The notes under the pieces: generated by a model
The model's database searches: none
What the model was told of the DNA's origin: nothing
Seen by the model: only the letters and a program-made list of their open reading frames with translations
Assembly (NCBI RefSeq): GCF_023715895.1
Contig: NZ_JAMBOO010000007.1
Coordinates: 62,001 to 126,000 of the forward strand
Source: Domibacillus indicus
GTDB lineage: Bacteria > Bacillota > Bacilli > Bacillales > Domibacillaceae
Direction of reading: 5' to 3'
DNA length: 64,000 nt
Program-made: the position numbers and the translations under genes
Shown: piece by piece, positions 1-64,000 of the stretch
Layout: every line of letters begins with the position of its first letter
How positions within the stretch are numbered: position 1 is the stretch's first letter

Positions 1-463
1 CATCCAATATAAGAAAAGACGGCTTATGAAGAAGAGCTTGCGCAATACCCAGCCTTTGTTTCATGCCCCCGGAAAAGGTGCCGACTTTTATATTCTCTTC
101 CTGCTTGAGGCCTACCCGCGTCAGCACCGTTTCAATTTCTTTCAGAAGGTTTTTCTTTGGCATGTCTGATAGGCGCCCCATAAAAACGAGTGTTTCTTTA
201 GCCGTCATCCAGGAATAAAGAGGTGGCTCCTGTGGAAGGTAGCCAATCTGGCGCTTCATAGAAGACAGCCTTTTTCCGTCTAGGTGCACCTCACCTTTAT
301 CTGCTGGCAGCACATCTGTAATAATATTGAGCAGCGTTGACTTTCCTGCTCCATTCGGGCCAAGCAGCCCTACACATTCCCCTTCCTCAATATGTAAAGA
401 AACATCCTGGACAGCTGTTTTATGTTTAAACGTTTTAGTCACATGTTCAACGCTTATTTTCAT
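1..463 (-). CDS. ABC transporter ATP-binding protein (3' part outside window)
   Basis: ATPase subunit of an ABC exporter or drug/bacitracin-type transporter. The N-terminal about 154 residues are visible: Walker A GPNGAGKST, Q-loop region GYLPQEPPLYSW and the signature SGGMKQR; the Walker B FLILD lies at the window edge and the rest is cut off. The start ATG overlaps the stop of the small membrane protein upstream (ATGA), so the two are translationally coupled. The permease is probably beyond the left edge. The substrate cannot be told. Confidence 0.9.
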   Translation of the reverse strand, partial: MKISVEHVTKTFKHKTAVQDVSLHIEEGECVGLLGPNGAGKSTLLNIITDVLPADKGEVHLDGKRLSSMKRQIGYLPQEPPLYSWMTAKETLVFMGRLSDMPKKNLLKEIETVLTRVGLKQEENIKVGTFSGGMKQRLGIAQALLHKPSFLILD

Positions 464-708
464 CGGGCAGCGCCTCCTTTTCGTCCGATTGTGAAATATA
501 AAATAGGACCGATCGTGTTACAAACCAGAATGATGATCATCCAAAAAAGCACATGATCTTGTGTTTTGCGGTGCCGGTATAAATCAATTAACGCCACCAC
601 AATCAAAACCAAAGCAACGGCTATAAACGGCATAAGAATAGGCAGCACAACCGTCCAGTCGATTTCTTTCAATTCTTCCAATCCGTAATGAAGCTGCAAT
701 TGTCTCAT
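460..708 (-). CDS. Small membrane protein, PLDc_N-like
   Basis: About 82 residues with two hydrophobic segments separated by a charged loop (LYRHRKTQD) and a tail ILYFTIGRKG, the pattern of the phospholipase D nuclease N-terminal (PLDc_N) family often found beside ABC transporter genes. The open frame extends upstream to 765, but that part runs through a palindromic operator and has no ribosome site. The ATG at 708 follows GGAAGG at very short spacing and a TTG at 699 is spaced better, so the start is uncertain. The stop overlaps the start of the ATPase gene. Confidence 0.65.
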   Translation of the reverse strand: MRQLQLHYGLEELKEIDWTVVLPILMPFIAVALVLIVVALIDLYRHRKTQDHVLFWMIIILVCNTIGPILYFTIGRKGGAAR

Positions 709-721
709 TCCTTCCACTTTA

Positions 722-743
722 TTATCATTATCGATAATGATAA
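722..743. promoter_or_regulatory. Perfect 22-bp palindrome, likely operator
   Basis: A perfect inverted repeat with half-site TTATCATTATC. It lies between the leftward ABC transporter genes and the rightward winged-helix regulator, so it is a good candidate binding site for that regulator (inference). Confidence 0.6.
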
Positions 744-799
744 CATTAATATATGGAGAATGCATTTGTTTTTTTGGCTGAAGTTTAATATGATTTCTT

Positions 800-819
800 T
801 ATTATCGTTACTGATAATG
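800..819. promoter_or_regulatory. Second inverted repeat, likely operator
   Basis: TTATC and GATAA arms separated by six bases repeat the arms of the 722-743 palindrome, closer to the regulator gene. Two related sites in one divergent intergenic region suggest autoregulation plus control of the transporter (inference). Confidence 0.45.
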
Positions 820-893
820 TTCTCAACTTTTTTCAACTGACAGTTTTTAACGCTAAAAAATAGAACATTTTCGTTCTCAAAGGAGATTTATAT

Positions 894-1430
894 ATGAATA
901 AAGCAGAAATATTAATGCACCCAGTCAGAATGAAAATATCCCAGGCTCTTATGCGAAACAAAGAAAACGGCCTGACACCTTTAGAAATGGTTAAAATCAT
1001 TCAGGATGTGCCTCAAGCGACCCTGTACCGTCATATTAGCACCCTGCATCAAGCGGGTATCATCCGTGTGGCAAAAGAAAAAAAAGTCCGGTCCGTGTCT
1101 GAAAAATATTATGTGTTGGACGAAGAAGCCGCCCAGCTTCATACGGATGAGTGGAAACATTTAACGAAAGAAAAAAAGCTCAGCTATCTTTCATATTATC
1201 AGCTGTCACTCATGACCCAGTATCAAAACTATTTGTCTATGCTAGAGAAAAAGCAACAAGCGGAAGACCTCTCCACTTTCTCGCTTATGGAATTAAAAAT
1301 CGACGAGCAGCATTTTGAGGATTTTCAGAAGGAATTAAACCAGTTAATGCGCAAATATTATGATCGAAAAAATGAGGATGCTGATGCGCCAGCCCGCACG
1401 ATTGCGGTAACGATTATTCCTGAGACTTAA
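894..1430 (+). CDS. Winged-helix (ArsR-like) transcriptional regulator
   Basis: 178 residues. The N-terminal half is a winged helix-turn-helix: LMHPVRMKISQALM, then PQATLYRHISTLHQAGII as the recognition region, and a basic wing (AKEKKVRSVSEKYY). The C-terminal half is helical and charged, a likely dimer or ligand part. It starts at ATG after AAAGGAGAT. It is divergent from the ABC transporter genes, with two related inverted repeats between, so it probably controls that transporter. The inducer is unknown. Confidence 0.8.
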   Translation: MNKAEILMHPVRMKISQALMRNKENGLTPLEMVKIIQDVPQATLYRHISTLHQAGIIRVAKEKKVRSVSEKYYVLDEEAAQLHTDEWKHLTKEKKLSYLSYYQLSLMTQYQNYLSMLEKKQQAEDLSTFSLMELKIDEQHFEDFQKELNQLMRKYYDRKNEDADAPARTIAVTIIPET

Positions 1431-1581
1431 TATAAATACCTTTTAGATCCGAGTTCCAAATGGATACTATTGAATAAAAGGCTGGAATAGTAGTGAACAG
1501 AATACAACTGATTTTAATAGTCTAAATTCAAATTGAAAGAAACCAACAGCCGATTACAAATATTTTAAAAGTTATAAGCAC

Positions 1582-1615
1582 AAAACAGAAGAACCTTTTA
1601 CGGTCCTTCTGTTTT
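1582..1615. terminator. Bidirectional terminator
   Basis: A 14-bp stem with one mismatch (arms AAAACAGAAGAACC and GGTCCTTCTGTTTT) followed by T residues on both strands. It sits between the convergent regulator and permease genes. Confidence 0.75.
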
Positions 1616-1637
1616 TCAAGAAAATATTTAGTATGCG

Positions 1638-3077
1638 TTATTCAGCTTCATGCAAAGAAGGCGGCAGCTTTTTAAATCCGTTTGTTCTGGAGAATAAAAA
1701 AGCGATTCCGATTGCCAGCCATACAGTTCCCAGCAGTAAAGCAAGCCTGTCCATTCCGAACCAGATATAGGCAATGACTGAAAAGCCCAACAGCGGAAGC
1801 ACAAAGTATCGGATATGCTGCAGGCCGGATGGAAGCCAGTTTGGCTGACTGCCAAGTTTAAGCGGTGATTCTCCTTTTTTCTTAACGTAGTACAGCCAAA
1901 TGACAGATAAGTTTAGAGCAGTGAAGCCAAAAAAAGCTCCGTAGTTGACCAAATTGGAAATAAGGTTGATATCCATTGTATTTCCTAATATAAATTCAAT
2001 GGCTACGATAAAAATGATGTTAAAATGTGGCGTACTAAACTTTTTATTTACAGCTGCAAAAATGCTTTTTGGCAGCAGGTTATCCCGCCCCATTCCATAT
2101 AACAAACGGGCGCCTGCAGCGGTTGCAACCATGTTAAAAACAGCTAATGAACTTAAAAATCCTGCTGTAAAAAAGAGGCCGAAAAGATCCCCTCCTGCCT
2201 TCTCGGAAACTTGAAGCAGTACTGTATTCATCCAATTTGCATCATTTACATGTGTTCTCCATTCCGGAATAACCAACATCGCCACATAGCTGCAGACCAC
2301 CATGGTGACAAGGCCAATGCCAACACACATAAAGATTGCTTTGGGGATATCCCGCTTTGGCTCCTTTGTTTCTTCCGCCAGCGTTGTAATCGCATCAAAT
2401 CCCAAAAAGCTTAAAACGGCTAGTGAAGTAGCTGCGACCAAGCCACTTACACTGTCAAAGTGAAAAGGCTGCATGCTGAGCAGGGTTCCTGTGCCGGCTC
2501 CATCCATATGAACCGCCTTCCCCCAAACTAAGATACACGTCCAGACTACAAATTCTCCCAGCAGCAAAAACCAGATACCCAGCTTATTCATAAGTTCAAC
2601 GCCAAATAAGTTCAAAAGCCCAATCCCTACAGAAAACACGCCTAGCAGCACCCAAAAAGGGACAGCTGGAAAATATTCCTGCACCATATAAGCGGCACTG
2701 ACAGAAGTAATGGTTGGGATTAACACATAATCCAATGTCACAACCCAGCCGGCTAAAAAGCCCAAGTGGGCATTCCACCCCCGGCCAACATAGCTGTAAA
2801 CCGATCCGGATAACGGATAGTTCCTGACCATAGTGGAGTAGCTAAAAGCCGTCAGCAGCATGGCGATCCCCGCAAATAAAAAAGGAAGGGCCACCGTACC
2901 GCCTGAAGTGGCCAGCAAAACGCCGAAAATAACCGCAGGTGCCAGTGGAAGCATATAGTTCAGCCCAAAGGCCGTTAACTGAACAACGGTCATGGAGCCT
3001 TTTAATTCTTGTTCATATCCAAATTTGGATACAGCCGAAACCGTCTCTTCTGTCACGTTTTTTGCTTCTAATCCCAT
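1638..3077 (-). CDS. APC-family amino acid/amine permease
   Basis: 479 residues, about 12 membrane segments, of the APC (amino acid-polyamine-organocation) family. N-terminal LKGSMTVVQLTAFGLNYMLPLAP and the motif SFLGFDAITTLAEETKEP (helix 6 and the following loop) are typical. The ATG at 3077 follows AAAGGAGA at good spacing, so the ten codons upstream are not used. It lies downstream of an amine oxidase gene on the same strand, which suggests import of a primary amine or its amino acid parent (inference). Confidence 0.88.
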   Translation of the reverse strand: MGLEAKNVTEETVSAVSKFGYEQELKGSMTVVQLTAFGLNYMLPLAPAVIFGVLLATSGGTVALPFLFAGIAMLLTAFSYSTMVRNYPLSGSVYSYVGRGWNAHLGFLAGWVVTLDYVLIPTITSVSAAYMVQEYFPAVPFWVLLGVFSVGIGLLNLFGVELMNKLGIWFLLLGEFVVWTCILVWGKAVHMDGAGTGTLLSMQPFHFDSVSGLVAATSLAVLSFLGFDAITTLAEETKEPKRDIPKAIFMCVGIGLVTMVVCSYVAMLVIPEWRTHVNDANWMNTVLLQVSEKAGGDLFGLFFTAGFLSSLAVFNMVATAAGARLLYGMGRDNLLPKSIFAAVNKKFSTPHFNIIFIVAIEFILGNTMDINLISNLVNYGAFFGFTALNLSVIWLYYVKKKGESPLKLGSQPNWLPSGLQHIRYFVLPLLGFSVIAYIWFGMDRLALLLGTVWLAIGIAFLFSRTNGFKKLPPSLHEAE

Positions 3078-3139
3078 GTTGATCTCTCCTTTAACTTTTG
3101 GTTTCATAAATCAAAAAGAGTTGGAGGAGGATTCTCCTT

Positions 3140-3697
3140 TTAATGCATATGGTCATGTGATGACTCTTCTGCCGGCGCTTCTATGCTGGCGGATTGCAAA
3201 AAGCCAGCTGCAGCCACTAGGCAGAAGCTTACACACATGGTGATCAACAAAGGGGTTAATTTTTGATTGAGAAGCGCCTGATTTTCTTTTGCCTGCCACG
3301 CTCTTGCCCCATACAAACTAGCAAGATAAATCATATCCATCGCCAGCACCATCATCGTCTCTTCATTCGATGAAAGCATAACGCCGAGCATGGCGCCCAT
3401 CATTGCACCCATTAAGCTAGAAGCCTGTGCCTCGATCAATCCGTTGAGCCCGTAATTCTTTCCGATCAAATAAGCGGCACCTGCACTTAAAACAATGGAC
3501 ACAATGGTCGAAAGGGCAAGTTTATCGGTCATTAAAAGAGCGGTAACCAATCCTAGTGTTAAACTGCTTGTCATGCCTAACAGCATCGGAATACATTTGG
3601 CAGCTGCTCCTGATGCTCCCTCCCCTTTTCCACGAGAAGCATAAGAAAAATAAATACTGTATCCTGCAATCAGCATCATGTTCATTGCAAGCAGCAT
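3140..3697 (-). CDS. Membrane protein of unknown function in amine oxidase cluster
   Basis: 185 residues with about five or six hydrophobic segments and a Met-rich stretch (SSLMGAMMGAMLGVMLSS). The C-terminus ends in a His-rich HDHMH. Met and His clusters are common in copper-handling proteins, and the upstream neighbour is a copper enzyme, so a copper-supply role is possible but unproven. The family was not recognised. The gene lies between the oxidase and the permease, about 60 bp from each, and is probably cotranscribed with them. Confidence 0.75.
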   Translation of the reverse strand: MLLAMNMMLIAGYSIYFSYASRGKGEGASGAAAKCIPMLLGMTSSLTLGLVTALLMTDKLALSTIVSIVLSAGAAYLIGKNYGLNGLIEAQASSLMGAMMGAMLGVMLSSNEETMMVLAMDMIYLASLYGARAWQAKENQALLNQKLTPLLITMCVSFCLVAAAGFLQSASIEAPAEESSHDHMH

Positions 3698-3758
3698 AGG
3701 ATTCCCTCCTTTATTGTGATTTTAAAAAGGGAGCATAGTGTCTGCTCCCTTTCCGTGG

Positions 3759-5714
3759 TCAATTGTGGCAGGAAGACCCGCCGCTGCTGCAGGATGAAGC
3801 TTTCGAGACAGGGCGCGGAAGGTCAAGCGCCGGATTTCGGTCAAAGAAGCCCACCGGCTTTAATTGAAAATTAATATAAGCAGTCGGCATGACCGGCCAG
3901 TCTTCTGGTCTTGTAATATGATGATGGCCCATTGTATACCAGACGACAATATCTTCGTTTTCAATATTACGGTTCGCAGAAATATACTTTGGCAGTCCAT
4001 CTCCTCCTTTATGCTGGTTCGGGTAGCTGCCTGTTGCATGCATTTCCTTTTCATCATACTTTGTCACAAACAAATGCTTACTCAAGAAGCCGGCACGCTT
4101 CATCACGCTTGCTTCTTCACTCGCAAACGGCAGGCAGTTTTCACCCGGCATAATTTTGTAACCGACCGGCTTTCCGACTGCGTTCAGGGAATTTGGATTG
4201 ATAATTTTCCACGTCCGCTGCGACGCCAGATCCATAATCCGCTGTGCTTCCTGTTCCGTTTTAAATGTTTTTGTATCAATATAAAAGGCATTGCTATATG
4301 GATTGTCTTCTCCTTTTTTCTCCGGCAGCGTATTGATTTCAACAACCGAGTTATTGATCCCATCGAGCATTGTATCCAAGCGGAAGTTAAAGAAGTGCTG
4401 ATGATAAGCAGCGTTTAACTGCGGAGCAATCTCTGTTCCGTACTTGGACATGCCGCTTTCATCGAACGTACCCGTATTGAGCATGCCTGTCAGCTTTACT
4501 TCCATTTCCATCGTTCCATCCTGATAAAAGCTCCAATAAAATCCATAATCATAGTTTCCGACTGTACAGAAAAAGGAAAGAACTAACCGGCGGGACCGGC
4601 GCACTTCCACCTGTTCTGTTCTCCAGTCCGTATGCTTCCAGGCAACTCCGTAATCTTCTTCGTGAAGACAGATGGCATTTGGAATCTTCCGCACGTTTCC
4701 TCTGCTATCTGTCATTAACGCGTCAAAGTAATGAATTTCGCCAAGGCAGTCACAGCCAAGCTCCAGCGAGTTGGCCAGCTGGCCCATTCCATATTCACCG
4801 GCGTCAAACGCATTCTGCGAATTATGTGCAAAGCTCGCATCGGCATACGGCACAACCATTTCTGAAAGTGATGCCCGGTATAAAATAGGACGGACTTTCC
4901 CTTTGTCTTCATATCCGACTGTATACAGAACAAGACCTTCTCTCGGCGTAAAGCCAAACCGAATATTCCATTTTTGCCATTTAATAAAGTGGCCGTCTAC
5001 TTCAAAGCTTGGCCCTTCCGGCTGGGTGATTTCAAGCGGTTTTAAGTCTGTTCTAAATGTAATGCTGTCAGAGGTTTCAGGTGTATAGTTGGCATCGGTC
5101 GGCGGCATTGGTCGGACACCATGGTCTTCGAACCGGTGCACCTCCATTTTGTTCAAGTCGACATACACCACAATGCCTGTCAGCGGATATGCATACCCAT
5201 TATCGTTCGGAAACTTCCGTACCCAGCAGATAGCACGTGCCAGGCGTTTTCCTTCATCTTCTTTTATGCCGAAATTCCCGGCTGACCATGGATCTACCAT
5301 GACTAAATCTGGATTTGTAATGCCCCGCTTTAAAAGCGCTTCTTGAAATTCAGGACTGTTTTTCACTACCTGCTCACACTCTTCGAATTCATCCAGCATG
5401 ACACCTGGCTGCACGTCCGGAATGTACTCCCAGCTCACCACTTTATTTTCTGTTACGGAAACGATGGCTTCATATGTTTTTTCAGATTCATTATCTAAAA
5501 TAATCATAAAAGCTTCACGGGTAATCGAATCGCCAGTCTGGTAGTTTAACACGGTCTCTTTATCCGGCTCCTTTAGAACAACGGTCACAAACCGGGCTTT
5601 TTCATTCAGATTTTTTTCTGTGCGCAAAATGGCGACGGCACTTTTAATTTCTTCTGCTGTAAGGGGCTCTAGCGGGTGATTGACGGCATTTACTACTTGA
5701 TCGTGTACTTGCAT
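3759..5714 (-). CDS. Copper-containing primary amine oxidase
   Basis: 651 residues, full length for a bacterial copper amine oxidase, which converts R-CH2-NH2 plus O2 to aldehyde, ammonia and H2O2. The motif NYDY near residue 387 holds the Tyr that becomes the TPQ cofactor. The base Asp is in NAFDAGEYG near 304, the HQH near 438 gives two copper ligands and the third is in GHHHITRPEDWP near 600. No signal peptide is seen, so it is probably cytoplasmic. The Cys/Ser-rich tail (CSSGGSSC) is unusual. A divergent AraC gene and a downstream permease suggest inducible amine use; tyramine or phenethylamine are typical family substrates. Confidence 0.95.
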   Translation of the reverse strand: MQVHDQVVNAVNHPLEPLTAEEIKSAVAILRTEKNLNEKARFVTVVLKEPDKETVLNYQTGDSITREAFMIILDNESEKTYEAIVSVTENKVVSWEYIPDVQPGVMLDEFEECEQVVKNSPEFQEALLKRGITNPDLVMVDPWSAGNFGIKEDEGKRLARAICWVRKFPNDNGYAYPLTGIVVYVDLNKMEVHRFEDHGVRPMPPTDANYTPETSDSITFRTDLKPLEITQPEGPSFEVDGHFIKWQKWNIRFGFTPREGLVLYTVGYEDKGKVRPILYRASLSEMVVPYADASFAHNSQNAFDAGEYGMGQLANSLELGCDCLGEIHYFDALMTDSRGNVRKIPNAICLHEEDYGVAWKHTDWRTEQVEVRRSRRLVLSFFCTVGNYDYGFYWSFYQDGTMEMEVKLTGMLNTGTFDESGMSKYGTEIAPQLNAAYHQHFFNFRLDTMLDGINNSVVEINTLPEKKGEDNPYSNAFYIDTKTFKTEQEAQRIMDLASQRTWKIINPNSLNAVGKPVGYKIMPGENCLPFASEEASVMKRAGFLSKHLFVTKYDEKEMHATGSYPNQHKGGDGLPKYISANRNIENEDIVVWYTMGHHHITRPEDWPVMPTAYINFQLKPVGFFDRNPALDLPRPVSKASSCSSGGSSCHN

Positions 5715-5903
5715 GAATGATTCCTCCTTGTATTTAGCTTGATTTCACTATAGATACATTTTCAGAACAATTCATTGTAAAAAACGGAACTATGTACGTA
5801 TATATCTAAATTTTCTGTCAAGTTTTCTGACATATTTGCTTCTCTCTGTAATCCTTCTTCCTATAATCATGGTACAAAACCAAAAAAGAGGAGGCGTACC
5901 AGC

Positions 5904-6710
5904 ATGCTATTACGAAGCACGGTTTTTCATCCTACTCAGCCGGAAATGATCTCTCATAGTTCTTCTTATATTGAATGCAAGCCTGACAATGCCCTGTCTT
6001 CTGATATTTCGCTTTTATACGAATTTAACATCAACGAACAATTGTCCAGCATGCTCCCTGTCATTCCGGATGGCTGCCTGGATTTGCTTTTTTGCTGCGA
6101 TCCTTCGCGTCCGTTTGCAGTTGTAGCCGTCAGCCCCCGCCACCGCTGCTCTTATCACTTTCGTACCAATGTTACTTACTTTGGGGTTCGGTTAATTCCA
6201 GATCAAACAAGCCTGCAGTTTCATTGTTCCGTAAAAGAACTTCTTCAATTTGAACAACTTCCATTGTTTGAAGTTACAAAAGTTGAAAGCAACCTGCTTG
6301 AAAAAATTGCTTCTCTCTCAACATTTCAGGAACGGGTCGCCTTTTTTTCTTCTTTTTTATTGAGCAGGCAAAATGAAAAAACAGAAACCTACACCTTGGT
6401 CTCCTATTGCTTGAATATGATTTATGCCGCTAAAGGGCTGATCAATATTCGGAAGCTTGCAGAAGCCACCGGATATACAGACCGGTATGTTCGAAAAAAA
6501 TTCGAACAGTCCATCGGCTTTTCCCCAAAAAGCTTCAGCCAAATTGTCCGGCTGCAGTATTCTGTTCAAGAGCTGCTTTCTCAAAATATAAACATCAACA
6601 GCCTTGTTGAAAGCTGCGATTTTTATGACAAAGCCCATTTTTACAAGGATTTTGAAAAGTATATGTCTCTGACACCGGTGCAATATAAGAATACTTATTC
6701 TCCAAAGTAA
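5904..6710 (+). CDS. AraC-family regulator, likely of the amine oxidase operon
   Basis: 268 residues. An N-terminal sensor-like domain with the motif VIPDGCLDLLF, typical of AraC proteins with a DUF6597-like N-terminus, is followed by two helix-turn-helix motifs (INIRKLAEATGYTDRYVRKKFEQ, then NINSLVESCDFYDKAHFYKDFEKY) ending in LTPVQYKNTY. It starts at ATG after GAGGAGG. It is divergent from the amine oxidase gene with about 190 bp between, so it is probably an amine-responsive activator (inference). Confidence 0.85.
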   Translation: MLLRSTVFHPTQPEMISHSSSYIECKPDNALSSDISLLYEFNINEQLSSMLPVIPDGCLDLLFCCDPSRPFAVVAVSPRHRCSYHFRTNVTYFGVRLIPDQTSLQFHCSVKELLQFEQLPLFEVTKVESNLLEKIASLSTFQERVAFFSSFLLSRQNEKTETYTLVSYCLNMIYAAKGLINIRKLAEATGYTDRYVRKKFEQSIGFSPKSFSQIVRLQYSVQELLSQNININSLVESCDFYDKAHFYKDFEKYMSLTPVQYKNTYSPK

Positions 6711-6792
6711 AGCATCTAACGTTTCTGCTCTGCAGCTTCATTTAGTTGTTGTATAAGCAAAGAATCTATTAAATGATTGAAAAAAATAAATA

Positions 6793-6833
6793 AAAGAGTA
6801 CATTTCAGCAGCAATGCTGGAAATATACTCTTA
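6793..6833 (+). terminator. Terminator after AraC gene
   Basis: A long hairpin (arms AAGAGTACATTTCAGCA and TGCTGGAAATATACTCTT) about 85 bp after the AraC stop, followed by a weak T/A run. No gene is seen from here to hutH apart from the second hairpin. Confidence 0.6.
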
Positions 6834-7005
6834 TCATGACTCACCGTATCGTTTATATTTGCGTGGAAAGCAGAACTCTGTGTTTCCAGCTTATTTTTCT
6901 CAATCTACTTTCTTATTACGGAAGTCCTCATCTTCTGTAGTGAGATTTTTACTTTCCCAATAATCTGCATTTCCCTTTGTATGTGCTTTCAATGTATTTG
7001 ATTGA

Positions 7006-7035
7006 GATCCGCCTGATCAATAAATCAAGCGGATC
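7006..7035. terminator. Hairpin between AraC gene and hutH
   Basis: Arms GATCCGCCTGAT and ATCAAGCGGATC, with a T-rich run on the plus side. It ends five bases from the hutH stop codon and may serve both converging transcripts. Confidence 0.5.
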
Positions 7036-7040
7036 GTTTA

Positions 7041-8567
7041 TTAGTTTTTGCCGATTTTTTCAGATTCCAACACCTGCTTCAGCCATTGCTCGTTTTTCAT
7101 TGCCTGCGCTATATTTTCAATATCTTTCGAAAATACCCGATCTTCTATAATAATAGGCACAACAGAGCGGATATTAGCATGCAGCCGCTTTGAAAAAGGA
7201 GATAAGCGCTCTTTCCCGCGAATGTCAGCGGCCTGGGCGGCACATATCGCTTCAATCCCAAGCACTCGGCGCGAATTTTGCACGATATCGTATGCGTGGC
7301 GTGCAGCTGTTGTCCCCATGCTTACATGATCTTCCTGGTTCGCAGAGGATGGTATGGAATCGACACTGGACGGGTGTGCGAGTGTTTTATTTTCAGAAAC
7401 GAGCGAAGCTGCCACATACTGCGTGATCATTAAGCCGGATTGAAGACCTGGATCCGGACTTAAAAAAGCGGGCAGGTCATTGAGCTGCGGATTGACAAGG
7501 CGCTCAATCCGCCGTTCGGAAATACTCGCGATTTCTGCCACCGCAATGCCAAGAAAGTCCATTGCAAACGCGATCGGCTGGCCATGAAAGTTTCCTCCGG
7601 AGATGACATTTCCACTGTCCGCAAAAATAAGCGGATTATCGGTAGCCGAGTTGATTTCAATCAATAACTTTTCTTTTACATAATGAAGTACCTGCTGAAT
7701 GGCGCCATGCACCTGTGGAATGCAGCGGAGAGAATAAGCATCCTGTACGCGTATTTCCCCTTGGGTAGTGGTCAGCTGGCTCCCTTGCATGTAAGAGAGA
7801 ATACGGCTGGCCACCTGCTGCTGTTCCGGGTATGGACGTACCAGGTGGGATTCCGGCTTGAATGCATCCACAATGCCCTGAAGCCCTTCCAGTGTGAGTG
7901 CCGCCACACCATCCGCTAAATCAGCGAGCTCTTGCGCTTCCATATAAGCGATCACTCCAACGGATGTCATCGCCTGAGTCCCATTAATCAGCGCCAGCCC
8001 TTCTTTTGCCTGTAAACGGACTGGATGCAGGCCCGCTTGTTGAAGTGCTTTTTCTGCAGGCAGTGTGTTTCCTTTATACATGACTTCTCCTTCACCAATT
8101 AAGACGAGAGCTAAATGAGCGAGAGGAGCCAGGTCACCGCTTGCACCGAGCGAACCCTGGCTTGGCACGACGGGGTGAATGCCATGGTTTAAACAGTCAA
8201 TAAGAAGCTGAAGCGTTTCTTTGCGGATGCCCGAGTATCCTTTTGCCAGGGCATTCGTACGGAGCAGCACCATCGTGCGGGCAACCGTATCAGAAAACGG
8301 CTTGCCTGCAGCGCATGCATGGCTTCTAATTAAATTGAGCTGCAGGTTTTCCACGTTTTCTTCAGAAATCGGTGTATCGCTAAATTTGCCAAATCCCGTA
8401 TTGACTCCATACATGATCTTTCCTTCTGCCATCAGCCGCTCGACAGCTGTGCGGCTTTCATCGACTTTTTCCCACGCTGCTTCGCTCAATTCTACTGGTT
8501 CGGCATGATACACCACCTGTTTAATTTCCTCAAATGTTAATGTGCTCCCGTCTAATTGAATGGTCAT
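7041..8567 (-). CDS. hutH: Histidine ammonia-lyase
   Basis: 508 residues from the ATG at 8567, which follows GAGGGGA. It deaminates L-histidine to urocanate, the first step of histidine breakdown, in the cytoplasm as a tetramer. The Ala-Ser-Gly triad that forms the MIO cofactor is at about 142-144 ([10 protein letters not shown]), and the surrounding [11 protein letters not shown] and [15 protein letters not shown] are typical. It is last in the hut locus and is separated from hutP by a promoter and a leader terminator. Confidence 0.97.
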
Positions 8568-8621
8568 GTGGACCGCTCCCCTCATCTGTTTTTCAAACAT
8601 CGATTATAAAAAAACAAAAAA

Positions 8622-8665
8622 GAGGGCTGCACAAAAAGAACACGCGTTCTTTTGTGCAGCCCCCT
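8622..8665 (-). terminator. Leader terminator (attenuator) of hutH
   Basis: A strong hairpin with arms of about 20 bases (GGGGGCTGCACAAAAGAAC and GTTCTTTTTGTGCAGCCC on the minus strand) followed by a run of T's, within the hutP-hutH gap. In Bacillus subtilis, HutP with histidine and Mg prevents termination at such a site. The leader just upstream holds UAG-UUUA-GAG and AAG-CGAA-UAG, i.e. NAG pairs spaced by four, partly matching the HutP recognition pattern. Confidence 0.85.
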
Positions 8666-8772
8666 CTAAACTAAAAACCACTCTGGGCATTTTTATTCTA
8701 TTCGCTTCTTTAAAAAGGTCTTGCTACTAGGTAAATCACTAAGTTAGGATTCTCACTTCATCCTATACTTTC

Positions 8773-8801
8773 ATTTTATGCATGATTCCTAAAATTGTCA
8801 A
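8773..8801 (-). promoter_or_regulatory. Sigma-A promoter for hutH
   Basis: On the minus strand TTGACA (8796-8801) and TAAAAT (8773-8778) are separated by exactly 17 bases. The promoter begins just beyond the hutP stop and would make a leader of about 200 bases that includes the terminator at 8622-8665. hutH therefore need not depend on transcription from upstream hut genes. Confidence 0.75.
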
Positions 8802-8803
8802 GG

Positions 8804-9262
8804 TTAAATATGGTTAAAACCGAACCCCAGAGCATCATGTTCAAAGCCTTTTTTAGGCGCACCGATCGTCCCATAAATACAGATACTGATCCATTCACCT
8901 GAATAACCGGGACTGTTAATCTCTCCTCTGACGACGCTGTAGGTCAGTCCGACAGTTCGAAGTATTTCTCCGAACTGAACCGTACCCCGTCCAACTCCTT
9001 GAACGGCTTCTAAAATACTATGGTAAAGGGCATGTACTTCACGGTAAGATTCTCCATCAATGATACCGTTGGATTTAGCATTTGTTTCAATGGAGGCAAT
9101 CACTTTATTGAGATCCATCGCCCCAACGCGCCCAACTGTAAACCGATATCCTCTGCTTGTTAATTCTTTTTTGATTTCATGGCCTGCCGGACTTTTATGA
9201 AGCAATGCCAGCAGTGTTGTTAATTTTCCTAAAGGAAATTCTTTTTCGTCGTTATAAGACAT
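8804..9262 (-). CDS. hutP: Hut operon antiterminator HutP
   Basis: 152 residues, the usual HutP length. It is an RNA-binding hexamer that, with L-histidine and a divalent metal, blocks a terminator in hut mRNA. Recognisable family sequence includes LTTLLALLHK, GYRFTVGRVGAMDLNKV and the C-terminal GTIGAPKKGFEHDALGFG, which carries the metal and histidine pocket. It sits directly upstream of the hutH promoter and terminator, the element it is expected to control. The ATG is overlapped by a short upstream frame (9252-9356). Confidence 0.95.
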   Translation of the reverse strand: MSYNDEKEFPLGKLTTLLALLHKSPAGHEIKKELTSRGYRFTVGRVGAMDLNKVIASIETNAKSNGIIDGESYREVHALYHSILEAVQGVGRGTVQFGEILRTVGLTYSVVRGEINSPGYSGEWISICIYGTIGAPKKGFEHDALGFGFNHI

Positions 9263-9356
9263 TCTTCTTCACTTTCCAATCTCCGTCATCTCTGACAAAA
9301 TGCCGTGCTTTTCTAGCGCGGGTCAGGCTTTGAAGGCTTCTTATAGGGTAAAACAT
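9252..9356 (-). CDS. Possible 34-residue peptide overlapping hutP start
   Basis: ATG to TAA frame of 34 residues, starting MFYPIRSLQSLTRARKARHF. It is Arg/Lys-rich and its stop TAA overlaps the first codons of hutP. The ribosome site is weak (AAAAAG). It could be a leader peptide coupled to hutP, the remnant of a longer gene (the end DDGDWKVKKN looks protein-like), or chance. No family was recognised. Confidence 0.3.
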   Translation of the reverse strand: MFYPIRSLQSLTRARKARHFVRDDGDWKVKKNVL

Positions 9357-9450
9357 ATTACTTTTTGAGATAAAGCTTACACGAGCCTCGAGCCAATTGA
9401 GAACTCTATTTTATTCGACCATTTTTAATGAGCTTGATTATCCGGTCTTC

Positions 9451-10431
9451 TTAAAAACCATTATTCTTTTTTTGGCTGACAAGGCCGCTTACAAATTGGA
9501 GCCATGCATAAACACCGGTTTTTACCGTCTGCTCCACAGGTGAATCTTTAGATGGGTCCAGACACACAAAGTCAATATGAGACACTTTGGGATTCCTGCC
9601 CACTTCCAGCAGCACGTCAAACAACTCCTCGGGTTTCATTCCGCCTGGTGTAGACGCTGGAACACCCGGTGCGTTTGAAATGTCGAGCACATCCATATCA
9701 ACTGTTACATAAAGGCGGTCTGTTCTTTCTGCTAAATACATAAGGGACTCTTGAACAGTTTGGATCATACCTTTTTTGCGTGCGCTGCTTAATGAAACCA
9801 TTTGTATACCCTGTTTTTTCGCATAGTCAATGAGCGGCTTCGCATTAAAATAGCCATGCAGCCCAATGTTGACAACATGTTCGCCTTTCACAGTTTCCCC
9901 ATCAATGAGCTGGCGGATCGGCGTACCATTCGCCGGGCCAAGCTCTTTGGGATCCCGGACATCTAAATGCGTATCAAATTGCAAAACCCCTATTATATCT
10001 TCTGGATAAGCTTCTTTAATTCCTCTTACGGCACAGGCCGTTGTTGAGTGGTCACCGCCAATCATGCAGGTAGGCACGTGCGGGAAAGCTTCAGCTAAAT
10101 ATTTTGTTGAAGCTTGAATACGGTCATGTGACAGGACAATATCCGTTGTATGCATCATTACGTCCCCTGCATCTGCAACACGGTAAGGAGATAAATCAAG
10201 ATCTTCATCCAAGTTATACGCTGCAAAACTCTTCCACATGCGGCGAAATTCCTCCGGATACAAGGAAGCACCGGATACACTGATTGATGAGCGTGAGATT
10301 GGCGCACCGTATATAATAAGGTCAGGCTGTTGTATGTCCTCCAGCGGTTTTACCCACTGATGTACAAAATGCTCTTCACCACTGTCTGCCTTCCATGACC
10401 AGACTGGTTTTTGAAGCCATGAGCCGCTCAT
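9451..10431 (-). CDS. hutG: Formimidoylglutamase
   Basis: 326 residues, ureohydrolase (arginase) superfamily. It hydrolyses N-formimidoyl-L-glutamate to glutamate and formamide, the last step of the pathway. Manganese ligands are visible in GGDHS, DTHLD and DMDVLD, and PGVPASTPGG is the usual family motif. The start ATG at 10431 overlaps the hutI stop (ATGA), so the longer frame upstream is not used. It is third in the hutU-hutI-hutG unit. Confidence 0.95.
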   Translation of the reverse strand: MSGSWLQKPVWSWKADSGEEHFVHQWVKPLEDIQQPDLIIYGAPISRSSISVSGASLYPEEFRRMWKSFAAYNLDEDLDLSPYRVADAGDVMMHTTDIVLSHDRIQASTKYLAEAFPHVPTCMIGGDHSTTACAVRGIKEAYPEDIIGVLQFDTHLDVRDPKELGPANGTPIRQLIDGETVKGEHVVNIGLHGYFNAKPLIDYAKKQGIQMVSLSSARKKGMIQTVQESLMYLAERTDRLYVTVDMDVLDISNAPGVPASTPGGMKPEELFDVLLEVGRNPKVSHIDFVCLDPSKDSPVEQTVKTGVYAWLQFVSGLVSQKKNNGF

Positions 10432-11684
10432 AAGCCGCCCGCCACTTGAACACCATTTTTCCAAACCGACCGGACATGGTTCACGCCGAACAAATACTGC
10501 AGCTCTTGATAGCTCTTCACATTCCACAATACAAAATCAGCCTGCTTGCCTTTTTCAATGGAACCAATCATATCTTCACGGCGAATGGCACAAGCCGCAT
10601 TGTATGTTGCCGCAGTCAGCGCTTCAGCTGGTGTTAATCTCATAGAAATACAGGCCAGGTTCATGACAAGCGGCATAGATGTAGTCGGCGAAGACCCAGG
10701 ATTACAGTCGGTTGAAATAGCTACCGCTACACCACGGTCAATCATTTTCCGTCCTTGAGCCGCTTCTTCACGCAAATACAAAGCTGTAGCCGGAAGCAGG
10801 CAGGCGATCGTGCCAGCTTTCGCCATTGCCTCAATGCCTTCATCCGACGCTTTTAAAAGATGCTCTGCTGAGATCGCACCCACTTCGGCTGCCAGCTCTG
10901 CACCTCCATAAGATACAATTTCATCCGCATGAATTTTTGGCACAAGCCCGTACGTTTTCCCTGCTTCCAGAATGCGCCTGGACTGTTCGGGAGTAAAAAC
11001 ATCTTTTTCACAGAAAACATCATTAAACTCGGCTAATTTTTCTTTTGCAACTGCCGGCAGCATCTCTTCGATAATCAAGTCAACAAATTCATCTTCCCTT
11101 CCTTTAAACTCTGGAGGGACTGCATGGGCTCCCATAAAAGTCGAAACAATGTCGATGGGATGCCGCTTCTGCAAAGATTTCATTACCTGCAGCTGCTTGC
11201 GCTCTGTTTCCCAGTTCATGCCGTATCCGCTTTTGCCCTCAATAGTGGTTACGCCGTGCGCTAAAAACGAATCCAGGCGTCTCCACGTTTGGCTGATCAG
11301 CTCTTCTTCCTCTGCTTCTCTGGTCATTCTTGCCGTTGCATGAATACCGCCGCCTGCATTCATAATATCCATATACGAGGCACCTTCAAGACGCATCTCA
11401 AATTCTTTTTCTCTTGTACCTCCATACACAACGTGGGTGTGCGGATCAACAAGGCCAGGTGTGACAAGGCAGTAAGCAGCGTCAATAATCTCGGCTTCTT
11501 TCTGTCCATAAATCTTCTCTAGTTCAGCTGTTGTCCCAACTGCTTGAATGATGCCATCTTCAATCCAGACACTGCCATCTTCAATAAAGCCAATATCAGA
11601 CATCGCTGCTTTCGTACGCGGCCCTTTTTGATTGGAATAAAGCGTCGCGAGTGCGGCGTGTTTAATCCATCTATATTTCGTCAT
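10428..11684 (-). CDS. hutI: Imidazolonepropionase
   Basis: 418 residues, amidohydrolase superfamily. It opens imidazolone-5-propionate to formimidoylglutamate. The metal motif [14 protein letters not shown], the later KIHADEI, and the [11 protein letters not shown] region with the catalytic Asp are all present. It overlaps hutU by four bases upstream and hutG by four downstream, so the three are one translationally coupled unit. Confidence 0.97.
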
Positions 11685-13360
11685 GAGGAAGATGCTCCTT
11701 TGTCCAGCATCGGCATGTGGATGCCTTTTTCCCGGGCTGTTTTTTGAGCCAGTTCATATCCCGCGTCCGCATGGCGGACCACACCCATGCCAGGATCGGT
11801 TGTCAGCACTCGCTCGATGCGCTTGGCTGCTTCTTCTGTTCCATCTGCGACAATGACGACACCCGCATGAAGAGAATATCCCATCCCGACGCCTCCGCCG
11901 TGATGAACGGATACCCATGTAGCGCCGCCTACGGCATTAATCATGGCGTTTAAAATCGGCCAGTCGGATACCGCATCAGATCCGTCTTTCATCGCTTCTG
12001 TTTCACGGTTTGGTGAAGCAACAGAACCGGAGTCAAGATGATCACGGCCAATCACAATCGGTGCTTTTAATTCACCGCTTGCCACCATATCATTTAAAAT
12101 TTTGCCAAAGCGGGCTCGTTCTCCGTAACCGAGCCAGCAGATGCGCGATGGAAGCCCCTGGAATTGAATTTTCTTCTGCGCCATGCGTATCCAGTTGCAT
12201 AAGTGCTCATTATCCGCAAACTCCCGCAAAATGGCTTCGTCTGTTTTATAAATATCTTCTGGATCGCCAGACAAGGCCACCCAGCGAAACGGCCCTTTTC
12301 CTTCACAGAACTGTGGCCGGATATAAGCCGGTACGAAACCCGGGAAATCAAAAGCGTTTTCTACCCCTTCGTCTTTAGCGACCTGGCGAATGTTATTGCC
12401 ATAATCAAACGTAACGGCCCCTTTTTCCATCATTTCAAGCATCGCTTTAACATGTACAGCCATTGAAGCCTTTGAGAGCTTCACATATTCTCCAGGATCA
12501 GCCTGACGAAGCTTTGCTGCTTCATGAAGGGTCATCCCTGCCGGTGTATACCCGTTTAGTGGATCATGAGCAGATGTCTGATCCGTTAATACATCCGGTA
12601 TAAAGCCGCGCTTTATCATGGCTGGCAGCACTTCCGCTGCATTGCCAATCAAGCCGATTGAAAGGGCCCTGCCTTCTTTTTTCGCTTCTTCTGCCTGCTG
12701 GATTGCCTTATCAAGCGAATGGGTTTTCACATCTGTATATCTCGTTTCGATGCGGCGGTCAATTCGGGTTTCATCTGTGTCAATGCCGATACAGACACCG
12801 CCATTCATTGTAACAGCAAGCGGCTGTGCGCCGCCCATACCGCCAAGACCGGCTGTGACGGTAATGGTCCCTTTTAATGAGCCGTTAAAATGCTGCTTGG
12901 CCAGTTCTGCAAATGTTTCATATGTCCCCTGGACAATGCCTTGGGACCCAATGTAAATCCAGCTTCCTGCTGTCATCTGGCCGTACATCATCAATCCTTT
13001 TTTATCAAGCTCGTGGAAAGTATCCCAATTGGCATAAGCCGGTACGATATTAGAGTTGGCGAGAAGCACTCGTGGGGCATCCGGGTGTGTTTTAAACACA
13101 GCGACCGGCTTTCCTGACTGGACGAGAAGGGTTTCATCATTTTCAAGATTCTTGATCGTCTTTACAATCGCGTCGAATGATTCCCAATTGCGTGCTGCTT
13201 TTCCAATGCCGCCGTAGACTACCAGTTGATCTGGATGCTCAGCCACATCCGGATCTAAATTGTTCATCAGCATGCGCAGTACGGCCTCCTGCTGCCACCC
13301 TTTCGTGTGAAGCGCTGTTCCTCTATACTGAATGACCTTTCTTCCTGGTACCGTTTTCAT
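11681..13360 (-). CDS. hutU: Urocanate hydratase
   Basis: 559 residues, full length. It hydrates urocanate to imidazolonepropionate with tightly bound NAD. The NAD site [12 protein letters not shown], the substrate-region NNIRQVA and the C-terminal [15 protein letters not shown] are characteristic. It is first gene of the hutUIG unit; the region between it and the AraC-type regulator upstream (13361-13513) should hold its promoter, but no clear sigma-A pair was found there, as would fit an activator-dependent promoter. Confidence 0.97.
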
Positions 13361-13513
13361 ATGGACATTTCCTCCCTTGCTTTCTTTTATACATTGATGA
13401 TAGCACGGAGAATATTCCTTTCCGGTTATGTAATAATGATTATTTTATTATTGATTTCACCAAATTAAACTTTTTCCCTTTTTGTTATGAATTATCTCAT
13501 AAACTTTAGCAGG

Positions 13514-14968
13514 CTAGAAGCCGGAGCGATAGTCTCGAGGAGTCCGGTGTTCGTATTGCTTAAATTTCGCATTAAACTGGGTCTGATGAGTGTATCCGGT
13601 TAAACGGGCAATTTCCTGAAACGGCAAATCCGTTTCTTTCAGCAGCCGCTTCGCTTCATCAAGCCGTACGCGGTGTAAGGTATCGCGGAATGTTCGTCCG
13701 GATTCAGCCGCAAACCGGCGGCTTAACGTACTTTTATTTAAACGAAGTGCTTCTGCGCAGTCAGCCAGGTTCCATTGACTGTTCCAGTAGTTCCCTTCAA
13801 TTAAGCTGCGGGTTTTATCAACGAGCGACTGTGGAGTATCTTGAGAAGCCAATTGACCGCCTGATGCAAGCAGATTGCGAATAAATACTTGAAGCGCTTG
13901 AACAATTTTATACATAACCGGCTGCCTGATTATTTGATTGAATACATTATGATATTCATATTCTAAGTCGTTTCCTTCAATGTCATGTGATTTCATATAA
14001 CGCCTCACCTGGGCCAGTACGCTCGTTAACGCAATCCGGACCATCTCTGGATCTGGATACGGAGGCTCCATTTTTAAATAATGCTGTTCCAGCCACTGCT
14101 GGATTTCTTTCATATTACGGGTTTCCAGCATTTCCACCCATTCCCGCTGCTCGAGCGGCGTTAAAAAAGGGTCCATTTCCTGCACCCCATCCTCTTCACC
14201 CCCCTGCAAAATAACGTCATATCCTTCAAAAAATACACGCTCGGCCTGTCTTCGCAGTATTTGATAGGTTGATTTAAACGTGGCACCGCTTTTACCTTCT
14301 TGTATCACAATGGCAATTGGCTGACTGAGCCGCTTCTTATAAAAACGAAGGAAAGCTTGATAATCCTCTAAATCAGCACGATTTACACTTTCTTGAATGG
14401 CTAAAACCATGTCTGTCAGCACGAATACATAGACTTCTTCTGCAAAAGGATACGTCAGCAATTCTTTATAAAGGTCTGACAGTACGGTCTCATCTGGTGT
14501 TAAAAAAGCCGCCATCCTGTACGGATCTCCGCTCAGCCTTTGACTGGAGATAAATAAGTCCGCATACTGGATAAACGATTGTTTCGATGAGTGAGAAACA
14601 GGTTGATTGCGCTTTTCAAAACGAGCCTGCTGAAGATGGCGGATCACCTCCATAGGCGCAAAAGGACGAAACAAAACATCTTCCGCTCGAAACCTAAGTG
14701 CTTTATAAGCTGTTTGAAAAATACGTTCTGAAGATAGGCCAAGCCAGCGGGCATTGTACCTTTTTAGCAGTTTACCCACGTCCTCATGCTGCCACTGGTC
14801 CATATCCACAATCGCCATCAAGGGCCTTTCCCGCTCAAATGCTGCATCAAGTTCGGACACACTATGTAATAAAGTTAAGTCCAGCGTCTGCAAATGGGAT
14901 TTAATCATCCACTCAATTCCTTGTGCTTCAAGTTCGTCTTTTGCCAGTACATATACCTTCATTCTCAC
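13514..14968 (-). CDS. AraC-type regulator with response-regulator-like N-terminus, likely hut activator
   Basis: 484 residues. The N-terminal about 120 residues resemble a receiver fold with an acidic Asp near the end of a strand (MAIVDMDQW). A long middle region is not recognised, and the last 100 residues carry two helix-turn-helix motifs (WNLADCAEALRLNKSTLSRRF and PFQEIARLTGYTHQTQFNAKF) ending RTPRDYRSGF. No kinase gene is adjacent. It is directly upstream of hutU on the same strand, so it probably activates hutUIG (inference); the classical Bacillus hut operon has no such gene. Confidence 0.8.
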   Translation of the reverse strand: MRMKVYVLAKDELEAQGIEWMIKSHLQTLDLTLLHSVSELDAAFERERPLMAIVDMDQWQHEDVGKLLKRYNARWLGLSSERIFQTAYKALRFRAEDVLFRPFAPMEVIRHLQQARFEKRNQPVSHSSKQSFIQYADLFISSQRLSGDPYRMAAFLTPDETVLSDLYKELLTYPFAEEVYVFVLTDMVLAIQESVNRADLEDYQAFLRFYKKRLSQPIAIVIQEGKSGATFKSTYQILRRQAERVFFEGYDVILQGGEEDGVQEMDPFLTPLEQREWVEMLETRNMKEIQQWLEQHYLKMEPPYPDPEMVRIALTSVLAQVRRYMKSHDIEGNDLEYEYHNVFNQIIRQPVMYKIVQALQVFIRNLLASGGQLASQDTPQSLVDKTRSLIEGNYWNSQWNLADCAEALRLNKSTLSRRFAAESGRTFRDTLHRVRLDEAKRLLKETDLPFQEIARLTGYTHQTQFNAKFKQYEHRTPRDYRSGF

Positions 14969-15100
14969 ACCCCCATTCTGTCTTTTTTATTTTAACAGTT
15001 GATTACAGATTTACTAGAATAGATAAGTCATTTACTAATCCACCCTCCAGCCAGTCTTATTGACTCAACATTCCTCCATTCTTTTAAATGGTAAAAACGT

Positions 15101-15134
15101 AAAAAGCCAAACCCTAGAAAGGATTTGGCTTTTT
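15101..15134. terminator. Bidirectional terminator
   Basis: Arms AAAAAGCCAAACCC and GGATTTGGCTTTTT with A and T runs on either side. It terminates the leftward gene at 15208-15516 and sits between it and the upstream end of the AraC-type regulator gene. Confidence 0.8.
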
Positions 15135-15207
15135 AAACACTTTTATGCTCTATATGGATGTTTAATCCGCTTTACATTCTCTTATTATCTGTATTTCCCG
15201 TGACTTT

Positions 15208-15516
15208 TCACCAGTTGCCGTATCTTCTTTGCTTCGTTTGCTTCAAACGCACCTGTCCATAAGAACGGGCGGTATAAAAACCTTTTTTAATTAAATCCAG
15301 TGTTTGAAAGAACATGAAAGACGTAATTGGCTTGATATTTCCGTCTGTTAAATTAAATAAATTGTATTCACCGTTTTCATAGGTCATACTTTTTAATTGG
15401 CCTTTTTCATCCGTAAAGCAAACAAATGCTTTAATGAGGCCTTTTTGCTTTAAGCGTATAATAAATTGAGAAGCCTTTATCGATTGATCGTTTCTTGATT
15501 GTTTATATAAAAGCAT
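15208..15516 (-). CDS. Small protein of unknown function
   Basis: 102 residues from the ATG at 15516, which follows AAAGGAGGA. The longer frame upstream has no ribosome site. The protein is basic at its C-terminus (VRLKQTKQRRYGNW) and contains a short beta-rich part (GLIKAFVCFTDEKGQLKSMTYENGEYNLF). No family was recognised. Monocistronic, with a strong terminator downstream. Confidence 0.7.
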   Translation of the reverse strand: MLLYKQSRNDQSIKASQFIIRLKQKGLIKAFVCFTDEKGQLKSMTYENGEYNLFNLTDGNIKPITSFMFFQTLDLIKKGFYTARSYGQVRLKQTKQRRYGNW

Positions 15517-15989
15517 GAAAATTCCTCCTTTAAATAGGTCCGTCTCATTTATATGCCGAGCAACCGACTTTAAATAAACTATTTTATACAAACCAGGCAT
15601 CGGTACAGATCTCACTTTTTTCTATAGGTCGTGGAGTATTGAACGTTCATGTTTATTTTGTTTTTTATTCTTTACCCACCTTCTCGTAATCTAGACCTTA
15701 AAAATCAGTGATAACAAAAAAAACACCGAAAATGAGCAAAAAAGCCTATTGATCTTGATAGCCTTAACTTTTCAAACCCCTTCTATACATCAAAATAAAC
15801 CCCCAAATCACAATCTATTTTTACATTTTTAAATTAGATCACATTAACGAAGGTCTATTTCATGCTTTCTACGCAAGGTTTTTAACTCCTCAAAAAAAAG
15901 ATACTTTCTTGCCTTATTTTTTGGTGTTAAAATCCAAATTTCGTAGTATGATGAATATCTACTACATTATGAAAGGTTGACTGCAATAA
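15517..15989. other. Intergenic region upstream of SLH gene
   Basis: 473 bp, AT-rich, holding the divergent promoters of the 15208-15516 gene and the SLH gene. TATGAT near 15947 could be a -10 element for the SLH gene, but no well-spaced -35 was found. No convincing short gene or RNA structure was seen. Confidence 0.4.
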
Positions 15990-17555
15990 TTGAAAAGATT
16001 TTTTAAAGGCATCGCTGCTCTGTTGATGCTTGTATCCCTCGCTCCTTCTGCCTCTGCTGCTACGTTTAAAGATGCCGGCACATTCAGTAAAGAAATAGAT
16101 TATTTAACTAATGCCGGAATTATCATGGGATTTCCTGACGGAACATTCCGCCCTGACCTGCCGATTAAACGTGTAGATGCAGTCCGCATGATTATGCGCG
16201 AATTAGATGAACCGCTTGGCCAATCTCCTAATCCAAATTTTAAAGACATGCCAGTTGGCTCAAAAGGCTATGATGAAGTAGCAAAAGCGGTTGAGCTTGG
16301 TATTATCTCCGGAAAACCAGGCAATATTTTTGATCCAAATGGAAACCTAACAAGAGCTGAAATGGCTACGGTCTTGGTTAGAACGTACAACTTATCGGGC
16401 ATTTATCCGAAAGGCTTTACTGATGTATCCCTTCAATACTGGGGCTACCCTTATATTTCTTCTCTGGCAGCCAATAATATTACCATCGGGTACAAAGATG
16501 GCACGTTTAAGCCTACCTTAACGATTAGCCGTGCTCACTTTGCCGCATTTATGACAAGAATTATTGAACCTTCCTTCCAGCCTGATAACCCGGAAGTAGC
16601 GGATACGTATTTAGAAGCATTATATGATGTAAATGCGATTGACTATGATATGGACCCGGCCAAACCTATTATTTATGTACTAGATGGTGCAACAAATGAA
16701 GTGGCTGCTATTAATTACGAGACTTATGAAGTCGTTTCTTCTTTAGCCCTTCCGCTGCCTGCTGAACGGATTGCTTACGCCAACAACAAAATTTACGTAA
16801 CACAGCAAAAACGTGCTCACAGTCATTACTGGTTCGACAAAGATCAAGAAGGCGCATTTGCAGTTGTGGATGCTGTTACTCTGAAGATAGAGAAATCTAT
16901 CCAAATTAATTTAGATCCGTATGATATTGAAGCAGATGACAAAGGTGTGGTTTATATTTCGTCAGGCTCCGGGCAGCACACTCGAGTGGAAAGCTTCAAC
17001 AGCCAAACAGGCGCGCTGCTTAGCTCTCAAGGTATATACGAGCAAGGACTAATTGAATTGAATCCGTCTCAAAATAAGCTCTACACTATTTCGACAGGAC
17101 TTTCTCCACGTGATTTTGGGGCATACTCGATTACAGAAGGTGTCCTTGGTCCCGAAGCAGATTCACCTTATCACGGAGAATATACACTTGGTAAGGATTT
17201 GACACTATCACCAGACGGTAAATATATTTTCAATAGCACAGGTCATATTTTCCGGGCATCAGCCGGGGCTACATCTGATATGACGTATTTCGCCAAACTG
17301 GACCGCCCATATAGCGCTATCGCTTTTGATACAGAGTATGGAGAATTGTATACGTCCAATAATCAAAAATATATCCAGGCATATGATTATCAGACCATGG
17401 ACGCCATTGGACAAATGACCACATACGGAAATGTTAAAAAGATGTTTTATGATCAAAATTCTGATACACTTCTTGCCTTTACAACTGTTTACCTTGGAAA
17501 ATCAACCGTTCCGTTTACAGGACTTGAAGTTGTTTATTTTGATACAGAAGAATAA
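15990..17555 (+). CDS. SLH-domain surface protein with beta-propeller-like region
   Basis: 521 residues. Signal peptide MKRFFKGIAALLMLVSLAPS with an ASA/A cleavage site. Three S-layer homology domains follow at about 25-190 (motifs GFPDGTFRP, ISGKPGNIFDPNGNLTRAEM, GYKDGTFKP), which bind pyruvylated cell-wall polymer. The remaining part has repeated blades such as PIIYVLDGATNEVAAI and LSPDGKYIFN, like YVTN/YncE beta-propellers. The start is TTG, with GAAAGG rather far upstream. Monocistronic with its own terminator. Ligand unknown. Confidence 0.85.
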   Translation: MKRFFKGIAALLMLVSLAPSASAATFKDAGTFSKEIDYLTNAGIIMGFPDGTFRPDLPIKRVDAVRMIMRELDEPLGQSPNPNFKDMPVGSKGYDEVAKAVELGIISGKPGNIFDPNGNLTRAEMATVLVRTYNLSGIYPKGFTDVSLQYWGYPYISSLAANNITIGYKDGTFKPTLTISRAHFAAFMTRIIEPSFQPDNPEVADTYLEALYDVNAIDYDMDPAKPIIYVLDGATNEVAAINYETYEVVSSLALPLPAERIAYANNKIYVTQQKRAHSHYWFDKDQEGAFAVVDAVTLKIEKSIQINLDPYDIEADDKGVVYISSGSGQHTRVESFNSQTGALLSSQGIYEQGLIELNPSQNKLYTISTGLSPRDFGAYSITEGVLGPEADSPYHGEYTLGKDLTLSPDGKYIFNSTGHIFRASAGATSDMTYFAKLDRPYSAIAFDTEYGELYTSNNQKYIQAYDYQTMDAIGQMTTYGNVKKMFYDQNSDTLLAFTTVYLGKSTVPFTGLEVVYFDTEE

Positions 17556-17569
17556 AAGTATTACCAAAA

Positions 17570-17605
17570 ACACCCCAGCTGCCTACGACGCCAGCTGGGT
17601 GTTTT
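17570..17605 (+). terminator. Terminator of SLH gene
   Basis: Perfect stem ACACCCAGCTG with CAGCTGGGTGT across a short loop, followed by TTTTT. Confidence 0.85.
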
Positions 17606-17825
17606 TATCTTTCTCCTTTTTATGTAAAGTCCGACAGTCAAAATTTTTTTATTCGTGATACCAGCATGGAGTGTTTTTTAAGTTGACAGCCTCTTATTAA
17701 ATTTGAGGCATACATTTAGAGTCTTTGCATAATTATTCTTATTTTCACTATCACTATAGGACATAACTGGCTAAACTGTACTGAAGTTTGCTGTAACTTC
17801 CTCAAACAAAAGAGGAGTGACATTT

Positions 17826-18008
17826 TTGAAATTATTAGAACATATCGTTGACCGGTCTCTCCACCGGCTTGTTGACGAAGAGAAAAATCTAATAAGTCTG
17901 CCTTTTGATAAAAGTGGCACAATCCTTGATCAAAATAAACCTCAGGAAACGTGGGTAGACTTGGTGTCTGTCGACATGACTCACTGGAGAGCCACTGCTA
18001 AAGATTAA
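17826..18008 (+). CDS. Small acidic protein of unknown function
   Basis: 60 residues from TTG at 17826, preceded by AGAGGAG at eight bases; a GTG at 17817 is less likely because it touches the ribosome site. Amphipathic N-terminus (LLEHIVDRSLHRLVDEE), no membrane segment and no recognised family. It is followed at once by a terminator, so it is a single-gene unit. Confidence 0.6.
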   Translation: MKLLEHIVDRSLHRLVDEEKNLISLPFDKSGTILDQNKPQETWVDLVSVDMTHWRATAKD

Positions 18009-18020
18009 AACAACAAAAAA

Positions 18021-18046
18021 AGGCTGACAGCTTTGTCAGTCTTTTT
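18021..18046 (+). terminator. Terminator
   Basis: Stem GGCTGACA/TGTCAGTC followed by TTTTT, just after the small gene ending at 18008. Confidence 0.8.
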
Positions 18047-18134
18047 CCTTCTTTCTTTCAAGTGCTACACTTTTTTCAGCCAGGAACTATTTTTAAAAAA
18101 GGGTCATCCATTTACGAATACAGAAGAGAAGCAG

Positions 18135-18857
18135 TCACAGCATTTTTTCTAAAAATTCCTGGGCGCGTTTACTTTTAGGGGAAGAAAAGAACTCACGAGG
18201 ATGGGCATCTTCCACAAGAGTGCCTCCATCTAAAAACAGGATGCGGTCTGCCACTTCTCGGGCAAATCCCATTTCATGTGTCACAATGGCCATAGTCATG
18301 CCTGTTGTAGCTAGGGATTTTACTACTTCCAGCACTTCTTTGACCATTTCCGGGTCCAGTGCTGAAGTCGGTTCATCAAACAGCATAATGTCAGGGCTCA
18401 TAGCAAGGGCTCTTGCAATGGCGACACGCTGCTTCTGTCCCCCCGACAAACGGATGGGATACTCATTTTCTTTCTGGGCCAGGCCCACTTTCTTTAAAAG
18501 CTCTCTTCCTTTTGCTGCTGCTTCTGCTTGTCCTATTCCTTTCACTTTTACAGGCGCATACGTTAAATTTTCCAATACCGTTTTATGGGGAAACAAATTA
18601 AAATGCTGAAATACCATCCCTACATTTTGCCGGATTTTTCGAATATCCGCTTTCGGTTTTGTAATTTCGGTGTTTCCAATAAAAATCTGTCCGCTGGTCG
18701 GGACTTCTAACAAATTAAGGCATCTTAGAAAAGTAGATTTTCCAGAACCGGACGGGCCGATAATAGCGACCACTTCTCCTTCCTTAATATCAGTGGATAT
18801 CCCCTTTAACACTTCGTTTGTGCCAAACCTCTTATGAAGATCTTTTATCTTAATCAC
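18135..18857 (-). CDS. Polar amino acid-type ABC transporter ATPase
   Basis: 240 residues, GlnQ/ArtM type. Walker [11 protein letters not shown]-loop, signature [15 protein letters not shown], Walker [15 protein letters not shown] and the switch VTHEMGFA are all intact. The start is GTG inside the end of the permease gene (8-base overlap). Together with the permease and binding protein it makes a complete importer. A 14-bp operator shared with the fructosamine genes lies upstream of the binding protein, so this importer probably carries a glycated amino acid rather than glutamine. Confidence 0.93.
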
Positions 18858-19509
18858 TTCTCCGCATCCTCCTTTCTACGAGTTTCCCTAAGAACGTTAA
18901 TCCAATAATAATGATATAGTAAATTAAACCGGCTATAATTAGAGGCTCAAAAAAGCGGTAGGTCTGCCCTCCAATGATATACGCCCGGCGCATCACATCC
19001 AGCGCCCCGATCACGGTAACAATCGCTGATTCTTTCGTGAGGGTAATAAATTCATTCATTAAAGCCGGCAAAATATTTTTCATAGCCTGTGGAAGAATGA
19101 TATCTTTCATTGTCAGCTTGTAAGGAATGCCTAGCGCAAGAGCAGCCTCCCGCTGTCCTTTATCAACGGCTAAAATTCCCGCACGGATGACTTCAGAAAT
19201 ATAGGCACCCGAATTTAATCCAAATGCTAAAACGGCAGCCCAGTATGCATCAATATCAAACCCAATAAATTGCGGAAGCCCGTAATAAAAAATCATAAGC
19301 TGCAGTACTAACGGGGTCCCCCGGAAAACAGATGTATACACATCCGCAAATCCAGAAAGCACTTTATTATGGCTAATTTTAAAAAGCGACAAGATCACAC
19401 CAATGATAAAACCAAAGAGGGCTGATGTTAATACGATTTTGATGGTAACCCCAAGCCCCTGTAAAATGTAGGGGATTGAGGGTATGACTTGGGTAAAGTC
19501 TAAATTCAT
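18850..19509 (-). CDS. Polar amino acid-type ABC transporter permease
   Basis: 219 residues, HisMQ family with about five membrane helices. The coupling-loop motif [22 protein letters not shown] is clear. The start at 19509 has AAAGGA at nine bases; a further ATG three codons upstream lies on top of the ribosome site. It lies between the binding protein and ATPase genes in one operon. One permease gene suffices for a homodimeric channel. Confidence 0.92.
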
Positions 19510-19537
19510 ACCCCTCATTCCTTTCGGCCAAAATCTT

Positions 19538-20329
19538 TTATTTCTTCACTTCTAAACTTTTTTCGCCAAACCATTTAACCGTTAACTCTTCCAGCTCTCC
19601 GTCTTCTTCCATTTTCTCAATAACAGGGTTGAACTTCTCTGTCAGCTCGCTTCCTTTAGGAAAGGCAATCGCAGCGCCTCCCGTTTCAACACCCGGAATT
19701 GAAACCGTTTTTAATTCTTTATTATTAGCCATATAACCTTTTGTCACAGGCATTTCCATGATTGTTGCATCAATTCTGTCAACCGCAATCTCCTGAACAA
19801 TTTCAGCTACCCGGTCCCGCGTTGTAATCTCAAAATCTGTTTTTTTCTGAAGGTCTTTCGCCATTGTTTCTTGAAGAGATCCAGCTTGAACACCGACTGT
19901 TTTTCCTTTCAAATCTTCTACACTGTCAATCCCGCTGTCTTTCATCGTAAGAAGCACAAGCTCACTTCGGTGGTAAGGAATCGAAAAGTCTGCATTTTTC
20001 TTTCGCTCAGCGGTTGGTTCAATGGCAGAAATCGCAAAATCTACTTTTCCATTCTGCATAGCTGTAATTAAGCCTGAAAATTCAATATCGACAATTTCCA
20101 GTTCATAGCCCAGTTCTTTTGCAATCGCCCTGGCAAAGTCGATATCGTACCCTACAATTTCATTCGTTTCCGTATCTACATATTCAAAAGGGGCAAAGTC
20201 AGCAGAAGTTCCCATTTTCAACACTTTCTTCTCGCTCGAAACATCGTCAGCCCCGCTTTGATTGCTGCAGGCTGATAAAATAAGACAAAGGAAAACCGAC
20301 AAAAAAAGTAAAACACGTGTTTTTCTCAT
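19538..20329 (-). CDS. Extracellular solute-binding lipoprotein (family 3)
   Basis: 263 residues. Lipoprotein signal with lipobox LSAC. The family-3 binding-protein fold is shown by VLKMGTSADFAPFEYVDTETNEIVGYDIDFARAIAKELGY and by KVDFAISAIEPTAERKKNADFS. It captures a small zwitterionic solute outside the membrane. It is first gene of the transporter operon; the shared GntR-type operator at 20554-20567 lies about 225 bp upstream. Likely ligand by context: fructosamino acid (inference). Confidence 0.92.
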   Translation of the reverse strand: MRKTRVLLFLSVFLCLILSACSNQSGADDVSSEKKVLKMGTSADFAPFEYVDTETNEIVGYDIDFARAIAKELGYELEIVDIEFSGLITAMQNGKVDFAISAIEPTAERKKNADFSIPYHRSELVLLTMKDSGIDSVEDLKGKTVGVQAGSLQETMAKDLQKKTDFEITTRDRVAEIVQEIAVDRIDATIMEMPVTKGYMANNKELKTVSIPGVETGGAAIAFPKGSELTEKFNPVIEKMEEDGELEELTVKWFGEKSLEVKK

Positions 20330-20553
20330 TATTCGTCCTTCTTTCTTTGGGAAATTTTTAATGACAACCTTAGCTTAGTTGAAAAAATTAATATACATGT
20401 CTGTTCAATTTAAGCGATATGTCTTTCACAATATATTTTTTTAATTTTCAAATAATTGATTGTGTACATATTCTTTCTTGAGCCCTGGCAGTGAATTTTC
20501 GCTTCCTTTTTTAAACAAAGTATAAACAGCGATGAGTACTCACATTTGATGTA

Positions 20554-20567
20554 ATGTTATATAACGT
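20554..20567. promoter_or_regulatory. GntR-type operator 1 (ABC importer)
   Basis: ATGTTATATAACGT, one base off the perfect palindrome at 24346-24359. It lies upstream of the importer operon. Likely bound by the GntR regulator at 21732-22445. Confidence 0.65.
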
Positions 20568-20706
20568 TATTTAACTATTTATACAACTTTCTATTTAGAC
20601 TGTCAATGGCTTCTTGTGATATATTTCCTGACATTTAATCGTTTTGAAAACTGCGGAGAGATTGCAGTAAAAAAGAAAGCATGCCTTTATAAATACGCAG
20701 TTTACA

Positions 20707-20747
20707 AAAAAGAGTAATTATCCTCTATAGGACAATTGCTCTTTTTA
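20707..20747. terminator. Terminator of FrlC-like gene
   Basis: Stem AAAGAG-AATT-TCCT with AGGA-AATT-CTCTTT, with A and T runs on both sides, 36 bp after the stop of the epimerase gene. Confidence 0.7.
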
Positions 20748-20782
20748 CTTTTTTACAAGCATCCGCTGTTTTAATTGTTCGT

Positions 20783-21619
20783 TCACTCATTAAAAAACGG
20801 AGTTAAGTGCTCCATAATCCGCTGATCAACTTCGTCCGGCTTTTCAAAGTATTTCATCTCCGTAATTTCCTGGCCTAAAAAACCTTTGTATTGATATTGA
20901 TTGAGGATTTCAATCTGCTTGCTTACATCGAGGCTGCCGTCTCCCCATGCCAGGTGTCCGTAAGGCTTGCAATCTACAAAATGAATATGCGCAATCTCTT
21001 CTCCGAATGCAGCGAACCAGTCTTCCATTGTTTCTCCGGCTACGCTCATCGCTACTGTATCAAGCATGATTTTAAAAGCAGGCGAATTGATTTCCTTATG
21101 CATTCTTTTCGCTTCTTCAAGAGTGGTCACGATTTTAGATTCTTCCGGCCGCAATGTTTCCATCGCAATGGTAACGCCTTCTTTTTCTGCTGCATGGGCT
21201 AAGTGGTGGAGCATTTCTGCTGAGCGTTTCCATGCTTCTTCGTTAGCTTCATTTAAATATCCATATCCTGAATTAATCGTCATCAACGAAGTGCCTAATT
21301 CAGCAGCTGCTTTTACCGCATTGGTGAAATAAAGCTTACTTTTCTCAAACTGGTCCGGATCGGGCGCTGCAATATTATAAGGATAAATAATGGATTCAGG
21401 GGTAAAAGCCACGATTTCCACATCGTGTTGAGCAGCTTTTTGCTTTACCTTTTTGCAATCTGCATAAGACATGGAATCCATTAAAAAGTGCGGAGCTCCT
21501 CCCCATAACTCAATGCTTTCAATGCCTGCTTTTTGCTGGGCAGCAAAGAAATAATCAAGTGAGTAAAATAAATAGTGAATATTCATTCCGGCAATTTGGC
21601 TGCGCTTGATTTGCGGCAT
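20783..21619 (-). CDS. FrlC-like sugar epimerase (TIM barrel)
   Basis: 278 residues of the xylose-isomerase-like TIM barrel family. IELWGGAPHFLMDS, FTPESIIYPYNIAAPD and IAMETLRPEESKIV match the pattern of FrlC, which interconverts psicoselysine and fructoselysine. Metal ligands of the family (Glu in METL, Asp in MLDTV, His in IHFVD, Glu in GQEIT) are present. It has its own operator upstream (21662-21675). Its neighbours are a GntR regulator, a FrlB-like deglycase and FrlD-like kinases, which supports a role with Amadori compounds. Confidence 0.8.
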   Translation of the reverse strand: MPQIKRSQIAGMNIHYLFYSLDYFFAAQQKAGIESIELWGGAPHFLMDSMSYADCKKVKQKAAQHDVEIVAFTPESIIYPYNIAAPDPDQFEKSKLYFTNAVKAAAELGTSLMTINSGYGYLNEANEEAWKRSAEMLHHLAHAAEKEGVTIAMETLRPEESKIVTTLEEAKRMHKEINSPAFKIMLDTVAMSVAGETMEDWFAAFGEEIAHIHFVDCKPYGHLAWGDGSLDVSKQIEILNQYQYKGFLGQEITEMKYFEKPDEVDQRIMEHLTPFFNE

Positions 21620-21661
21620 TCTGCTATCTCCCTTTTAACAGATTTTAAGCTGAACTTGATA

Positions 21662-21675
21662 ACGACATAAAACGT
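21662..21675. promoter_or_regulatory. GntR-type operator 2 (epimerase)
   Basis: ACGACATAAAACGT, 11 of 14 positions match the palindrome at 24346-24359. It lies 43 bp upstream of the FrlC-like start. Confidence 0.45.
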
Positions 21676-21731
21676 TACAGGTAAAGGCAGAAGAATGGTA
21701 AAACACCTGTTGTAAAGAAGCAGAAAGAGAT

Positions 21732-22445
21732 TTATAGGGTAAATTGATAGCGTTCACCAATGATATACTGTCTTCCGGCGTGAACAGGCTGATTATGCTG
21801 GTCATAGATAATGGTTCTCATGTAAAAAAGCGCTTTTCCTAATGAGGTCTCTAATAATTGTGCTTTTTCTTCATCTGCTAATGTAATTTCCAGGATGGTC
21901 TCTCCCGGGTTTTCAGGACGAATGTCATATTTCTTCTCCAATAACTCGTAGAGAGACCCTTCTAATGATTCGTTCATTAAAAATTGAAAACGGTGCTGCG
22001 GGTAATAATTATTCTCCAACATAAGCGGACTGTTTCCAGCATACCTTTTCCTCTGAATATAAATCACTTTCTCATCCTCTTCCAGGCGCAAGTCTTTCTT
22101 CAAGTCCTCGTCCGGTTCGATCATTTCTTTTTTGGTAATGACGCTGTGAGAAGTCAGCCCTTTTGACTGGCAGGCTGCACTGAAGCTCATCACATGTTCC
22201 ACTTTTCGGTCAATTTTCAAATTGTTTACAAAAGTTCCTTTGCCCTGCTTTTTGATCAAATATCCTTCTTTCACCATTTCTTCTACAGCTTTTCGTACCG
22301 TAATCCGGCTGATGTTATACTGTTCACTTAATTCAACTTCAGTCGGGATTTTATCTCCCTGCTGAAAATCGCCATTAAAGATCATCGCTTGAATGGCTTT
22401 TTTTAATTGTATATATAAAGGTTCCAGATTTTCCGGCTTTAACAT
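21732..22445 (-). CDS. GntR/HutC-family transcriptional regulator (FrlR-like)
   Basis: 237 residues from the ATG at 22445. N-terminal winged helix (IPTEVELSEQYNISRITVRKAVEEM, GKGTFV) and a C-terminal UTRA ligand-binding domain (QRKRYAGNSPLMLENNYYP to MRTIIYDQHNQPVHAGRQYI). Proteins of this type sense phosphorylated sugars; FrlR of B. subtilis is a close functional analogue. Likely binds the four ACGTTATATAACGT-like sites in this cluster and represses until the phosphorylated substrate appears (inference). Confidence 0.88.
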   Translation of the reverse strand: MLKPENLEPLYIQLKKAIQAMIFNGDFQQGDKIPTEVELSEQYNISRITVRKAVEEMVKEGYLIKKQGKGTFVNNLKIDRKVEHVMSFSAACQSKGLTSHSVITKKEMIEPDEDLKKDLRLEEDEKVIYIQRKRYAGNSPLMLENNYYPQHRFQFLMNESLEGSLYELLEKKYDIRPENPGETILEITLADEEKAQLLETSLGKALFYMRTIIYDQHNQPVHAGRQYIIGERYQFTL

Positions 22446-22533
22446 ATTCCGCCCCCACTTGTCCAATATAGAATTTGGTTCTTATGAGCAAGAGTACCAA
22501 ACGTTTTACTATAGCACAAGTAAGTCTCAGTAC

Positions 22534-23352
22534 TTAACTGTATGAAATGCCAAAGCCAAACGATCCTTCTACGAGGCAGCTTTTGGCTGCATAGGAGACG
22601 GCTGTCTTTAATGATTCGCTTACTTCATTTCCTGTGATATAGGAAAGGAGGAAAGCTGTAATAAAGGAGTCCCCTGCGCCCATTGTATCTACCGCTTCAA
22701 CAGATTCAGGAGCCTGGCTGTAAAATCCGTCCCCATCATAAGCAATAGCAGGTGCATTTCCGCGTGTGGCGACCAAAAGCTGTCCACTTGTTTGAAAGTT
22801 TCTTTTCAAAAATTCCCTGGTTTCGTTTTCAGACAGGTGGCTGCATGAGAAAAACGCATACTGTACGTGAGAGATATACTTGTCTATTTGTTCCTGCTCG
22901 AAATCATCAGAAAAATCAAAAGAGAGCGGCACTCCTAAAGAGCTCAATTCACTTAACAGGTGGCCTGTATGGCTGTAAAGACCTGTGTGCATGAGGTTAA
23001 AAGCTTTTATATACTCTTTATCTTCTTCCGTCAGAATGAGCAGATTTTTCCCGGTTACGCCTCCGTTGTTGCTGTCGAGAAAAACACGATCCCCCTCCTG
23101 CAAAGTAACCCGGGCGCATCCATTTTCTCCTTCTAAAAACCGGCTCCTCGAAAAATCAATATTCAGTTCTTTCAAAACGCTTTGAACATGCTCTGCTTCT
23201 CTATCGTCTCCAAACGTTCCAATAAACGCTGCTTCAGTCCCCAGCTTTTTGGCAAAAACAGCGAAATTCAAAGCGTTTCCGCCCGGATACATCACCTGTA
23301 CATGAACGTATTTATCGACAACATTGTCGCCTATTCCTAATACCTTTACCAT
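22534..23352 (-). CDS. PfkB-family carbohydrate kinase (FrlD-like)
   Basis: 272 residues from the ATG at 23352 (GGAG at eight bases). Ribokinase fold: N-terminal GIGDNVVDKYVHV and PGGNALNFAVFAKKLG, C-terminal catalytic motif DTMGAGDSFITAFLLSY with the base Asp. It lies 13 bp downstream of the deglycase gene, so the pair is cotranscribed. The likely reaction is 6-phosphorylation of a fructosamine so that the deglycase can cleave it. A second, different FrlD-like kinase is encoded at 24491-25273. Confidence 0.88.
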   Translation of the reverse strand: MVKVLGIGDNVVDKYVHVQVMYPGGNALNFAVFAKKLGTEAAFIGTFGDDREAEHVQSVLKELNIDFSRSRFLEGENGCARVTLQEGDRVFLDSNNGGVTGKNLLILTEEDKEYIKAFNLMHTGLYSHTGHLLSELSSLGVPLSFDFSDDFEQEQIDKYISHVQYAFFSCSHLSENETREFLKRNFQTSGQLLVATRGNAPAIAYDGDGFYSQAPESVEAVDTMGAGDSFITAFLLSYITGNEVSESLKTAVSYAAKSCLVEGSFGFGISYS

Positions 23353-23365
23353 ATCCTTCACTCCA

Positions 23366-24328
23366 TTAATAAGCTACTTTCCCCATATATCTGCGTGTTT
23401 CGAGAGGATGATTGCGGACGTTTGCCAATGCTTCACGATATACACACATGACGCTGTAAAATAAAACTGGGTTAAAGAATTCTACAACGGTGTCGGAAAT
23501 CGTGTTGATGCCCAGTTCCTTCGCATCCACAATTTCTACTTTTTCCGCATACTTTGCTAAAAACTCTTTTGCCCTTTCATCTAAAGCGCGTGTCCGCCCT
23601 TCGTTAACGAGCAAAATAAAAGGTGTTTCTTTATTTGTTACTTCAAAAGGGCCATGGAAGTACTCACCTGAATGAATGGAAGCAGCATGCAGCCACTGCA
23701 TTTCCATCAAAGAGCAGATGGCAAAGCCGTACGCGTGGCCATAAGAAGCGCCGCTTGATAAAATATAAAACAATTCTTCTTTTTGGTAGCGGTCAGCAAA
23801 CACCTTTGCTCTTTCAGCTACGAGCTCTTCTGCTTTTTTGATAATGCCGTTCGCTTTTTGAATGCCATCGCGGAAGTCTTCATAGTGTTCATATCCTTCT
23901 ACGGTCTTTAATACTTCAGAGGCAATTTCTAAAATGATAGCCATTGGATTATTTTTCACATCACTGTCTGCTCCCCATTCATATAGAAAAACATGATCGG
24001 AATGCTCGATGAGAGCTGCCTCTTTGTTATGTGTTAATCCGATTGTATACGCACCGTACTCTTTTGCCCGTTTTGCAGCATGGACAGATTCAGGCGTGTT
24101 GCCCCCATGTGAACATACAATCACGAGAGAATTTGGATTTAACCGCTTAGGTGTAGCATGAACAAATTCATTGGCTGTGTAAAGACCTGTAACGATTTTT
24201 TCGGCTTCACTTTCAAGAAAATATTTAGTTGGATACATATCTACCAGCGATCCTCCGCATGCAACTAAATATACTTCTGTAATGTTTTCTTCTGAACTAA
24301 TAGCTGCAACAACTTGTTCTGCGTTCAT
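23366..24328 (-). CDS. SIS-domain fructosamine-6-phosphate deglycase (FrlB-like)
   Basis: 320 residues with two SIS domains: VYLVACGGSLVDMYPTKYFLE and IVCSHGGNTPESVHAAK in the first, FYILSSGASYGHAYGFAICSLMEMQW and GEYFHGPFEV in the second. The same arrangement occurs in FrlB, which cleaves fructoselysine 6-phosphate to glucose 6-phosphate and lysine. Start ATG after GGGAGAG. Operator 3 lies just upstream. It is first gene of a unit with the kinase at 22534-23352. Confidence 0.88.
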   Translation of the reverse strand: MNAEQVVAAISSEENITEVYLVACGGSLVDMYPTKYFLESEAEKIVTGLYTANEFVHATPKRLNPNSLVIVCSHGGNTPESVHAAKRAKEYGAYTIGLTHNKEAALIEHSDHVFLYEWGADSDVKNNPMAIILEIASEVLKTVEGYEHYEDFRDGIQKANGIIKKAEELVAERAKVFADRYQKEELFYILSSGASYGHAYGFAICSLMEMQWLHAASIHSGEYFHGPFEVTNKETPFILLVNEGRTRALDERAKEFLAKYAEKVEIVDAKELGINTISDTVVEFFNPVLFYSVMCVYREALANVRNHPLETRRYMGKVAY

Positions 24329-24345
24329 TGTCCCACTCTCCCATA

Positions 24346-24359
24346 ACGTTATATAACGT
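24346..24359. promoter_or_regulatory. GntR-type operator 3 (deglycase-kinase)
   Basis: ACGTTATATAACGT, a perfect 14-bp palindrome, 17 bp upstream of the deglycase start. Confidence 0.7.
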
Positions 24360-24443
24360 ATTTATTTTTTATTACTATAAATCTTTTCTATTTATGCGTC
24401 AATACAAATTTTAAAATATTCTGTAGATTTAAATTTTTACATA

Positions 24444-24457
24444 ATGTATTATAACGT
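24444..24457. promoter_or_regulatory. GntR-type operator 4 (kinase-amidohydrolase-YjbQ)
   Basis: ATGTATTATAACGT, one half-site intact and the other degenerate. It lies 33 bp upstream of the rightward kinase start, about 85 bp from operator 3, in the same divergent promoter region. Confidence 0.55.
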
Positions 24458-24490
24458 TATTAACAATATACTCTTTAAGGAGGTTTTATT

Positions 24491-25273
24491 TTGAGAATAG
24501 CTGCCGCCGGCTTTTGCTGTATAGATGTATATAACAATCTTAAAAAGTATTACCCTACAGGCAACGGAGTCGATTTTGCCGTTCATATGAACCGCCTCGG
24601 TTACGCCTCTTCTCTTATCAGTGCCGTTGGAAATGATTCGTATGGCGAGCTGATGAAAGAAACCCTGAAAAAAGAAGGAATCGATATCTCCCATCTTCAT
24701 ACTCTGGCAGGCTCGACTGCTGTAATCCAGCTAGAATTGAATGGAAATGACCGCGTTCATGGAGATGAAGACGAAGGTGTAATGGAGCAATTTTCACTCA
24801 CACAAAAAGATATCGACTTTATTTCAACTCACGATTACCTGCATACAGACTTATTCGGAAAGATTTTGAACTTCCTCCCCTTCTTTCAATCACGCGGCTT
24901 GAAAACCGTTTTTGATTTTTCCACTTTTCTACAGGATGAAAGAATAGAGCACATTTTACCTTCTGTTAATTACGCTTTTTTTTCGTATGAACAAGAGGAC
25001 GATTTTATTTGGGATTATATGAAATGGGCAAAGAGCCTGGGCCCTTCACTTGTTACGGTTACGCTTGGGGAGCATGGAAGCCTTTCTTATAATGGGCAGA
25101 CCTTTTACAAAGGTGAAAGCATCCCTGTTGATGTAGTAAACACAGTCGGTGCAGGCGATTCTTTTATTGCTGGTTTTATCCACGGCACAATCTGCGGACA
25201 AAGCATTCCCGATTGTTTAAAAAGCGGCGCCACGCTTGCCTCTAGCGTGATCACTCAGTTCGAGCCTTATTAA
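24491..25273 (+). CDS. Fructoselysine 6-kinase-like PfkB kinase
   Basis: 260 residues, FrlD-like. RIAAAGFCCIDVYNN, YYPTGNGVDFAVHMNRLG and the C-terminal VNTVGAGDSFIAGFIHG are typical of FrlD. The start is TTG preceded by AAGGAGG at seven bases. It is first in a rightward unit with the amidohydrolase (25 bp gap) and the YjbQ-family gene. Predicted reaction: fructosamine + ATP to fructosamine 6-phosphate, feeding the deglycase. Confidence 0.88.
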   Translation: MRIAAAGFCCIDVYNNLKKYYPTGNGVDFAVHMNRLGYASSLISAVGNDSYGELMKETLKKEGIDISHLHTLAGSTAVIQLELNGNDRVHGDEDEGVMEQFSLTQKDIDFISTHDYLHTDLFGKILNFLPFFQSRGLKTVFDFSTFLQDERIEHILPSVNYAFFSYEQEDDFIWDYMKWAKSLGPSLVTVTLGEHGSLSYNGQTFYKGESIPVDVVNTVGAGDSFIAGFIHGTICGQSIPDCLKSGATLASSVITQFEPY

Positions 25274-25298
25274 ATAAACCGAAAAGGTGGAAGAAAAC

Positions 25299-26162
25299 AT
25301 GGTTATTGATGTGCACACGCATCCGATTTTTTTTGAGGATATTTGTACTGATAAAGAAGATTTGCACTACCGTATGGAGCAATTCGGCGTGTTTAAGCAG
25401 TCTCCCTATCCGCTGGAAGAATTGCTGATTGAGATGGATTACAGTGGTATTGATAAAACGGTTCTTCTGCCTTTGGATTTAACGACTCAATCTGGCGGGC
25501 ATATTGTTTCAAATGAAGAAATCAAAAAGCTCATCGATTTATGCCCTGAGCGCTTTATTGGCTTTGCAAGCGTAGACCCGCACCGCCAGGACGCGCTTGA
25601 TGTTTTGGACTATGCTTTTAAAGATTTAAAGCTTATGGGATTAAAATTACACCCCTCCAAGCAAAAATTTTATCCGAATGATCCGTTGCTAAAATCAATT
25701 TACGAGAAATGTATCGAGTATAATAAGCCAATTATGTTTCACTCCGGTATGAGCTGGGAGCCGAATGCACTCGCTAAGTACGCGCAGCCGCTTAACTTCG
25801 AGGAAGTCGCTCATAATTATCCAGCGTTGCGGTTTTGTTTGGCTCACTTTGGATGGCCATGGATCCATGAAACCATTATGCTGCTGTTAAAGTATCCAAA
25901 TGTTTATACAGATACATCCATGCTATATATGGATTCTGCCAAAGACTTTTACGAACAAATTTTCACGCGTGATATGGGTCCATTATGGCTTGAGCGAAAT
26001 TTAGCCCATAAAGTCATGTTCGGCTCAAATGGCCCCCGCTTTAGAGCTTCAAGGTTGAAGCCAGCTTTAGAAAGCTTAGATCTCCGCCCGAAAACATTGC
26101 AAAAAATCCTGGGAGGCAACGCTGAATATTTTCTTGGATTGGAGGAACAGCACCATGGTTGA
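25299..26162 (+). CDS. Amidohydrolase-2 family metal-dependent hydrolase
   Basis: 287 residues from the ATG at 25299 (AAAAGGTGG at eight bases). TIM-barrel hydrolase: VIDVHTHP near the N-terminus, MGLKLHPSKQKF, then PIMFHSGMSW, FCLAHFGWPW and MFGSNGPRF, the usual metal and catalytic positions, although the last motif has Asn where Asp is more common. The frame overlaps the next gene by eight bases. A role in an Amadori cluster has not been described to my knowledge; it may cleave an amide of the released amine or a side product (inference). Confidence 0.8.
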   Translation: MVIDVHTHPIFFEDICTDKEDLHYRMEQFGVFKQSPYPLEELLIEMDYSGIDKTVLLPLDLTTQSGGHIVSNEEIKKLIDLCPERFIGFASVDPHRQDALDVLDYAFKDLKLMGLKLHPSKQKFYPNDPLLKSIYEKCIEYNKPIMFHSGMSWEPNALAKYAQPLNFEEVAHNYPALRFCLAHFGWPWIHETIMLLLKYPNVYTDTSMLYMDSAKDFYEQIFTRDMGPLWLERNLAHKVMFGSNGPRFRASRLKPALESLDLRPKTLQKILGGNAEYFLGLEEQHHG

Positions 26163-26583
26163 ATTAACGACGCTTACCGTTCTCACCCGCGCGCAAACGG
26201 AATTGGCAAATATCACTTCTCAAGTAAAGAACGCAGTAAAGGATTCTTCTATTTCTAATGGGCTTGTCGCGGTTATTACAGCTCATACGACCACTGGAAT
26301 ATTGGTAAATGAAGGTTTAGAATGTGTAGAAACCGATATCGAAGAATTGCTGGAGCGGTTAGTCCCTCCTCACCTTCCTTATGCTCATGCTCACTTTCTG
26401 CCAAGCTACGGGGCAACCGGCAGTAATGCACCCGCTCATTTAAAATCTCTTTTATCAGGAAATCACTGCTTATTTCCAGTAGCAGATGGCAAAATACTGC
26501 TTGGGTCTGCCCAGGATATTTATTTAGCTGAATATGACGGTCCTCAAAGCAGAAAAATCTACGTGCAGATGATCGGAGAATAA
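26155..26583 (+). CDS. YjbQ/UPF0047-family protein
   Basis: 142 residues, the normal family length. The conserved blocks ITAHTTTGILVNEG, LPYAHAHFLPSYGATGSNAPAHLKS and GKILLGSAQDIYLAEYDGP are present, with the three His that probably form a metal site. The start at 26155 follows TTGGAGGA and overlaps the amidohydrolase stop. Some members have weak thiamine-phosphate synthase activity, but the biological role is not settled. Here it is the third gene of the fructosamine-linked unit, followed by a strong terminator. Confidence 0.88.
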   Translation: MVELTTLTVLTRAQTELANITSQVKNAVKDSSISNGLVAVITAHTTTGILVNEGLECVETDIEELLERLVPPHLPYAHAHFLPSYGATGSNAPAHLKSLLSGNHCLFPVADGKILLGSAQDIYLAEYDGPQSRKIYVQMIGE

Positions 26584-26598
26584 TTCACTTTTACGCGG

Positions 26599-26630
26599 AC
26601 AGCCCCCTGAAATAGGTTTCAGGGGGCTGT
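26599..26630. terminator. Bidirectional terminator
   Basis: Perfect 14-bp stem (ACAGCCCCCTGAAA with TTTCAGGGGGCTGT) with a 4-base loop between the convergent YjbQ and MATE genes. Confidence 0.9.
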
Positions 26631-26632
26631 AA

Positions 26633-27994
26633 TTATGACTGTTTTTCACCGAGCTGGCTTTTTCTTTGAAGCCATTGCAGCCTGATAAATAAAGCAGCAG
26701 CCATGGATGCAAGCGCGGAAATCAGCCCAATCCAATAACCGAAAGCTTCCAGCTTTGTGAATACAGCCAGAAGAGAGCCTGTTGGAATGCCAATAATCCA
26801 AAACGATATAAGCGCAATAATAAATGTCATCTTTACATCTTTATACCCTCTCAGCACTCCTTGTATAGGTGTAGCCAAAGCATCTGAAAGCTGAAAAAAA
26901 ATCGAGAAAACTAAAAACTTTTGAATTAATAGGGCTACAGAAGGGCTGTTTGTATACAGATAAGACACTGGCGTACGTAAATAGAAAATAAATAAACACG
27001 AAAGCAAACCAAGTCCAAAAGCCATCATCATTCCTAAATAGCTGTACTTTTTCGCTTCTTCCCTCCGGCCTGCCCCCACTTCATGGCTGACACAAATGGT
27101 CAGTGTTAAAGCAATACTTAGCGGCAGCATATAAAATAAATAAGCAAAATTTGCCGCTGCTTGATGAGCGGCGATGGTATCGGTGTCATACCGGCTCATT
27201 AGTATCGTTACTACGGAAAAAATACTTGATTCTAAAAACATAGTCACGCCAATAGGCACTCCTAAACCGAGGAGCTCTTTCCACTTGCTCAAAGAAATGC
27301 CCGGAAATGATTTAAACAAATGATAGCCCGAAAAGGCTTTTCCTTTTGCTATATAAAAAAAAGCAGATAAAAACAAAAACCAATACGTAATGCCGCTCGC
27401 GTAACCTGTCCCCGCTCCTCCTAATGCAGGAATACCGAACCTGCCATATATAAAAAGATAATTAAGCAGCATATTAATAGGCACCGCCAGGAAAATAATC
27501 GTCATCGTGATATGGGTTTTCCCATGTGAATCAATAAAGCTCCTCAAAGCCGTATACATAAATAATGGCACAATTCCGCTTGATAAACCGGTTAAATATC
27601 CTTTCGAAACAGCTCTCACTTCGTTTTGAAGTGGCATCATTTGCAAAACCAGATCCAAAAAAAGAACTCCTATCGTAAAAATACCTAGTGATAATCCAAT
27701 AGATAAATATAACCCTTGGATCAGCGAAAATGAAATATCTTTGTTTCGTTTAGCTCCTATATTTTCGGAAATAACAGGGGTTAAAGACATTAAAATACCA
27801 CTTAAGCACGTAAAAACCGGAAACCATAAACTGGTGCCAACGGCTACCCCGGCAAGGTCTTTTGGGCTTGCTCTTCCAGACATAACCGTATCGATAAAAT
27901 TCATCATATACATTCCTAATTGAGTCAATAGAATCGGTGTCATGATCGTTAAAAATACTTTCATTTTTTCACGTCCACTGCTTGTTGCCTTCAA
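26633..27994 (-). CDS. MATE-family multidrug efflux protein
   Basis: 453 residues, about 12 membrane helices. MATE motifs include QLGMYMMNFIDTVMSGRASP in the first helix region and NYLFIYGRFGIPALGGAGTGYASG near mid-protein. Exports cationic drugs or dyes using Na or H gradients. A TTG start at 27994 has GGGGAG five bases upstream; an ATG ten codons later is an alternative. Single gene, terminator shared with the convergent unit. Confidence 0.9.
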   Translation of the reverse strand: MKATSSGREKMKVFLTIMTPILLTQLGMYMMNFIDTVMSGRASPKDLAGVAVGTSLWFPVFTCLSGILMSLTPVISENIGAKRNKDISFSLIQGLYLSIGLSLGIFTIGVLFLDLVLQMMPLQNEVRAVSKGYLTGLSSGIVPLFMYTALRSFIDSHGKTHITMTIIFLAVPINMLLNYLFIYGRFGIPALGGAGTGYASGITYWFLFLSAFFYIAKGKAFSGYHLFKSFPGISLSKWKELLGLGVPIGVTMFLESSIFSVVTILMSRYDTDTIAAHQAAANFAYLFYMLPLSIALTLTICVSHEVGAGRREEAKKYSYLGMMMAFGLGLLSCLFIFYLRTPVSYLYTNSPSVALLIQKFLVFSIFFQLSDALATPIQGVLRGYKDVKMTFIIALISFWIIGIPTGSLLAVFTKLEAFGYWIGLISALASMAAALFIRLQWLQRKSQLGEKQS

Positions 27995-27999
27995 GCAAT

Positions 28000-28404
28000 C
28001 TCCCCTTTCTTGTTTGATTTTCCATTCTGCTTTTCGTACAAATCGTAGATGATCCGAAAAAACTATATATCATTCACAATAATACGTATTACAACGTATT
28101 ACAAAAGTTGAAAACAAATGATCGATTTTTTCCTTTTTACTCTCCAAAACTGTTTGAACAAAAAGAGACACGAAACAAAAAAGCTTAATCTATGCGCTCT
28201 TTTGTATTTTTCCCATTTGTTCTTCTGTCTCATTTATGCCTGAGCCACATCTGCCTTCTATTGAAGATCGTTTTGTTCCAGGTGGCTGCCTCCTTTGTCT
28301 TGAAATTTATGGTTCATATTATTGGCAGCAAATGGGGATACTGATTAGAAAATTCTATGACTTGCTGAAAATCCCTAATGGAAAAGGGCTTATTGAAAGG
28401 ATTG
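28000..28404. other. Divergent intergenic region between MATE and CorA-like genes
   Basis: 405 bp. It includes a tandem 10-bp repeat (28084-28103) close to the MATE start. A 71-codon frame at 28236-28451 has no ribosome site and overlaps the CorA-like start, so it is not called. Nothing else was recognised. Confidence 0.4.
28084..28103. repeat. Tandem 10-bp repeat ACGTATTACA x2
   Basis: Two direct copies of ACGTATTACA, about 90 bp upstream of the MATE start; possibly a regulator site. Confidence 0.4.
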
Positions 28405-29352
28405 ATGAAAGTGGAGTATACTTTCCACTCTTCCCAATGGAAATGGTATGAACTTGATCTTCAAGATACTCATCTGTTCGAAAATGCAATAAAAGAATCA
28501 CACGAGTATAAAAGATGGATCAAGCAGGTAGAGAAAAACGACAATAATTCGATCAATATGTACACTGGAACGCCTGGCAAAGAAAATGTATGGGGTTCTC
28601 TTATTTATCAGCAGGACATTGAAAAAAGAGAAGAAAATGCCACCTTTCACTTTTACTTAACAAGGAAGGAACTAGTCACTGCAAATTTTGATTTATCCCA
28701 ATTAGATCATCATAACGCCAAAACCATGAAAGAAAAAATGCATCATTGTGAGTCGCCCATGGAAGGGTTTTTGGTCCTGCTTAGTGAAATCATTGCTGAC
28801 TTTTTAAAAAAAATCGATAAGTTTGAAGTAAAATTGCACACTCTGCTTTGGGAAATAAAAGAGAACAATCGTACGAAAATCTTGGATAGAGCTGCTGCGG
28901 TCGATCATGAACTCCTCGTTTGGAAGAACCTACTCATCCCAATAGAAGAAACACAGATGGCTGTTGAAGAAGCATTTGGAGAACAAACGGCACAAGGAGC
29001 ACAGTTTAAACGGGCTACATGTCGGATTGAACGGGCTAAAACACTTTTAGATGCGTATGAAGGTGAGATTAAATCAGTATTAAATCTCGAAAACCTGATA
29101 TCCACTCACCGGGGGAACGAAATTACAAAGACACTAACCATTATGACAACTCTGTTTGCTCCTACTACAGCCCTTGGTGCAATCTGGGGAATGAACTTTA
29201 AGCATATGCCCGAGCTGGAATGGAAATTTGGTTACGCATTTGCGGGTACCTTAATCGTTTTTAGTACAGTGTTCCTTTATTTTTATTTGAAAAGCAAAGG
29301 CTGGATGGGCGACCTTTTAAACACGAAAAGTAAAAAATCCTTTTTTAAATAA
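28405..29352 (+). CDS. CorA-family divalent cation transporter
   Basis: 315 residues from ATG at 28405 (AAAGGA close upstream; an ATG at 28378 is possible). A long charged cytoplasmic N-terminal part is followed by two membrane helices, with the pore signature GMN in IWGMNFKHMPELEW and a basic tail. Family members take up Mg, Co or Ni, or export Zn. Nearby genes are a CDF cation exporter and a zinc regulon, but no shared control is visible. Confidence 0.85.
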   Translation: MKVEYTFHSSQWKWYELDLQDTHLFENAIKESHEYKRWIKQVEKNDNNSINMYTGTPGKENVWGSLIYQQDIEKREENATFHFYLTRKELVTANFDLSQLDHHNAKTMKEKMHHCESPMEGFLVLLSEIIADFLKKIDKFEVKLHTLLWEIKENNRTKILDRAAAVDHELLVWKNLLIPIEETQMAVEEAFGEQTAQGAQFKRATCRIERAKTLLDAYEGEIKSVLNLENLISTHRGNEITKTLTIMTTLFAPTTALGAIWGMNFKHMPELEWKFGYAFAGTLIVFSTVFLYFYLKSKGWMGDLLNTKSKKSFFK

Positions 29353-29474
29353 AAGCATTTTTTAAAGGCAGCTGACCCGCTGTTTTTATCAGCTTTTGGC
29401 TAAAAAAACATGTTATTTCTTACTTGTGTAAGGGAAAAGAAAGGAGATTAGAAAAAGAGAAAGGAGTAAAAGGA

Positions 29475-30455
29475 ATGAGAGAATCCTTCAAATTATTGAA
29501 GCTCGGCAGCAAATCCGCCCTTTGGGCCGCCATTGTAAATACCATTGTCGCGCTGATCAAGACCGTTGCTTACCTCATTACAGGAAACGTCGCGATGTTT
29601 GCTGAAATGATGCATAGTTTCGGGGATGCAGCCAACCAGCTTTTCGTTTTTATTGGATCGGCTTTAAGTAAAAAAGCGCCAACAGATCGTTTCCCGGCTG
29701 GTTTTGGACGCCTTGTCAATCTTGTACTGCTTGGCGCTGTACTCGTTGTTGGCGTCCTCGCCTATGAAACAATTGTCGAAGGCATTCACCATATTTCGGA
29801 TGCGACTCATTCAGACGACTGGTTCTGGCTGAACATTGGCGTCTTAGGGGCAGCGGCCGTGCTTGAAGCAACGGTGCTGTATAAAGCCATGCAGGAAATT
29901 ACGGAACATTTGCCGCGCGAAAAAGTAAAAGGATTAAAAGTCATACCGGAAAGCTATAAGCATGTTCGAGACGCGAAGCCTGCTACAAAGCTGGTTTTCT
30001 TAGAAGATAATGTGGCTGTCGGGGGTGCAGTGCTGGCGCTACTGGCGATCATCATTTCCACCTATACCCCGTTTCACAGCGCAACCGGTTATGCGTCTAT
30101 CATTATCGGTGTCCTTCTTTTATTAGTAGTCGGACGCATCTTTTTAGACAATGCCGCTGGGGCGCTTGGTGTGGCGGATGTGAAAATGCAGGCCAAAATC
30201 GGCTCTAAAGTTTTCGCCCATCCTCAAGTAAGCGATATTCAAGATTTGGATGTCATTAAAGAAGGAGACAGCCTTCATGTTGAGCTTACACTCGAAGTAG
30301 ATCCGAAAATGACGATCGAGCAAGCAGATGACATCAAAGATGATATTGAAAAGAAAATCAAAGAAAGCGTTGCGAATGTTACGGATGTTGTCATCGAGTT
30401 TGATGAAGATGATGGCGTCAACACTTGGGACAAGATCAAAAATGTAAAAGAATAA
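29475..30455 (+). CDS. Cation diffusion facilitator (CDF) family transporter
   Basis: 326 residues from ATG at 29475 (AAAGGAG at eight bases). Six membrane helices; the metal site HSFGD in AEMMHSFGDAANQLF on helix 2 and a VFLEDNVAVGG stretch later (the second metal site). A C-terminal cytoplasmic ferredoxin-like domain is acidic (VIEFDEDDG). Exports Zn, Mn or similar ions by proton exchange. Followed by a clear terminator. Confidence 0.88.
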   Translation: MRESFKLLKLGSKSALWAAIVNTIVALIKTVAYLITGNVAMFAEMMHSFGDAANQLFVFIGSALSKKAPTDRFPAGFGRLVNLVLLGAVLVVGVLAYETIVEGIHHISDATHSDDWFWLNIGVLGAAAVLEATVLYKAMQEITEHLPREKVKGLKVIPESYKHVRDAKPATKLVFLEDNVAVGGAVLALLAIIISTYTPFHSATGYASIIIGVLLLLVVGRIFLDNAAGALGVADVKMQAKIGSKVFAHPQVSDIQDLDVIKEGDSLHVELTLEVDPKMTIEQADDIKDDIEKKIKESVANVTDVVIEFDEDDGVNTWDKIKNVKE

Positions 30456-30470
30456 CCACCCTCTAACAGG

Positions 30471-30513
30471 AAAAACTCTAAGCGAAAACATGATTTTCGC
30501 TTAAAGTTTTTTT
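30471..30513 (+). terminator. Terminator of CDF gene
   Basis: Stem AAGCGAAAA/TTTTCGCTT with flanking AAACT/AGTTT pairing and a run of seven T's. Confidence 0.88.
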
Positions 30514-30600
30514 CTTTTTCATCAAAATCAAAAAGGTTTTTTTGTGAGTATTGTAGAATTAAAGATTAAACAGATAGACAATAAAAGTGGCTACAAAGAC

Positions 30601-30626
30601 GAAAGCTGAAACAGCTTCTTTTTTTG
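30601..30626 (+). terminator. Terminator-like hairpin without gene
   Basis: Short stem GAAGCTG-type (GAAAGCTG with CAGCTTC) followed by seven T's, about 90 bp after the CDF terminator. No coding frame precedes it, so it may end a short untranslated RNA or be a read-through stop. Confidence 0.4.
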
Positions 30627-30742
30627 GAATATTTAATTAAAATCGCCAATAAGCCTTAAAATCGTTAGGTTCAAAAAGCGCTTTATTATCCCTTCGAATG
30701 AATGACTATCACCTCATCAAATGAAAAGGCTGGGAGAAAATC

Positions 30743-30910
30743 ATGGAAACCCTCGAAGTAACCTACAACGATTTGCACTCTCAAATTGAAGAACTTCGCT
30801 CTTTAATGATTGACGCTGCCACGTTGCATGGAATCAGCAGTCTGGATACACTACGGTACAGTGAGGAGCTGGATAAACTGATTATGCAGGCACAGCTGCA
30901 AAATCCATAA
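30743..30910 (+). CDS. Spo0E-like aspartyl-phosphate phosphatase
   Basis: 55 residues. The two-helix Spo0E family signature YSEELDKLI, preceded by IEELRSLMIDAA, is clear. Such proteins dephosphorylate Spo0A-P and delay sporulation. ATG after GGGAG at six bases. It is short enough to be missed by length-limited gene finders. It implies a sporulating Bacillaceae host. No partner gene adjoins it. Confidence 0.88.
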   Translation: METLEVTYNDLHSQIEELRSLMIDAATLHGISSLDTLRYSEELDKLIMQAQLQNP

Positions 30911-31102
30911 TGTCCTTTGCTTAGTTTCACTTCATTCAGAGAGAATCTTTAACTGTAATTATCTGTTTTCTGCCCCGTTTATCCTTTTTACAATCCCATA
31001 GGCACAATTATAACCGCTATTTTAACTCTTCTTTTATCTTCTCTTAGTCAATGGTCCATGACAGGTACCGATTGACAGTATTTTTTGGTTAGAAACGAAA
31101 AA

Positions 31103-31136
31103 GAAAGCCCCCTGCCTTTGCAGCTTAGGGCTTTCC
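31103..31136 (-). terminator. Terminator of rpsN unit
   Basis: Stem GGAAAGCCC with GGGCTTTC plus an inner CTGC/GCAG, followed on the minus strand by TTCTTTTTC. Confidence 0.75.
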
Positions 31137-31168
31137 GATGGACGGCAATCGCTTTATAGTATGAACAA

Positions 31169-31510
31169 CTAAAGAGCCGTTTTATTTTTCGTTTCTTCTT
31201 TTTTTCGCCGGGTGGCACATGTGCAGTCCATCCATTTCGCTTTGCTTAATCTTGTGTGCAGCTGATTATCCAGCTCTTCCTCAATTTCCCTCATTCTTTT
31301 TAAGATTTCACCATATGAACAGCCAAAATGAGCTGCGGCCTGTTTGTGTGGAGCATGCTCTATTAAAAGAGATATAAAATGCTCCGAAGTTGCGGCCCGC
31401 TGTGCAAGTGTGTCCTCCATCGTTATAATATACTCGTACAGCTCTCTCTTTTCTTCCGGCAGGGATCTAACAAGTCCTTTTAGCAGCATGCCAGCCAGTG
31501 ATTCGTTCAT
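31169..31510 (-). CDS. Unknown protein with helix-turn-helix-like region, in Zur unit
   Basis: 113 residues from the ATG at 31510, four bases after the rpsN stop, so the two are cotranscribed and probably coupled. The central part HKQAAAHFGCSYGEILKRMREIEEELD resembles a sigma-factor-like helix-turn-helix. The C-terminus has a CTCATRRKKEE tail with two Cys. The frame is also open upstream, but that part only overlaps rpsN out of frame. No family was recognised. Control by the Zur box upstream of rpsN is likely. Confidence 0.65.
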   Translation of the reverse strand: MNESLAGMLLKGLVRSLPEEKRELYEYIITMEDTLAQRAATSEHFISLLIEHAPHKQAAAHFGCSYGEILKRMREIEEELDNQLHTRLSKAKWMDCTCATRRKKEETKNKTAL

Positions 31511-31514
31511 CGGC

Positions 31515-31783
31515 TTACCAGCTGGCCTTTTTAACGCCTGGAATTTGGCCTTTATGGGCATATTCCCGAAATGCAATACGGGACATTTTAAATTTCCGCA
31601 AATATCCACGCGGACGCCCTGTTACTTCACATCTGCTTTTCAGCCGTGTCGGAGAAGAATCTCTTGGCAGTTTGCGAAGTGCTTCATAGTCACCGTTTTC
31701 TTTTAGCTCCCGGCGCAGCTCCGCATATTTTGCGACCATTTCCTGTCTTTTTTCTCTTTTACCACTTTTGATTTTTTAGCCAT
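31515..31783 (-). pseudogene. rpsN: Zinc-independent ribosomal protein S14, frameshifted
   Basis: Alternative 89-residue S14 lacking the CxxC zinc motif, used in place of the zinc-binding S14 when zinc is scarce. The start at 31783 (GGAG upstream) reads [12 protein letters not shown] and then the frame is lost in a run of six A's (31748-31753); one added A restores the rest ([19 protein letters not shown] to GVKKASW). This is a 1-base deletion by mutation or a sequencing error. Internal start at 31739 would miss the N-terminus. A Zur box lies 20 bp upstream. Confidence 0.88.
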
Positions 31784-31802
31784 TTCTTAACACTCCACTC
31801 TT

Positions 31803-31823
31803 ATATCGTAATCATTACGTTTT
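31803..31823. promoter_or_regulatory. Zur box upstream of rpsN
   Basis: TCGTAATCATTACGT (31806-31820) matches the Bacillus Zur core TCGTAATnATTACGA at all but the last base. Confidence 0.85.
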
Positions 31824-31873
31824 AAATATTGAATAATGTCCTTGTATACTAAACGTGCTTAAAGCTTTCCTAA

Positions 31874-32533
31874 TTAGTCAGCTGAAAAAGCTGGAATAGG
31901 ATCTCGAAATTGAGTCCATTCCGACGTTTCCTCTTCTTCAGAAAGCAGACAAGCGTCCAGAGAAGCCATTACTTCCTCTTTCTTCATATTCACTCCGATC
32001 AAAACCATTTCAATCATGCGGTCCCCATATACAGAATCCCAATCTTGAAGCAGTCCAGGCTCTTCAGTCAAAAGGGCTTGTTTTTCGGATTCTGGATACG
32101 CATCCACCCACTTTCCGGCCCCTTGAATCATAATAGAAGGCCCTGCCTGGGATAATAAACCGGTCGTGTCGTTCCGGCTGGCAAGCCAGAAAAATCCTTT
32201 CGCCCGTATAATATCTTCCGGCCAGTTTTCGAGCCAGCTCATAAAACGTTCTGGATGAAAAGGACGACGCCGACGGTAAACGAACGATGAGATACCAAGA
32301 CTTTCTGTTTCTGGCGTATGCTCTTCATTTAACTCTTTTATCCAGCTAGCAGACTGGCTCATCTGGTCAAAGTCAAAACGCTTTGTATGTAAAACCGCCG
32401 TAAGTGGAACCTGGCTAAAAACTGTTTTGATAATCTGGGCTTCGGGATTGAGCTTTGTCAGTACCGCTCCTAATTCTTCCACACATTGTTCATTCAGCAA
32501 ATCGGTTTTATTCAATAAGATGACATTAGCGAA
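31874..32533 (-). pseudogene. yciC: Zinc metallochaperone GTPase, C-terminal part (split by IS)
   Basis: 3' 220 codons of a YciC/ZagA-like CobW-family GTPase, from FANVILLNKTDLL through SSFVYRRRRPFHPERF to the stop. The nucleotide-specificity motif NKTD is here. Joining 34188 directly to 32533 gives [19 protein letters not shown] with no lost or added base, and the whole protein would be 397 residues, the length of B. subtilis YciC. A TTG or ATG inside the IS end could start a truncated product, but function is unlikely. Confidence 0.92.
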
Positions 32534-34187
32534 GTGAACCTCTCCACCTAAATCAAAGATTTTGATGGAGCATCCCTTATCTTGAATACGGTACAACATC
32601 AGCTGGTTAAGCTTCCTGCGGAAGCCCGAGTGCATGATGAAGACTAATGAACGAAGACAAGGTCTGGGATGTCCTTATTGCCAGATCAGGAACTTTTGCC
32701 TGAAGAGACAACCATTTCGTTTCCGAAATGGATTTTTGAAAGGCCCGAATGAAGTAGCGGGCGCCGATATTATACGAAGCGGATAAATCCGCGTGATAGA
32801 CTTTGCCAGTTGAAAATACAGCAAGGTCTTTTTTGAGGTTCCGTTTCACTTTTCCGGAGCCGTCGAACGCCAGGGCGCTGGTGTTTCGCGGATTGATCCG
32901 GGAAATGCGCATGCCCAGGCAATGCGCCATTTCTTCCACCTTGTTCTGGATGCCTATTTTCCGCCACCCGTTAAGCTTGAAACGAAGTTTCCTGGCTCCA
33001 TAAAACCCCTTTGGGGTTTTCATTCTGCCCAAGTATTCGAATATGATGACGTCACAGCCATGCTTTGCCGCAAATTTTACAATTTCATGGCTAGTGTGGC
33101 GGACAATATGCTGCTGGTACCCATTGATCTGCCGCCAAAAATTGGGTGCGTGAATGCGGCCGCTTGCCCGCTGGGCTTTCCGCAGTTTGTTCGTTAACGT
33201 CTGCAGCCGGTCTTTTTCTTTAGGCTGGTCAATAAATGTCCGGCCTAAGACAGTGCCTGTTGCATCGATAACGGAACAAACCGCAGAGTTTGTCAGTCCA
33301 AGGTCTACCGCACACACTTTTTGTTCTTGAATAGGCGTTTTCGTTAAAGTAACTTTATTTTCGTAGCTGATGGAAAGGAAGAATTTCTTTCCCCGCTTAA
33401 TCAGCTTAGGATTGTTCTCTTTCCATTCCCAGACACCTCTTTTATAAAGGTCCTGCTCTTTAAATTCGATATCCATCCATACCCAGTCATTCTGATGGAA
33501 TACCTTTATTTGCGCGGTCGTATTAGATGTTCTATTGAACATGTTTCCGCGATAAAAAACGGGGAATTCTTTATGTTCCAACTGCAGACGCGGAGACTGT
33601 TTCTTAAATTTCTTCCCTTCGGAAAGAGCGTACTTCTGCTCTTTTTCCCAGTTTTGATAGTTAGAGCGGAAGCTCTTTACTTTGCCAAAAGCAGAAGCAA
33701 TGGCACTTCTGCGGAAGTAAGACGGAAACTTATAAAAACGCTCGTTAAATTCTTTGTATTTTGGAAGAGGGTTTGATTTAGTTGCGTGAATCAGTTTTTC
33801 TACTGCCGGCACAATCGACTTTGTTGTCAGGCCGTTGGTATGATCAAACTCTTTGTCGATAATCTGGATGATGAAGAACAGGGCCTCATTGTGAATATCC
33901 AGCGTAGCATTGAAGATTTCCGTCTGATTTGTAATTTTGTGCAGCAGCGACTTCACAACTTTCACGACCAAACCCTCCTTTCCATTTTTTAGTCCTTATG
34001 ATAGGTTGATCGTACCAAAATGGAAATCACTTGTAAAATGAAAACAGAATCGGCATGAGTGATGATAAGTAAGAAGCGACAAGCGATGTCATAAAAAATA
34101 CATAAAAGAATAAGAAGAATCAAGACCTTAGCGCCTAACCCCCACTAAATCGGAGATTTTGAAGGGGAATGCGGCGCTAATTTTTTG
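32534..34187 (-). mobile_element. IS200/IS605-type element, TnpB only, copy 1
   Basis: 1654 bp, inserted in yciC directly after TTGAA (minus strand), with no target duplication. The element starts CAAAAAATTAGCGCC and ends GAGAGGTTCAC. Left end: imperfect hairpin with TTAGCGCC/GGCGCTAA. Right end: hairpin CTCCA-tcaAAATC-ttt-GATTTagg-TGGAG, 73 nt after tnpB. No TnpA Y1 transposase is encoded, so mobility needs help in trans. The ends were set by comparison with copy 2 and by restoring both host genes. Confidence 0.92.
32607..33965 (-). CDS. tnpB: TnpB-like RNA-guided nuclease without zinc ribbon, copy 1
   Basis: 452 residues from GTG at 33965 after AGGAGGG. RuvC-like acidic residues are kept: Asp in CAVDLGLTNSAV, Glu in IIFEYLG and Asp in YHADLSASYNIGARY. 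The usual CxxC...CxxC zinc ribbon between the last two is missing; its place is taken by NPRNTSALAFDGSGKV with no Cys. More than 90 percent like copy 2 by eye, with differences concentrated near residues 25-45. The omega RNA is expected from the tnpB 3' end plus the right end. Confidence 0.88.
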   Translation of the reverse strand: MKVVKSLLHKITNQTEIFNATLDIHNEALFFIIQIIDKEFDHTNGLTTKSIVPAVEKLIHATKSNPLPKYKEFNERFYKFPSYFRRSAIASAFGKVKSFRSNYQNWEKEQKYALSEGKKFKKQSPRLQLEHKEFPVFYRGNMFNRTSNTTAQIKVFHQNDWVWMDIEFKEQDLYKRGVWEWKENNPKLIKRGKKFFLSISYENKVTLTKTPIQEQKVCAVDLGLTNSAVCSVIDATGTVLGRTFIDQPKEKDRLQTLTNKLRKAQRASGRIHAPNFWRQINGYQQHIVRHTSHEIVKFAAKHGCDVIIFEYLGRMKTPKGFYGARKLRFKLNGWRKIGIQNKVEEMAHCLGMRISRINPRNTSALAFDGSGKVKRNLKKDLAVFSTGKVYHADLSASYNIGARYFIRAFQKSISETKWLSLQAKVPDLAIRTSQTLSSFISLHHALGLPQEA

Positions 34188-34721
34188 TTCAATTTGATCA
34201 ATCAACAGATCCACTACCTCCCGGGTATCTATTTCATCTGTTCCCTGACTGCGATCTACGAGTGTTTCTCCTGATGAAAAATCCTGCCAAAAACGGTTGC
34301 CGTCTACAACGGTGACCAGCGTATCAAGACGGGTTTTTTGCGTTAAATTAATCCCCAATTCTTCATCGATGTATGTAAATGTCTGTGCAACTGGCACTGG
34401 CTCGCTGATGCCTGATGACTCGATTACAATATAATCAATATCGCCCTGGTCTACGAGCCTTTCTACTTCCTTCATTAAGTCGTCGCGCAGCGTGCAGCAA
34501 ATACAGCCATTTTGCATTTCAACCAGTTTTTCCTCTGTCCGTGTAAACCCGCCATGCTTTAAAAGTGCTGCATCGATGTTTATTTCACTCATGTCATTTA
34601 CAATAACCGCTATCTTTAAGCCTTCACGATTTTGCAGGATATGATTAAGCAGTGTGGTTTTCCCTGAGCCTAAGTAGCCGCTTAAAACGGTAACAGGAAC
34701 TTTCTTTATGTGAATCTCCAT
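34188..34721 (-). pseudogene. yciC: Zinc metallochaperone GTPase, N-terminal part (split by IS)
   Basis: 5' 178 codons of the YciC/ZagA-like protein: P-loop GYLGSGKTT, zinc-binding CxCC motif in [11 protein letters not shown], switch ESSGISEP. The frame runs into the element and stops at 34128. The ATG at 34721 has no good ribosome site; GGAGA lies after it and would fit an ATA codon at 34709 ([11 protein letters not shown], where relatives begin MKK). A Zur box abuts the start. Confidence 0.92.
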
Positions 34722-34724
34722 TAA

Positions 34725-34745
34725 AAATAGTAATCATTACGATTT
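34725..34745. promoter_or_regulatory. Zur box upstream of yciC
   Basis: On the minus strand TCGTAATGATTACTA, 14 of 15 core positions of the Bacillus Zur box, flanked by AAA and TTT. It ends four bases before the annotated ATG. Confidence 0.85.
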
Positions 34746-34777
34746 AAAATATAAACATTTTTCTTATGCTTTAGTGA

Positions 34778-35056
34778 TTATAAGCTTTGTATAATTCGTT
34801 CTGCTGCCTGGCGCGCACCTGAAGTATTTCTTGCGATCGTTCCTGCTTCCAATTCCGCCAAAGCGCCGGTCACATATAACCCCGTGCACAAATACAAGAT
34901 CGAAATAAACTCTGTACACCTTTTCCAGTTTTGAAGCGGTTTTTGATGTGGATCAACAATGGCCAATTCCCTGATAGAGGCCTTTTTTTCCTTTAGCAGG
35001 AAAGAAGCCATCGTTACGCTTTGAATGCCTCCCCCTATGATAATCCACTTGAACAT
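34778..35056 (-). pseudogene. FAD/NAD(P)-binding oxidoreductase, internally deleted
   Basis: 92 codons that join the N-terminus of a flavoprotein (dinucleotide fold WIIIGGGIQSVTMASFLL, then IVDPHQKPLQNWKR) to its C-terminus (LYVTGALAELEAGTIARNTSGARQAAERI). The family is normally about 350 residues, so some 250-270 residues are missing. The ATG follows AGGGGGAG and a Zur box lies 18 bp upstream. A functional product is unlikely; an internal deletion is the simplest explanation. Confidence 0.75.
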
Positions 35057-35073
35057 ACTTCTCCCCCTTTTTT

Positions 35074-35094
35074 AAATCGAAATTATTACGATTT
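35074..35094. promoter_or_regulatory. Zur box upstream of oxidoreductase remnant
   Basis: TCGAAATTATTACGA, one mismatch to the Zur core TCGTAATnATTACGA, flanked by AAA and TTT. Confidence 0.8.
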
Positions 35095-35382
35095 ATTTAT
35101 CATACATTAATCCTTTCTTCTAATCAAATGCCAAAGCTTTTTATACAGGTTTTTGCTTTTGATGCACAGCTGTCTGTATGGATTTCCATTTGTTTTTGTA
35201 CCTTTTTTCGCATAAAAAAAACGAAAAAATGCACATTAAGGACAGAAATTTGAATCGTTCTTCCCTTTTCTTATTTTGTCTTCAACATAATTTCAATATA
35301 ATTTTAAGTAATATAAACGAAGAGGCCTGTTTCAAGTTCCTTTTTTCTTAATTTAAACGCGCCCTGTAAAAATTTAAACAGC

Positions 35383-35410
35383 TTCACAATATTCCAACAG
35401 TATCTTTACA
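35383..35410 (+). promoter_or_regulatory. Probable PhoP box upstream of alkaline phosphatase
   Basis: TTCACA (35383), CCAACA (35394) and TTTACA (35405) are spaced exactly 11 bases apart, as in PhoP direct repeats TT(A/T)ACA. The middle copy is weak. About 70 bp upstream of the gene. Confidence 0.5.
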
Positions 35411-35478
35411 TTACTGTTTTATTTTCTTAATAAAACTTCTTTATTCTTAGCTGTATCAAGTTACTCGGAGGGATTACG

Positions 35479-37131
35479 TTGAAGAAGTTACACAAAAAAG
35501 CTGCAGGAATTACATTGGCGGGAGCTGTCGCGCTTTCTTCGTTAGGTTTTTCTGCTGCTAAGGAAGATGTACAGGCGAAAAACCCGAAAAAAGAGCCGGT
35601 TAATGTCATTATGATGGTAATGGATGGGACAAGCTCCAGCACGACTACCCTTTCAAGATGGTACAAGGGCGGAAATCTGGCTATGGATCAAATGCTGGCT
35701 GGTGGTGTTCGTACATACTCCGCTGAATCGGCGATTACAGACTCCGCACCGGCCGGAACTGCGCTTGCAACAGGCAACAAATCAAATGATAAATATGTAG
35801 GCGTCCTGCCTTCTGTCGTAAATTCACCTGGATTAGAGCCCGTTAAACCGGAAGATGCTCAAAAGCCTGTAGCCAATGTGTTAGAAGGAGCAAAGCTGCA
35901 AGGAAAAGCAACAGGTATCATTGCTACTTCTGAAATTCAACATGCCACACCAGCAGGCTTCTCTGCTCACGCTACGCACCGCAACAACTATGGTGACATC
36001 GCTGAGCAGCAGGTGTATCAAGGCATTGATGTTGTATTAGGCGGAGGAAAAGAGTCTCTTGCTCCGGGCTCAACGAAAAATGCCCGAACTGATGGCGAAA
36101 ACCTGTTAGAAGTTTTGGACGAGAAAAAATATGATTTCGTCGAAAACCGCGATGAACTTCTGGCTTCTGATTCCGACAAAATTTGGGGAAGCTTTGCCAC
36201 AAGTGCCCTTGCTTATGACTTTGACCGCGAAAGCACTCAGCCAAGCCAGCCAACGTTAGCGGAAATGACAGGAAAAGCGATTGACACGTTAAACAAAGAC
36301 GAAGATGGATTCTTCTTGTTTGTAGAAGGAAGCAAGGTTGACTGGGCAGCTCATGCCAACGATCCAATCGGAATGATTAGTGACACACTTGCTTTTGACG
36401 ATGCCGTAAAAGAAGCGGTTGAGTTTGCAAAGAAAGATGGAAACACAATGGTTATCGCTCTTACTGACCACGGCAACAGCGGTATCTCAATTGGGAATAC
36501 AAATACAAATTCTTCTTACCCTTCAACGCCGGTTTCTTCTTACATCGACCCGTTGAAAAAAGCAAAGATGACGGTTGAAGGTGCTCTCAGCCTGCTGAAA
36601 GAAGATAAATCGAATTTGAAGGAAGTAGCCGCTCTTTACGGCCTTGAAGACCTGACAGATGAAGAACTAAAAACGCTTACTGCTTCCAAAAATATTGGTT
36701 CTGATATGTCAAAAATGCTCGCTAAACGTGCAAACCTTGGCTTTACAACCGGCGGCCATACAGGTGAAGATGTTTTCTTGTACTCATACGGCCCATCAAG
36801 ACCAACTGGATTAGTTGAAAACACAGATATTGCGAAAAAGATGGCAGAAGTTATGAACTTCGATCTTGAGAAAGTGTCCGATAAACTGTACACGAATGCC
36901 GAGAAAGCATTGGCGAAAAAAGGCTATACATCCCGTATTGATGTAACAAATCCGAACAATCCTGTTTTAGTAGCGAAAAAAGGCGACAAAACCGTTGAGT
37001 TCCCAGTGAATAAAAATATTGTGATTCAAAAATTAGGGAAGTCAACTGAACAAAAAGAAGTGAACGCTGTTACAGTGTACAATGGAAAAGACTTCTATAT
37101 TTCCGAACAAGCACTGAAATTAGTAAAATAA
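35479..37131 (+). CDS. Secreted alkaline phosphatase
   Basis: 550 residues. Signal peptide MKKLHKKAAGITLAGAVALS. Catalytic Ser in ITDSAPAGTALATGNKSND; metal ligands in MMVMDGTSS, HATPAGFSAHATHRNNY, EGSKVDWAAHAND, ALTDHGNSG and TTGGHTGEDV. Longer than B. subtilis PhoA/PhoB owing to a C-terminal extension (PVLVAKKGDKTVEFPVNKN onward) that resembles a copper-amine-oxidase-N-like beta module. The start is TTG with GGAGGG at six bases. Phosphate starvation control is suggested by the Pho-like box. Confidence 0.93.
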   Translation: MKKLHKKAAGITLAGAVALSSLGFSAAKEDVQAKNPKKEPVNVIMMVMDGTSSSTTTLSRWYKGGNLAMDQMLAGGVRTYSAESAITDSAPAGTALATGNKSNDKYVGVLPSVVNSPGLEPVKPEDAQKPVANVLEGAKLQGKATGIIATSEIQHATPAGFSAHATHRNNYGDIAEQQVYQGIDVVLGGGKESLAPGSTKNARTDGENLLEVLDEKKYDFVENRDELLASDSDKIWGSFATSALAYDFDRESTQPSQPTLAEMTGKAIDTLNKDEDGFFLFVEGSKVDWAAHANDPIGMISDTLAFDDAVKEAVEFAKKDGNTMVIALTDHGNSGISIGNTNTNSSYPSTPVSSYIDPLKKAKMTVEGALSLLKEDKSNLKEVAALYGLEDLTDEELKTLTASKNIGSDMSKMLAKRANLGFTTGGHTGEDVFLYSYGPSRPTGLVENTDIAKKMAEVMNFDLEKVSDKLYTNAEKALAKKGYTSRIDVTNPNNPVLVAKKGDKTVEFPVNKNIVIQKLGKSTEQKEVNAVTVYNGKDFYISEQALKLVK

Positions 37132-37152
37132 AGGTTTCCATTCTGCGAATTT

Positions 37153-37182
37153 AAAAAGCCGGGGCTATGCCCCGGCTTTTTT
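37153..37182 (+). terminator. Terminator of alkaline phosphatase gene
   Basis: Stem AAAAAGCCGGGGC with GCCCCGGCTTTTTT across a 3-4 base loop. Confidence 0.92.
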
Positions 37183-37323
37183 ATGTGAGTTATAAACGGC
37201 TGACAGAAAGAATTTTGCCTTCATTCAGCTGCCTCTTTTAACACTTTAATCAGAGCCGCCCAGTCCAAATCTGCCCAGCTTTTTCAATCTCCTTCGCCTA
37301 ATGCTGTTTCATTAGTCAAATGG

Positions 37324-37974
37324 TTATATGTTTAATAAGGATTGAAGCTCAGTGATTCCCTCGCCAAGACGGTTGCTGACAAAAATCAAAGAAACATGAT
37401 ATCTTTTTAGTTTAAATTTCTCGTTAAATTCCTGCTCAAGGCTTTTTCTGTCTTCCTCGGTTAGATCTTCCGCATACCCTCTAACCAGTACAACGGTGGA
37501 CGTGCACTTGCTTTTATCCATAATCAGCCGGAACATGTCTTCATCGCTTTGATGAATCTTCCCTCTTATCACAAATACAATCGCGTCAACATTCTGGAAA
37601 GGAAAATACTCACGGTAGCTTCGCAGCGGATGGGCTTTTGTATCGTAGCCCGGTGTATCAATAAAGTACGTTCCATTGTATAGATGATACCATACAGGCT
37701 CCCGGCCGCTGCTCCAATCGGTTGTATCCGTTCCCTGTCCAATGTTCGGTTTCGGTTCACACTTTCCATTTGTCAGCTTCAGCAGAAGAGAAGATTTGCC
37801 GGCACCCGGCTGGCCAATAAACGCAATCTTCCTGCTCTCTGCTTCTTCTAACAATGCCGCAAGCTTCAAAAAATTCTCTTCCAGCCTGCTTTTTCTCCAA
37901 TAAGGAGCAGTATCGTAAACAGAAGAATTATAAGAAGTGTTCTTTTTGTCCCGCTTAAATGGATTTTTCACCAT
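37324..37974 (-). CDS. Small IRG-like GTPase
   Basis: 216 residues. P-loop IGQPGAGKSSLLLKL, G3 IDTPGYDTKAH; the G4 position reads VLVRGYAEDL, so no canonical NKxD. It resembles the GTPase domain of its upstream neighbour (37981-39009) and lacks the C-terminal helical part. Six bases separate the two genes. Possibly forms a heterodimer with the neighbour (inference). Biological role unknown. Confidence 0.8.
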   Translation of the reverse strand: MVKNPFKRDKKNTSYNSSVYDTAPYWRKSRLEENFLKLAALLEEAESRKIAFIGQPGAGKSSLLLKLTNGKCEPKPNIGQGTDTTDWSSGREPVWYHLYNGTYFIDTPGYDTKAHPLRSYREYFPFQNVDAIVFVIRGKIHQSDEDMFRLIMDKSKCTSTVVLVRGYAEDLTEEDRKSLEQEFNEKFKLKRYHVSLIFVSNRLGEGITELQSLLNI

Positions 37975-37980
37975 AGTCCG

Positions 37981-39009
37981 TTACTGCAGCTCTTTCTTTA
38001 ATACCTCAGTCGCCAGCTCATGACAGTCATCCAAGTAATGAATGCCCGCTTTATATGTCATTGCGTATCCGGCTGACGCCGCGATCACCTGGCCGACGAT
38101 CGGAACATATTTAGATGAATTTTTAAGTGCCGTCTTGGTGGCAAATCGTTTTAATAGAAGAGACAGCCCTTCTTTTGTCGCGTAGTCCAGCACTTTTTTA
38201 GCGACTGGAAGCAGTGCGCCTTCTAATAAAGCAAGTTTGGCGTCATTTAATCCATATGCTTTATTAATTTGAGAGAATAGCTTCAACATGACAGAAAGGT
38301 CAACGCTGATATCGACGCCTGGCACTGGGTTAATCCCGTTTGCTGCTGCGATTGCTGCATATTTCGTCACCAGCTTTTTGCATTCTTCTCTTTTTTGCTC
38401 TAGATGCTCTACTGTATACGCTTTCGCATAGCGGATATACTTTTCTTTCTTCGCGGGCTCAAGAGATTCCTGAATAGCATCCTGCAAAGAATCAAAACCA
38501 GTAGAAGTTCGGCAGCTTGTAAAGTATACGTTTTGCTTCGACCCTACCTGCTTTTCTACATCATCAATAATATCTTGCTTCAATTCTTCCAGCGTTTTTC
38601 CGTCTTCCCACAGCTGATCGCTCATGTTGCGGACAAACAAGCACACTTTCCCGCTTTCCTGCAGCTCTTTAAAAAAGCGCGTATCCGCTTCATGGAATTT
38701 TCCGGAGAACACACAGAGGAACAAATCAAATTCCTTTGGATTAAACTGGTTCATCCATTCATTTGGCGGGAACTTGCTTGTCCCATAGCCCGGCAGATCC
38801 ACTAGCAGCAGGCCTTCATACGGAATAAAATCAGCTTCTGTTGTCACATCAGTAGACGCTCCCGTTTCGGCTACCCGTTCACCGACCAGCTTATTAATAA
38901 TTGAGGATTTACCTGCTCCCGGCTGGCCAAACAGGGCAATTTTCAGCGGCTCGCTGTTTTCTTCCTCTATTTGTTTTTTAATTTTTTCAATATCATCATA
39001 AATCGACAT
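37981..39009 (-). CDS. IRG-like GTPase with C-terminal DUF697-like helical domain
   Basis: 342 residues from ATG at 39009 (GAGGTG upstream). P-loop FGQPGAGKSSIINKLVG, G3 VDLPGYGTSKFP, then a C-terminal region INPVPGVDISVDLSVMLKLFSQINKAYG and IVGQVIAASAGYAMTYKAG, hydrophobic and Gly-rich as in DUF697 and interferon-inducible GTPases. Probably acts at a membrane. First gene of a two-gene unit with a second GTPase. No defence or polyketide genes adjoin. Confidence 0.83.
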   Translation of the reverse strand: MSIYDDIEKIKKQIEEENSEPLKIALFGQPGAGKSSIINKLVGERVAETGASTDVTTEADFIPYEGLLLVDLPGYGTSKFPPNEWMNQFNPKEFDLFLCVFSGKFHEADTRFFKELQESGKVCLFVRNMSDQLWEDGKTLEELKQDIIDDVEKQVGSKQNVYFTSCRTSTGFDSLQDAIQESLEPAKKEKYIRYAKAYTVEHLEQKREECKKLVTKYAAIAAANGINPVPGVDISVDLSVMLKLFSQINKAYGLNDAKLALLEGALLPVAKKVLDYATKEGLSLLLKRFATKTALKNSSKYVPIVGQVIAASAGYAMTYKAGIHYLDDCHELATEVLKKELQ

Positions 39010-39200
39010 GTCCTTCACCTCATATGTATCGTTAAGCAATATTCTATCATACATTGCATCTGTCATAATAAAAGATCAATAAAAAGCTTTACGCTAAAGG
39101 CACCCTTTTTTTCTCACTTAGAAAAAGCCGGGTCTCTAAAACGTAAAGCTTGTCGCTAGCATACTATTTCATTTCATTTTCAAATCTAGTTCACTCTGCC

Positions 39201-40568
39201 TTAATGGCCGATCAGCACAAAATTAATAATAAAGGCGGCACTCACCATGTACATCATCCAATGAACTTCTTTCGTTCGGCCTGTCACAAGCTTTAGTACA
39301 GTGTAAGAAACAAAGCCGAATGCCAGTCCTTCTGCAATGCTGTATGTTAAAGGCATTAAAATCAACGTTAAGAAAGCCGGAACAGATTCTGTGAAATCAT
39401 CAAAGTTGATTTTTTTGATTTCGCTCAGCATCATTGAGCCGATAATAATCAACACAGCTGCTGTTGCCGCATTTGGGATAAAGTGAATAAGCGGAGCCAA
39501 AAACAGTGTAAAACCAAATAAAACAGCTGCTGTTACGGCCTTTAGTCCCGTTTTCCCGCCTTCTACAATGCCCGTGGCATTTTCAACATACGTATTTAGA
39601 GCAGTGCTTCCAAAGACAGCACTGGCCATCGTTCCAATGGAATCTGCCGTTAAAGCGCGGTTTAAGCCGGGTACTTTTCCGTTTTCGTCAGCCAGTCCCG
39701 CTTTTTTTGTTAAGCCGATCAAAGTCGCCAGCGTATCAAACAGCTCCACAATGGTAAAAGAAAACACAACCGAAAAAAGGCCGTACGCAATTGCCCCTTT
39801 TAAATCAAGCTGCAGGAACGTATCCGAAATGCTGGGCGGCGTTAATGAAAAGACGTCATTCCATTTGTGTGGAATCTCCTGAGCTCCCACCAGCATGGCT
39901 AAAACCGTTGTAGCGAAAATGCTGATAATCAATGCTCCTTTTATCCGCTTCGCCATTAACACGGCACACAATACGAGTCCGAACAAAGCCAGCAGCGGGC
40001 CTGGCTGGGAAAGATCGCCCAGGGAGACAAATGTGGACTCATTCGCCACAACTAATCCAGCATTTTTAAATCCAACAAAGGCAATAAACAATCCAATACC
40101 TGCCGTAATTGCCGCTTTTAAACCTTCTGGAATTGCAATAATAATTTTTTCACGAATACCTGTAACCGTCAGCAGAAAAAAGACAATACCTGAAATAAAA
40201 ACAGCTCCCAGCGCTGTTTGCCAGGATAGCCCCTGCCCCAACACAACCGAATAAGTAAAAAAGGCATTGAGTCCCATGCCCGGCCCTAAAACAATTGGAA
40301 AGTTTGCCCATAGACCCATGAGGAGTGTAGCAAACATAACCGCATAAATGGTTGCTCCCAGTGCAGCTTCTACCGGCATACCTGCATCTCCTAAAATAAT
40401 AGGATTGATCAGGATAATATAGCTGACGGTCATGAATGTCGTCAAACCGGCTAACATTTCTGTTTTTATGCTCGTATTGCGCTCGGACAATTTAAAAAAC
40501 CTGTCTAAAAACAAATATAGTGAACGCGCAGGAGGCTTTTCCTGTTTTTTCGCGTTTAAGTTACTCAT
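39201..40568 (-). CDS. Purine permease (AzgA/PbuG type)
   Basis: 455 residues, 12-14 membrane helices, of the guanine-hypoxanthine/adenine branch of the NCS2 family. N-terminal EMLAGLTTFMTVSYIILINP, VLGPGMGLNAFFTYSVV, and the FTIVELFDTLATLIGL motif followed by DSIGTMASAVFGSTALNTYVENATGI are diagnostic. Takes up hypoxanthine and guanine, or adenine, by proton symport. It is preceded by a promoter and a leader with a terminator, so expression is probably set by attenuation. Confidence 0.93.
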   Translation of the reverse strand: MSNLNAKKQEKPPARSLYLFLDRFFKLSERNTSIKTEMLAGLTTFMTVSYIILINPIILGDAGMPVEAALGATIYAVMFATLLMGLWANFPIVLGPGMGLNAFFTYSVVLGQGLSWQTALGAVFISGIVFFLLTVTGIREKIIIAIPEGLKAAITAGIGLFIAFVGFKNAGLVVANESTFVSLGDLSQPGPLLALFGLVLCAVLMAKRIKGALIISIFATTVLAMLVGAQEIPHKWNDVFSLTPPSISDTFLQLDLKGAIAYGLFSVVFSFTIVELFDTLATLIGLTKKAGLADENGKVPGLNRALTADSIGTMASAVFGSTALNTYVENATGIVEGGKTGLKAVTAAVLFGFTLFLAPLIHFIPNAATAAVLIIIGSMMLSEIKKINFDDFTESVPAFLTLILMPLTYSIAEGLAFGFVSYTVLKLVTGRTKEVHWMMYMVSAAFIINFVLIGH

Positions 40569-40592
40569 TTTTTTCAGCTCCTTCGTCGTTAG

Positions 40593-40647
40593 TCAAAAAA
40601 AAATAAGCTGCAAAAAATATGCCGACTAAGCATATCTTCTGTAGCTT
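40593..40647 (-). terminator. Terminator in purine permease leader
   Basis: On the minus strand the arms AAGCTAC/GCAGCTT and ATATGC/GCATAT form an imperfect long hairpin followed by nine T's. It lies about 50 nt from the predicted transcript start and about 25 bp before the permease gene. Confidence 0.75.
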
Positions 40648-40701
40648 GGAAATGCCGGTTTTGCTAGCGGGGTAATAAAGGTGAGGATTTCAATATGGGT
40701 C

Positions 40702-40730
40702 ATTATACGGCTATAAGATTTATTTAACAA
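40702..40730 (-). promoter_or_regulatory. Sigma-A promoter for purine permease
   Basis: TTGTTA (40725-40730) and TATAAT (40702-40707) on the minus strand are 17 bases apart. The predicted leader runs from about 40695 through the terminator. Confidence 0.7.
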
Positions 40731-40920
40731 GGGAGCAGAAGCACTTTTTATAATTAAAAAATTAACATGCAGACGTTTGGTTTTGAACTTGTGCGTTTAA
40801 TTCATCAGCTCCTGCGAAAAACGATAATTATTTTAACGGAACTTTAAATCCTTCTTTCCCACTTGTTCAATTAAAAAAGCCGTTTCCCTGGTTAGAGAAT
40901 CGACTTTGAGAAAATTTTTC

Positions 40921-40944
40921 CATTAGGCTCCTCTGGAGCTAATG
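40921..40944 (-). terminator. Terminator overlapping DUF3221 gene stop
   Basis: Stem CATTAGCTCC with GGAGCCTAATG across a 3-base loop, overlapping the TAG stop, followed by GAAAAATTTT on the minus strand. Confidence 0.7.
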
Positions 40945-41293
40945 AGCTTTTATCATAAGCAGCGTATCTTTAACTTGTGCTGGTGCAGATTCTAAGGTAT
41001 ATCCGGTCCAATACACCTTTACCTTCTGCCCTTTTTGGAAGTTTGTATCAAAAGTCCTATTAATCAAGGGGATATCATAATACGTTCCCTGTGATTGAAT
41101 ATCCTTATCTTCTAAAGCAGCTATAATTTCTTTTTCTGTTTTCTCTTCCACGTCAGTATCACTCATTGGAATGACCAAAACCCTGGAACCCTCTGCTGAT
41201 AAAACATATCCCTCGCTCACTCTTTGATCAAAAAACCAAATCATCAAAATAATAAAAAGTAAGGCAGCTGCTCCAACAACTGCTTTTTTTCAC
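40939..41293 (-). pseudogene. DUF3221 protein with N-terminal membrane anchor, frameshifted
   Basis: The body (EGYVLSAEGSRVLVIPMSD to SAPAQVKDTLLMIKAH) is a DUF3221 domain, a small beta-barrel found in Bacillus lipoproteins and exported proteins such as YobA. In the main frame the protein would start inside a membrane helix. A GTG at 41293 with AAAGGGGAG upstream gives VKK, and removing one A from a run of seven (41284-41290) joins it to AVVGAAALLFIILMIWFF. A 1-base insertion or a sequencing error is likely. Intact length would be 117. Confidence 0.75.
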
Positions 41294-41411
41294 TTACTCT
41301 CCCCTTTTTGTCTTTTTTCCATATTCGCTGCCGTTCAGTTATCCATATTTATTATTCATCTTTTTCTCATAAAGAAAACAGGACATCCATAACGTCTTGC
41401 TTTCATTTAAT

Positions 41412-42059
41412 CTATTCTTCCAGCACGTCAATTTTAACCGCTGTTCCTTGTGCAGGATCAGAAAACATTAAATCAGCATCATAGGTAACTTGTACTTTTT
41501 GACCCGTTTTTAATGCAGCTGCTTTAGTTTGATCGATAGCTTTTATATCAAATATAATGCCGCTCTTTTTATCATCTGGCTTCGAAGTCACCCAGAGGGT
41601 CGCGGCATCTTTACTTTGAACGTATCCAGTAAACGTAGAGACATCCTTATTTGATGTAGTTTCTTCTGATTTCCGTATCACTTCAACTTTTTCCGCTGAT
41701 AGTGTGAGAATGGCAGGCTCGTTATGGGGTTTAGAATTATCCCACCAGACCTTCACTTCATCACCTTTTTTTATTCCATCAAAGATATTTTTTTCAGTTA
41801 CAAACCAAATGACATTCTCAGATTCTGTGCTTTTAACAATCTCTTTATAGCTTGTATTTAAGGCATCCTTCTGCGTAATACCTTTTACCACTAATAGCTT
41901 TTCTCTTCCATTATTCTCAGTTTCTTTTGCTATAGCATAACCTTGAAACTCTTCTAATGATTGTGTATCCGTATCGGTTGAACTGGCATCTTTTTCACCT
42001 AAACAACCTGCCAGTATCGAGAAAACAACCACTATAGTAATAAACCATTTGCTTTTCAA
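41412..42059 (-). CDS. Lipoprotein with two DUF3221 domains
   Basis: 215 residues. Signal and lipobox LAGC near residue 19. Two similar beta-rich halves, FQGYAIAKETENNGREKLLVV to GDEVKVWWDN and FTGYVQSKDAATLWVTSKP to GQKVQVTYDADL, each DUF3221-like. Related in sequence type to the next gene downstream, so the two probably arose by duplication. Role unknown; extracytoplasmic. Confidence 0.8.
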   Translation of the reverse strand: MKSKWFITIVVVFSILAGCLGEKDASSTDTDTQSLEEFQGYAIAKETENNGREKLLVVKGITQKDALNTSYKEIVKSTESENVIWFVTEKNIFDGIKKGDEVKVWWDNSKPHNEPAILTLSAEKVEVIRKSEETTSNKDVSTFTGYVQSKDAATLWVTSKPDDKKSGIIFDIKAIDQTKAAALKTGQKVQVTYDADLMFSDPAQGTAVKIDVLEE

Positions 42060-42145
42060 GTTTCAGCCCTCCTTTTTCTAGTGTTAAACCATATAATCCA
42101 CAACTCAAAAGGAATATGTTTACAATGGATATGGTAACACTTCAA

Positions 42146-42182
42146 GCAAAAAAGGACCATTTGTTTTTGTTTGGTCCTTTGC
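42146..42182 (-). terminator. Terminator of SRPBCC gene
   Basis: Stem GCAAAGGACCA with TGGTCCTTTTTTGC across an 11-base loop; T-rich on both strands, just after the 42225 stop. Confidence 0.7.
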
Positions 42183-42224
42183 TTTTTTCCTTATTAAACT
42201 AAAGCACCCACTGATTGAATAAGG

Positions 42225-42680
42225 TTAATCCACATTTTCAGCAATCCTTTTCAGTGCCTTTGCCCGAGAAACAATAAAAGCTCTCATATACTTTTCCAAA
42301 AACAACTTATCGGCTGCAACGCCAATTAGACCGAATGGTGACTTATACTGGAATTTATCTATCATGAGGGTTCCGTCTGCTTTTTCGAAAAATTCATGAG
42401 TATGAACAAAGGAATGAAAAGCTCCCTTGACCATAATGTCTACAAACTTATGGGGTTTTTCCATTTCTATTATCCTTGCTGTCAGCCTCTGTTTAATGCC
42501 GAAGTGGATGGCTTCCCAAGTGACACAGTCTCCATTTTCTAATAATCCCTCTGTTACTCCACTAATAGCCCTTTGCTTTGTTTTAGAGGTCGTTTGAGTA
42601 TGGATATCTACGTTCCTTGCAAGGTCAAAACATACTTTAATAGATGCTTTAATAAATTGGTGATGCTCGATAATAGGCAT
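42225..42680 (-). CDS. SRPBCC-family (START-like) protein
   Basis: 151 residues from ATG at 42680 (GAAGGG upstream). Hydrophobic-pocket fold typical of polyketide-cyclase/Bet v1-like proteins: IIEHHQFIKASIKVCFDLARNVDIH at the start, GDCVTWEAIHFG, FVHTHEFFEKADGTLMIDKFQYKSP and a C-terminal helix FLEKYMRAFIVSRAKALKRIAE. Ligand unknown. Single gene. Confidence 0.82.
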   Translation of the reverse strand: MPIIEHHQFIKASIKVCFDLARNVDIHTQTTSKTKQRAISGVTEGLLENGDCVTWEAIHFGIKQRLTARIIEMEKPHKFVDIMVKGAFHSFVHTHEFFEKADGTLMIDKFQYKSPFGLIGVAADKLFLEKYMRAFIVSRAKALKRIAENVD

Positions 42681-42797
42681 TTTAAGTTTCCCTTCTACAA
42701 GCATTTATTAATACCCCAGCTACAATTTGTTCAGTCAATCTTAACTGCTTCTTATTCAGTTAATCTGTCCGGTTAATTGAAGAACAAACCCTTTTGT

Positions 42798-43232
42798 TTA
42801 AACAGAAATTTCACCAGTAATCCAGCCTTTAACAAAGTCTTCTAACGAAGAAGCAACCTCTATCCGGCTGTCATCTTCATGATTCCATACATATATATCG
42901 TCTTTTTGAATATTCTCGTTTAATATTGCAAAACAGAATAAATCACCGTTCCCTGCACCAGAGAAAAATAATAAATGATCAAATGGCATGTAAATATCTT
43001 TATAATCCTCAAAACCTCTAAAAAACAAGTTATCTTCTACTATTTGTCCGGTTGACCAAATTAGAGGATAGCCATGTTCATCAAACGCTCCATTCGTTTC
43101 GTTGAATAGTTTTATTAAATTTAAAGGCAACTCAACATTTAATTTTTCTTTCACCAGGGTCATTTCGGAATTGGATGCTGGAGCTGTGAAATAATAATTC
43201 TTCGATATTGTCTCAATGTAATTTTTCCACAT
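42798..43232 (-). CDS. SMI1/KNR4 (SUKH) family protein
   Basis: 144 residues. SUKH fold: VKEKLNVELPLNLIKLFNETNGAFDEHG at about 27-54, then FFSGAGNGDLFCFAI and DIYVWNHEDDS. Such proteins often act as immunity proteins to contact-dependent or secreted nuclease toxins. No toxin gene is recognisable next to it, but the neighbouring upstream gene is an unknown 162-residue protein broken by an IS. Probably cytoplasmic. Confidence 0.85.
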   Translation of the reverse strand: MWKNYIETISKNYYFTAPASNSEMTLVKEKLNVELPLNLIKLFNETNGAFDEHGYPLIWSTGQIVEDNLFFRGFEDYKDIYMPFDHLLFFSGAGNGDLFCFAILNENIQKDDIYVWNHEDDSRIEVASSLEDFVKGWITGEISV

Positions 43233-43325
43233 TATTGAATTACATTCCTTTATAAAATGATCTAATTACTTTTGTTTTTTTTTTTTTGCTAAACTGGGCT
43301 GTTATTTAAAAAACGTGCGAGCATT

Positions 43326-43640
43326 TCAAATCATGGTGTACTTGAAATTTGGACCTTCTTCTCTTTTTTTAATCATTACGTTTTTATCCAGCCCATTACA
43401 TACGGCAAAATAGCTCTCGTTCAAGTGAAAACCAATACCTGCTACATAATAGTTCGCTGTATTTGTTTCACTTCTTTCTATTATTTGAATCCCCATCACC
43501 TTTTTGCCTACAATGAAATTCCATTCTTCTAACTTATTCTTTTCCCAATGAAGCTTTAAATCTGATCCATACCAGGAAGGACCTTGGGAAACGAGGATTT
43601 GATCAAACGTAACAGCAAATTCATCTGTTTTATCATTTCC
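43326..43640 (-). pseudogene. Unknown 162-residue protein, C-terminal part (split by IS)
   Basis: 105 codons with stop: GNDKTDEFAVTFDQILVSQG through FIVGKKVMGIQIIERSET to NFKYTMI. Joined to 45100-45273 it forms one open frame without loss. No start codon of its own. Family not recognised; Trp and acidic residues are frequent, as in immunity-type proteins. It lies just upstream of the SUKH gene. Confidence 0.75.
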
Positions 43641-45099
43641 GGCGAGAACACTCCCACTTCAAGCTTGCTAAGTGGGGGATGAATCGCTGCTCTTTCAGTT
43701 ATTCTTTTTCCTTGAACGCACTATTGCTAAAATGGTATAATTAGGTACAGAACAAACGTTCAGGGGTGGAGAAAATGATGAAAACCAAAACAGATGAAAC
43801 AAAGAACCTTCATTTTAAAGCCTTTCGGTTTAAAATCCATCCAAGTGACGAGCAAAAACAACTGATTAACCAAACGATCGGCTGCTGCCGGTTTGTCTAC
43901 AATTATATATTAAATGAAAACATCAAGAGTTTCGAAAAAACAAAAAAACGGTATACAGAAACAGCTGCCAAAAAGCTTCTCCCTGGGCTAAAACAAACAT
44001 TTAAATGGTTGTCTGGTCCTGACAGTATTGCTCTTCAGGCAAGCATCGAATATCAGTACGAAGGATTTAAAAAATATAAGGATCAGCCGAAAAAAGAATT
44101 AAAAAAACGAGCCGCAAAAAAATGTGCAGAAGGCTATACGCCAACGGCGTATGATTTCAAAGGCCATCCAACATTCAAAAGTAAGAAAAACCCGATTCAG
44201 AGCTATACGACCAAAATGACAAACAACAATATTAAAATGATAGACAACTACATTCAGCTGCCGAAACTCGGCTGGATTCGTTTTTCAAAGTCCCGAAACA
44301 TTGAAGGTGATATTAAGCGTGTCACCGTGCGCCGCAGCAGTACCGGCCGGTATTCTATTTCGGTTATTTGCGAGATGCCTTATTCCCCGTACAAACCAAG
44401 CACCAACGATGCCGTTGGCATTGATCTGGGGTTAAAAGAGTTTGCCGTGTTCTCCAACGGTAAATCCATTGCCAACCCGAAATACTATCAAAAATACGAA
44501 AAGCGGTTAGCCTTTCTTCAACGTGCGTTTGCACGTAAAAAAGAAGGTTCGAAATCGTGGAAAAAAAATAAAGCCCAGATTGCTAAACTGCACGAAAAAA
44601 TCAAACACACAAGAGAAGATTTTCTTCACAAGCTGACGACCAGGCTCGTTCATGAAAACCAAGTGATCGCAGTAGAAAATTTGTCCGTGAAGAATCTTGT
44701 CCAAAACAAAAAACTAAGCAAGGGGATTCACGATGCGTCATGGTCGAGGTTCAACGAAATGCTCGCTTACAAAGCGAAGTGGTACGGACGGACGATCATA
44801 AAAGTCGATCCGCTCTTCCCATCAAGCCAGCTCTGCTCAAGGTGCGGGCATCAGCATAAGGATGTGAAAAATCTCGCTGTCCGGGTGTGGGAATGTCCAT
44901 CCTGTGGCGTACGTCACGACCGGGATCTGAATGCGAGCCTGAATATTAAAAAAGAAGCTCTTCGGCTTCTTTCACTTCAGTCTAGTTAAGCTTGGTCATA
45001 AAACCGTTGGAATACGGGGTTAGCCTGATTACTGGGGGTCGAAGATCCCCTTGCCCAGGAATCCCCCACTTCAATCGTCAGGTAAGTGGGTGGTAGTTC
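43641..45099 (+). mobile_element. IS605-like element with zinc-ribbon TnpB
   Basis: 1459 bp, unrelated in sequence to the 32.5 and 57.7 kb copies. Left-end hairpin CTCCCACTTC...AAGTGGGGG at 43651-43677. Right end 45027-45099 has CCCCCACTTC...GTAAGTGGGTGG and ends GTAGTTC. No TnpA gene and no target duplication. Removing it restores the host frame CAF-GND; because of repeated bases the ends could be one base further right (43642-45100). Left flank reads CATTTCC. Confidence 0.82.
43775..44989 (+). CDS. tnpB: TnpB RNA-guided nuclease
   Basis: 404 residues from ATG at 43775 (GGTGGAG upstream; GTG at 43766 also open). N-terminal KAFRFKIHPSDEQKQLINQTIGCCRFVYNYIL, RuvC Asp in VGIDLGLKEFAVFSNG, Glu in IAVENLSV, zinc ribbon CSRCG...CPSCG and the last Asp in HDRDLNASLN. 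All catalytic positions look intact. Typical TnpB length. Expected to use an omega RNA covering its 3' end and the element right end. Confidence 0.93.
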   Translation: MMKTKTDETKNLHFKAFRFKIHPSDEQKQLINQTIGCCRFVYNYILNENIKSFEKTKKRYTETAAKKLLPGLKQTFKWLSGPDSIALQASIEYQYEGFKKYKDQPKKELKKRAAKKCAEGYTPTAYDFKGHPTFKSKKNPIQSYTTKMTNNNIKMIDNYIQLPKLGWIRFSKSRNIEGDIKRVTVRRSSTGRYSISVICEMPYSPYKPSTNDAVGIDLGLKEFAVFSNGKSIANPKYYQKYEKRLAFLQRAFARKKEGSKSWKKNKAQIAKLHEKIKHTREDFLHKLTTRLVHENQVIAVENLSVKNLVQNKKLSKGIHDASWSRFNEMLAYKAKWYGRTIIKVDPLFPSSQLCSRCGHQHKDVKNLAVRVWECPSCGVRHDRDLNASLNIKKEALRLLSLQSS

Positions 45100-45273
45100 A
45101 AATGCACATAATTCTAATTGGCTATCTTTAAAACCAATGATCACAGGGCAATCATTAAACCATTCGTCTTCATCTTGTTCCCAAACCACCCACACCTCTT
45201 TTATGTGTTTACCGATAAGATTTATAAGTTTCGTTCCGTGGTCTTCTATGATATTGAACGGATTCGTATACAT
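45100..45273 (-). pseudogene. Unknown 162-residue protein, N-terminal part (split by IS)
   Basis: 58 codons from ATG at 45273: MYTNPFNIIEDHGTKLINLI to GFKDSQLELCAF, then the element. No good ribosome site is visible. The frame continues into the IS end to a stop at 44986. See the part at 43326-43640. Confidence 0.75.
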
Positions 45274-45383
45274 TTTGGGGTGATAATTAACATAAAGGGT
45301 TCTCCCTTCATCGTTGAATATTGATATCCTCTAGTTTAACAGAAAATAAGTAACAGTCTTTCATACTCCTTCCCTGTAAGCCG

Positions 45384-45411
45384 GTTATCGAAAAACCTTT
45401 TTTCGATTAAC
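45384..45411 (-). terminator. Terminator-like hairpin after EamA gene
   Basis: GTTAATCGAAAAAA with TTTTTCGATAAC on the minus strand, about 80 bp after the EamA stop; T tract is within the stem. Confidence 0.45.
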
Positions 45412-45491
45412 TGTTGCTCATCCAGAGAATAGGCTGTTTATTATATGGGCGAACTACTGCGTAACTTACTTGTATTTTGATTAGAACGAAA

Positions 45492-46436
45492 TTATCTAAA
45501 CCTAAGAAGCTTTTTAATCTTTAACGGATGGGCAGCTTTTGAGGAAGAATCCTTATTCAAAGCCAATAGAACAACCATTCCAATAATACAAACTGCACCC
45601 ATCCATTGGAAAACTCCAAAGGGTTCTTTTAGCCAAAAGACTGTTGTTAGGACAGCCGCCAGCGGTTCTATGCTGCCAAAAAGGCTTGATTCTTTAGGCG
45701 ACAGACTTTGTAAACTTTCGATATAAAACCAAAAAGCAATCATTGTACCAAATACAATAACGAAGACTAAGTATATATAGGCCTCCAATGTTAAGCTTTT
45801 AAAATCCATTTGCAAAGGTGAATGGATGAAACTTAATGCAAAACCGCCAATCACCATAGCCCAGCCAACAACGACAAGAGAATCGTATTGCTTCAGTAGA
45901 GGAACGGCATATAACGTATAAAAGGCTAATGTAATTCCAGATAAAACACCCCAAACCACTGCAAGTATCGGTACAGATAATTGAGAGATTGAGCCGTTGG
46001 TTAATAAGAAAAAGCAGCCAGCTAAAGCAAGCGAAACGGTTATGAAATCCTTTCTTGTAAAAACGGATTGTTTGCGTAAGATTAAATAAATGATAATCAT
46101 GACAGGTGCTAAGTATTGCAATAGTGTTGCGACAGCCGCGTTCCCATGGTTGATGGATGCCATATACGTGTATTGAACCGCAAGCATACCCATTAATCCA
46201 AAGATAATCAGTGGAACAGCAGTCCTTTTCTTTTTCCATACACCAAGTATTTGAGAAGAGTCTTTCCCAAAAAATTGAACGGTCAGAAGTAAAAAACCTG
46301 CTATAAGTAATCGGATCGTTACAAGCCAATTTATATCAATGGCGTATTGATGAAAAAGTTTTTGTGCAACGGTGCCTCCAATACCCCAAAAAGTCGCTCC
46401 CGTAATAACGAGAAATAACCCTTTTCTTCTATTCAT
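45492..46436 (-). CDS. EamA-family (DMT) transporter
   Basis: 314 residues, ten membrane helices in two EamA repeats ([20 protein letters not shown] and [35 protein letters not shown] and [24 protein letters not shown]). Exports or imports small metabolites, often amino acids. Divergent from an AraC-type regulator with about 120 bp between, which probably controls it. Confidence 0.88.
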
Positions 46437-46554
46437 GTTCGGTTCCCCACCCTCAACTATAAAAATAATATTATAATATTGTCATAATAAGTGAAGAATC
46501 CCTTAAATAATACTTAAATCGAATGTAAAAATATAAATATATTGAGGTAGTTAT

Positions 46555-47439
46555 ATGCAAATAAAAGATTTTAGAATTGACCAAAATTTAAAGGAACTAA
46601 CAGAACATCGTACGGTTGTATTGCCGATTGCCTGTTATGAAACCACGATTAGCCAAAATATTAATGGATATATACCTCTTCATTGGCATGATGAAATTCA
46701 ATTTGTTTTGATTATAAAAGGAGAAGCCATCTTTCAAATAAATGAGGAAAAGGTAGTGGTTCCTGAAGGCAAAGGGATATTTATAAATAGCGGCCGCCTG
46801 CACATGGCAGAAGAAAAAAATGCTTCTGGTTGTGTTTATATTTGTTTAAATGTTTCTCCGCATTTTGTTTTATCACAAGAACTTTATTCTTCCTATATAA
46901 GCCCTTATATCCATGCGACTAATTTATCTTACTTATACCTAGATACAAAGGAACCTTGGGAGAAAAACATTGTAGATACCATTATAAAAATCAATCAATT
47001 GATTCAACAAAAGCCACCATTCTATGAAATCGAAATCACCATACAGCTAACGTTCATTTGGAGAAATTTAATCGCTAATGGCTTCCAATTAGAGTACGAA
47101 CAGACAGAAATGTTGAAAAATCATCGGTTGAAGCAAATGTTAAATTGGATACATCTACATTACGCTGAGAAAATCATGTTAGACGATATTGCAAAAGCCG
47201 GCCAATTGAGCCGCTCGGAATGCTGTCGATATTTCAAGCGAATGTTAAACAAAACACCATTAAATTATGTAACAGATTACCGCATTCAAAAAAGCTTACT
47301 CCTGCTGCAACAGCCAGATTCCAATGTCACAGATGTTGCCTATCAAGTAGGATTCAATAGTACAAGCTATTTTATAGATAAGTTCCGGAAGTCCGTCAAC
47401 ATGACACCATTAGCATACAAAAAACTCAAAAATGGATAG
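46555..47439 (+). CDS. AraC-family regulator with cupin sensor
   Basis: 294 residues. N-terminal cupin sensor (HWHDEIQFVLIIKGEAIFQI, VVVPEGKGIFINSGRLHMAE), C-terminal two helix-turn-helix motifs (IMLDDIAKAGQLSRSECCRYFKRML, VTDVAYQVGFNSTSYFIDKF) ending NMTPLAYKKLKNG. Starts at ATG after GAGGT. Divergent from the EamA gene, likely its regulator (inference). Confidence 0.88.
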   Translation: MQIKDFRIDQNLKELTEHRTVVLPIACYETTISQNINGYIPLHWHDEIQFVLIIKGEAIFQINEEKVVVPEGKGIFINSGRLHMAEEKNASGCVYICLNVSPHFVLSQELYSSYISPYIHATNLSYLYLDTKEPWEKNIVDTIIKINQLIQQKPPFYEIEITIQLTFIWRNLIANGFQLEYEQTEMLKNHRLKQMLNWIHLHYAEKIMLDDIAKAGQLSRSECCRYFKRMLNKTPLNYVTDYRIQKSLLLLQQPDSNVTDVAYQVGFNSTSYFIDKFRKSVNMTPLAYKKLKNG

Positions 47440-47478
47440 CTTTATTAACATTATTTTTTGACGAATGGCTATTTTGTG

Positions 47479-47490
47479 CCCCCCCCCCCC
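47479..47490. repeat. Homopolymer C12
   Basis: Twelve C's in a row, 40 bp after the AraC stop. A C9 tract also occurs at 55270-55278. Confidence 0.9.
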
Positions 47491-47716
47491 TCGCTTCTCA
47501 TGTCTTAAAATACTAACATTAAAGGATACTTCAGAGAGAATAGGCATTAATATGAGGAGGCTTTCCTGAAAATTTTCGGTCTTTTTCTTATTTAACGAAT
47601 CTTTCCTATTAGATGAATAAGAAAATCAACAATATCATGATTCCTTTTTTAAGTCAGTTATCGAAAAGGCCTTTTACTCAACCGCTTCAATCTACTGTAA
47701 AAGAAGAATTGAGTAG

Positions 47717-47759
47717 AAAAGAGCCACATAATTACTAATGAAATAATCATGAGGCTTTT
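47717..47759. terminator. Possible terminator
   Basis: AAAAGAGCC and GGCTTTT arms with inner TAAT/ATTA pairing, close to the stop of the leftward membrane protein gene. Confidence 0.4.
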
Positions 47760-47778
47760 ACAATTTACTTTTTTCATT

Positions 47779-48273
47779 TTAAAAAAAGAGAAATTTTAAC
47801 CTTTCCGCGTGTTCTTTACTCAGCTCTCCGTAGCCCTCTTCTTCTTTTTTACTCTGAAGAGAGATACTTCCTTCTTCCATAAGGTAGACTTTGCACATGG
47901 ATAACGGTTCCGGCATGTTCTCTTCATATGTATAGAAGAAGGTGGCTTCTACTGTTCTTTCGCCTTGAATATCCATCATGGTATTTGGTTCCCATTCGAC
48001 TTTTTCAAAAGCTTCTCTTATCACATCAAAATCTTTTTCCTCCGTAATCTCAAATCCATTTTCTGTTTTTACATATAATTCTCGTACCTCTACTCTGGCA
48101 AGCTGGTTTAAATCAAATTTTTTTTGATCTTCAAGCGCGTGTCCAATTATAAAAAGTATAATTACGATCATAATAAAAGGAATAAGCTTCTCTTGTACTA
48201 CACTATTTCCAAAACTTCCTATTAAAAAAAGAATAATAAGCATGACAATAAGATAAACCGATCGCTCTTTCAA
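47779..48273 (-). CDS. Membrane protein of unknown function
   Basis: 164 residues from TTG at 48273, which has GGGAGGG at seven bases; the longer ATG/GTG frame starts on top of that site. Two membrane helices at the N-terminus (VYLIVMLIILFLIGSF, IPFIMIVIILFIIGHAL), then a soluble domain with EKDFDVIREAFEKVEWEPNTMM and ATFFYTYEENM. No family recognised. Single gene. Confidence 0.7.
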   Translation of the reverse strand: MKERSVYLIVMLIILFLIGSFGNSVVQEKLIPFIMIVIILFIIGHALEDQKKFDLNQLARVEVRELYVKTENGFEITEEKDFDVIREAFEKVEWEPNTMMDIQGERTVEATFFYTYEENMPEPLSMCKVYLMEEGSISLQSKKEEEGYGELSKEHAERLKFLFF

Positions 48274-48475
48274 AAAATTTCCCTCCCAAACCAAATTCCA
48301 TAATGATACATTTTAGTTTATCACAGGAAAATCATGATTGTTGTTTAATCTCAATTTTAAATCCAACCGTTTTTGTCTTGGCTTAATCAACAGTAATGGT
48401 CAACTATGAACCTAGAACGCCAACACTAATTCAAACAGCTTTTTTAATGTAAAAATGAATTGCAAGGTTATTACT

Positions 48476-48568
48476 ATGTCAGAAACAGATTCAGAAGAAA
48501 CTAAACAACCTGAGGCCACTAGAAGTGAAACTAGACTGCTTCATTTCTTTTGTGCATTTCTTAACTGA
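48476..48568 (+). CDS. Possible 30-residue peptide
   Basis: ATG frame reading MSETDSEETKQPEATRSETR and then LLHFFCAFLN, with AAGG eight bases upstream and a GC hairpin right after its stop. May be a real small gene or chance; no family. Confidence 0.25.
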   Translation: MSETDSEETKQPEATRSETRLLHFFCAFLN

Positions 48569-48574
48569 TTTTTT

Positions 48575-48600
48575 ACCGGGCTTTTACAAAACCCGGGTTT
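48575..48600 (+). terminator. Hairpin before PhoX-like gene
   Basis: CCGGG/CCCGG arms with inner TTTT/AAAA, followed by TTTCT. Could end the small frame upstream or act in the leader of the PhoX-like gene. Confidence 0.4.
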
Positions 48601-48668
48601 CTCCTTAATAATTTCCGTTTAATCTATTACTAGATTTAAAAAATTATTGGTGAGGGGACACGTACTTT

Positions 48669-50123
48669 ATGACTAATCAAACATCTAATAATGACTTGAA
48701 CAGAAGAAAGTTCTTAAAAGCGGGAGGAATGGGCGCACTTGCTCTTACCCTTGGATCGACTGGAGTATTATCACTCGGTTCAAAAGTATTTGCGGATACA
48801 GCTACTAATCCAACCAATAATCCAACCAGCGGCTTTGGTGGGTATGGCCCTTTAGTTCCGGATCCAAATGGTATTCTTGATCTTCCAGAGGGTTTTCATT
48901 ACAAAATTATTTCCCAAGAGGGCGGTCAGCTGACAAACGGCGGAAAAATCCCTGGAGCCTTTGATGGAATGGCTGCTTTTGAAGGACCTAATAATACAAC
49001 TATTCTTGTTCGCAATCATGAATTAGGAACAAGTGCGGACAATCCGGTGGTTGGAATCAACCCTTTTGATCCAGCCGCTAAAGGTGGTACAACAGCTCTT
49101 GTTGTTGGTCAAAATCGAGAAGTCATCAAAGAATATGTAAGCTCTTCAGGAACAATTCGAAATTGTGCAGGAGGAGCGACACCTTGGAATACGTGGCTGA
49201 CTTGTGAAGAAACACGTACCGCGACACACGGATATGTATTCGAAGTGGACCCGCAGCAGCCGGAGAACGAAATGTCCAAAACTCCAATCAAGGATATGGG
49301 ACGCTTTTCCCACGAAGCCTGCGCAATCGACCCAGCGACAGGATATGTATATTTAACTGAAGATGCTAGCCCAAGTTACTTGTACCGTTTTATTCCAAAT
49401 GACACGAGCCAAAAACCAGGTGCGTTACAAAAAGGCGGAAAGCTTTATGCAGCAGCAATTGAAGCAGTAACTGACCCAGCAGCAAGCACATTTAAAACAG
49501 GACAAACATTTAAAATTGTTTGGAAGGAGCTGGATCCTCACTTATGCCGTGAGGACGCTAAGGCACAAAAATGCATTGAATTCAGTAGACTAGAGGGAGC
49601 GTTCTTCCAAGAGGGTGTTTTCTGGTTCGATGACACCTCTGCTGGGGACAAAAAGCTTGGACGCGTTTATCGTTATGTTCCTCACACTAATACATTAGAG
49701 CTTTTCTATGAGGGAAATGATGCACGAGAAATGGAATATCCGGATAATATTTGCTGTACTCCTTGGGGCGACCTTTGGTATGCAGAAGATGGTTCTGGGC
49801 AAGATCGCATTATGGGAATTACCCCAGAAGGCAAAGTTTATCCTTTTGCCGCCAACCGCCTAAGTGACTCTGAATTATGTGGTCCAACCTTCTCGCCAGA
49901 TGGAAACACACTTTTTGTCAATATTCAAAGCCCAGGAAAAACTATTGCAATCTGGGGACCTTTCCAACGCAGAAACGCTGCGCGCGCAAGAGAAATGTCC
50001 TTTGCTGCTCCTGCAAATCTTGCACCACAAGTTTCAGAAAAAGTGGCTAAGGCTGCTGAGGCGCAAGGTATGTCCATTCTAGAAGCGGCAGCATTTGAGC
50101 GCCACGGAGTAAAAATGATTTAA
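48669..50123 (+). CDS. PhoX-like (DUF839) Tat-exported phosphatase
   Basis: 484 residues. Twin-arginine signal NRRKFLKAGGMGALALTLGS, exported folded, as expected for an enzyme with a Ca/Fe cofactor. DUF839/PhoX features: LPEGFHYKIIS, VRNHELGTSADNPV, NCAGGATPWNTWLTCEET, GRFSHEACAIDP, LEGAFFQEGVFWFDDT, PDNICCTPWGDLWYAEDG. Cys in GGATPWNTWLTCEE is conserved in PhoX as an iron ligand. Hydrolyses phosphomonoesters. The second phosphatase in the window, after 35479-37131. Followed by a strong terminator. Confidence 0.88.
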   Translation: MTNQTSNNDLNRRKFLKAGGMGALALTLGSTGVLSLGSKVFADTATNPTNNPTSGFGGYGPLVPDPNGILDLPEGFHYKIISQEGGQLTNGGKIPGAFDGMAAFEGPNNTTILVRNHELGTSADNPVVGINPFDPAAKGGTTALVVGQNREVIKEYVSSSGTIRNCAGGATPWNTWLTCEETRTATHGYVFEVDPQQPENEMSKTPIKDMGRFSHEACAIDPATGYVYLTEDASPSYLYRFIPNDTSQKPGALQKGGKLYAAAIEAVTDPAASTFKTGQTFKIVWKELDPHLCREDAKAQKCIEFSRLEGAFFQEGVFWFDDTSAGDKKLGRVYRYVPHTNTLELFYEGNDAREMEYPDNICCTPWGDLWYAEDGSGQDRIMGITPEGKVYPFAANRLSDSELCGPTFSPDGNTLFVNIQSPGKTIAIWGPFQRRNAARAREMSFAAPANLAPQVSEKVAKAAEAQGMSILEAAAFERHGVKMI

Positions 50124-50214
50124 ACTGTTTTACAGGATACCCCTGAAAAGATGTAAGCCAACACTTTGTATGGTTTATATCTTTTCTTTTTATTAATTTC
50201 ATATAAAAGTAATT

Positions 50215-50246
50215 GGCTGGGAGAGTTTCTTAGGACCTCCCAGCCC
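50215..50246 (+). terminator. Terminator of PhoX-like gene
   Basis: Perfect 9-bp stem GGCTGGGAG/CTCCCAGCC with a 14-base loop, followed by CTCTTTTT. Confidence 0.8.
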
Positions 50247-50832
50247 TCTTTTTATGTTTCTGGATTGTCAACACTAAATCAGCCAACTCTTTTAAAGAGA
50301 CCATTCCTTTATTAAAGAAGCGGCGCCCTAGCCGTATACTAAAGTAAAAGTTAGAGCGTATTTTTTCATGCCTCTCACAGAGACGCTCCATCAAATTGTA
50401 TAGCAATTAGTTGGAGAGGTTCACTGCTTGTTCTGTACCTAATGCGTTTTTAAATGAACTCACCCTCGTTCTTAATATTTCACTTCTTTGAATTCTTGTT
50501 TTTTTTCATATTCTTTTTGATCCTTTCAATTTCTTAAAGGACAACATTTCCATCTGAAAGACTGTCTAATTCCGTGTTTTTGGACATGCTGAGTGGCAAC
50601 GCTTCGAAGCTCGTTTGTCTTGTTTTAAGTCTAGCTATCTCCTTTTTTAAAGAGTTTTATAACGATACAAAGCAACAGTTTTGTATGGTTATGAGACCTA
50701 AAATACACATCATCAAGACAGCATTACCCCAAAATACTAATCATCGACAAAATTCCTTATTGTAGGGAATCTATCTATACCGGCTCAACCCCTCGTGCAT
50801 ATTTTATATAAAAAGATTAACGAGGTGCTAGA
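50247..50832. other. Region with IS remnant, no intact gene
   Basis: 586 bp. Contains the right-end remnant of a TnpB element (50381-50424). A 63-codon frame at 50574-50765 has no ribosome site. The minus strand near 50470-50560 reads as broken basic sequence (EIERIKKNMKKNKNSKK) and may be gene debris. Confidence 0.4.
50381..50424 (+). mobile_element. Solo right end of an IS200/IS605-type TnpB element
   Basis: Hairpin CTCCA-tcAAATTG-tatag-CAATTagt-TGGAG followed by AGGTTCAC, matching the right ends of the copies at 32.5 and 57.7 kb (outer stem CTCCA/TGGAG and end GAGAGGTTCAC identical). The inner stem differs by compensatory changes. No tnpB frame is left and no matching left end was found nearby. 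Confidence 0.65.
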
Positions 50833-52101
50833 ATGAAAGATCAACAGCAAGCACTAACCATTCTTGGAAGTGCTGGAGGGGTAGCAAAATCTATACTTTC
50901 TATCTTGAATCAATCAGCAGTTGATGAAAAAGATCCTATTCACCACTTTATCAGCAGTTGCAAGATTCACTTACTTGATCATAAGCAAAAAGAAAAAGAT
51001 TACTTTTGCAGATTATTTCCTCATTTACAAAATCAATTTACATTCCATCAATTTGATTTAAAAGATACTGCTAAATTTATAAAGCATCTTAAGAGCACAC
51101 AAACGACTATTGTTATTGACGCTTCGTGGGCAGATACGGTTGAAATGCTGAAATGCTGCGATACACTCGGTGTTAAGTACATCAATACTGCCTTGGAAAA
51201 TACGATGATAGATGAAAATGAAGAATTATATGAGGGATTCCAATTGCTTGAACGGATGCGGTATTTTGAAAAATTCAAAAGTCAATTTACCAATACAGCT
51301 GCCATTATAGGGTCTGGAATGAACCCAGGCGTCGTCCAATGGATGGCCATAGAACTTTTAAAAGAGAATGCGGGAGAGTCTCCTCTTGGCTGCTACATTG
51401 TTGAGCATGACAGCTCTTTTTTTAAAAATAGGAAAAAAGCAAAAAAGAACGTTATTTATACAACATGGTCACCTGAATGTTTCTTAGACGAAGCCATTGC
51501 AAGTTATCCTATGTTTATGAGCCAGCATACACCGCTCTTTTTGTATGAAAAAGTATATGATCTTGAGTTTAAAGTGACATTAGGCAATAAACAATTCCAC
51601 GGTTGTTTAATGCCTCACGAAGAAGTTTATACACTAGGCAAATTATTCAACATGGAGAGCGGCTTTTTATATAAAGTAAATGACCATACAACAGAACTAA
51701 TCCGCTCGAATCTTGATGATGTTGATAAATTATGGGAGCATGACATGAAGGTTCTTGATCCACTTGAAGCAACATTGAAAGGTAAGGATTTAGTCGGTGT
51801 ACTCCTTGTTTATAAAGATAGGGAACGGTATATGTACAATGTATTAAGCAATAAGACGATTTCTTCTAAATACAAGACGAACGCCACCTATTTTCAAGTA
51901 GCCTGCGGTCTTTATGCAGCGTTATCCGTCTTGTTGCTCGATCCTATACCGAAAGGCGTCTATTATGTGGATGAGCTGCTGTTAAAAACAAATAATCATT
52001 ACGGTCAATACCTAGCTTATTATATGACGGACTTTGTTACGGGGGAAAATAATCACACAGACGGCCTGTTACTTCAGAGAATGAAGAAAATAGATCCTTA
52101 G
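50833..52101 (+). CDS. Saccharopine dehydrogenase/homospermidine synthase-like protein
   Basis: 422 residues. N-terminal nucleotide-binding fold (ALTILGSAGGVAKSILSIL, VIDASWADTVEMLKCCDTLGVKYINTALE), then GSGMNPGVVQWMAIELL and TTWSPECFLDEAIASYPMFM, with LMPHEEVYTLGKLFNMESGFLYKVND resembling homospermidine synthases. These condense two polyamines or amines with NAD. ATG after GAGGTG. Single gene with no polyamine genes beside it. Substrate not certain. Confidence 0.75.
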   Translation: MKDQQQALTILGSAGGVAKSILSILNQSAVDEKDPIHHFISSCKIHLLDHKQKEKDYFCRLFPHLQNQFTFHQFDLKDTAKFIKHLKSTQTTIVIDASWADTVEMLKCCDTLGVKYINTALENTMIDENEELYEGFQLLERMRYFEKFKSQFTNTAAIIGSGMNPGVVQWMAIELLKENAGESPLGCYIVEHDSSFFKNRKKAKKNVIYTTWSPECFLDEAIASYPMFMSQHTPLFLYEKVYDLEFKVTLGNKQFHGCLMPHEEVYTLGKLFNMESGFLYKVNDHTTELIRSNLDDVDKLWEHDMKVLDPLEATLKGKDLVGVLLVYKDRERYMYNVLSNKTISSKYKTNATYFQVACGLYAALSVLLLDPIPKGVYYVDELLLKTNNHYGQYLAYYMTDFVTGENNHTDGLLLQRMKKIDP

Positions 52102-52609
52102 AGCCAGGTTTTATACGTATTTCTATAGTTACTGTTTTTCACCTCTAAAGAGAGTAATAGATGAAGACAGATTTTCAAACTGCCTGCAACATTGGAGCTT
52201 GTTTGAATCTCCCCCTCAATTGATGAGGTAAAAAAGGTGCTGTGCTGTTAAATACTTGGTAATCCTTTTCCTTATGTTTTTTCATGTGAAATGAATTCTG
52301 CCTATACTCCGAAATTCCACTGTATAAGTTGAATATCTCGTCCTACTAACTCCACTTTAAATTATCCCAACTGCTTTCACATAAACTTCGAATGCTTCGT
52401 AAATTCATATCAAGTAATAGATAAAGTGCCCTTCCGATTAAAATGACAGCACACCAGATGAAACAAATCTATTTTTCAAAAATTATAGAGGAATTCAAGG
52501 ACGGGCGATTCTCATTTTGTGCAGAGGTTGCCTTTAAGAAGTAATTCAATAAGAGATAGCTCACTACACTCATTAATAAATTCAAATGAGTTCAAATTAC
52601 TGATTTTAA
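52102..52609. other. Intergenic region with gene debris
   Basis: 508 bp. Only a 33-residue frame (52443-52544) looks protein-like; no ribosome site, tRNA or hairpin of note was seen. Confidence 0.35.
52443..52544 (+). pseudogene. Possible coding fragment
   Basis: 33 codons reading MTAHQMKQIYFSKIIEEFKD then GRFSFCAEVAFKK. No ribosome site. It may be a relic of the 5' part of the gene at 52610 or of another lost gene. Confidence 0.25.
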
Positions 52610-53896
52610 GTGCAAAAGAGATTGATTACCACAAATCAGTATGTACCAATTAAATTTTCAGGATTTGAAGAAGTTTCAAAAACAGCTGCCTTCTCATGGG
52701 CTGATATGCAGAAAAAATATGCACGAACAAAATATAGCTATGAAAGGAGTGTTTCATTCGTGAGGAACAAAAAAGAGCACCTTAATGAATGGTTCGTTCT
52801 GCAATCTCTCTTTAACCATAACGTTCCTTCCGAACTCATCAATTTATTGGATAATCTGGTGAAAGAGAATAAGATGGATAGCGCCAAACTATCCGATTTT
52901 AAGATTATGGGCAATGTGAAGAAGTTATACACGCAATTTATTAATCGTTTCAATAGAATTCCCAAAGTTTTTCCGGTAATCATCTCAGCAACAGAAGCAT
53001 TGAATGTTGATCTTGTCATTTCAAATTTTAACGTTAAAAGTATGAAATATGCTTTGACAATAGAAGAACTCGATATTCAATACCAAGTATTCATAAGCCT
53101 TGCTTTTGGCAATCAAGTTTACGATGTTGCAGCTAAACTAAGAAAATACGATAAAGATTTATATAATTTTGTCGGCGGTCTGCCTTCAATTCCGTTTCAA
53201 GATGAAACATTGAAGCAATGGATTGTTCGCCATGCAGGAACCACAGATAATCTAACGATTCACTCGGTGGCCAGGTTATGGGAGCAACCCGATTTTCCTA
53301 GAGATAAGTCAATGGCTGAAATGAAGGCTTATATCACCAAACACAGAGCAGTCACCGAATGGGAATTTGCCAAACAAAAATACCCTCAAATATTTGATCA
53401 ACCGTTTGAATGCAGGATCCAAAACACCCCCTATAAAAGGAAAGATGAACAAGTCCGAGTTCTAGATCCCAATGATAAAATGCAAATAATGCTGGGTGTA
53501 TTGACCGTTTGCTGCCAACGATTGGACGGTACGGGTGAAGCTTGCATGATCGAAGGGCTAATCAACCCGGATAGCGGATTTCTTGTATTTGAAAGAGGGT
53601 CTAAAGTTTTGGCACAATCATGGATCTGGCTTACTGAGGACCATACGTGTCTTGTGATGGATAATATCGAACTTGCGGATTGTAGAAAACCAGAAGATAT
53701 CCTTTCTCTTTTATTCGAGTGGGCGAACCAATCACCTTATCAAAACATTCAAATGGGTACGGGCTTTAACCGCGTAGAGATCGGATTGCCTGTGCAGGCA
53801 GAAGAAATGAAATGGTATCGGCAAATGTGGAAGTTCAAGTATACGGACGCTCATCAGCGAGTATGGATCAAAAAGAATGGGAAAATGTGTATCTAG
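52610..53896 (+). CDS. Unknown 428-residue protein, possibly 5'-truncated
   Basis: The frame opens after a stop and begins with GTG and no ribosome site, so the true 5' end may be lost or the start may be internal. N-terminal half is helical (SSELINLLDNLVKENKMD-like region, IEELDIQYQVFISLAFGNQVYDVAAKL). The C-terminal half has a compact beta-rich domain (CMIEGLINPDSGFLVFERGSKVLAQSWIWL, CLVMDNIELADCRKPEDIL) that could be acyltransferase-like. No family was recognised. Confidence 0.6.
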   Translation: MQKRLITTNQYVPIKFSGFEEVSKTAAFSWADMQKKYARTKYSYERSVSFVRNKKEHLNEWFVLQSLFNHNVPSELINLLDNLVKENKMDSAKLSDFKIMGNVKKLYTQFINRFNRIPKVFPVIISATEALNVDLVISNFNVKSMKYALTIEELDIQYQVFISLAFGNQVYDVAAKLRKYDKDLYNFVGGLPSIPFQDETLKQWIVRHAGTTDNLTIHSVARLWEQPDFPRDKSMAEMKAYITKHRAVTEWEFAKQKYPQIFDQPFECRIQNTPYKRKDEQVRVLDPNDKMQIMLGVLTVCCQRLDGTGEACMIEGLINPDSGFLVFERGSKVLAQSWIWLTEDHTCLVMDNIELADCRKPEDILSLLFEWANQSPYQNIQMGTGFNRVEIGLPVQAEEMKWYRQMWKFKYTDAHQRVWIKKNGKMCI

Positions 53897-54374
53897 TTCG
53901 AAGATTGACATTCCCGCAGCTAAAGTAGACTATCCTCCCCTTATTCTCTAATACTCTGATCAAACTCCCTTTTCTAAACCAAAACATCTGTTATGTTCAT
54001 ACATAAATAGAGGTTGATGTTTGTGAATTAAGAACGATTGTGTTCAGAAAAGACTCTTTTGGAATACACCCACCCGGTTCTCGGCAGGATATGGATGTTG
54101 ACTTTAATTTGCGTAGTTTTTAAGCGTTAATTTGTACAAAAGAAACATAAAAAGCTCATGATTATTCGAGTGATAATCATGAGCTCCTTTCATACTTGTT
54201 CTAATTTTTATTTGTACGTATGCACGAATTATTAATCAAAACTCTGTTGTTTTTTAAAATTGCTAAATAGTGGGTATTAAAATACTAACAGCAACAATAT
54301 TAAATTGCGCTTCCTTGATGGTCCTAAATAACGTAAAATGGATAACTATTTTACTTGTAAGGAGTAACTTTTTA
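53897..54374. other. Intergenic region with orphan hairpin
   Basis: 478 bp between the convergent unknown gene and a small membrane protein. The only structure seen is the strong hairpin at 54151-54190, 255 bp past the upstream stop. No coding frame of note. Confidence 0.4.
54151..54190. terminator. Strong bidirectional hairpin
   Basis: Arms AAAGCTCATGATTAT and ATAATCATGAGCT across a 6-7 base loop, then CCTTTC on the plus side and TTTTTATG on the minus side. It fits a terminator for the leftward gene at 54375-54629 (about 185 bp away) or for an unrecognised RNA. Confidence 0.6.
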
Positions 54375-54629
54375 TCAAGGATTTTGAAAACCAAATAAAG
54401 CGATCCATTGGATACATAAAATTAGTAAAAGGATAAAACTAGCCAATACAAGTACTAATTTCAATTTTTTGTTTTTCATTTTAAGCATTAATGATAAAAC
54501 AATACAAATAAAGATAACCAGAATACTGTTAGCGAGAAACCCTATTGTCACTCCGTCTGGCCTAGCAACCCATGTATAGATAGATAAGATTAATGCATAA
54601 ATTGTCGTTATTAAAGGCAGGAAGAGCAT
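54375..54629 (-). CDS. Small membrane protein of unknown function
   Basis: 84 residues from ATG at 54629, chosen because GAGGAG lies seven bases upstream; the longer frame from 54650 overlaps that site. Three hydrophobic segments (LPLITTIYALILSIYTWV, IGFLANSILVIFICIVLSLML, LVLVLASFILLLILCIQWIALF) with a basic loop MKNKKLK. No family recognised. Confidence 0.7.
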   Translation of the reverse strand: MLFLPLITTIYALILSIYTWVARPDGVTIGFLANSILVIFICIVLSLMLKMKNKKLKLVLVLASFILLLILCIQWIALFGFQNP

Positions 54630-54828
54630 GTAAAGTCTCCTCATTTCCATTTAAAACTATGTTTGATTATTTATATACACTATTAATTTGATGTAAAAAT
54701 ACACAATAGTTAAATAGGTCAATAATCCTGGTCAATATTAAGCTTTTTAAAAACCCTATTCACATAATTAGCCACACAACAGCAGATCATGTATGTAGCA
54801 TGCTCTTCTGATGAAAAACTTGACTAAC

Positions 54829-55242
54829 TTATTTAGAAACTGTCAAAAGAGGGATATCTCTCGTACCTTCAAAATCGCCGGTACATTGTTTCAAAACATA
54901 ATGATCGGAACCATTTTTTGTTTCAATTGCTATGTCTTCACAACTGTATTCCTCTATAAATTTCTTATCAACACTGCTGGAAATATGAATGTTGTTTTCT
55001 TTAGAAGTTAAGGTTGTTACCCCTCGCTGTCCTTCTACCCCGTACTCAATATAATTTACGGTATCTTCCTTTTTGAGTTTTGCACGTTTTATAAATGTAT
55101 CCAGAGCCTTTAAGTTCTGAATATCATTATGTTTATTCACTACCTCTTCAACATTGTTATTATGAGACTGAACATTACTGTCGTTAGAACAGCCTGCAAT
55201 GAAAAATAAGGAACATAAAACATTCATCATTCTCCTGTTCAT
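54829..55242 (-). CDS. Small lipoprotein (DUF4362-like)
   Basis: 137 residues from ATG at 55242 (AAGGAGG upstream). Lipobox IAGC near residue 18. Mature part has KHNDIQNLKALDTFIKRAKLKKEDTVNYIEYGVEGQRGV, the pattern of DUF4362 lipoproteins of Bacillus, and ends with two Cys that may bond (YSCED, LKQCTGDF). Extracytoplasmic; function unknown. Confidence 0.75.
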   Translation of the reverse strand: MNRRMMNVLCSLFFIAGCSNDSNVQSHNNNVEEVVNKHNDIQNLKALDTFIKRAKLKKEDTVNYIEYGVEGQRGVTTLTSKENNIHISSSVDKKFIEEYSCEDIAIETKNGSDHYVLKQCTGDFEGTRDIPLLTVSK

Positions 55243-55368
55243 AACCATCCTCCTTACTTGAAAAAGAAGCCCCCCCCCGTTATTCCGCCCAAAAAGCCAC
55301 TAAAAAATTCTGCCCTGTTGCTTTTATGGGCTGTTTTACATTCAGGAATCCAGCGCCTGGCTAAAAGA

Positions 55369-55779
55369 TTAGGATTCTTCATAGTGCTTCCATTCCTTGT
55401 CAGCACCTTCTTTAGAAAACCCGCCACTCTGCTTTACCTGGCCGCCTTCTACATAGTAGGTATACCCTTTGTCCAGTTCATTAAGAAAAATCACTTCTAT
55501 TCCTCCATGATTAAGAGAGACTCCTTCCTCTCTTCTAATAAACCACTGTTCGCCTGGATACTTCTCCCGCAGGTGTGTTTCTACCGCATCCATGTTTTCC
55601 ATGATCGTTCTTTTTTCTGCGTCTTTTTCCGCTATCAAATAGATGACTTCCATTGTACTCATAAAAAGGGCCAGCGCTAAAAACACGCTTCTTTTCCTCG
55701 AATAAAACAATGCGACAAGCGACAGAACCAAAATAGGCAGCACCATGAAAAAACAGGTTACAATTGCATTGGGTGACAC
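55369..55779 (-). CDS. Small membrane-anchored protein of unknown function
   Basis: 136 residues, GTG start after GGGGAGGGGGG. Two membrane helices at the N-terminus (AIVTCFFMVLPILVLSLVALFY, SVFLALALFMSTMEVIYLIA) and an extracytoplasmic or soluble domain with VETHLREKYPGEQWFIRREEGVSL. No family recognised. Confidence 0.7.
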   Translation of the reverse strand: MSPNAIVTCFFMVLPILVLSLVALFYSRKRSVFLALALFMSTMEVIYLIAEKDAEKRTIMENMDAVETHLREKYPGEQWFIRREEGVSLNHGGIEVIFLNELDKGYTYYVEGGQVKQSGGFSKEGADKEWKHYEES

Positions 55780-55849
55780 GGCATTCCCCCCTCCCCTTTA
55801 TACAGACATTAAAATACCAGCTATGTTCAAGAACTGCGAGTCCTTCTTC

Positions 55850-56281
55850 TTAATTCTTTTTTGTTAAAATAATCACTTCAGTTTTCTGCTGACGTCCTTC
55901 AAGCCAATCAAGCACCAATGTGACTTCCTCCGTTTCTGAAGTGATTGTTTTCGTGATCTTTTCATTCTTAAATGAAATTTCTCGTTGTTCATTGAAAGAA
56001 AGGTCTCCCCCGCTAAAACTTCCTCCATCGGACTCCAGCTTATATACAATATCTTTTATTTCTGCAAATGCAACATCTCTCGGTTTAAGGTATATATACG
56101 GCTCTATTCCCTTTACTTCCGGCTCTATTACTTTGCCTGTATAAACTTCTGCTTCCCAGTTTTCTCCCTGTCCCTTAAATAGGAGATTTTCATCGGCATT
56201 TTCATTTTCACCAGAAGCACAGGCAGCGAGGAAAGCAATGATTACCGCATATGCATACAAAGCAAATAAATGATTTCTCAA
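55850..56281 (-). CDS. Small lipoprotein of unknown function
   Basis: 143 residues. Signal with lipobox LAAC near residue 21. Mature part is beta-rich and acidic (EPYIYLKPRDVAFAEIKDIVYKLESDGGSFSGG) and ends TEVIILTKKN. No family recognised. It is one of three small exported or membrane proteins in a row on this strand, each with its own spacing. Confidence 0.75.
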   Translation of the reverse strand: MRNHLFALYAYAVIIAFLAACASGENENADENLLFKGQGENWEAEVYTGKVIEPEVKGIEPYIYLKPRDVAFAEIKDIVYKLESDGGSFSGGDLSFNEQREISFKNEKITKTITSETEEVTLVLDWLEGRQQKTEVIILTKKN

Positions 56282-56404
56282 CTTAAATACCTCATTTTAT
56301 TTTTTACCAATATTACCATAAATAACAAAACTTCAAATGTATATGCGCAGGGCATAAGAAAAATATTTTCCTGCAAAAGAAACAGCTGTTTGGCATTCTA
56401 AATA

Positions 56405-56443
56405 AAAAAGCTTTATAACAGATCTCTCTGTCATAAAGCTTTT
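56405..56443. terminator. Bidirectional terminator
   Basis: Stem AAAAGCTTTATaACAGA with TCTGTcATAAAGCTTTT, at the end of the sorbitol-linked gene set. Confidence 0.85.
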
Positions 56444-56466
56444 GCGAAGCAGAACGGTTTTCCTAT

Positions 56467-57123
56467 TTATTTATGAAGGAAGCGAATCAGCTCATCAAGA
56501 GACATTTCTTCCATAGAAGCGAGGCGATGATCCACTTCACAGAAAGACAAACCGCTCGTTACCTGATTCGGTATAATTACACAGCGCATCCCCGCTCTTT
56601 TTGCAGCAAGGGCCCCATTAGCGGAATCCTCAAACACAAGACACTCTTCCGGTTTTAAGCCGAGACATTCCGCTGCCTGCAAATAAAGCGCAGGGTCCGG
56701 TTTCACGTTTTCTACATCATCCGCTGTGCGAATACATTCAAAATGTTCAAGCAGGCCTAAATTTCCTAAATGAGTGGAAATCCACTTAGAATCAGAGCTT
56801 GACGCCAAACCAACTTTTAAGCCAAGCGCTTTAGCAGAAGCCAAATAGGCTTCTACGCCAGGTCGTGCCCTCTCAGAGGCGATTCTCTGATCAAATCGTT
56901 CTGTTCTCAGCTTTCTGAGTGCTTCATGATCAAGCTGCCTGTTCAGCTGGCCTTCCATAAAAACGAAAGGGTCAAAATCAGATTTGGTCCCGACTAATTC
57001 AGCCCATTTACTGAGCGGCAGATCGCACTCGTGCTCCTGAAAAATCTCCTGAAGCACTTCATATTCATGGAGCTCTGTATCCAAAATCAGCCCGTCGAAA
57101 TCAAAAATAACACCTTTAATCAT
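56467..57123 (-). CDS. HAD-IA phosphatase (beta-phosphoglucomutase-like)
   Basis: 218 residues. HAD motifs: nucleophile DFDGLILDTE, motif II GLASSSDSKW, Lys in VKPDPALY and motif IV VFEDSANGALAA. The cap domain is of the small helical type. Dephosphorylates a sugar phosphate or isomerises one. It lies about 65 bp downstream of the transaldolase gene, at the end of the sorbitol operon. Substrate unknown. Confidence 0.88.
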   Translation of the reverse strand: MIKGVIFDFDGLILDTELHEYEVLQEIFQEHECDLPLSKWAELVGTKSDFDPFVFMEGQLNRQLDHEALRKLRTERFDQRIASERARPGVEAYLASAKALGLKVGLASSSDSKWISTHLGNLGLLEHFECIRTADDVENVKPDPALYLQAAECLGLKPEECLVFEDSANGALAAKRAGMRCVIIPNQVTSGLSFCEVDHRLASMEEMSLDELIRFLHK

Positions 57124-57189
57124 GTTCTACACCCTTTCTCTTTAAAATCAAATGCCTATTTTTTGCCCTGCTTCAAATATATACCCTTC

Positions 57190-57701
57190 TTACTGAGTAT
57201 GGATGACACTATCACATGATTCACCATAAAACAGCTTCCAGTCCTCCTCAAACTGTTTGACATTTGATTCAGTGACTGGATGTTCTACTAACAATTTAAG
57301 AATCTCTGGTCCCGCTATCACACCATGTGCGCCTGCTAAACCTACTCCATGCACCTGCTGTGTGTTTTTAAAGCTGGCTGCCAGCACCTGGCAGGACAGC
57401 TGGCAGCCTTCAAATAATCCGACGATATCTCTTACCACCTGAACCCCGTCACCCGCCAGATTATCAATACGGTTGACATAAGGAGCGACAAAGTCAGCTC
57501 CGGCTTTTGCCGCTACGAGCGCCTGCATCGGCGTGTAGATAGCTGTGGCAAGTGTGCTTATTCCTTGCTGCTTTAATTGTTTGATTGCTTTGATGCCTTC
57601 TGCTGTTACAGGAATCTTTATAGAAAGGTTCCCGCCAATTTCTTCTTTTAAATAGACAGCTTCTTTCACCATTTCTTCAGCATGTCCCTCCAATACTTGA
57701 A
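57190..57701 (-). pseudogene. Transaldolase-like protein, C-terminal part (split by IS)
   Basis: 3' part of a Fsa/TalC-type transaldolase: VQVLEGHAEEMVKEAVYLKEE, the Schiff-base Lys in SIKIPVTAEGIKAIKQL, TAIYTPMQALVAAKAGADFVAPYVNRIDN and QVLAASFKNTQQV. Joining 59352 to 57701 gives ERMLF-VQVLEGH without change and a 227-residue protein, normal for the family. Disrupted, so very likely inactive. Confidence 0.92.
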
Positions 57702-59351
57702 CAAAAAATTAGCGCCGCATTCCCCTTCAAAATCTCCGATTTAGTGGGGGTTAGGCGCTAAGGTCTTTATTCTTCTTGTTCCTCTATCTTTTTATTATAC
57801 CGATTGCCGCTTCCTACTTATCATCATCATACTGATTCTCTTTTCGTTTTACAATTGATTTCCATTTTGATACGATCAACCTATCATAAGAATTAAAAAA
57901 TGGAAAGGAGGGTTTGGTCATGAAAGTTGCGAAGTCGCTGCTGCACAAAATTACAAACCAGACGGAAATCTTCAATGCTACGCTCGATATTTACAATGAC
58001 GCTTTGGCTTACGTGATTGAGGTCATTGACAAAGAATTTGATGATACCAAACGCCTGACAACAAAGTCGATTGTGCCGGCAGTGGAAAAATTGATTCACG
58101 CAACCAAATCAAACCCTCTCCCGAAATACAAAGAGTTTAACGAACGTTTTTACAAGTTTCCATCCTACTTCCGCAGAAGTGCTATTGCTTCTGCTTTTGG
58201 CAAGGTAAAGAGCTTCCGCTCTAACTATCAAAATTGGGAAAAAGAGCAAAAGTACGCTCTTTCCGAAGGAAAAAGATTTAAGAAACAGCCTCCGCGCCTG
58301 CAAGTGAAACATAAAGAGTTCCCCGTTTTTTATCGCAAAAACATGTTCAATAGAACATCTGATACGACTGCAAAAATTAAGGTATTCCATCAGAATGACT
58401 GGGTATGGATAGATATCGAATTTAAAGGGCAGGACCACTACAAACGCGGTGTCTGGGAATGGAAAGAACATAACCCTAAGCTGATTAAGCGGGGAAAGAA
58501 ATTCTTTCTTTCCATCAGTTATGAAAATAAAGTCACTTTAACGAAAACACCTATTCAAGAGCAAAAAGTGTGTGCGGTAGACCTTGGACTGACGAATTCT
58601 GCTGTTTGTTCGGTTATCGATGCAACAGGCACTGTCTTAGGACGGACGTTTATTGACCAGCCTAAAGAAAAAGACCGGCTGCAGACGTTAACGAACAAGC
58701 TTCGGAAAGCCCAGCGGGCAAGCGGCCGTATTCAGGCGCCGAATTTTTGGCGGCAGATCAATGGGTACCAGCAACATATTGTCCGCCACACAAGCCATGA
58801 AATTGTAAAATTCGCGGCGAAACATGGCTGTGACGTCATCGTATTCGAATACTTGGGCAGAATGAAAACCCCAAAAGGGTTCTATGGAGCCAGGAAACTT
58901 CGTTTCAAGCTTCACGGCTGGCGAAAAATAGGTATCCAGAACAAAGTAGAAGAAATGGCGCACTGCCTGGGCATGCGTATTTCCCGGATCAATCCGCGAA
59001 ACACCAGCGCCCTGGCGTTTGACGGCTCTGGAAAAGTGGAACGAAACTCGAAAAAAGACCTTGCCACATTTTCAACAGGCAAAGTCTATCATTCGGATTT
59101 GTCCGCTTCTTATAATATCGGAGCCCGTTATTTCATTCGAGCTTTTCAAAAAACCATTTCGGAAACGAAATGGTTGTCACTTCAGGCAAAAGTTCCTGAG
59201 CTGGCAATAAGGACATCTCAGACCTTGTCTTCGTTCATTAGTCTCCATCATGCACTCGGGCTTCCGGAGGAAGCTTAATCCGCTGATGTTGTACTGTATT
59301 CAAGATAAGGGATGCTCCATCAAAATCTTTGATTTAGGTGGAGAGGTTCAC
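57702..59351 (+). mobile_element. IS200/IS605-type element, TnpB only, copy 2
   Basis: 1650 bp, closely related to copy 1 (32534-34187). It follows TTGAA (57697-57701), starts CAAAAAATTAGCGCC and ends GAGAGGTTCAC, with no target duplication. Left-end hairpin TTAGCGCC/GGCGCTAA, right-end hairpin CTCCA...TGGAG at 59315-59343. Inserted opposite in orientation to the transaldolase gene it splits. Confidence 0.92.
57920..59278 (+). CDS. tnpB: TnpB-like RNA-guided nuclease without zinc ribbon, copy 2
   Basis: 452 residues from ATG at 57920 after AGGAGGG. RuvC residues Asp (CAVDLGLTNSAV), Glu (IVFEYLG) and Asp (YHSDLSASYNIGARY) are kept; no CxxC pairs. Differs from copy 1 mainly near residues 25-45 (YNDALAYVIEVIDKEFDDTKRL here), so the two are not a very recent duplication. 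The 73-nt right end follows the stop. Confidence 0.88.
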   Translation: MKVAKSLLHKITNQTEIFNATLDIYNDALAYVIEVIDKEFDDTKRLTTKSIVPAVEKLIHATKSNPLPKYKEFNERFYKFPSYFRRSAIASAFGKVKSFRSNYQNWEKEQKYALSEGKRFKKQPPRLQVKHKEFPVFYRKNMFNRTSDTTAKIKVFHQNDWVWIDIEFKGQDHYKRGVWEWKEHNPKLIKRGKKFFLSISYENKVTLTKTPIQEQKVCAVDLGLTNSAVCSVIDATGTVLGRTFIDQPKEKDRLQTLTNKLRKAQRASGRIQAPNFWRQINGYQQHIVRHTSHEIVKFAAKHGCDVIVFEYLGRMKTPKGFYGARKLRFKLHGWRKIGIQNKVEEMAHCLGMRISRINPRNTSALAFDGSGKVERNSKKDLATFSTGKVYHSDLSASYNIGARYFIRAFQKTISETKWLSLQAKVPELAIRTSQTLSSFISLHHALGLPEEA

Positions 59352-59523
59352 CAAAAAGCATCCTCTCTTTGCCAATGATCGATTGGATCTCTTTTAGCAG
59401 CGGAAGTAAAGGCTTTTTTTCTTTCGTAATAATAGTCGGGTTGGTTGTTACCCCATCAACCGGAAAACATTCGTTGAGTTCTTGGATGCTTTCTATATTT
59501 GCTGAATCAATAACGAGTAACAT
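59352..59523 (-). pseudogene. Transaldolase-like protein, N-terminal part (split by IS)
   Basis: 5' 57 codons and one base: MLLVIDSANIESIQELNECF, then VDGVTTNPTIITKEKK, typical of the first strands of Fsa/TalC transaldolases. ATG after AGAGGTG. Continues at 57701 once the element is removed. It follows the sorbitol-6-phosphate dehydrogenase gene by about 100 bp. Confidence 0.9.
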
Positions 59524-59548
59524 ATTTTCACCTCTTTTAACATAAAGA

Positions 59549-59568
59549 GAGTAACTTTTCAGTTACTC
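59549..59568 (-). terminator. Hairpin between sorbitol genes and transaldolase
   Basis: Perfect stem GAGTAAC/GTTACTC with a 6-base loop, followed on the minus strand by TCTTTATG. May lower transcription into the transaldolase gene. Confidence 0.5.
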
Positions 59569-59620
59569 CCATCATACACTGATTTACTTATTTTAGCAGT
59601 TAAATGCTTCATGGATAAAT

Positions 59621-60421
59621 TTATCCGCGTGATTTTCCTCCCGAAATATTCACCGTTGTGCCTGTTACATAGCTGGCACGATCCGAAGCCAGGTACGTAA
59701 CCAGTTCACCAATCTCATCCAGCTTTCCAGGGCGTCCAAGTGGAATGGCTTTACTGTAGTCTGTTCCAAGACCTTCTACTGTTACACCGCGTGTATACGC
59801 CAGCGCCTCATTGTAAGCATCTGTTGTTAAGCCTGTTTGCTCGTTAATTCCCGGGGCCACTCCTACGACACGAATATTAAATTTACCCAGCTCTTTCGCC
59901 CAGGAACGGGTAAAGCCATTGACAGCTCCTTTTGTAGCTGAATAAGCACTTTGTCCAGCTGAGCCTTCCATTCCTGCTTCTGAAGAAATATTAATAATAA
60001 CGCCTTTATTATTCTTCACCATGACTCTTGCGGCTGCCTGCGCACACAGATAAGGACCTTTTTGGTTGATAGCAACCATAAAATCAAAATCTTTTTCGTT
60101 TAACTCGTATTGTACCTTTTCTCCTCTGGCATCTACCAACAAGCGAGGCAGGTTGACGCCTGCATTATTGACCAAAATATCAACGGTTCCAAACAATTCC
60201 GTTGCTTTTGCCACCATACTTTCAACGCTTTCTTTATTCGTTACATCACATTGAATGTGATAAGTGCCATCTGCCTGCTCACCTGTCGTTACATTAATAT
60301 CAGAGATAATGACCTTCGCACCGTTGTTCACTAAATTTTCTGTAATTTTTGCGCCAATTCCAGAAGCACCTCCTGTCACAATTGCTACTTTGTTTTCTAA
60401 TTCAAGCCATGAATTACTCAT
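59621..60421 (-). CDS. srlD: Sorbitol-6-phosphate 2-dehydrogenase (SDR family)
   Basis: 266 residues from ATG at 60421 (GAGGAGG upstream). SDR motifs: TGGASGIG nucleotide site, NNAGVN, catalytic YSATK with upstream Ser in NISSEAG. Oxidises D-sorbitol 6-phosphate to fructose 6-phosphate with NAD. Last of the PTS genes, directly downstream of the IIA gene. Its product is the substrate type handled by the transaldolase next door. Confidence 0.9.
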   Translation of the reverse strand: MSNSWLELENKVAIVTGGASGIGAKITENLVNNGAKVIISDINVTTGEQADGTYHIQCDVTNKESVESMVAKATELFGTVDILVNNAGVNLPRLLVDARGEKVQYELNEKDFDFMVAINQKGPYLCAQAAARVMVKNNKGVIINISSEAGMEGSAGQSAYSATKGAVNGFTRSWAKELGKFNIRVVGVAPGINEQTGLTTDAYNEALAYTRGVTVEGLGTDYSKAIPLGRPGKLDEIGELVTYLASDRASYVTGTTVNISGGKSRG

Positions 60422-60563
60422 TTTATTTCCTCCTCTTTCTTTATAAACAGACACGTGTTCGTGATTTTTTATATTTTTTATCGTTCATCTTTTTAGAAGA
60501 TTTTTGCTGGGCATCGCCAGGAAAACCCTCATTTTGTGTTTATCTGTTAACCATTTAAATAAA

Positions 60564-60929
60564 TTATTTTTTTACAATTTGAATGGTTGTTCCTGCTGCA
60601 GGTACTTGGATATCTGATTCCTCAAGGTGCAATGTCCCTGGCAGATCCGCTGTTTCCGCGCCGTCAAATTTCAGTGTAATATGCCCAAGAGAACCTAAAT
60701 TCTTTTTCACTACATCTCCTACAGCTGTAATGATGTATGGCTGGCCACCCATTACGAAAGTATCTCCCTTTTCGATTTCATCGTTAATATCATTTACATC
60801 AATTAACAGGCAATAATCTGCTAATTCACTTGGCGCATTTGCTCCAAATAAAATGAACATTTTTTCTCCAAGAAAAGCCGCTACATCAGAGCCTAATCTG
60901 TTAATTTGAGTTTCATAAATTGTTTGCAT
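60564..60929 (-). CDS. srlB: PTS glucitol/sorbitol IIA component
   Basis: 121 residues, PTSIIA-gut family. IYETQINRLGSDVAAFLGEKMFILFGANAP at the start and LGSLGHITLKFDGAE with a conserved His later. Accepts phosphate from HPr and passes it to the IIB domain. ATG after GGAGG. Downstream of the IIBC gene in the same operon. Confidence 0.92.
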   Translation of the reverse strand: MQTIYETQINRLGSDVAAFLGEKMFILFGANAPSELADYCLLIDVNDINDEIEKGDTFVMGGQPYIITAVGDVVKKNLGSLGHITLKFDGAETADLPGTLHLEESDIQVPAAGTTIQIVKK

Positions 60930-60981
60930 ATAATACGCCTCCGTTTTTGATTATCTATGATGTTATAAAGATTCTACTTTT

Positions 60982-62007
60982 TTATTCATATAATCCAAAG
61001 CTTGCAAGCCAGGCAATAAATACGGTTGGAGCTCCGGTTAAGAAACGTCCATACAAGACAGATGGCACACCGACTTCAACCGTTTCCGTTTCTGCTTCTG
61101 CTAATCCTAATCCAACCGGCACAAAGTCAGCTGCAGCCTGGGAGTTGATCGCGAAAAGAGCCGGCAGTGCAAGATGCGGCGGAATGTTCCCTTTTCCAAT
61201 TTCCACGCCGATTAAAGTTCCAATTACCTGTGAAATAACAGCTCCTGGCCCTAAGAAAGGGGACAGCAATGGGAATGAGCAGATGAGTGATATTAATAGA
61301 AGACCAGGTAAAGAACCAGCATATGGTGATAAGTAGTTGGCAAACAAGTCACCAACGCCAGATGCCTTAATCACACCAATCAACATAGCGACAAATGCCA
61401 TAAACGGTAAAATCGTTTTAATGATCGTATCGATCGTGTCACGGCCGGCTTGATAAAAGACGTTGACAATGGAACCCATCGCCATACCAACCCTGGCTAT
61501 AAAGCCTTTAGGCTTTTGTTGTTCACTAATTTTCTTATCTGCGCTATACTTAGGTTTAGAAACATTTTTTTCAATTTGTCCGTTAGCAGAACTACTTTCC
61601 GATACAGAAGGTGTTGCAGCACCATCATGTAATTGAATGTTTTGCGGTTTTACACCCGAAACATAGATATCTTCGGTAATGTGTTTTGCTAACGGGCCGC
61701 TTTGTCCAGTTGGCATAATATTAATCGTCATAATTCTCTTTTGCGGGTACAGTCCGCAGCGGAGTGTTCCTCCACAGTCAATGATGACGCATGCCATTTC
61801 ATTTTCAGGTACACTTGTTTTAAAGCCATCTACTAACTCACACCCTGTCAGTTCAGCAATTCGATCCGCTATATCCGGCTTTGTTCCGCCTGTTACATAT
61901 ACCACTTTATTTTTTTCCTCTGTTGGTGTGATTATTAAAGGACCGCCAAACCCGCCTGGTCCTGCCTCAACAATAACTGAATTATACTTCGTTGCTGTTT
62001 GAGCCAT
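60982..62007 (-). CDS. srlE: PTS glucitol/sorbitol IIBC component
   Basis: 341 residues. N-terminal IIB domain ([33 protein letters not shown] holding the phospho-Cys candidate), a Ser/Lys-rich linker around 130-165, then a C-terminal membrane part of the IIC type ([41 protein letters not shown]). Phosphorylates sorbitol as it crosses the membrane. Starts at ATG after GGAGGG, 12 bp after the IIC2 gene. Confidence 0.93.
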
Positions 62008-62019
62008 TGTTTTCCCTCC

Positions 62020-62565
62020 TTACAGGTCTACTGTTTCTTTCAGTTTTACACCCTGCTGTTTCGCCACGAAATGAGTAGTCAGGTCCGTTACCCAGCCTCT
62101 TAGGAAGTTTGTGAAGATCCCTACCAAGAAATAACGAAGCGCCAGTTCAGTAGTTTCAAAGCCAAGTGTTGTAATCCCAGCGGCAATCCCTAAGAATACA
62201 AATAGTTCCCCTGGATTAACGTGCGGGAAAAGTCCATTGTGCGTGTGGCAGGAGTAGGAAGCTGCCGCATAATAGCTTGGCTTGTACTTTTCCGGTAAAA
62301 ATCTTCCTAATGATAATGTCATCGGGTTAGCCAGCATGAAGGTTCCAACAACAGGAAGAACAAAATAGCGTGTAAATGGATTTTTACCTGATTTTCTTGC
62401 GACCCGCTCAACCTTTTCTTCCCCAACCAACCGGATAAGCGCGTTCATTGCCACCAAAAGCATAATGAGAAGGGGCACAATCCCCGTGACTAAATCCACA
62501 AAGGTTTCAGCGCCTGCTCTAAATAAATTCATAAAGCCGTCAGCTGCATTTACAAGCCAATTCAT
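62020..62565 (-). CDS. srlA: PTS glucitol/sorbitol IIC2 component
   Basis: 181 residues from ATG at 62565 (GAGGTG at six bases). EIIC-GUT family membrane protein: [31 protein letters not shown], then [41 protein letters not shown]. It forms the sorbitol channel with the IIBC subunit. Confidence 0.93.
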
Positions 62566-62585
62566 CTGTTTCACCTCATAAATAT

Positions 62586-63014
62586 TTATTTGTTTTTTCT
62601 AGATAAAAGTAAGTCAATCCAGCCCTTTTTAACCTTTAACTCACCTCCTTTAGAGATAATGTGGTAGCTATTTAAAGCATCCTCGATGGCTGATCGAGTC
62701 AGTTTGTTTACGGAATGGAAATCCCCTTCATTTAAATGCAAGAGGTTTTTTCCTTCAAATCCTTTTAATGTTTTGACTCTGGAAAGTACCGTTACTCCTT
62801 GCATTTTGGCCGCTTTTAGAATGTTGTTTCGCCGGTCAATGGCGAACATTACGACAGTGCCTGCTTTAAAAAGCCCTGTTTTTTTGCCAATGGCTACTCT
62901 GCCAAGCTGCCGCATTTCTGCATATTTCCTGTTAAAATGCCTGATCTGCATAAAGCCGAAAAAGCTTTGCATAAGCCAGGACAAACCAATCAATACAATC
63001 ACATACCATAACAT
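62586..63014 (-). CDS. gutM: Glucitol operon activator GutM
   Basis: 142 residues. One membrane helix at the N-terminus ([20 protein letters not shown]), then [36 protein letters not shown], typical of GutM/SrlM. It assists expression of the sorbitol genes. ATG after GAAGG. First of the structural genes, 73 bp after the regulator. Confidence 0.9.
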
Positions 63015-63086
63015 GGTGGACCTTCCTTTCTTGATGGCAGAATACTTCTGCTGAGGCTCTTTTTCTACCGTATTGTTAAAGCAGAA

Positions 63087-64000
63087 TTATTTTTCCTGCT
63101 CTATTAGACGAAACATTTCCTCAGCTGTTTCTTCAGTGGTGACAAGTGTATTAATAAATCCCCCTCTTAATCCCCCAATAATAGAGGGAGCTTTTTCAAT
63201 CGACTCTGCTACACCTATAGAATACGGAATACCCCGAAGCTTTTCGATTTCAATTGCGATTGTCCGCTCTGATAAATCAGATCGAATGAGCGTTCCTTTA
63301 ATATCATAAAATCGGGAACAAATATCTCCGATGGCACCTTGACGATTCAACTCCTCAATCTCCTGATCACCGCAAAAGCCAGCCCATACTAGGTTAGAGG
63401 ATTGATTTGGATTCCCTATCCCTACGACAGCAATGGTAAGGTTATCCCACAATTCTGTTATTTTGCTGAAATAGTTCGATTGAACAATATCGTCTTTTGT
63501 TTCTTTTCTTTCTACTACTGCTGCTGCGTCGATAAAATAAGCTGTCCCATCAAAATCTTCTGCAATATTGTAGACAATCGTATTCACATGATATTTCGTA
63601 TCCATAGGTCCGGGACCGCCAACCAGCGGAACAAAATGGGCATCTTTTTTATCAACATGATGAAATTCACCGATCATGCTGGACATGGTGGTTCCCCAGG
63701 CAAAGCCGACTACGTCACTGTCCTTAATAATTCTCTTGAGAAGATCAGCACCAGCCGTTGCGACCGCTTTCTTTTTATCTGCTGCTGTTTGATCTTTTTT
63801 TACAGGCAGAATTATAACTTCCCGCAAGTTAAATATTTTGGCAATGCGCTGCTCTAAATCAAAGGTTTCATCAATATCGGTTTTGATTGTGATATTTACA
63901 ATTCCTTCTTCCCTGGCTTTTTTAAGCCAGCGGCTGATTGATGTGCGGTAAATCCCCAGTTCTTTTGATATGGCACTTTGTGTCATATCTTCTTCGTAAT
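63087..64000 (-). CDS. SorC/DeoR-type sugar-binding transcriptional regulator (5' end outside window)
   Basis: At least 304 residues; the frame continues beyond the right edge with YEED before the ATG at 63986, so the first codons are missing. N-terminal helix-turn-helix (MTQSAISKELGIYRTSISRWLKKAREEGIV) and a SorC-type phosphosugar-binding domain (SDVVGFAWGTTMSSMI, HFVPLVGGPGP, LTIAVVGIGNPN). Likely the sorbitol-operon regulator responding to sorbitol 6-phosphate. Confidence 0.9.
   Translation of the reverse strand, partial: YEEDMTQSAISKELGIYRTSISRWLKKAREEGIVNITIKTDIDETFDLEQRIAKIFNLREVIILPVKKDQTAADKKKAVATAGADLLKRIIKDSDVVGFAWGTTMSSMIGEFHHVDKKDAHFVPLVGGPGPMDTKYHVNTIVYNIAEDFDGTAYFIDAAAVVERKETKDDIVQSNYFSKITELWDNLTIAVVGIGNPNQSSNLVWAGFCGDQEIEELNRQGAIGDICSRFYDIKGTLIRSDLSERTIAIEIEKLRGIPYSIGVAESIEKAPSIIGGLRGGFINTLVTTEETAEEMFRLIEQEK

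Follow-up and report, generated by a model that had tools for sequence, protein, structure and literature searches.

In ISDra2, an IS200/IS605 element of Deinococcus radiodurans, the TnpB TAM is TTGAT, and passages of one study describe target and TAM as the same pentanucleotide (PMC8612924). The TnpB of ISDra2 has four zinc-ribbon cysteines, according to part of another (PMC10097598). IS605c and IS608 combine divergent tnpA and tnpB genes, and IS1341-type elements carry tnpB alone between the left end (LE) and the right end (RE). As worded in a passage of PMC9956272, the rule for IS1341 is that no Y1-derived sequence longer than 20 bp lies beside tnpB; the same passages describe as unclear the status of TnpB-only (IS1341-like) elements, which could be either independent or decayed IS605. 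Excerpts of PMC7290912 describe a set of decayed IS605 elements in Halanaerobium hydrogeniformans, with a single intact IS605 tnpA and one PATE-like remnant.

Two related elements lie in the 64,000-nucleotide stretch of Domibacillus indicus DNA analyzed here (the window). Like ISDra2, they are inserted 3′ of a pentanucleotide (here TTGAA) without duplication, encode a RuvC triad, and have a right-end guide RNA, predicted here, that overlaps the 3′ end of tnpB; unlike ISDra2, they have tnpA deleted, and their TnpB has no zinc ribbon and is distant in sequence. They also differ from IS605c and IS608, whose organization recurs in D. robiginosus and Evansella relatives, in having lost most of tnpA. 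As in IS1341-type elements, tnpB stands alone between LE and RE; unlike those, the window copies carry recognizable tnpA remnants beside tnpB and would therefore be classed as decayed IS605 by the rule in that passage of PMC9956272. They share with the H. hydrogeniformans set, as excerpted, many copies, intact ends, divergent genes, and presumed mobilization in trans, but most tnpB types of that set are disrupted (PMC7290912), whereas here the frame is intact in 23 of the 26 full-length copies.

Element ends, empty sites, and the TTGAA target

A sequence-only reading of the window had proposed that both elements sit directly 3′ of TTGAA without duplication and that their removal restores a yciC-type gene and a transaldolase gene, and it had named intact genes in a sister strain as the check. 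We compared the genome of the window (G000, a 180-contig draft) with a genome of the same species (G041). Both sites are empty in G041, where both genes are uninterrupted and joined as reconstructed; the empty alleles match the juxtaposed flanks at 57/60 bases at each of the two sites. Reading frames in the flanks, when checked, ran without a stop as far as the joint, on either side of both elements. The right flanks match the empty alleles at 28/30 and 30/30 bases at offset 0 and at no more than 14/30 at offsets −8 to +8; they fit at offset 0 only, and therefore no base was duplicated or lost. Ends, target, lack of duplication, and gene restoration are all borne out by the empty sites, which supports that part of the earlier interpretation. 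The high copy number of the family and its apparent origin by tnpA deletion from a two-gene IS605-type element had not been seen.

Copies 1 and 2 both start with CAAAAAATTAGCGCC, directly 3′ of TTGAA, and end with GAGAGGTTCAC (Table 1). Because the right flank of copy 2 also opens with CAAAAA, its joint taken alone is ambiguous by 6 bp; the position is nevertheless fixed by copy 1 and other copies. Copy S12 has an exact empty site in G041 as well. Subterminal hairpins occur at both ends, aligned across copies at the LE and with compensatory changes at the RE. Pfam matches confirmed the disrupted genes, with cobW and CobW_C at yciC and TAL_FSA on both sides at the transaldolase. An IStron or group I intron was considered and rejected: no Rfam family reached its gathering score in the window scan, and one copy is oriented with the gene it interrupts, the other against it.

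Table 1. Features of the two elements and their host genes (window positions)
Feature	Position	Strand	Basis or remark
Copy 1, whole element (S08)	32534..34187	-	1654 bp; inserted in yciC; base-exact empty G041 site; ends common to other copies
Copy 2, whole element (S01)	57702..59351	+	1650 bp; inserted in transaldolase gene; base-exact empty G041 site
TTGAA target of copy 1, predicted TAM	34188..34192	-	8/8 uninterrupted yciC homologues compared
TTGAA target of copy 2, predicted TAM	57697..57701	+	Sequence; empty G041 allele
Left-end hairpin, copy 1, TTAGCGCC...GGCGCTAA	34128..34180	-	Sequence; aligned across copies
Left-end hairpin, copy 2	57709..57761	+	Sequence; aligned across copies
Divergent tnpA remnant, copy 1 (retains start region plus last codons; middle deleted)	34055..34121 (approximate)	+	3′ end similar to L176 tnpA
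Divergent tnpA remnant, copy 2	57768..57830 (approximate limits)	-	Similarity to L176 tnpA
tnpB, copy 1 (454 aa, TTG start)	32607..33971	-	NF040570 guided_TnpB, 109.6 bits; D223/E312/D395
tnpB, copy 2 (454 aa, TTG start)	57914..59278	+	NF040570, 112 bits; RuvC triad
Right end, predicted guide-RNA scaffold, copy 1	32534..32693	-	Covarying structure
Right end, predicted guide-RNA scaffold, copy 2	59192..59351	+	Covarying structure; overlaps tnpB 3′ end
Predicted 20-nt guide, copy 1 (TTCGCTAATGTC...)	32514..32533	-	Right flank; 19/20 identical in empty G041 allele
Predicted 20-nt guide, copy 2 (CAAAAAGCATCC...)	59352..59371	+	Right flank; 20/20 identical in empty G041 allele
yciC-type gene, 5′ part (cobW domain)	34188..34721	-	Pfam PF02492
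yciC-type gene, 3′ part (CobW_C)	31874..32533	-	Pfam PF07683
Transaldolase gene, 5′ part	59352..59523	-	Pfam PF00923 (TAL_FSA)
Transaldolase gene, 3′ part	57190..57701	-	Pfam PF00923 (TAL_FSA)

The window elements are members of a high-copy family whose copies are inserted 3′ of a fixed short target, without target duplication. All 18 two-ended copies in G000 lie at TTGAA, as do 4/4 additional left ends of copies that a contig end cuts short; in G041, 9 of the 10 full-length copies do. Over both genomes, TTGAA stands to the left of 27/28 two-ended copies, compared with 0.24% of window positions that start TTGAA, an association beyond chance. Target positions −5, −4, −3, and −1 are invariant in 28/28 copies and −2 in 27/28, with weaker preferences outside the pentanucleotide. 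Exceptions at left ends are TTGTA at T10 (G041) and TTAAA at L082 (Heyndrickxia), and several short derivatives also deviate. TTGAA precedes the joint in 8/8 uninterrupted yciC homologues compared, a set that omits further matches in G002, G005, and G009 and another G004 match; of the two transaldolase homologues compared, G041 has TTGAA and the more distant G001 has TTGGA. None of the 18 G000 sites matches any of the 10 G041 sites, and the flank that forms the predicted guide differs at each copy. Matches of 126 to 127 nt at the contig ends C118, C77, and C97 were rejected as solo right ends because matches of such uniform length at contig termini point to overlaps in the assembly.

Conservation of tnpB and the predicted guide RNA and TAM

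To describe conservation of tnpB we aligned the 26 full-length copies, leaving out S17 and S18 of G000, which have internal deletions. The frame is broken in S07, T03, and T10; among the 23 frame-intact copies, the median dN/dS was 0.104 at a median dS of 0.36 (253 pairs, which are not independent and may reflect recombination between copies). Since the tnpA deletion (described below) is common to the copies, this implies that selection on tnpB acted after tnpA was lost. Recent relaxation is possible, because the three closest pairs, all from G041, have dN/dS values of 0.17 to 0.29 (mean, 0.21). Outside Domibacillus, tnpB is interrupted in 5/15 loci (L090, L092, L097, L098, and L100). In Heyndrickxia, Virgibacillus, and Paenibacillus, the tnpA-poor forms have differing LE-tnpB gaps, and their tnpB frames are open in 5/5 loci.

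The conservation might be only apparent if the copies descend from a few intact masters, with TnpB a passenger and decayed copies purged. The dN/dS values of the closest pairs and the interrupted frames in relatives would fit such a history, as would the location of four left and four right ends at the edges of contigs in the G000 draft, which is consistent with near-identical copies that an assembler could not separate. The sampled copies are old, however: besides the median dS, none of the 15 intact G000 copies has a sampled relative closer than a dS of 0.13. Moreover, because the tnpA deletion is common to the copies, selection would have maintained tnpB in the masters themselves, with no tnpA in cis. 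We therefore consider descent from a few masters unlikely, though it is the strongest of the alternatives.

The last 160 nt of the element form a covarying RNA fold that overlaps the 3′ end of tnpB. In an alignment of 21 of the 48 distinct right ends, 96.1% of cells were paired, compared with 35 to 47% when the structure was slid, and 16/38 pairs had changed on both sides. We predict that the guide starts at the right flank, with a length (20 nt) borrowed from ISDra2, and that TTGAA is the TAM of TnpB. Both predictions take ISDra2 as their precedent (PMC8612924), and the covarying right-end RNA and the RuvC triad (see below) lend them indirect support. Alternatively, TTGAA could be the target of TnpA only, with a different or looser TnpB TAM; the title of one paper (PMC11043419) refers to a flexible TAM requirement of TnpB. 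The near invariance of all five target positions argues against this, as does the identity of target and TAM in ISDra2 described in those passages of PMC8612924, and we regard a separate TAM as improbable. In our literature search, we found nothing that combined TnpB with TTGAA or with Domibacillus.

Both window TnpB proteins score above the NF040570 cut-off of 100 bits; their PF01385 scores, 20.6 to 21.7 bits, are below that model's cut-off of 30.5. The RuvC D-E-D triad (D223, E312, and D395) is present in 26/26 copies and in 23/23 aligned proteins, which were chosen for open frames, without the five interrupted loci listed above and several Domibacillus copies. None of the same 23 proteins has the four cysteines that make up the zinc ribbon of ISDra2 TnpB: the region contains no cysteine in 22 of them and one in L089. 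We did not treat a TNB-domain C4 zinc ribbon as strictly defining for TnpB, but nuclease activity cannot simply be assumed, because these cysteines are absent. A search with narrow phrases for literature on TnpB without a zinc finger gave no relevant match, which is weak evidence. The AlphaFold model, compared with one library only, was weak (mean pLDDT, 63.5), and a sequence search of solved structures at an E value of 0.001 returned Cas12f only and no TnpB.

PADLOC models for Cas12f and Cas12u3 match the protein, and this match, together with strong purifying selection on copies that lack tnpA in cis, could indicate recruitment of TnpB for a host role, such as defense or TldR-like regulation, with conservation due to host selection. 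We consider this very unlikely, given the many dispersed copies, the lack of any site common to G000 and G041, the different flank serving as guide at each copy, and the intact RuvC triad, unlike that of TldR, which is nuclease-dead.

tnpA remnants and the two-gene form

In D. robiginosus, the same left end, again at TTGAA, is followed by an intact divergent tnpA (133 aa; HUH motif DHIHI, recognized by eye). tnpA is also intact in Evansella members, where a tnpA match lies beside each of four tnpB matches, three of them full length. These tnpA-bearing members have LE, RE, and target in common with the tnpB-only copies. The copy 1 remnant resembles the 3′ end of the intact L176 tnpA with a score reached by 0/300 shuffles, and its start region was compared by eye with L177; for copy 2, 2/300 shuffles reached the score. 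Similarity to the tnpA 3′ end in the gap exceeded that of dinucleotide shuffles in 27/28 copies tested (at most 2/300 reaching it), the exception being S02 (50/300). It amounts to 31 to 40 identical bases of 47 to 51 aligned in 33 copies, and the junction is identical by eye in 33/34 aligned Domibacillus copies. We concluded from these alignments that the window elements derive from a two-gene IS605-type element by deletion of tnpA. That they are genuine IS1341-type elements that never had tnpA, as the full-length G000 and G041 copies without tnpA and the S02 score might suggest, is scarcely credible against remnants in 27/28 copies and the ends and target common to tnpA-bearing members.

A Y1 HUH TnpA is present in relatives and reduced to remnants in the window copies, which are IS200/IS605 derivatives and not autonomous members. 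We found no intact Y1 tnpA in the G000 draft or in G041, so present mobility is in doubt. One TnpA candidate (L179, at G010:C55) has no LE or RE of the family around it and was not counted.

Proposed mechanism

We propose, with a probability of roughly 0.83, that the elements are tnpA-deleted IS605 derivatives inserted in trans at TTGAA and that homing by TnpB and its guide RNA sustains selection on tnpB. The full parent form would read LE, tnpA leftward, tnpB rightward, RE. A Y1 TnpA acting in trans would have inserted both elements 3′ of TTGAA without duplication, with the placement and joints described above. Each copy would express TnpB and process from its 3′ end an RNA of ~160 nt with the fold described above, and the guide would be the host sequence downstream of the right end, whatever that is. 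Following the ISDra2 model, the sequence that TnpB and the RNA would cut, TTGAA followed by the guide match, is exactly that of an empty allele, whether produced by excision or received from a sister strain, and repair after the cut would copy the element back. tnpB and the right end could still be selected after tnpA loss because of this proposed benefit in cis.

More tentatively, TnpB activity in cis, rather than TnpA, may sustain the lineage: after one ancestral tnpA deletion, the TnpB-only form would have spread to dozens of sites, with strong per-copy selection on tnpB and the guide scaffold through homing into empty alleles and only occasional TnpA in trans, and the Heyndrickxia, Virgibacillus, and Paenibacillus forms would be independent repeats of that outcome. 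In this family, the parent form and its deletion derivative occur alongside exact empty sites and a selection signal that can be measured, and these four together make the idea that TnpB preserves its element testable. The findings further suggest a TnpB clade that lacks a zinc ribbon and whose predicted TAM is TTGAA.

Insertion sites and short derivatives

The sequence-only reading had proposed that the window carries two TnpB-only elements with exact ends, each directly 3′ of TTGAA, whose removal would restore yciC and a transaldolase gene. Both copies start with CAAAAAATTAGCGCC, immediately 3′ of TTGAA, and terminate in GAGAGGTTCAC. Domain matches identified cobW and CobW_C fragments in the gene broken by copy 1 and TAL_FSA on either side of copy 2. 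In G041, a two-contig genome labelled as the same species, the yciC-type and transaldolase genes are both intact, with their flanks joined at the predicted joints. Each of the two empty alleles is identical to the joined flanks at 57 of 60 bases, and the right flank matches the empty allele at offset zero only. These exact empty sites in a sister strain confirm the ends, the position 3′ of TTGAA, and the restoration of both genes. A third site empty in G041, that of S12 (a copy in the window's genome, G000), agrees at 59 of 60 bases. TTGAA precedes the joint in 8 of 8 uninterrupted yciC homologues compared (7 from other genomes and 1 G000 paralogue; excluding matches in G002, G005, and G009 and an additional G004 match). 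The transaldolase site in the more distant genome G001 reads TTGGA. The homologue L288 may serve as a stand-in for the broken yciC.

Coordinates of the two window copies and of related loci
Feature	Genome, contig	Position	Strand	Description
Copy 1	Window	32534-34187	minus	Interrupts CobW/YciC-type GTPase gene
Copy 2	Window	57702-59351	plus	Interrupts transaldolase gene
L288	G000, C114	11500-12800		Second, uninterrupted yciC homologue
L037	G000, C88	69804-71457		Copy S07; adjoins open frame resembling other-family tnpB (by eye)
L032	G000, C109	428		Copy S02; breaks gene resembling Fic-domain protein (by eye)
L259	G041, C1	622438-622598		Lone right end
L066	G000, C88	66847		Left-end palindrome
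L067	G000, C136	119979		Left-end palindrome
L068	G000, C66	16283		Left-end palindrome
L267	G041			Left-end palindrome
L269	G041			Left-end palindrome
L273	G041, C1	185138		Right-end palindrome
L276	G041, C2	2116365		Right-end palindrome
L274	G041, C2	1730783		Hybrid of both ends
L069	G000, C94	61383		Ends-only element
L268	G041, C1	1030101		Ends-only element

The 180-contig draft of G000 (5.08 Mb) has 18 two-ended copies and 4 further left ends at contig ends, all of them at TTGAA (18/18 and 4/4). Of the 10 full-length copies in G041, 9 lie at TTGAA and 1 at TTGTA. Comparison of flanks found none of the 18 G000 sites among the 10 in G041; therefore, the full-length insertions are younger than the strain split or have been turned over since. 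S12 and the G041 copy T01 share a neighborhood, 336 bp apart in opposite orientation. When all 26 full-length copies are placed in a tree, those from the two genomes are interleaved. By eye, three short derivatives have flanks common to both strains (L069/L268, L064/L266, and L067/L269).

The left-end palindromes are near perfect and about 66 bp long; in each, A/T tracts flank the left-end hairpin. Bordered mostly by TTGAA/TTCAA or a near match, they resemble bidirectional terminators that arose from the left end. L273 is a palindrome built from the right-end hairpin and its mirror image (GTGAACCTCTCCA...TGGAGAGGTTCAC), and L276, likewise mirrored, is a near match to it. L274, a ~57-bp hybrid at TTGAA, joins a left half from the left end to a right half from the right end within a segment common to both (TCAAAATC...GATTTAG). 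L069 and L268 are PATE-like, 115 to 120 bp long, and their flanks look shared.

Loss of tnpA

L176 of D. robiginosus encodes an intact 133-aa Y1 TnpA (motif DHIHI), oriented away from tnpB, and has the same left end at TTGAA as the TnpB-only copies; its tnpB is truncated by the contig end. Each of four tnpB matches in Evansella, three of them full length, has an adjoining tnpA match, and Caldalkalibacillus has one match to each gene. Left ends in 13 related loci outside Domibacillus lie at TTGAA in 12 cases and at TTAAA in one (L082).

The left end is about 212 bp from tnpB in the Domibacillus TnpB-only copies versus about 544 to 563 bp in relatives with a tnpA-length gap. The shorter gap still contains the tnpA 3′ terminus, with 31 to 40 identical bases among 47 to 51 aligned to L176 (33 copies); in 27 of 28 copies, at most 2 of 300 dinucleotide shuffles reached the score. 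The similarity in S02 was not above shuffles (50 of 300). Judged by eye against L177, the tnpA start region likewise seems to be retained. Of 34 aligned Domibacillus copies, 33 have what was recognized by eye as a common deletion junction; the deletion in S17 is larger. The simplest reading is a single ancestral tnpA deletion. Copies from Heyndrickxia sporothermodurans (gap of about 286), Virgibacillus (165), and Paenibacillus (135) retain little or none of tnpA, and their differing gap lengths suggest separate losses. In G041, tnpA is represented by one copy interrupted by a TAG stop in frame plus one fragment; G000 has a single fragment. In Bacillus sp. REN16 (G046), a tnpA match with two TGA stops lies beside an open tnpB.

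Constraint on TnpB and the right-end RNA

The window TnpB proteins passed the NCBIfam guided_TnpB cutoff of 100 (109.6 and 112 bits) and fell below that of Pfam OrfB_IS605; their closest named relatives are in Domibacillus. RuvC residues D223, E312, and D395 occur without exception, both in the 23 aligned proteins (a set selected for open frames) and in all 26 copies. Cysteines of the zinc ribbon are lacking: 22 of the 23 proteins have no Cys in that region, and L089 has one. Searching solved structures by sequence returned Cas12f chains only (3 at E 0.001). A weak AlphaFold model (mean pLDDT, 63.5) best matched Cas12f (E 6.8e-10), and ISDra2 TnpB ranked 15th (E 3.9e-7).

The tnpB frame is kept in 23 of 26 full-length copies and broken in S07, T03, and T10. 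Among the 253 pairs of frame-intact copies, which are not independent and may include recombinants, median dN/dS was 0.104 (0.066 to 0.292) and median dS was 0.362. Diversity at codon positions 1, 2, and 3 was 0.043, 0.037, and 0.187; it was 0.039 in the noncoding last 73 nt and 0.123 in the gap at 71-212 (tnpA remnant and tnpB leader). Since the copies have the tnpA deletion in common, both tnpB and the right end were under purifying selection after tnpA loss. Besides the nonindependence of the pairs and possible recombination between copies, this reading has against it that mean dN/dS was 0.21 in the three closest pairs and that tnpB is broken in 5 of 15 loci outside Domibacillus (L090, L092, L097, L098, and L100, with L090 and L098 from MAGs). 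L090, L092, L097, and L098 combine a tnpA-length gap with a broken tnpB. In Heyndrickxia, Virgibacillus, and Paenibacillus, all 5 tnpA-poor loci have an open tnpB, a possible inverse pattern in very small numbers.

Aligning the 160-nt right ends of 21 of the 48 distinct sequences gave 38 consensus pairs. Paired cells amounted to 96.1%, versus 86.2% in column shuffles and 35 to 47% with partners slid by 1 to 3 columns; 16 pairs changed on both sides, versus 10.2 after shuffling. The covariation score was 0.337, versus 0.158 shuffled and 0.03 to 0.08 slid. Because the structure was derived from the very alignment scored, it has an advantage over its slid counterparts. For copy 2, the single-strand fold was moderately stabler than shuffles (z = −2.34; 6 of 200 reached it). 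The sequence predicted as guide agrees with the empty G041 allele at 19/20 positions for copy 1 and at 20/20 for copy 2. L259 (161 nt, 98% identity) spans the predicted guide-RNA scaffold in full but carries no tnpB, and no left end was detected in the flanks examined.

Proposed maintenance by homing

Target and ends, empty sites, remnants of tnpA, selection, and a conserved RNA structure were all observed here. We propose that a Y1 TnpA would mobilize the TnpB-only copies in trans. The guide RNA would be processed out of tnpB mRNA, as passages of PMC10278001 demonstrate for another TnpB; TnpB would cleave at TTGAA; and the element would be retained through repair off the occupied copy, following the model in passages of PMC8612924. 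We found no papers on TnpB with TTGAA or with Domibacillus in a search that covered only a minority of subscription journals. Our main reading, with a probability of roughly 0.83, is that these elements are tnpA-deletion derivatives of an IS605-type element, mobilized in trans, whose TnpB and right-end RNA are kept by homing. Confidence in this reading and in a role for TnpB in cis is slightly reduced because tnpB frames are interrupted in relatives. Each copy's guide is supplied by its own flank, which offers an explanation for how selection might act on individual copies within a multicopy family; that TnpB activity in cis, not TnpA, keeps the lineage alive is a tentative suggestion that we consider somewhat doubtful.
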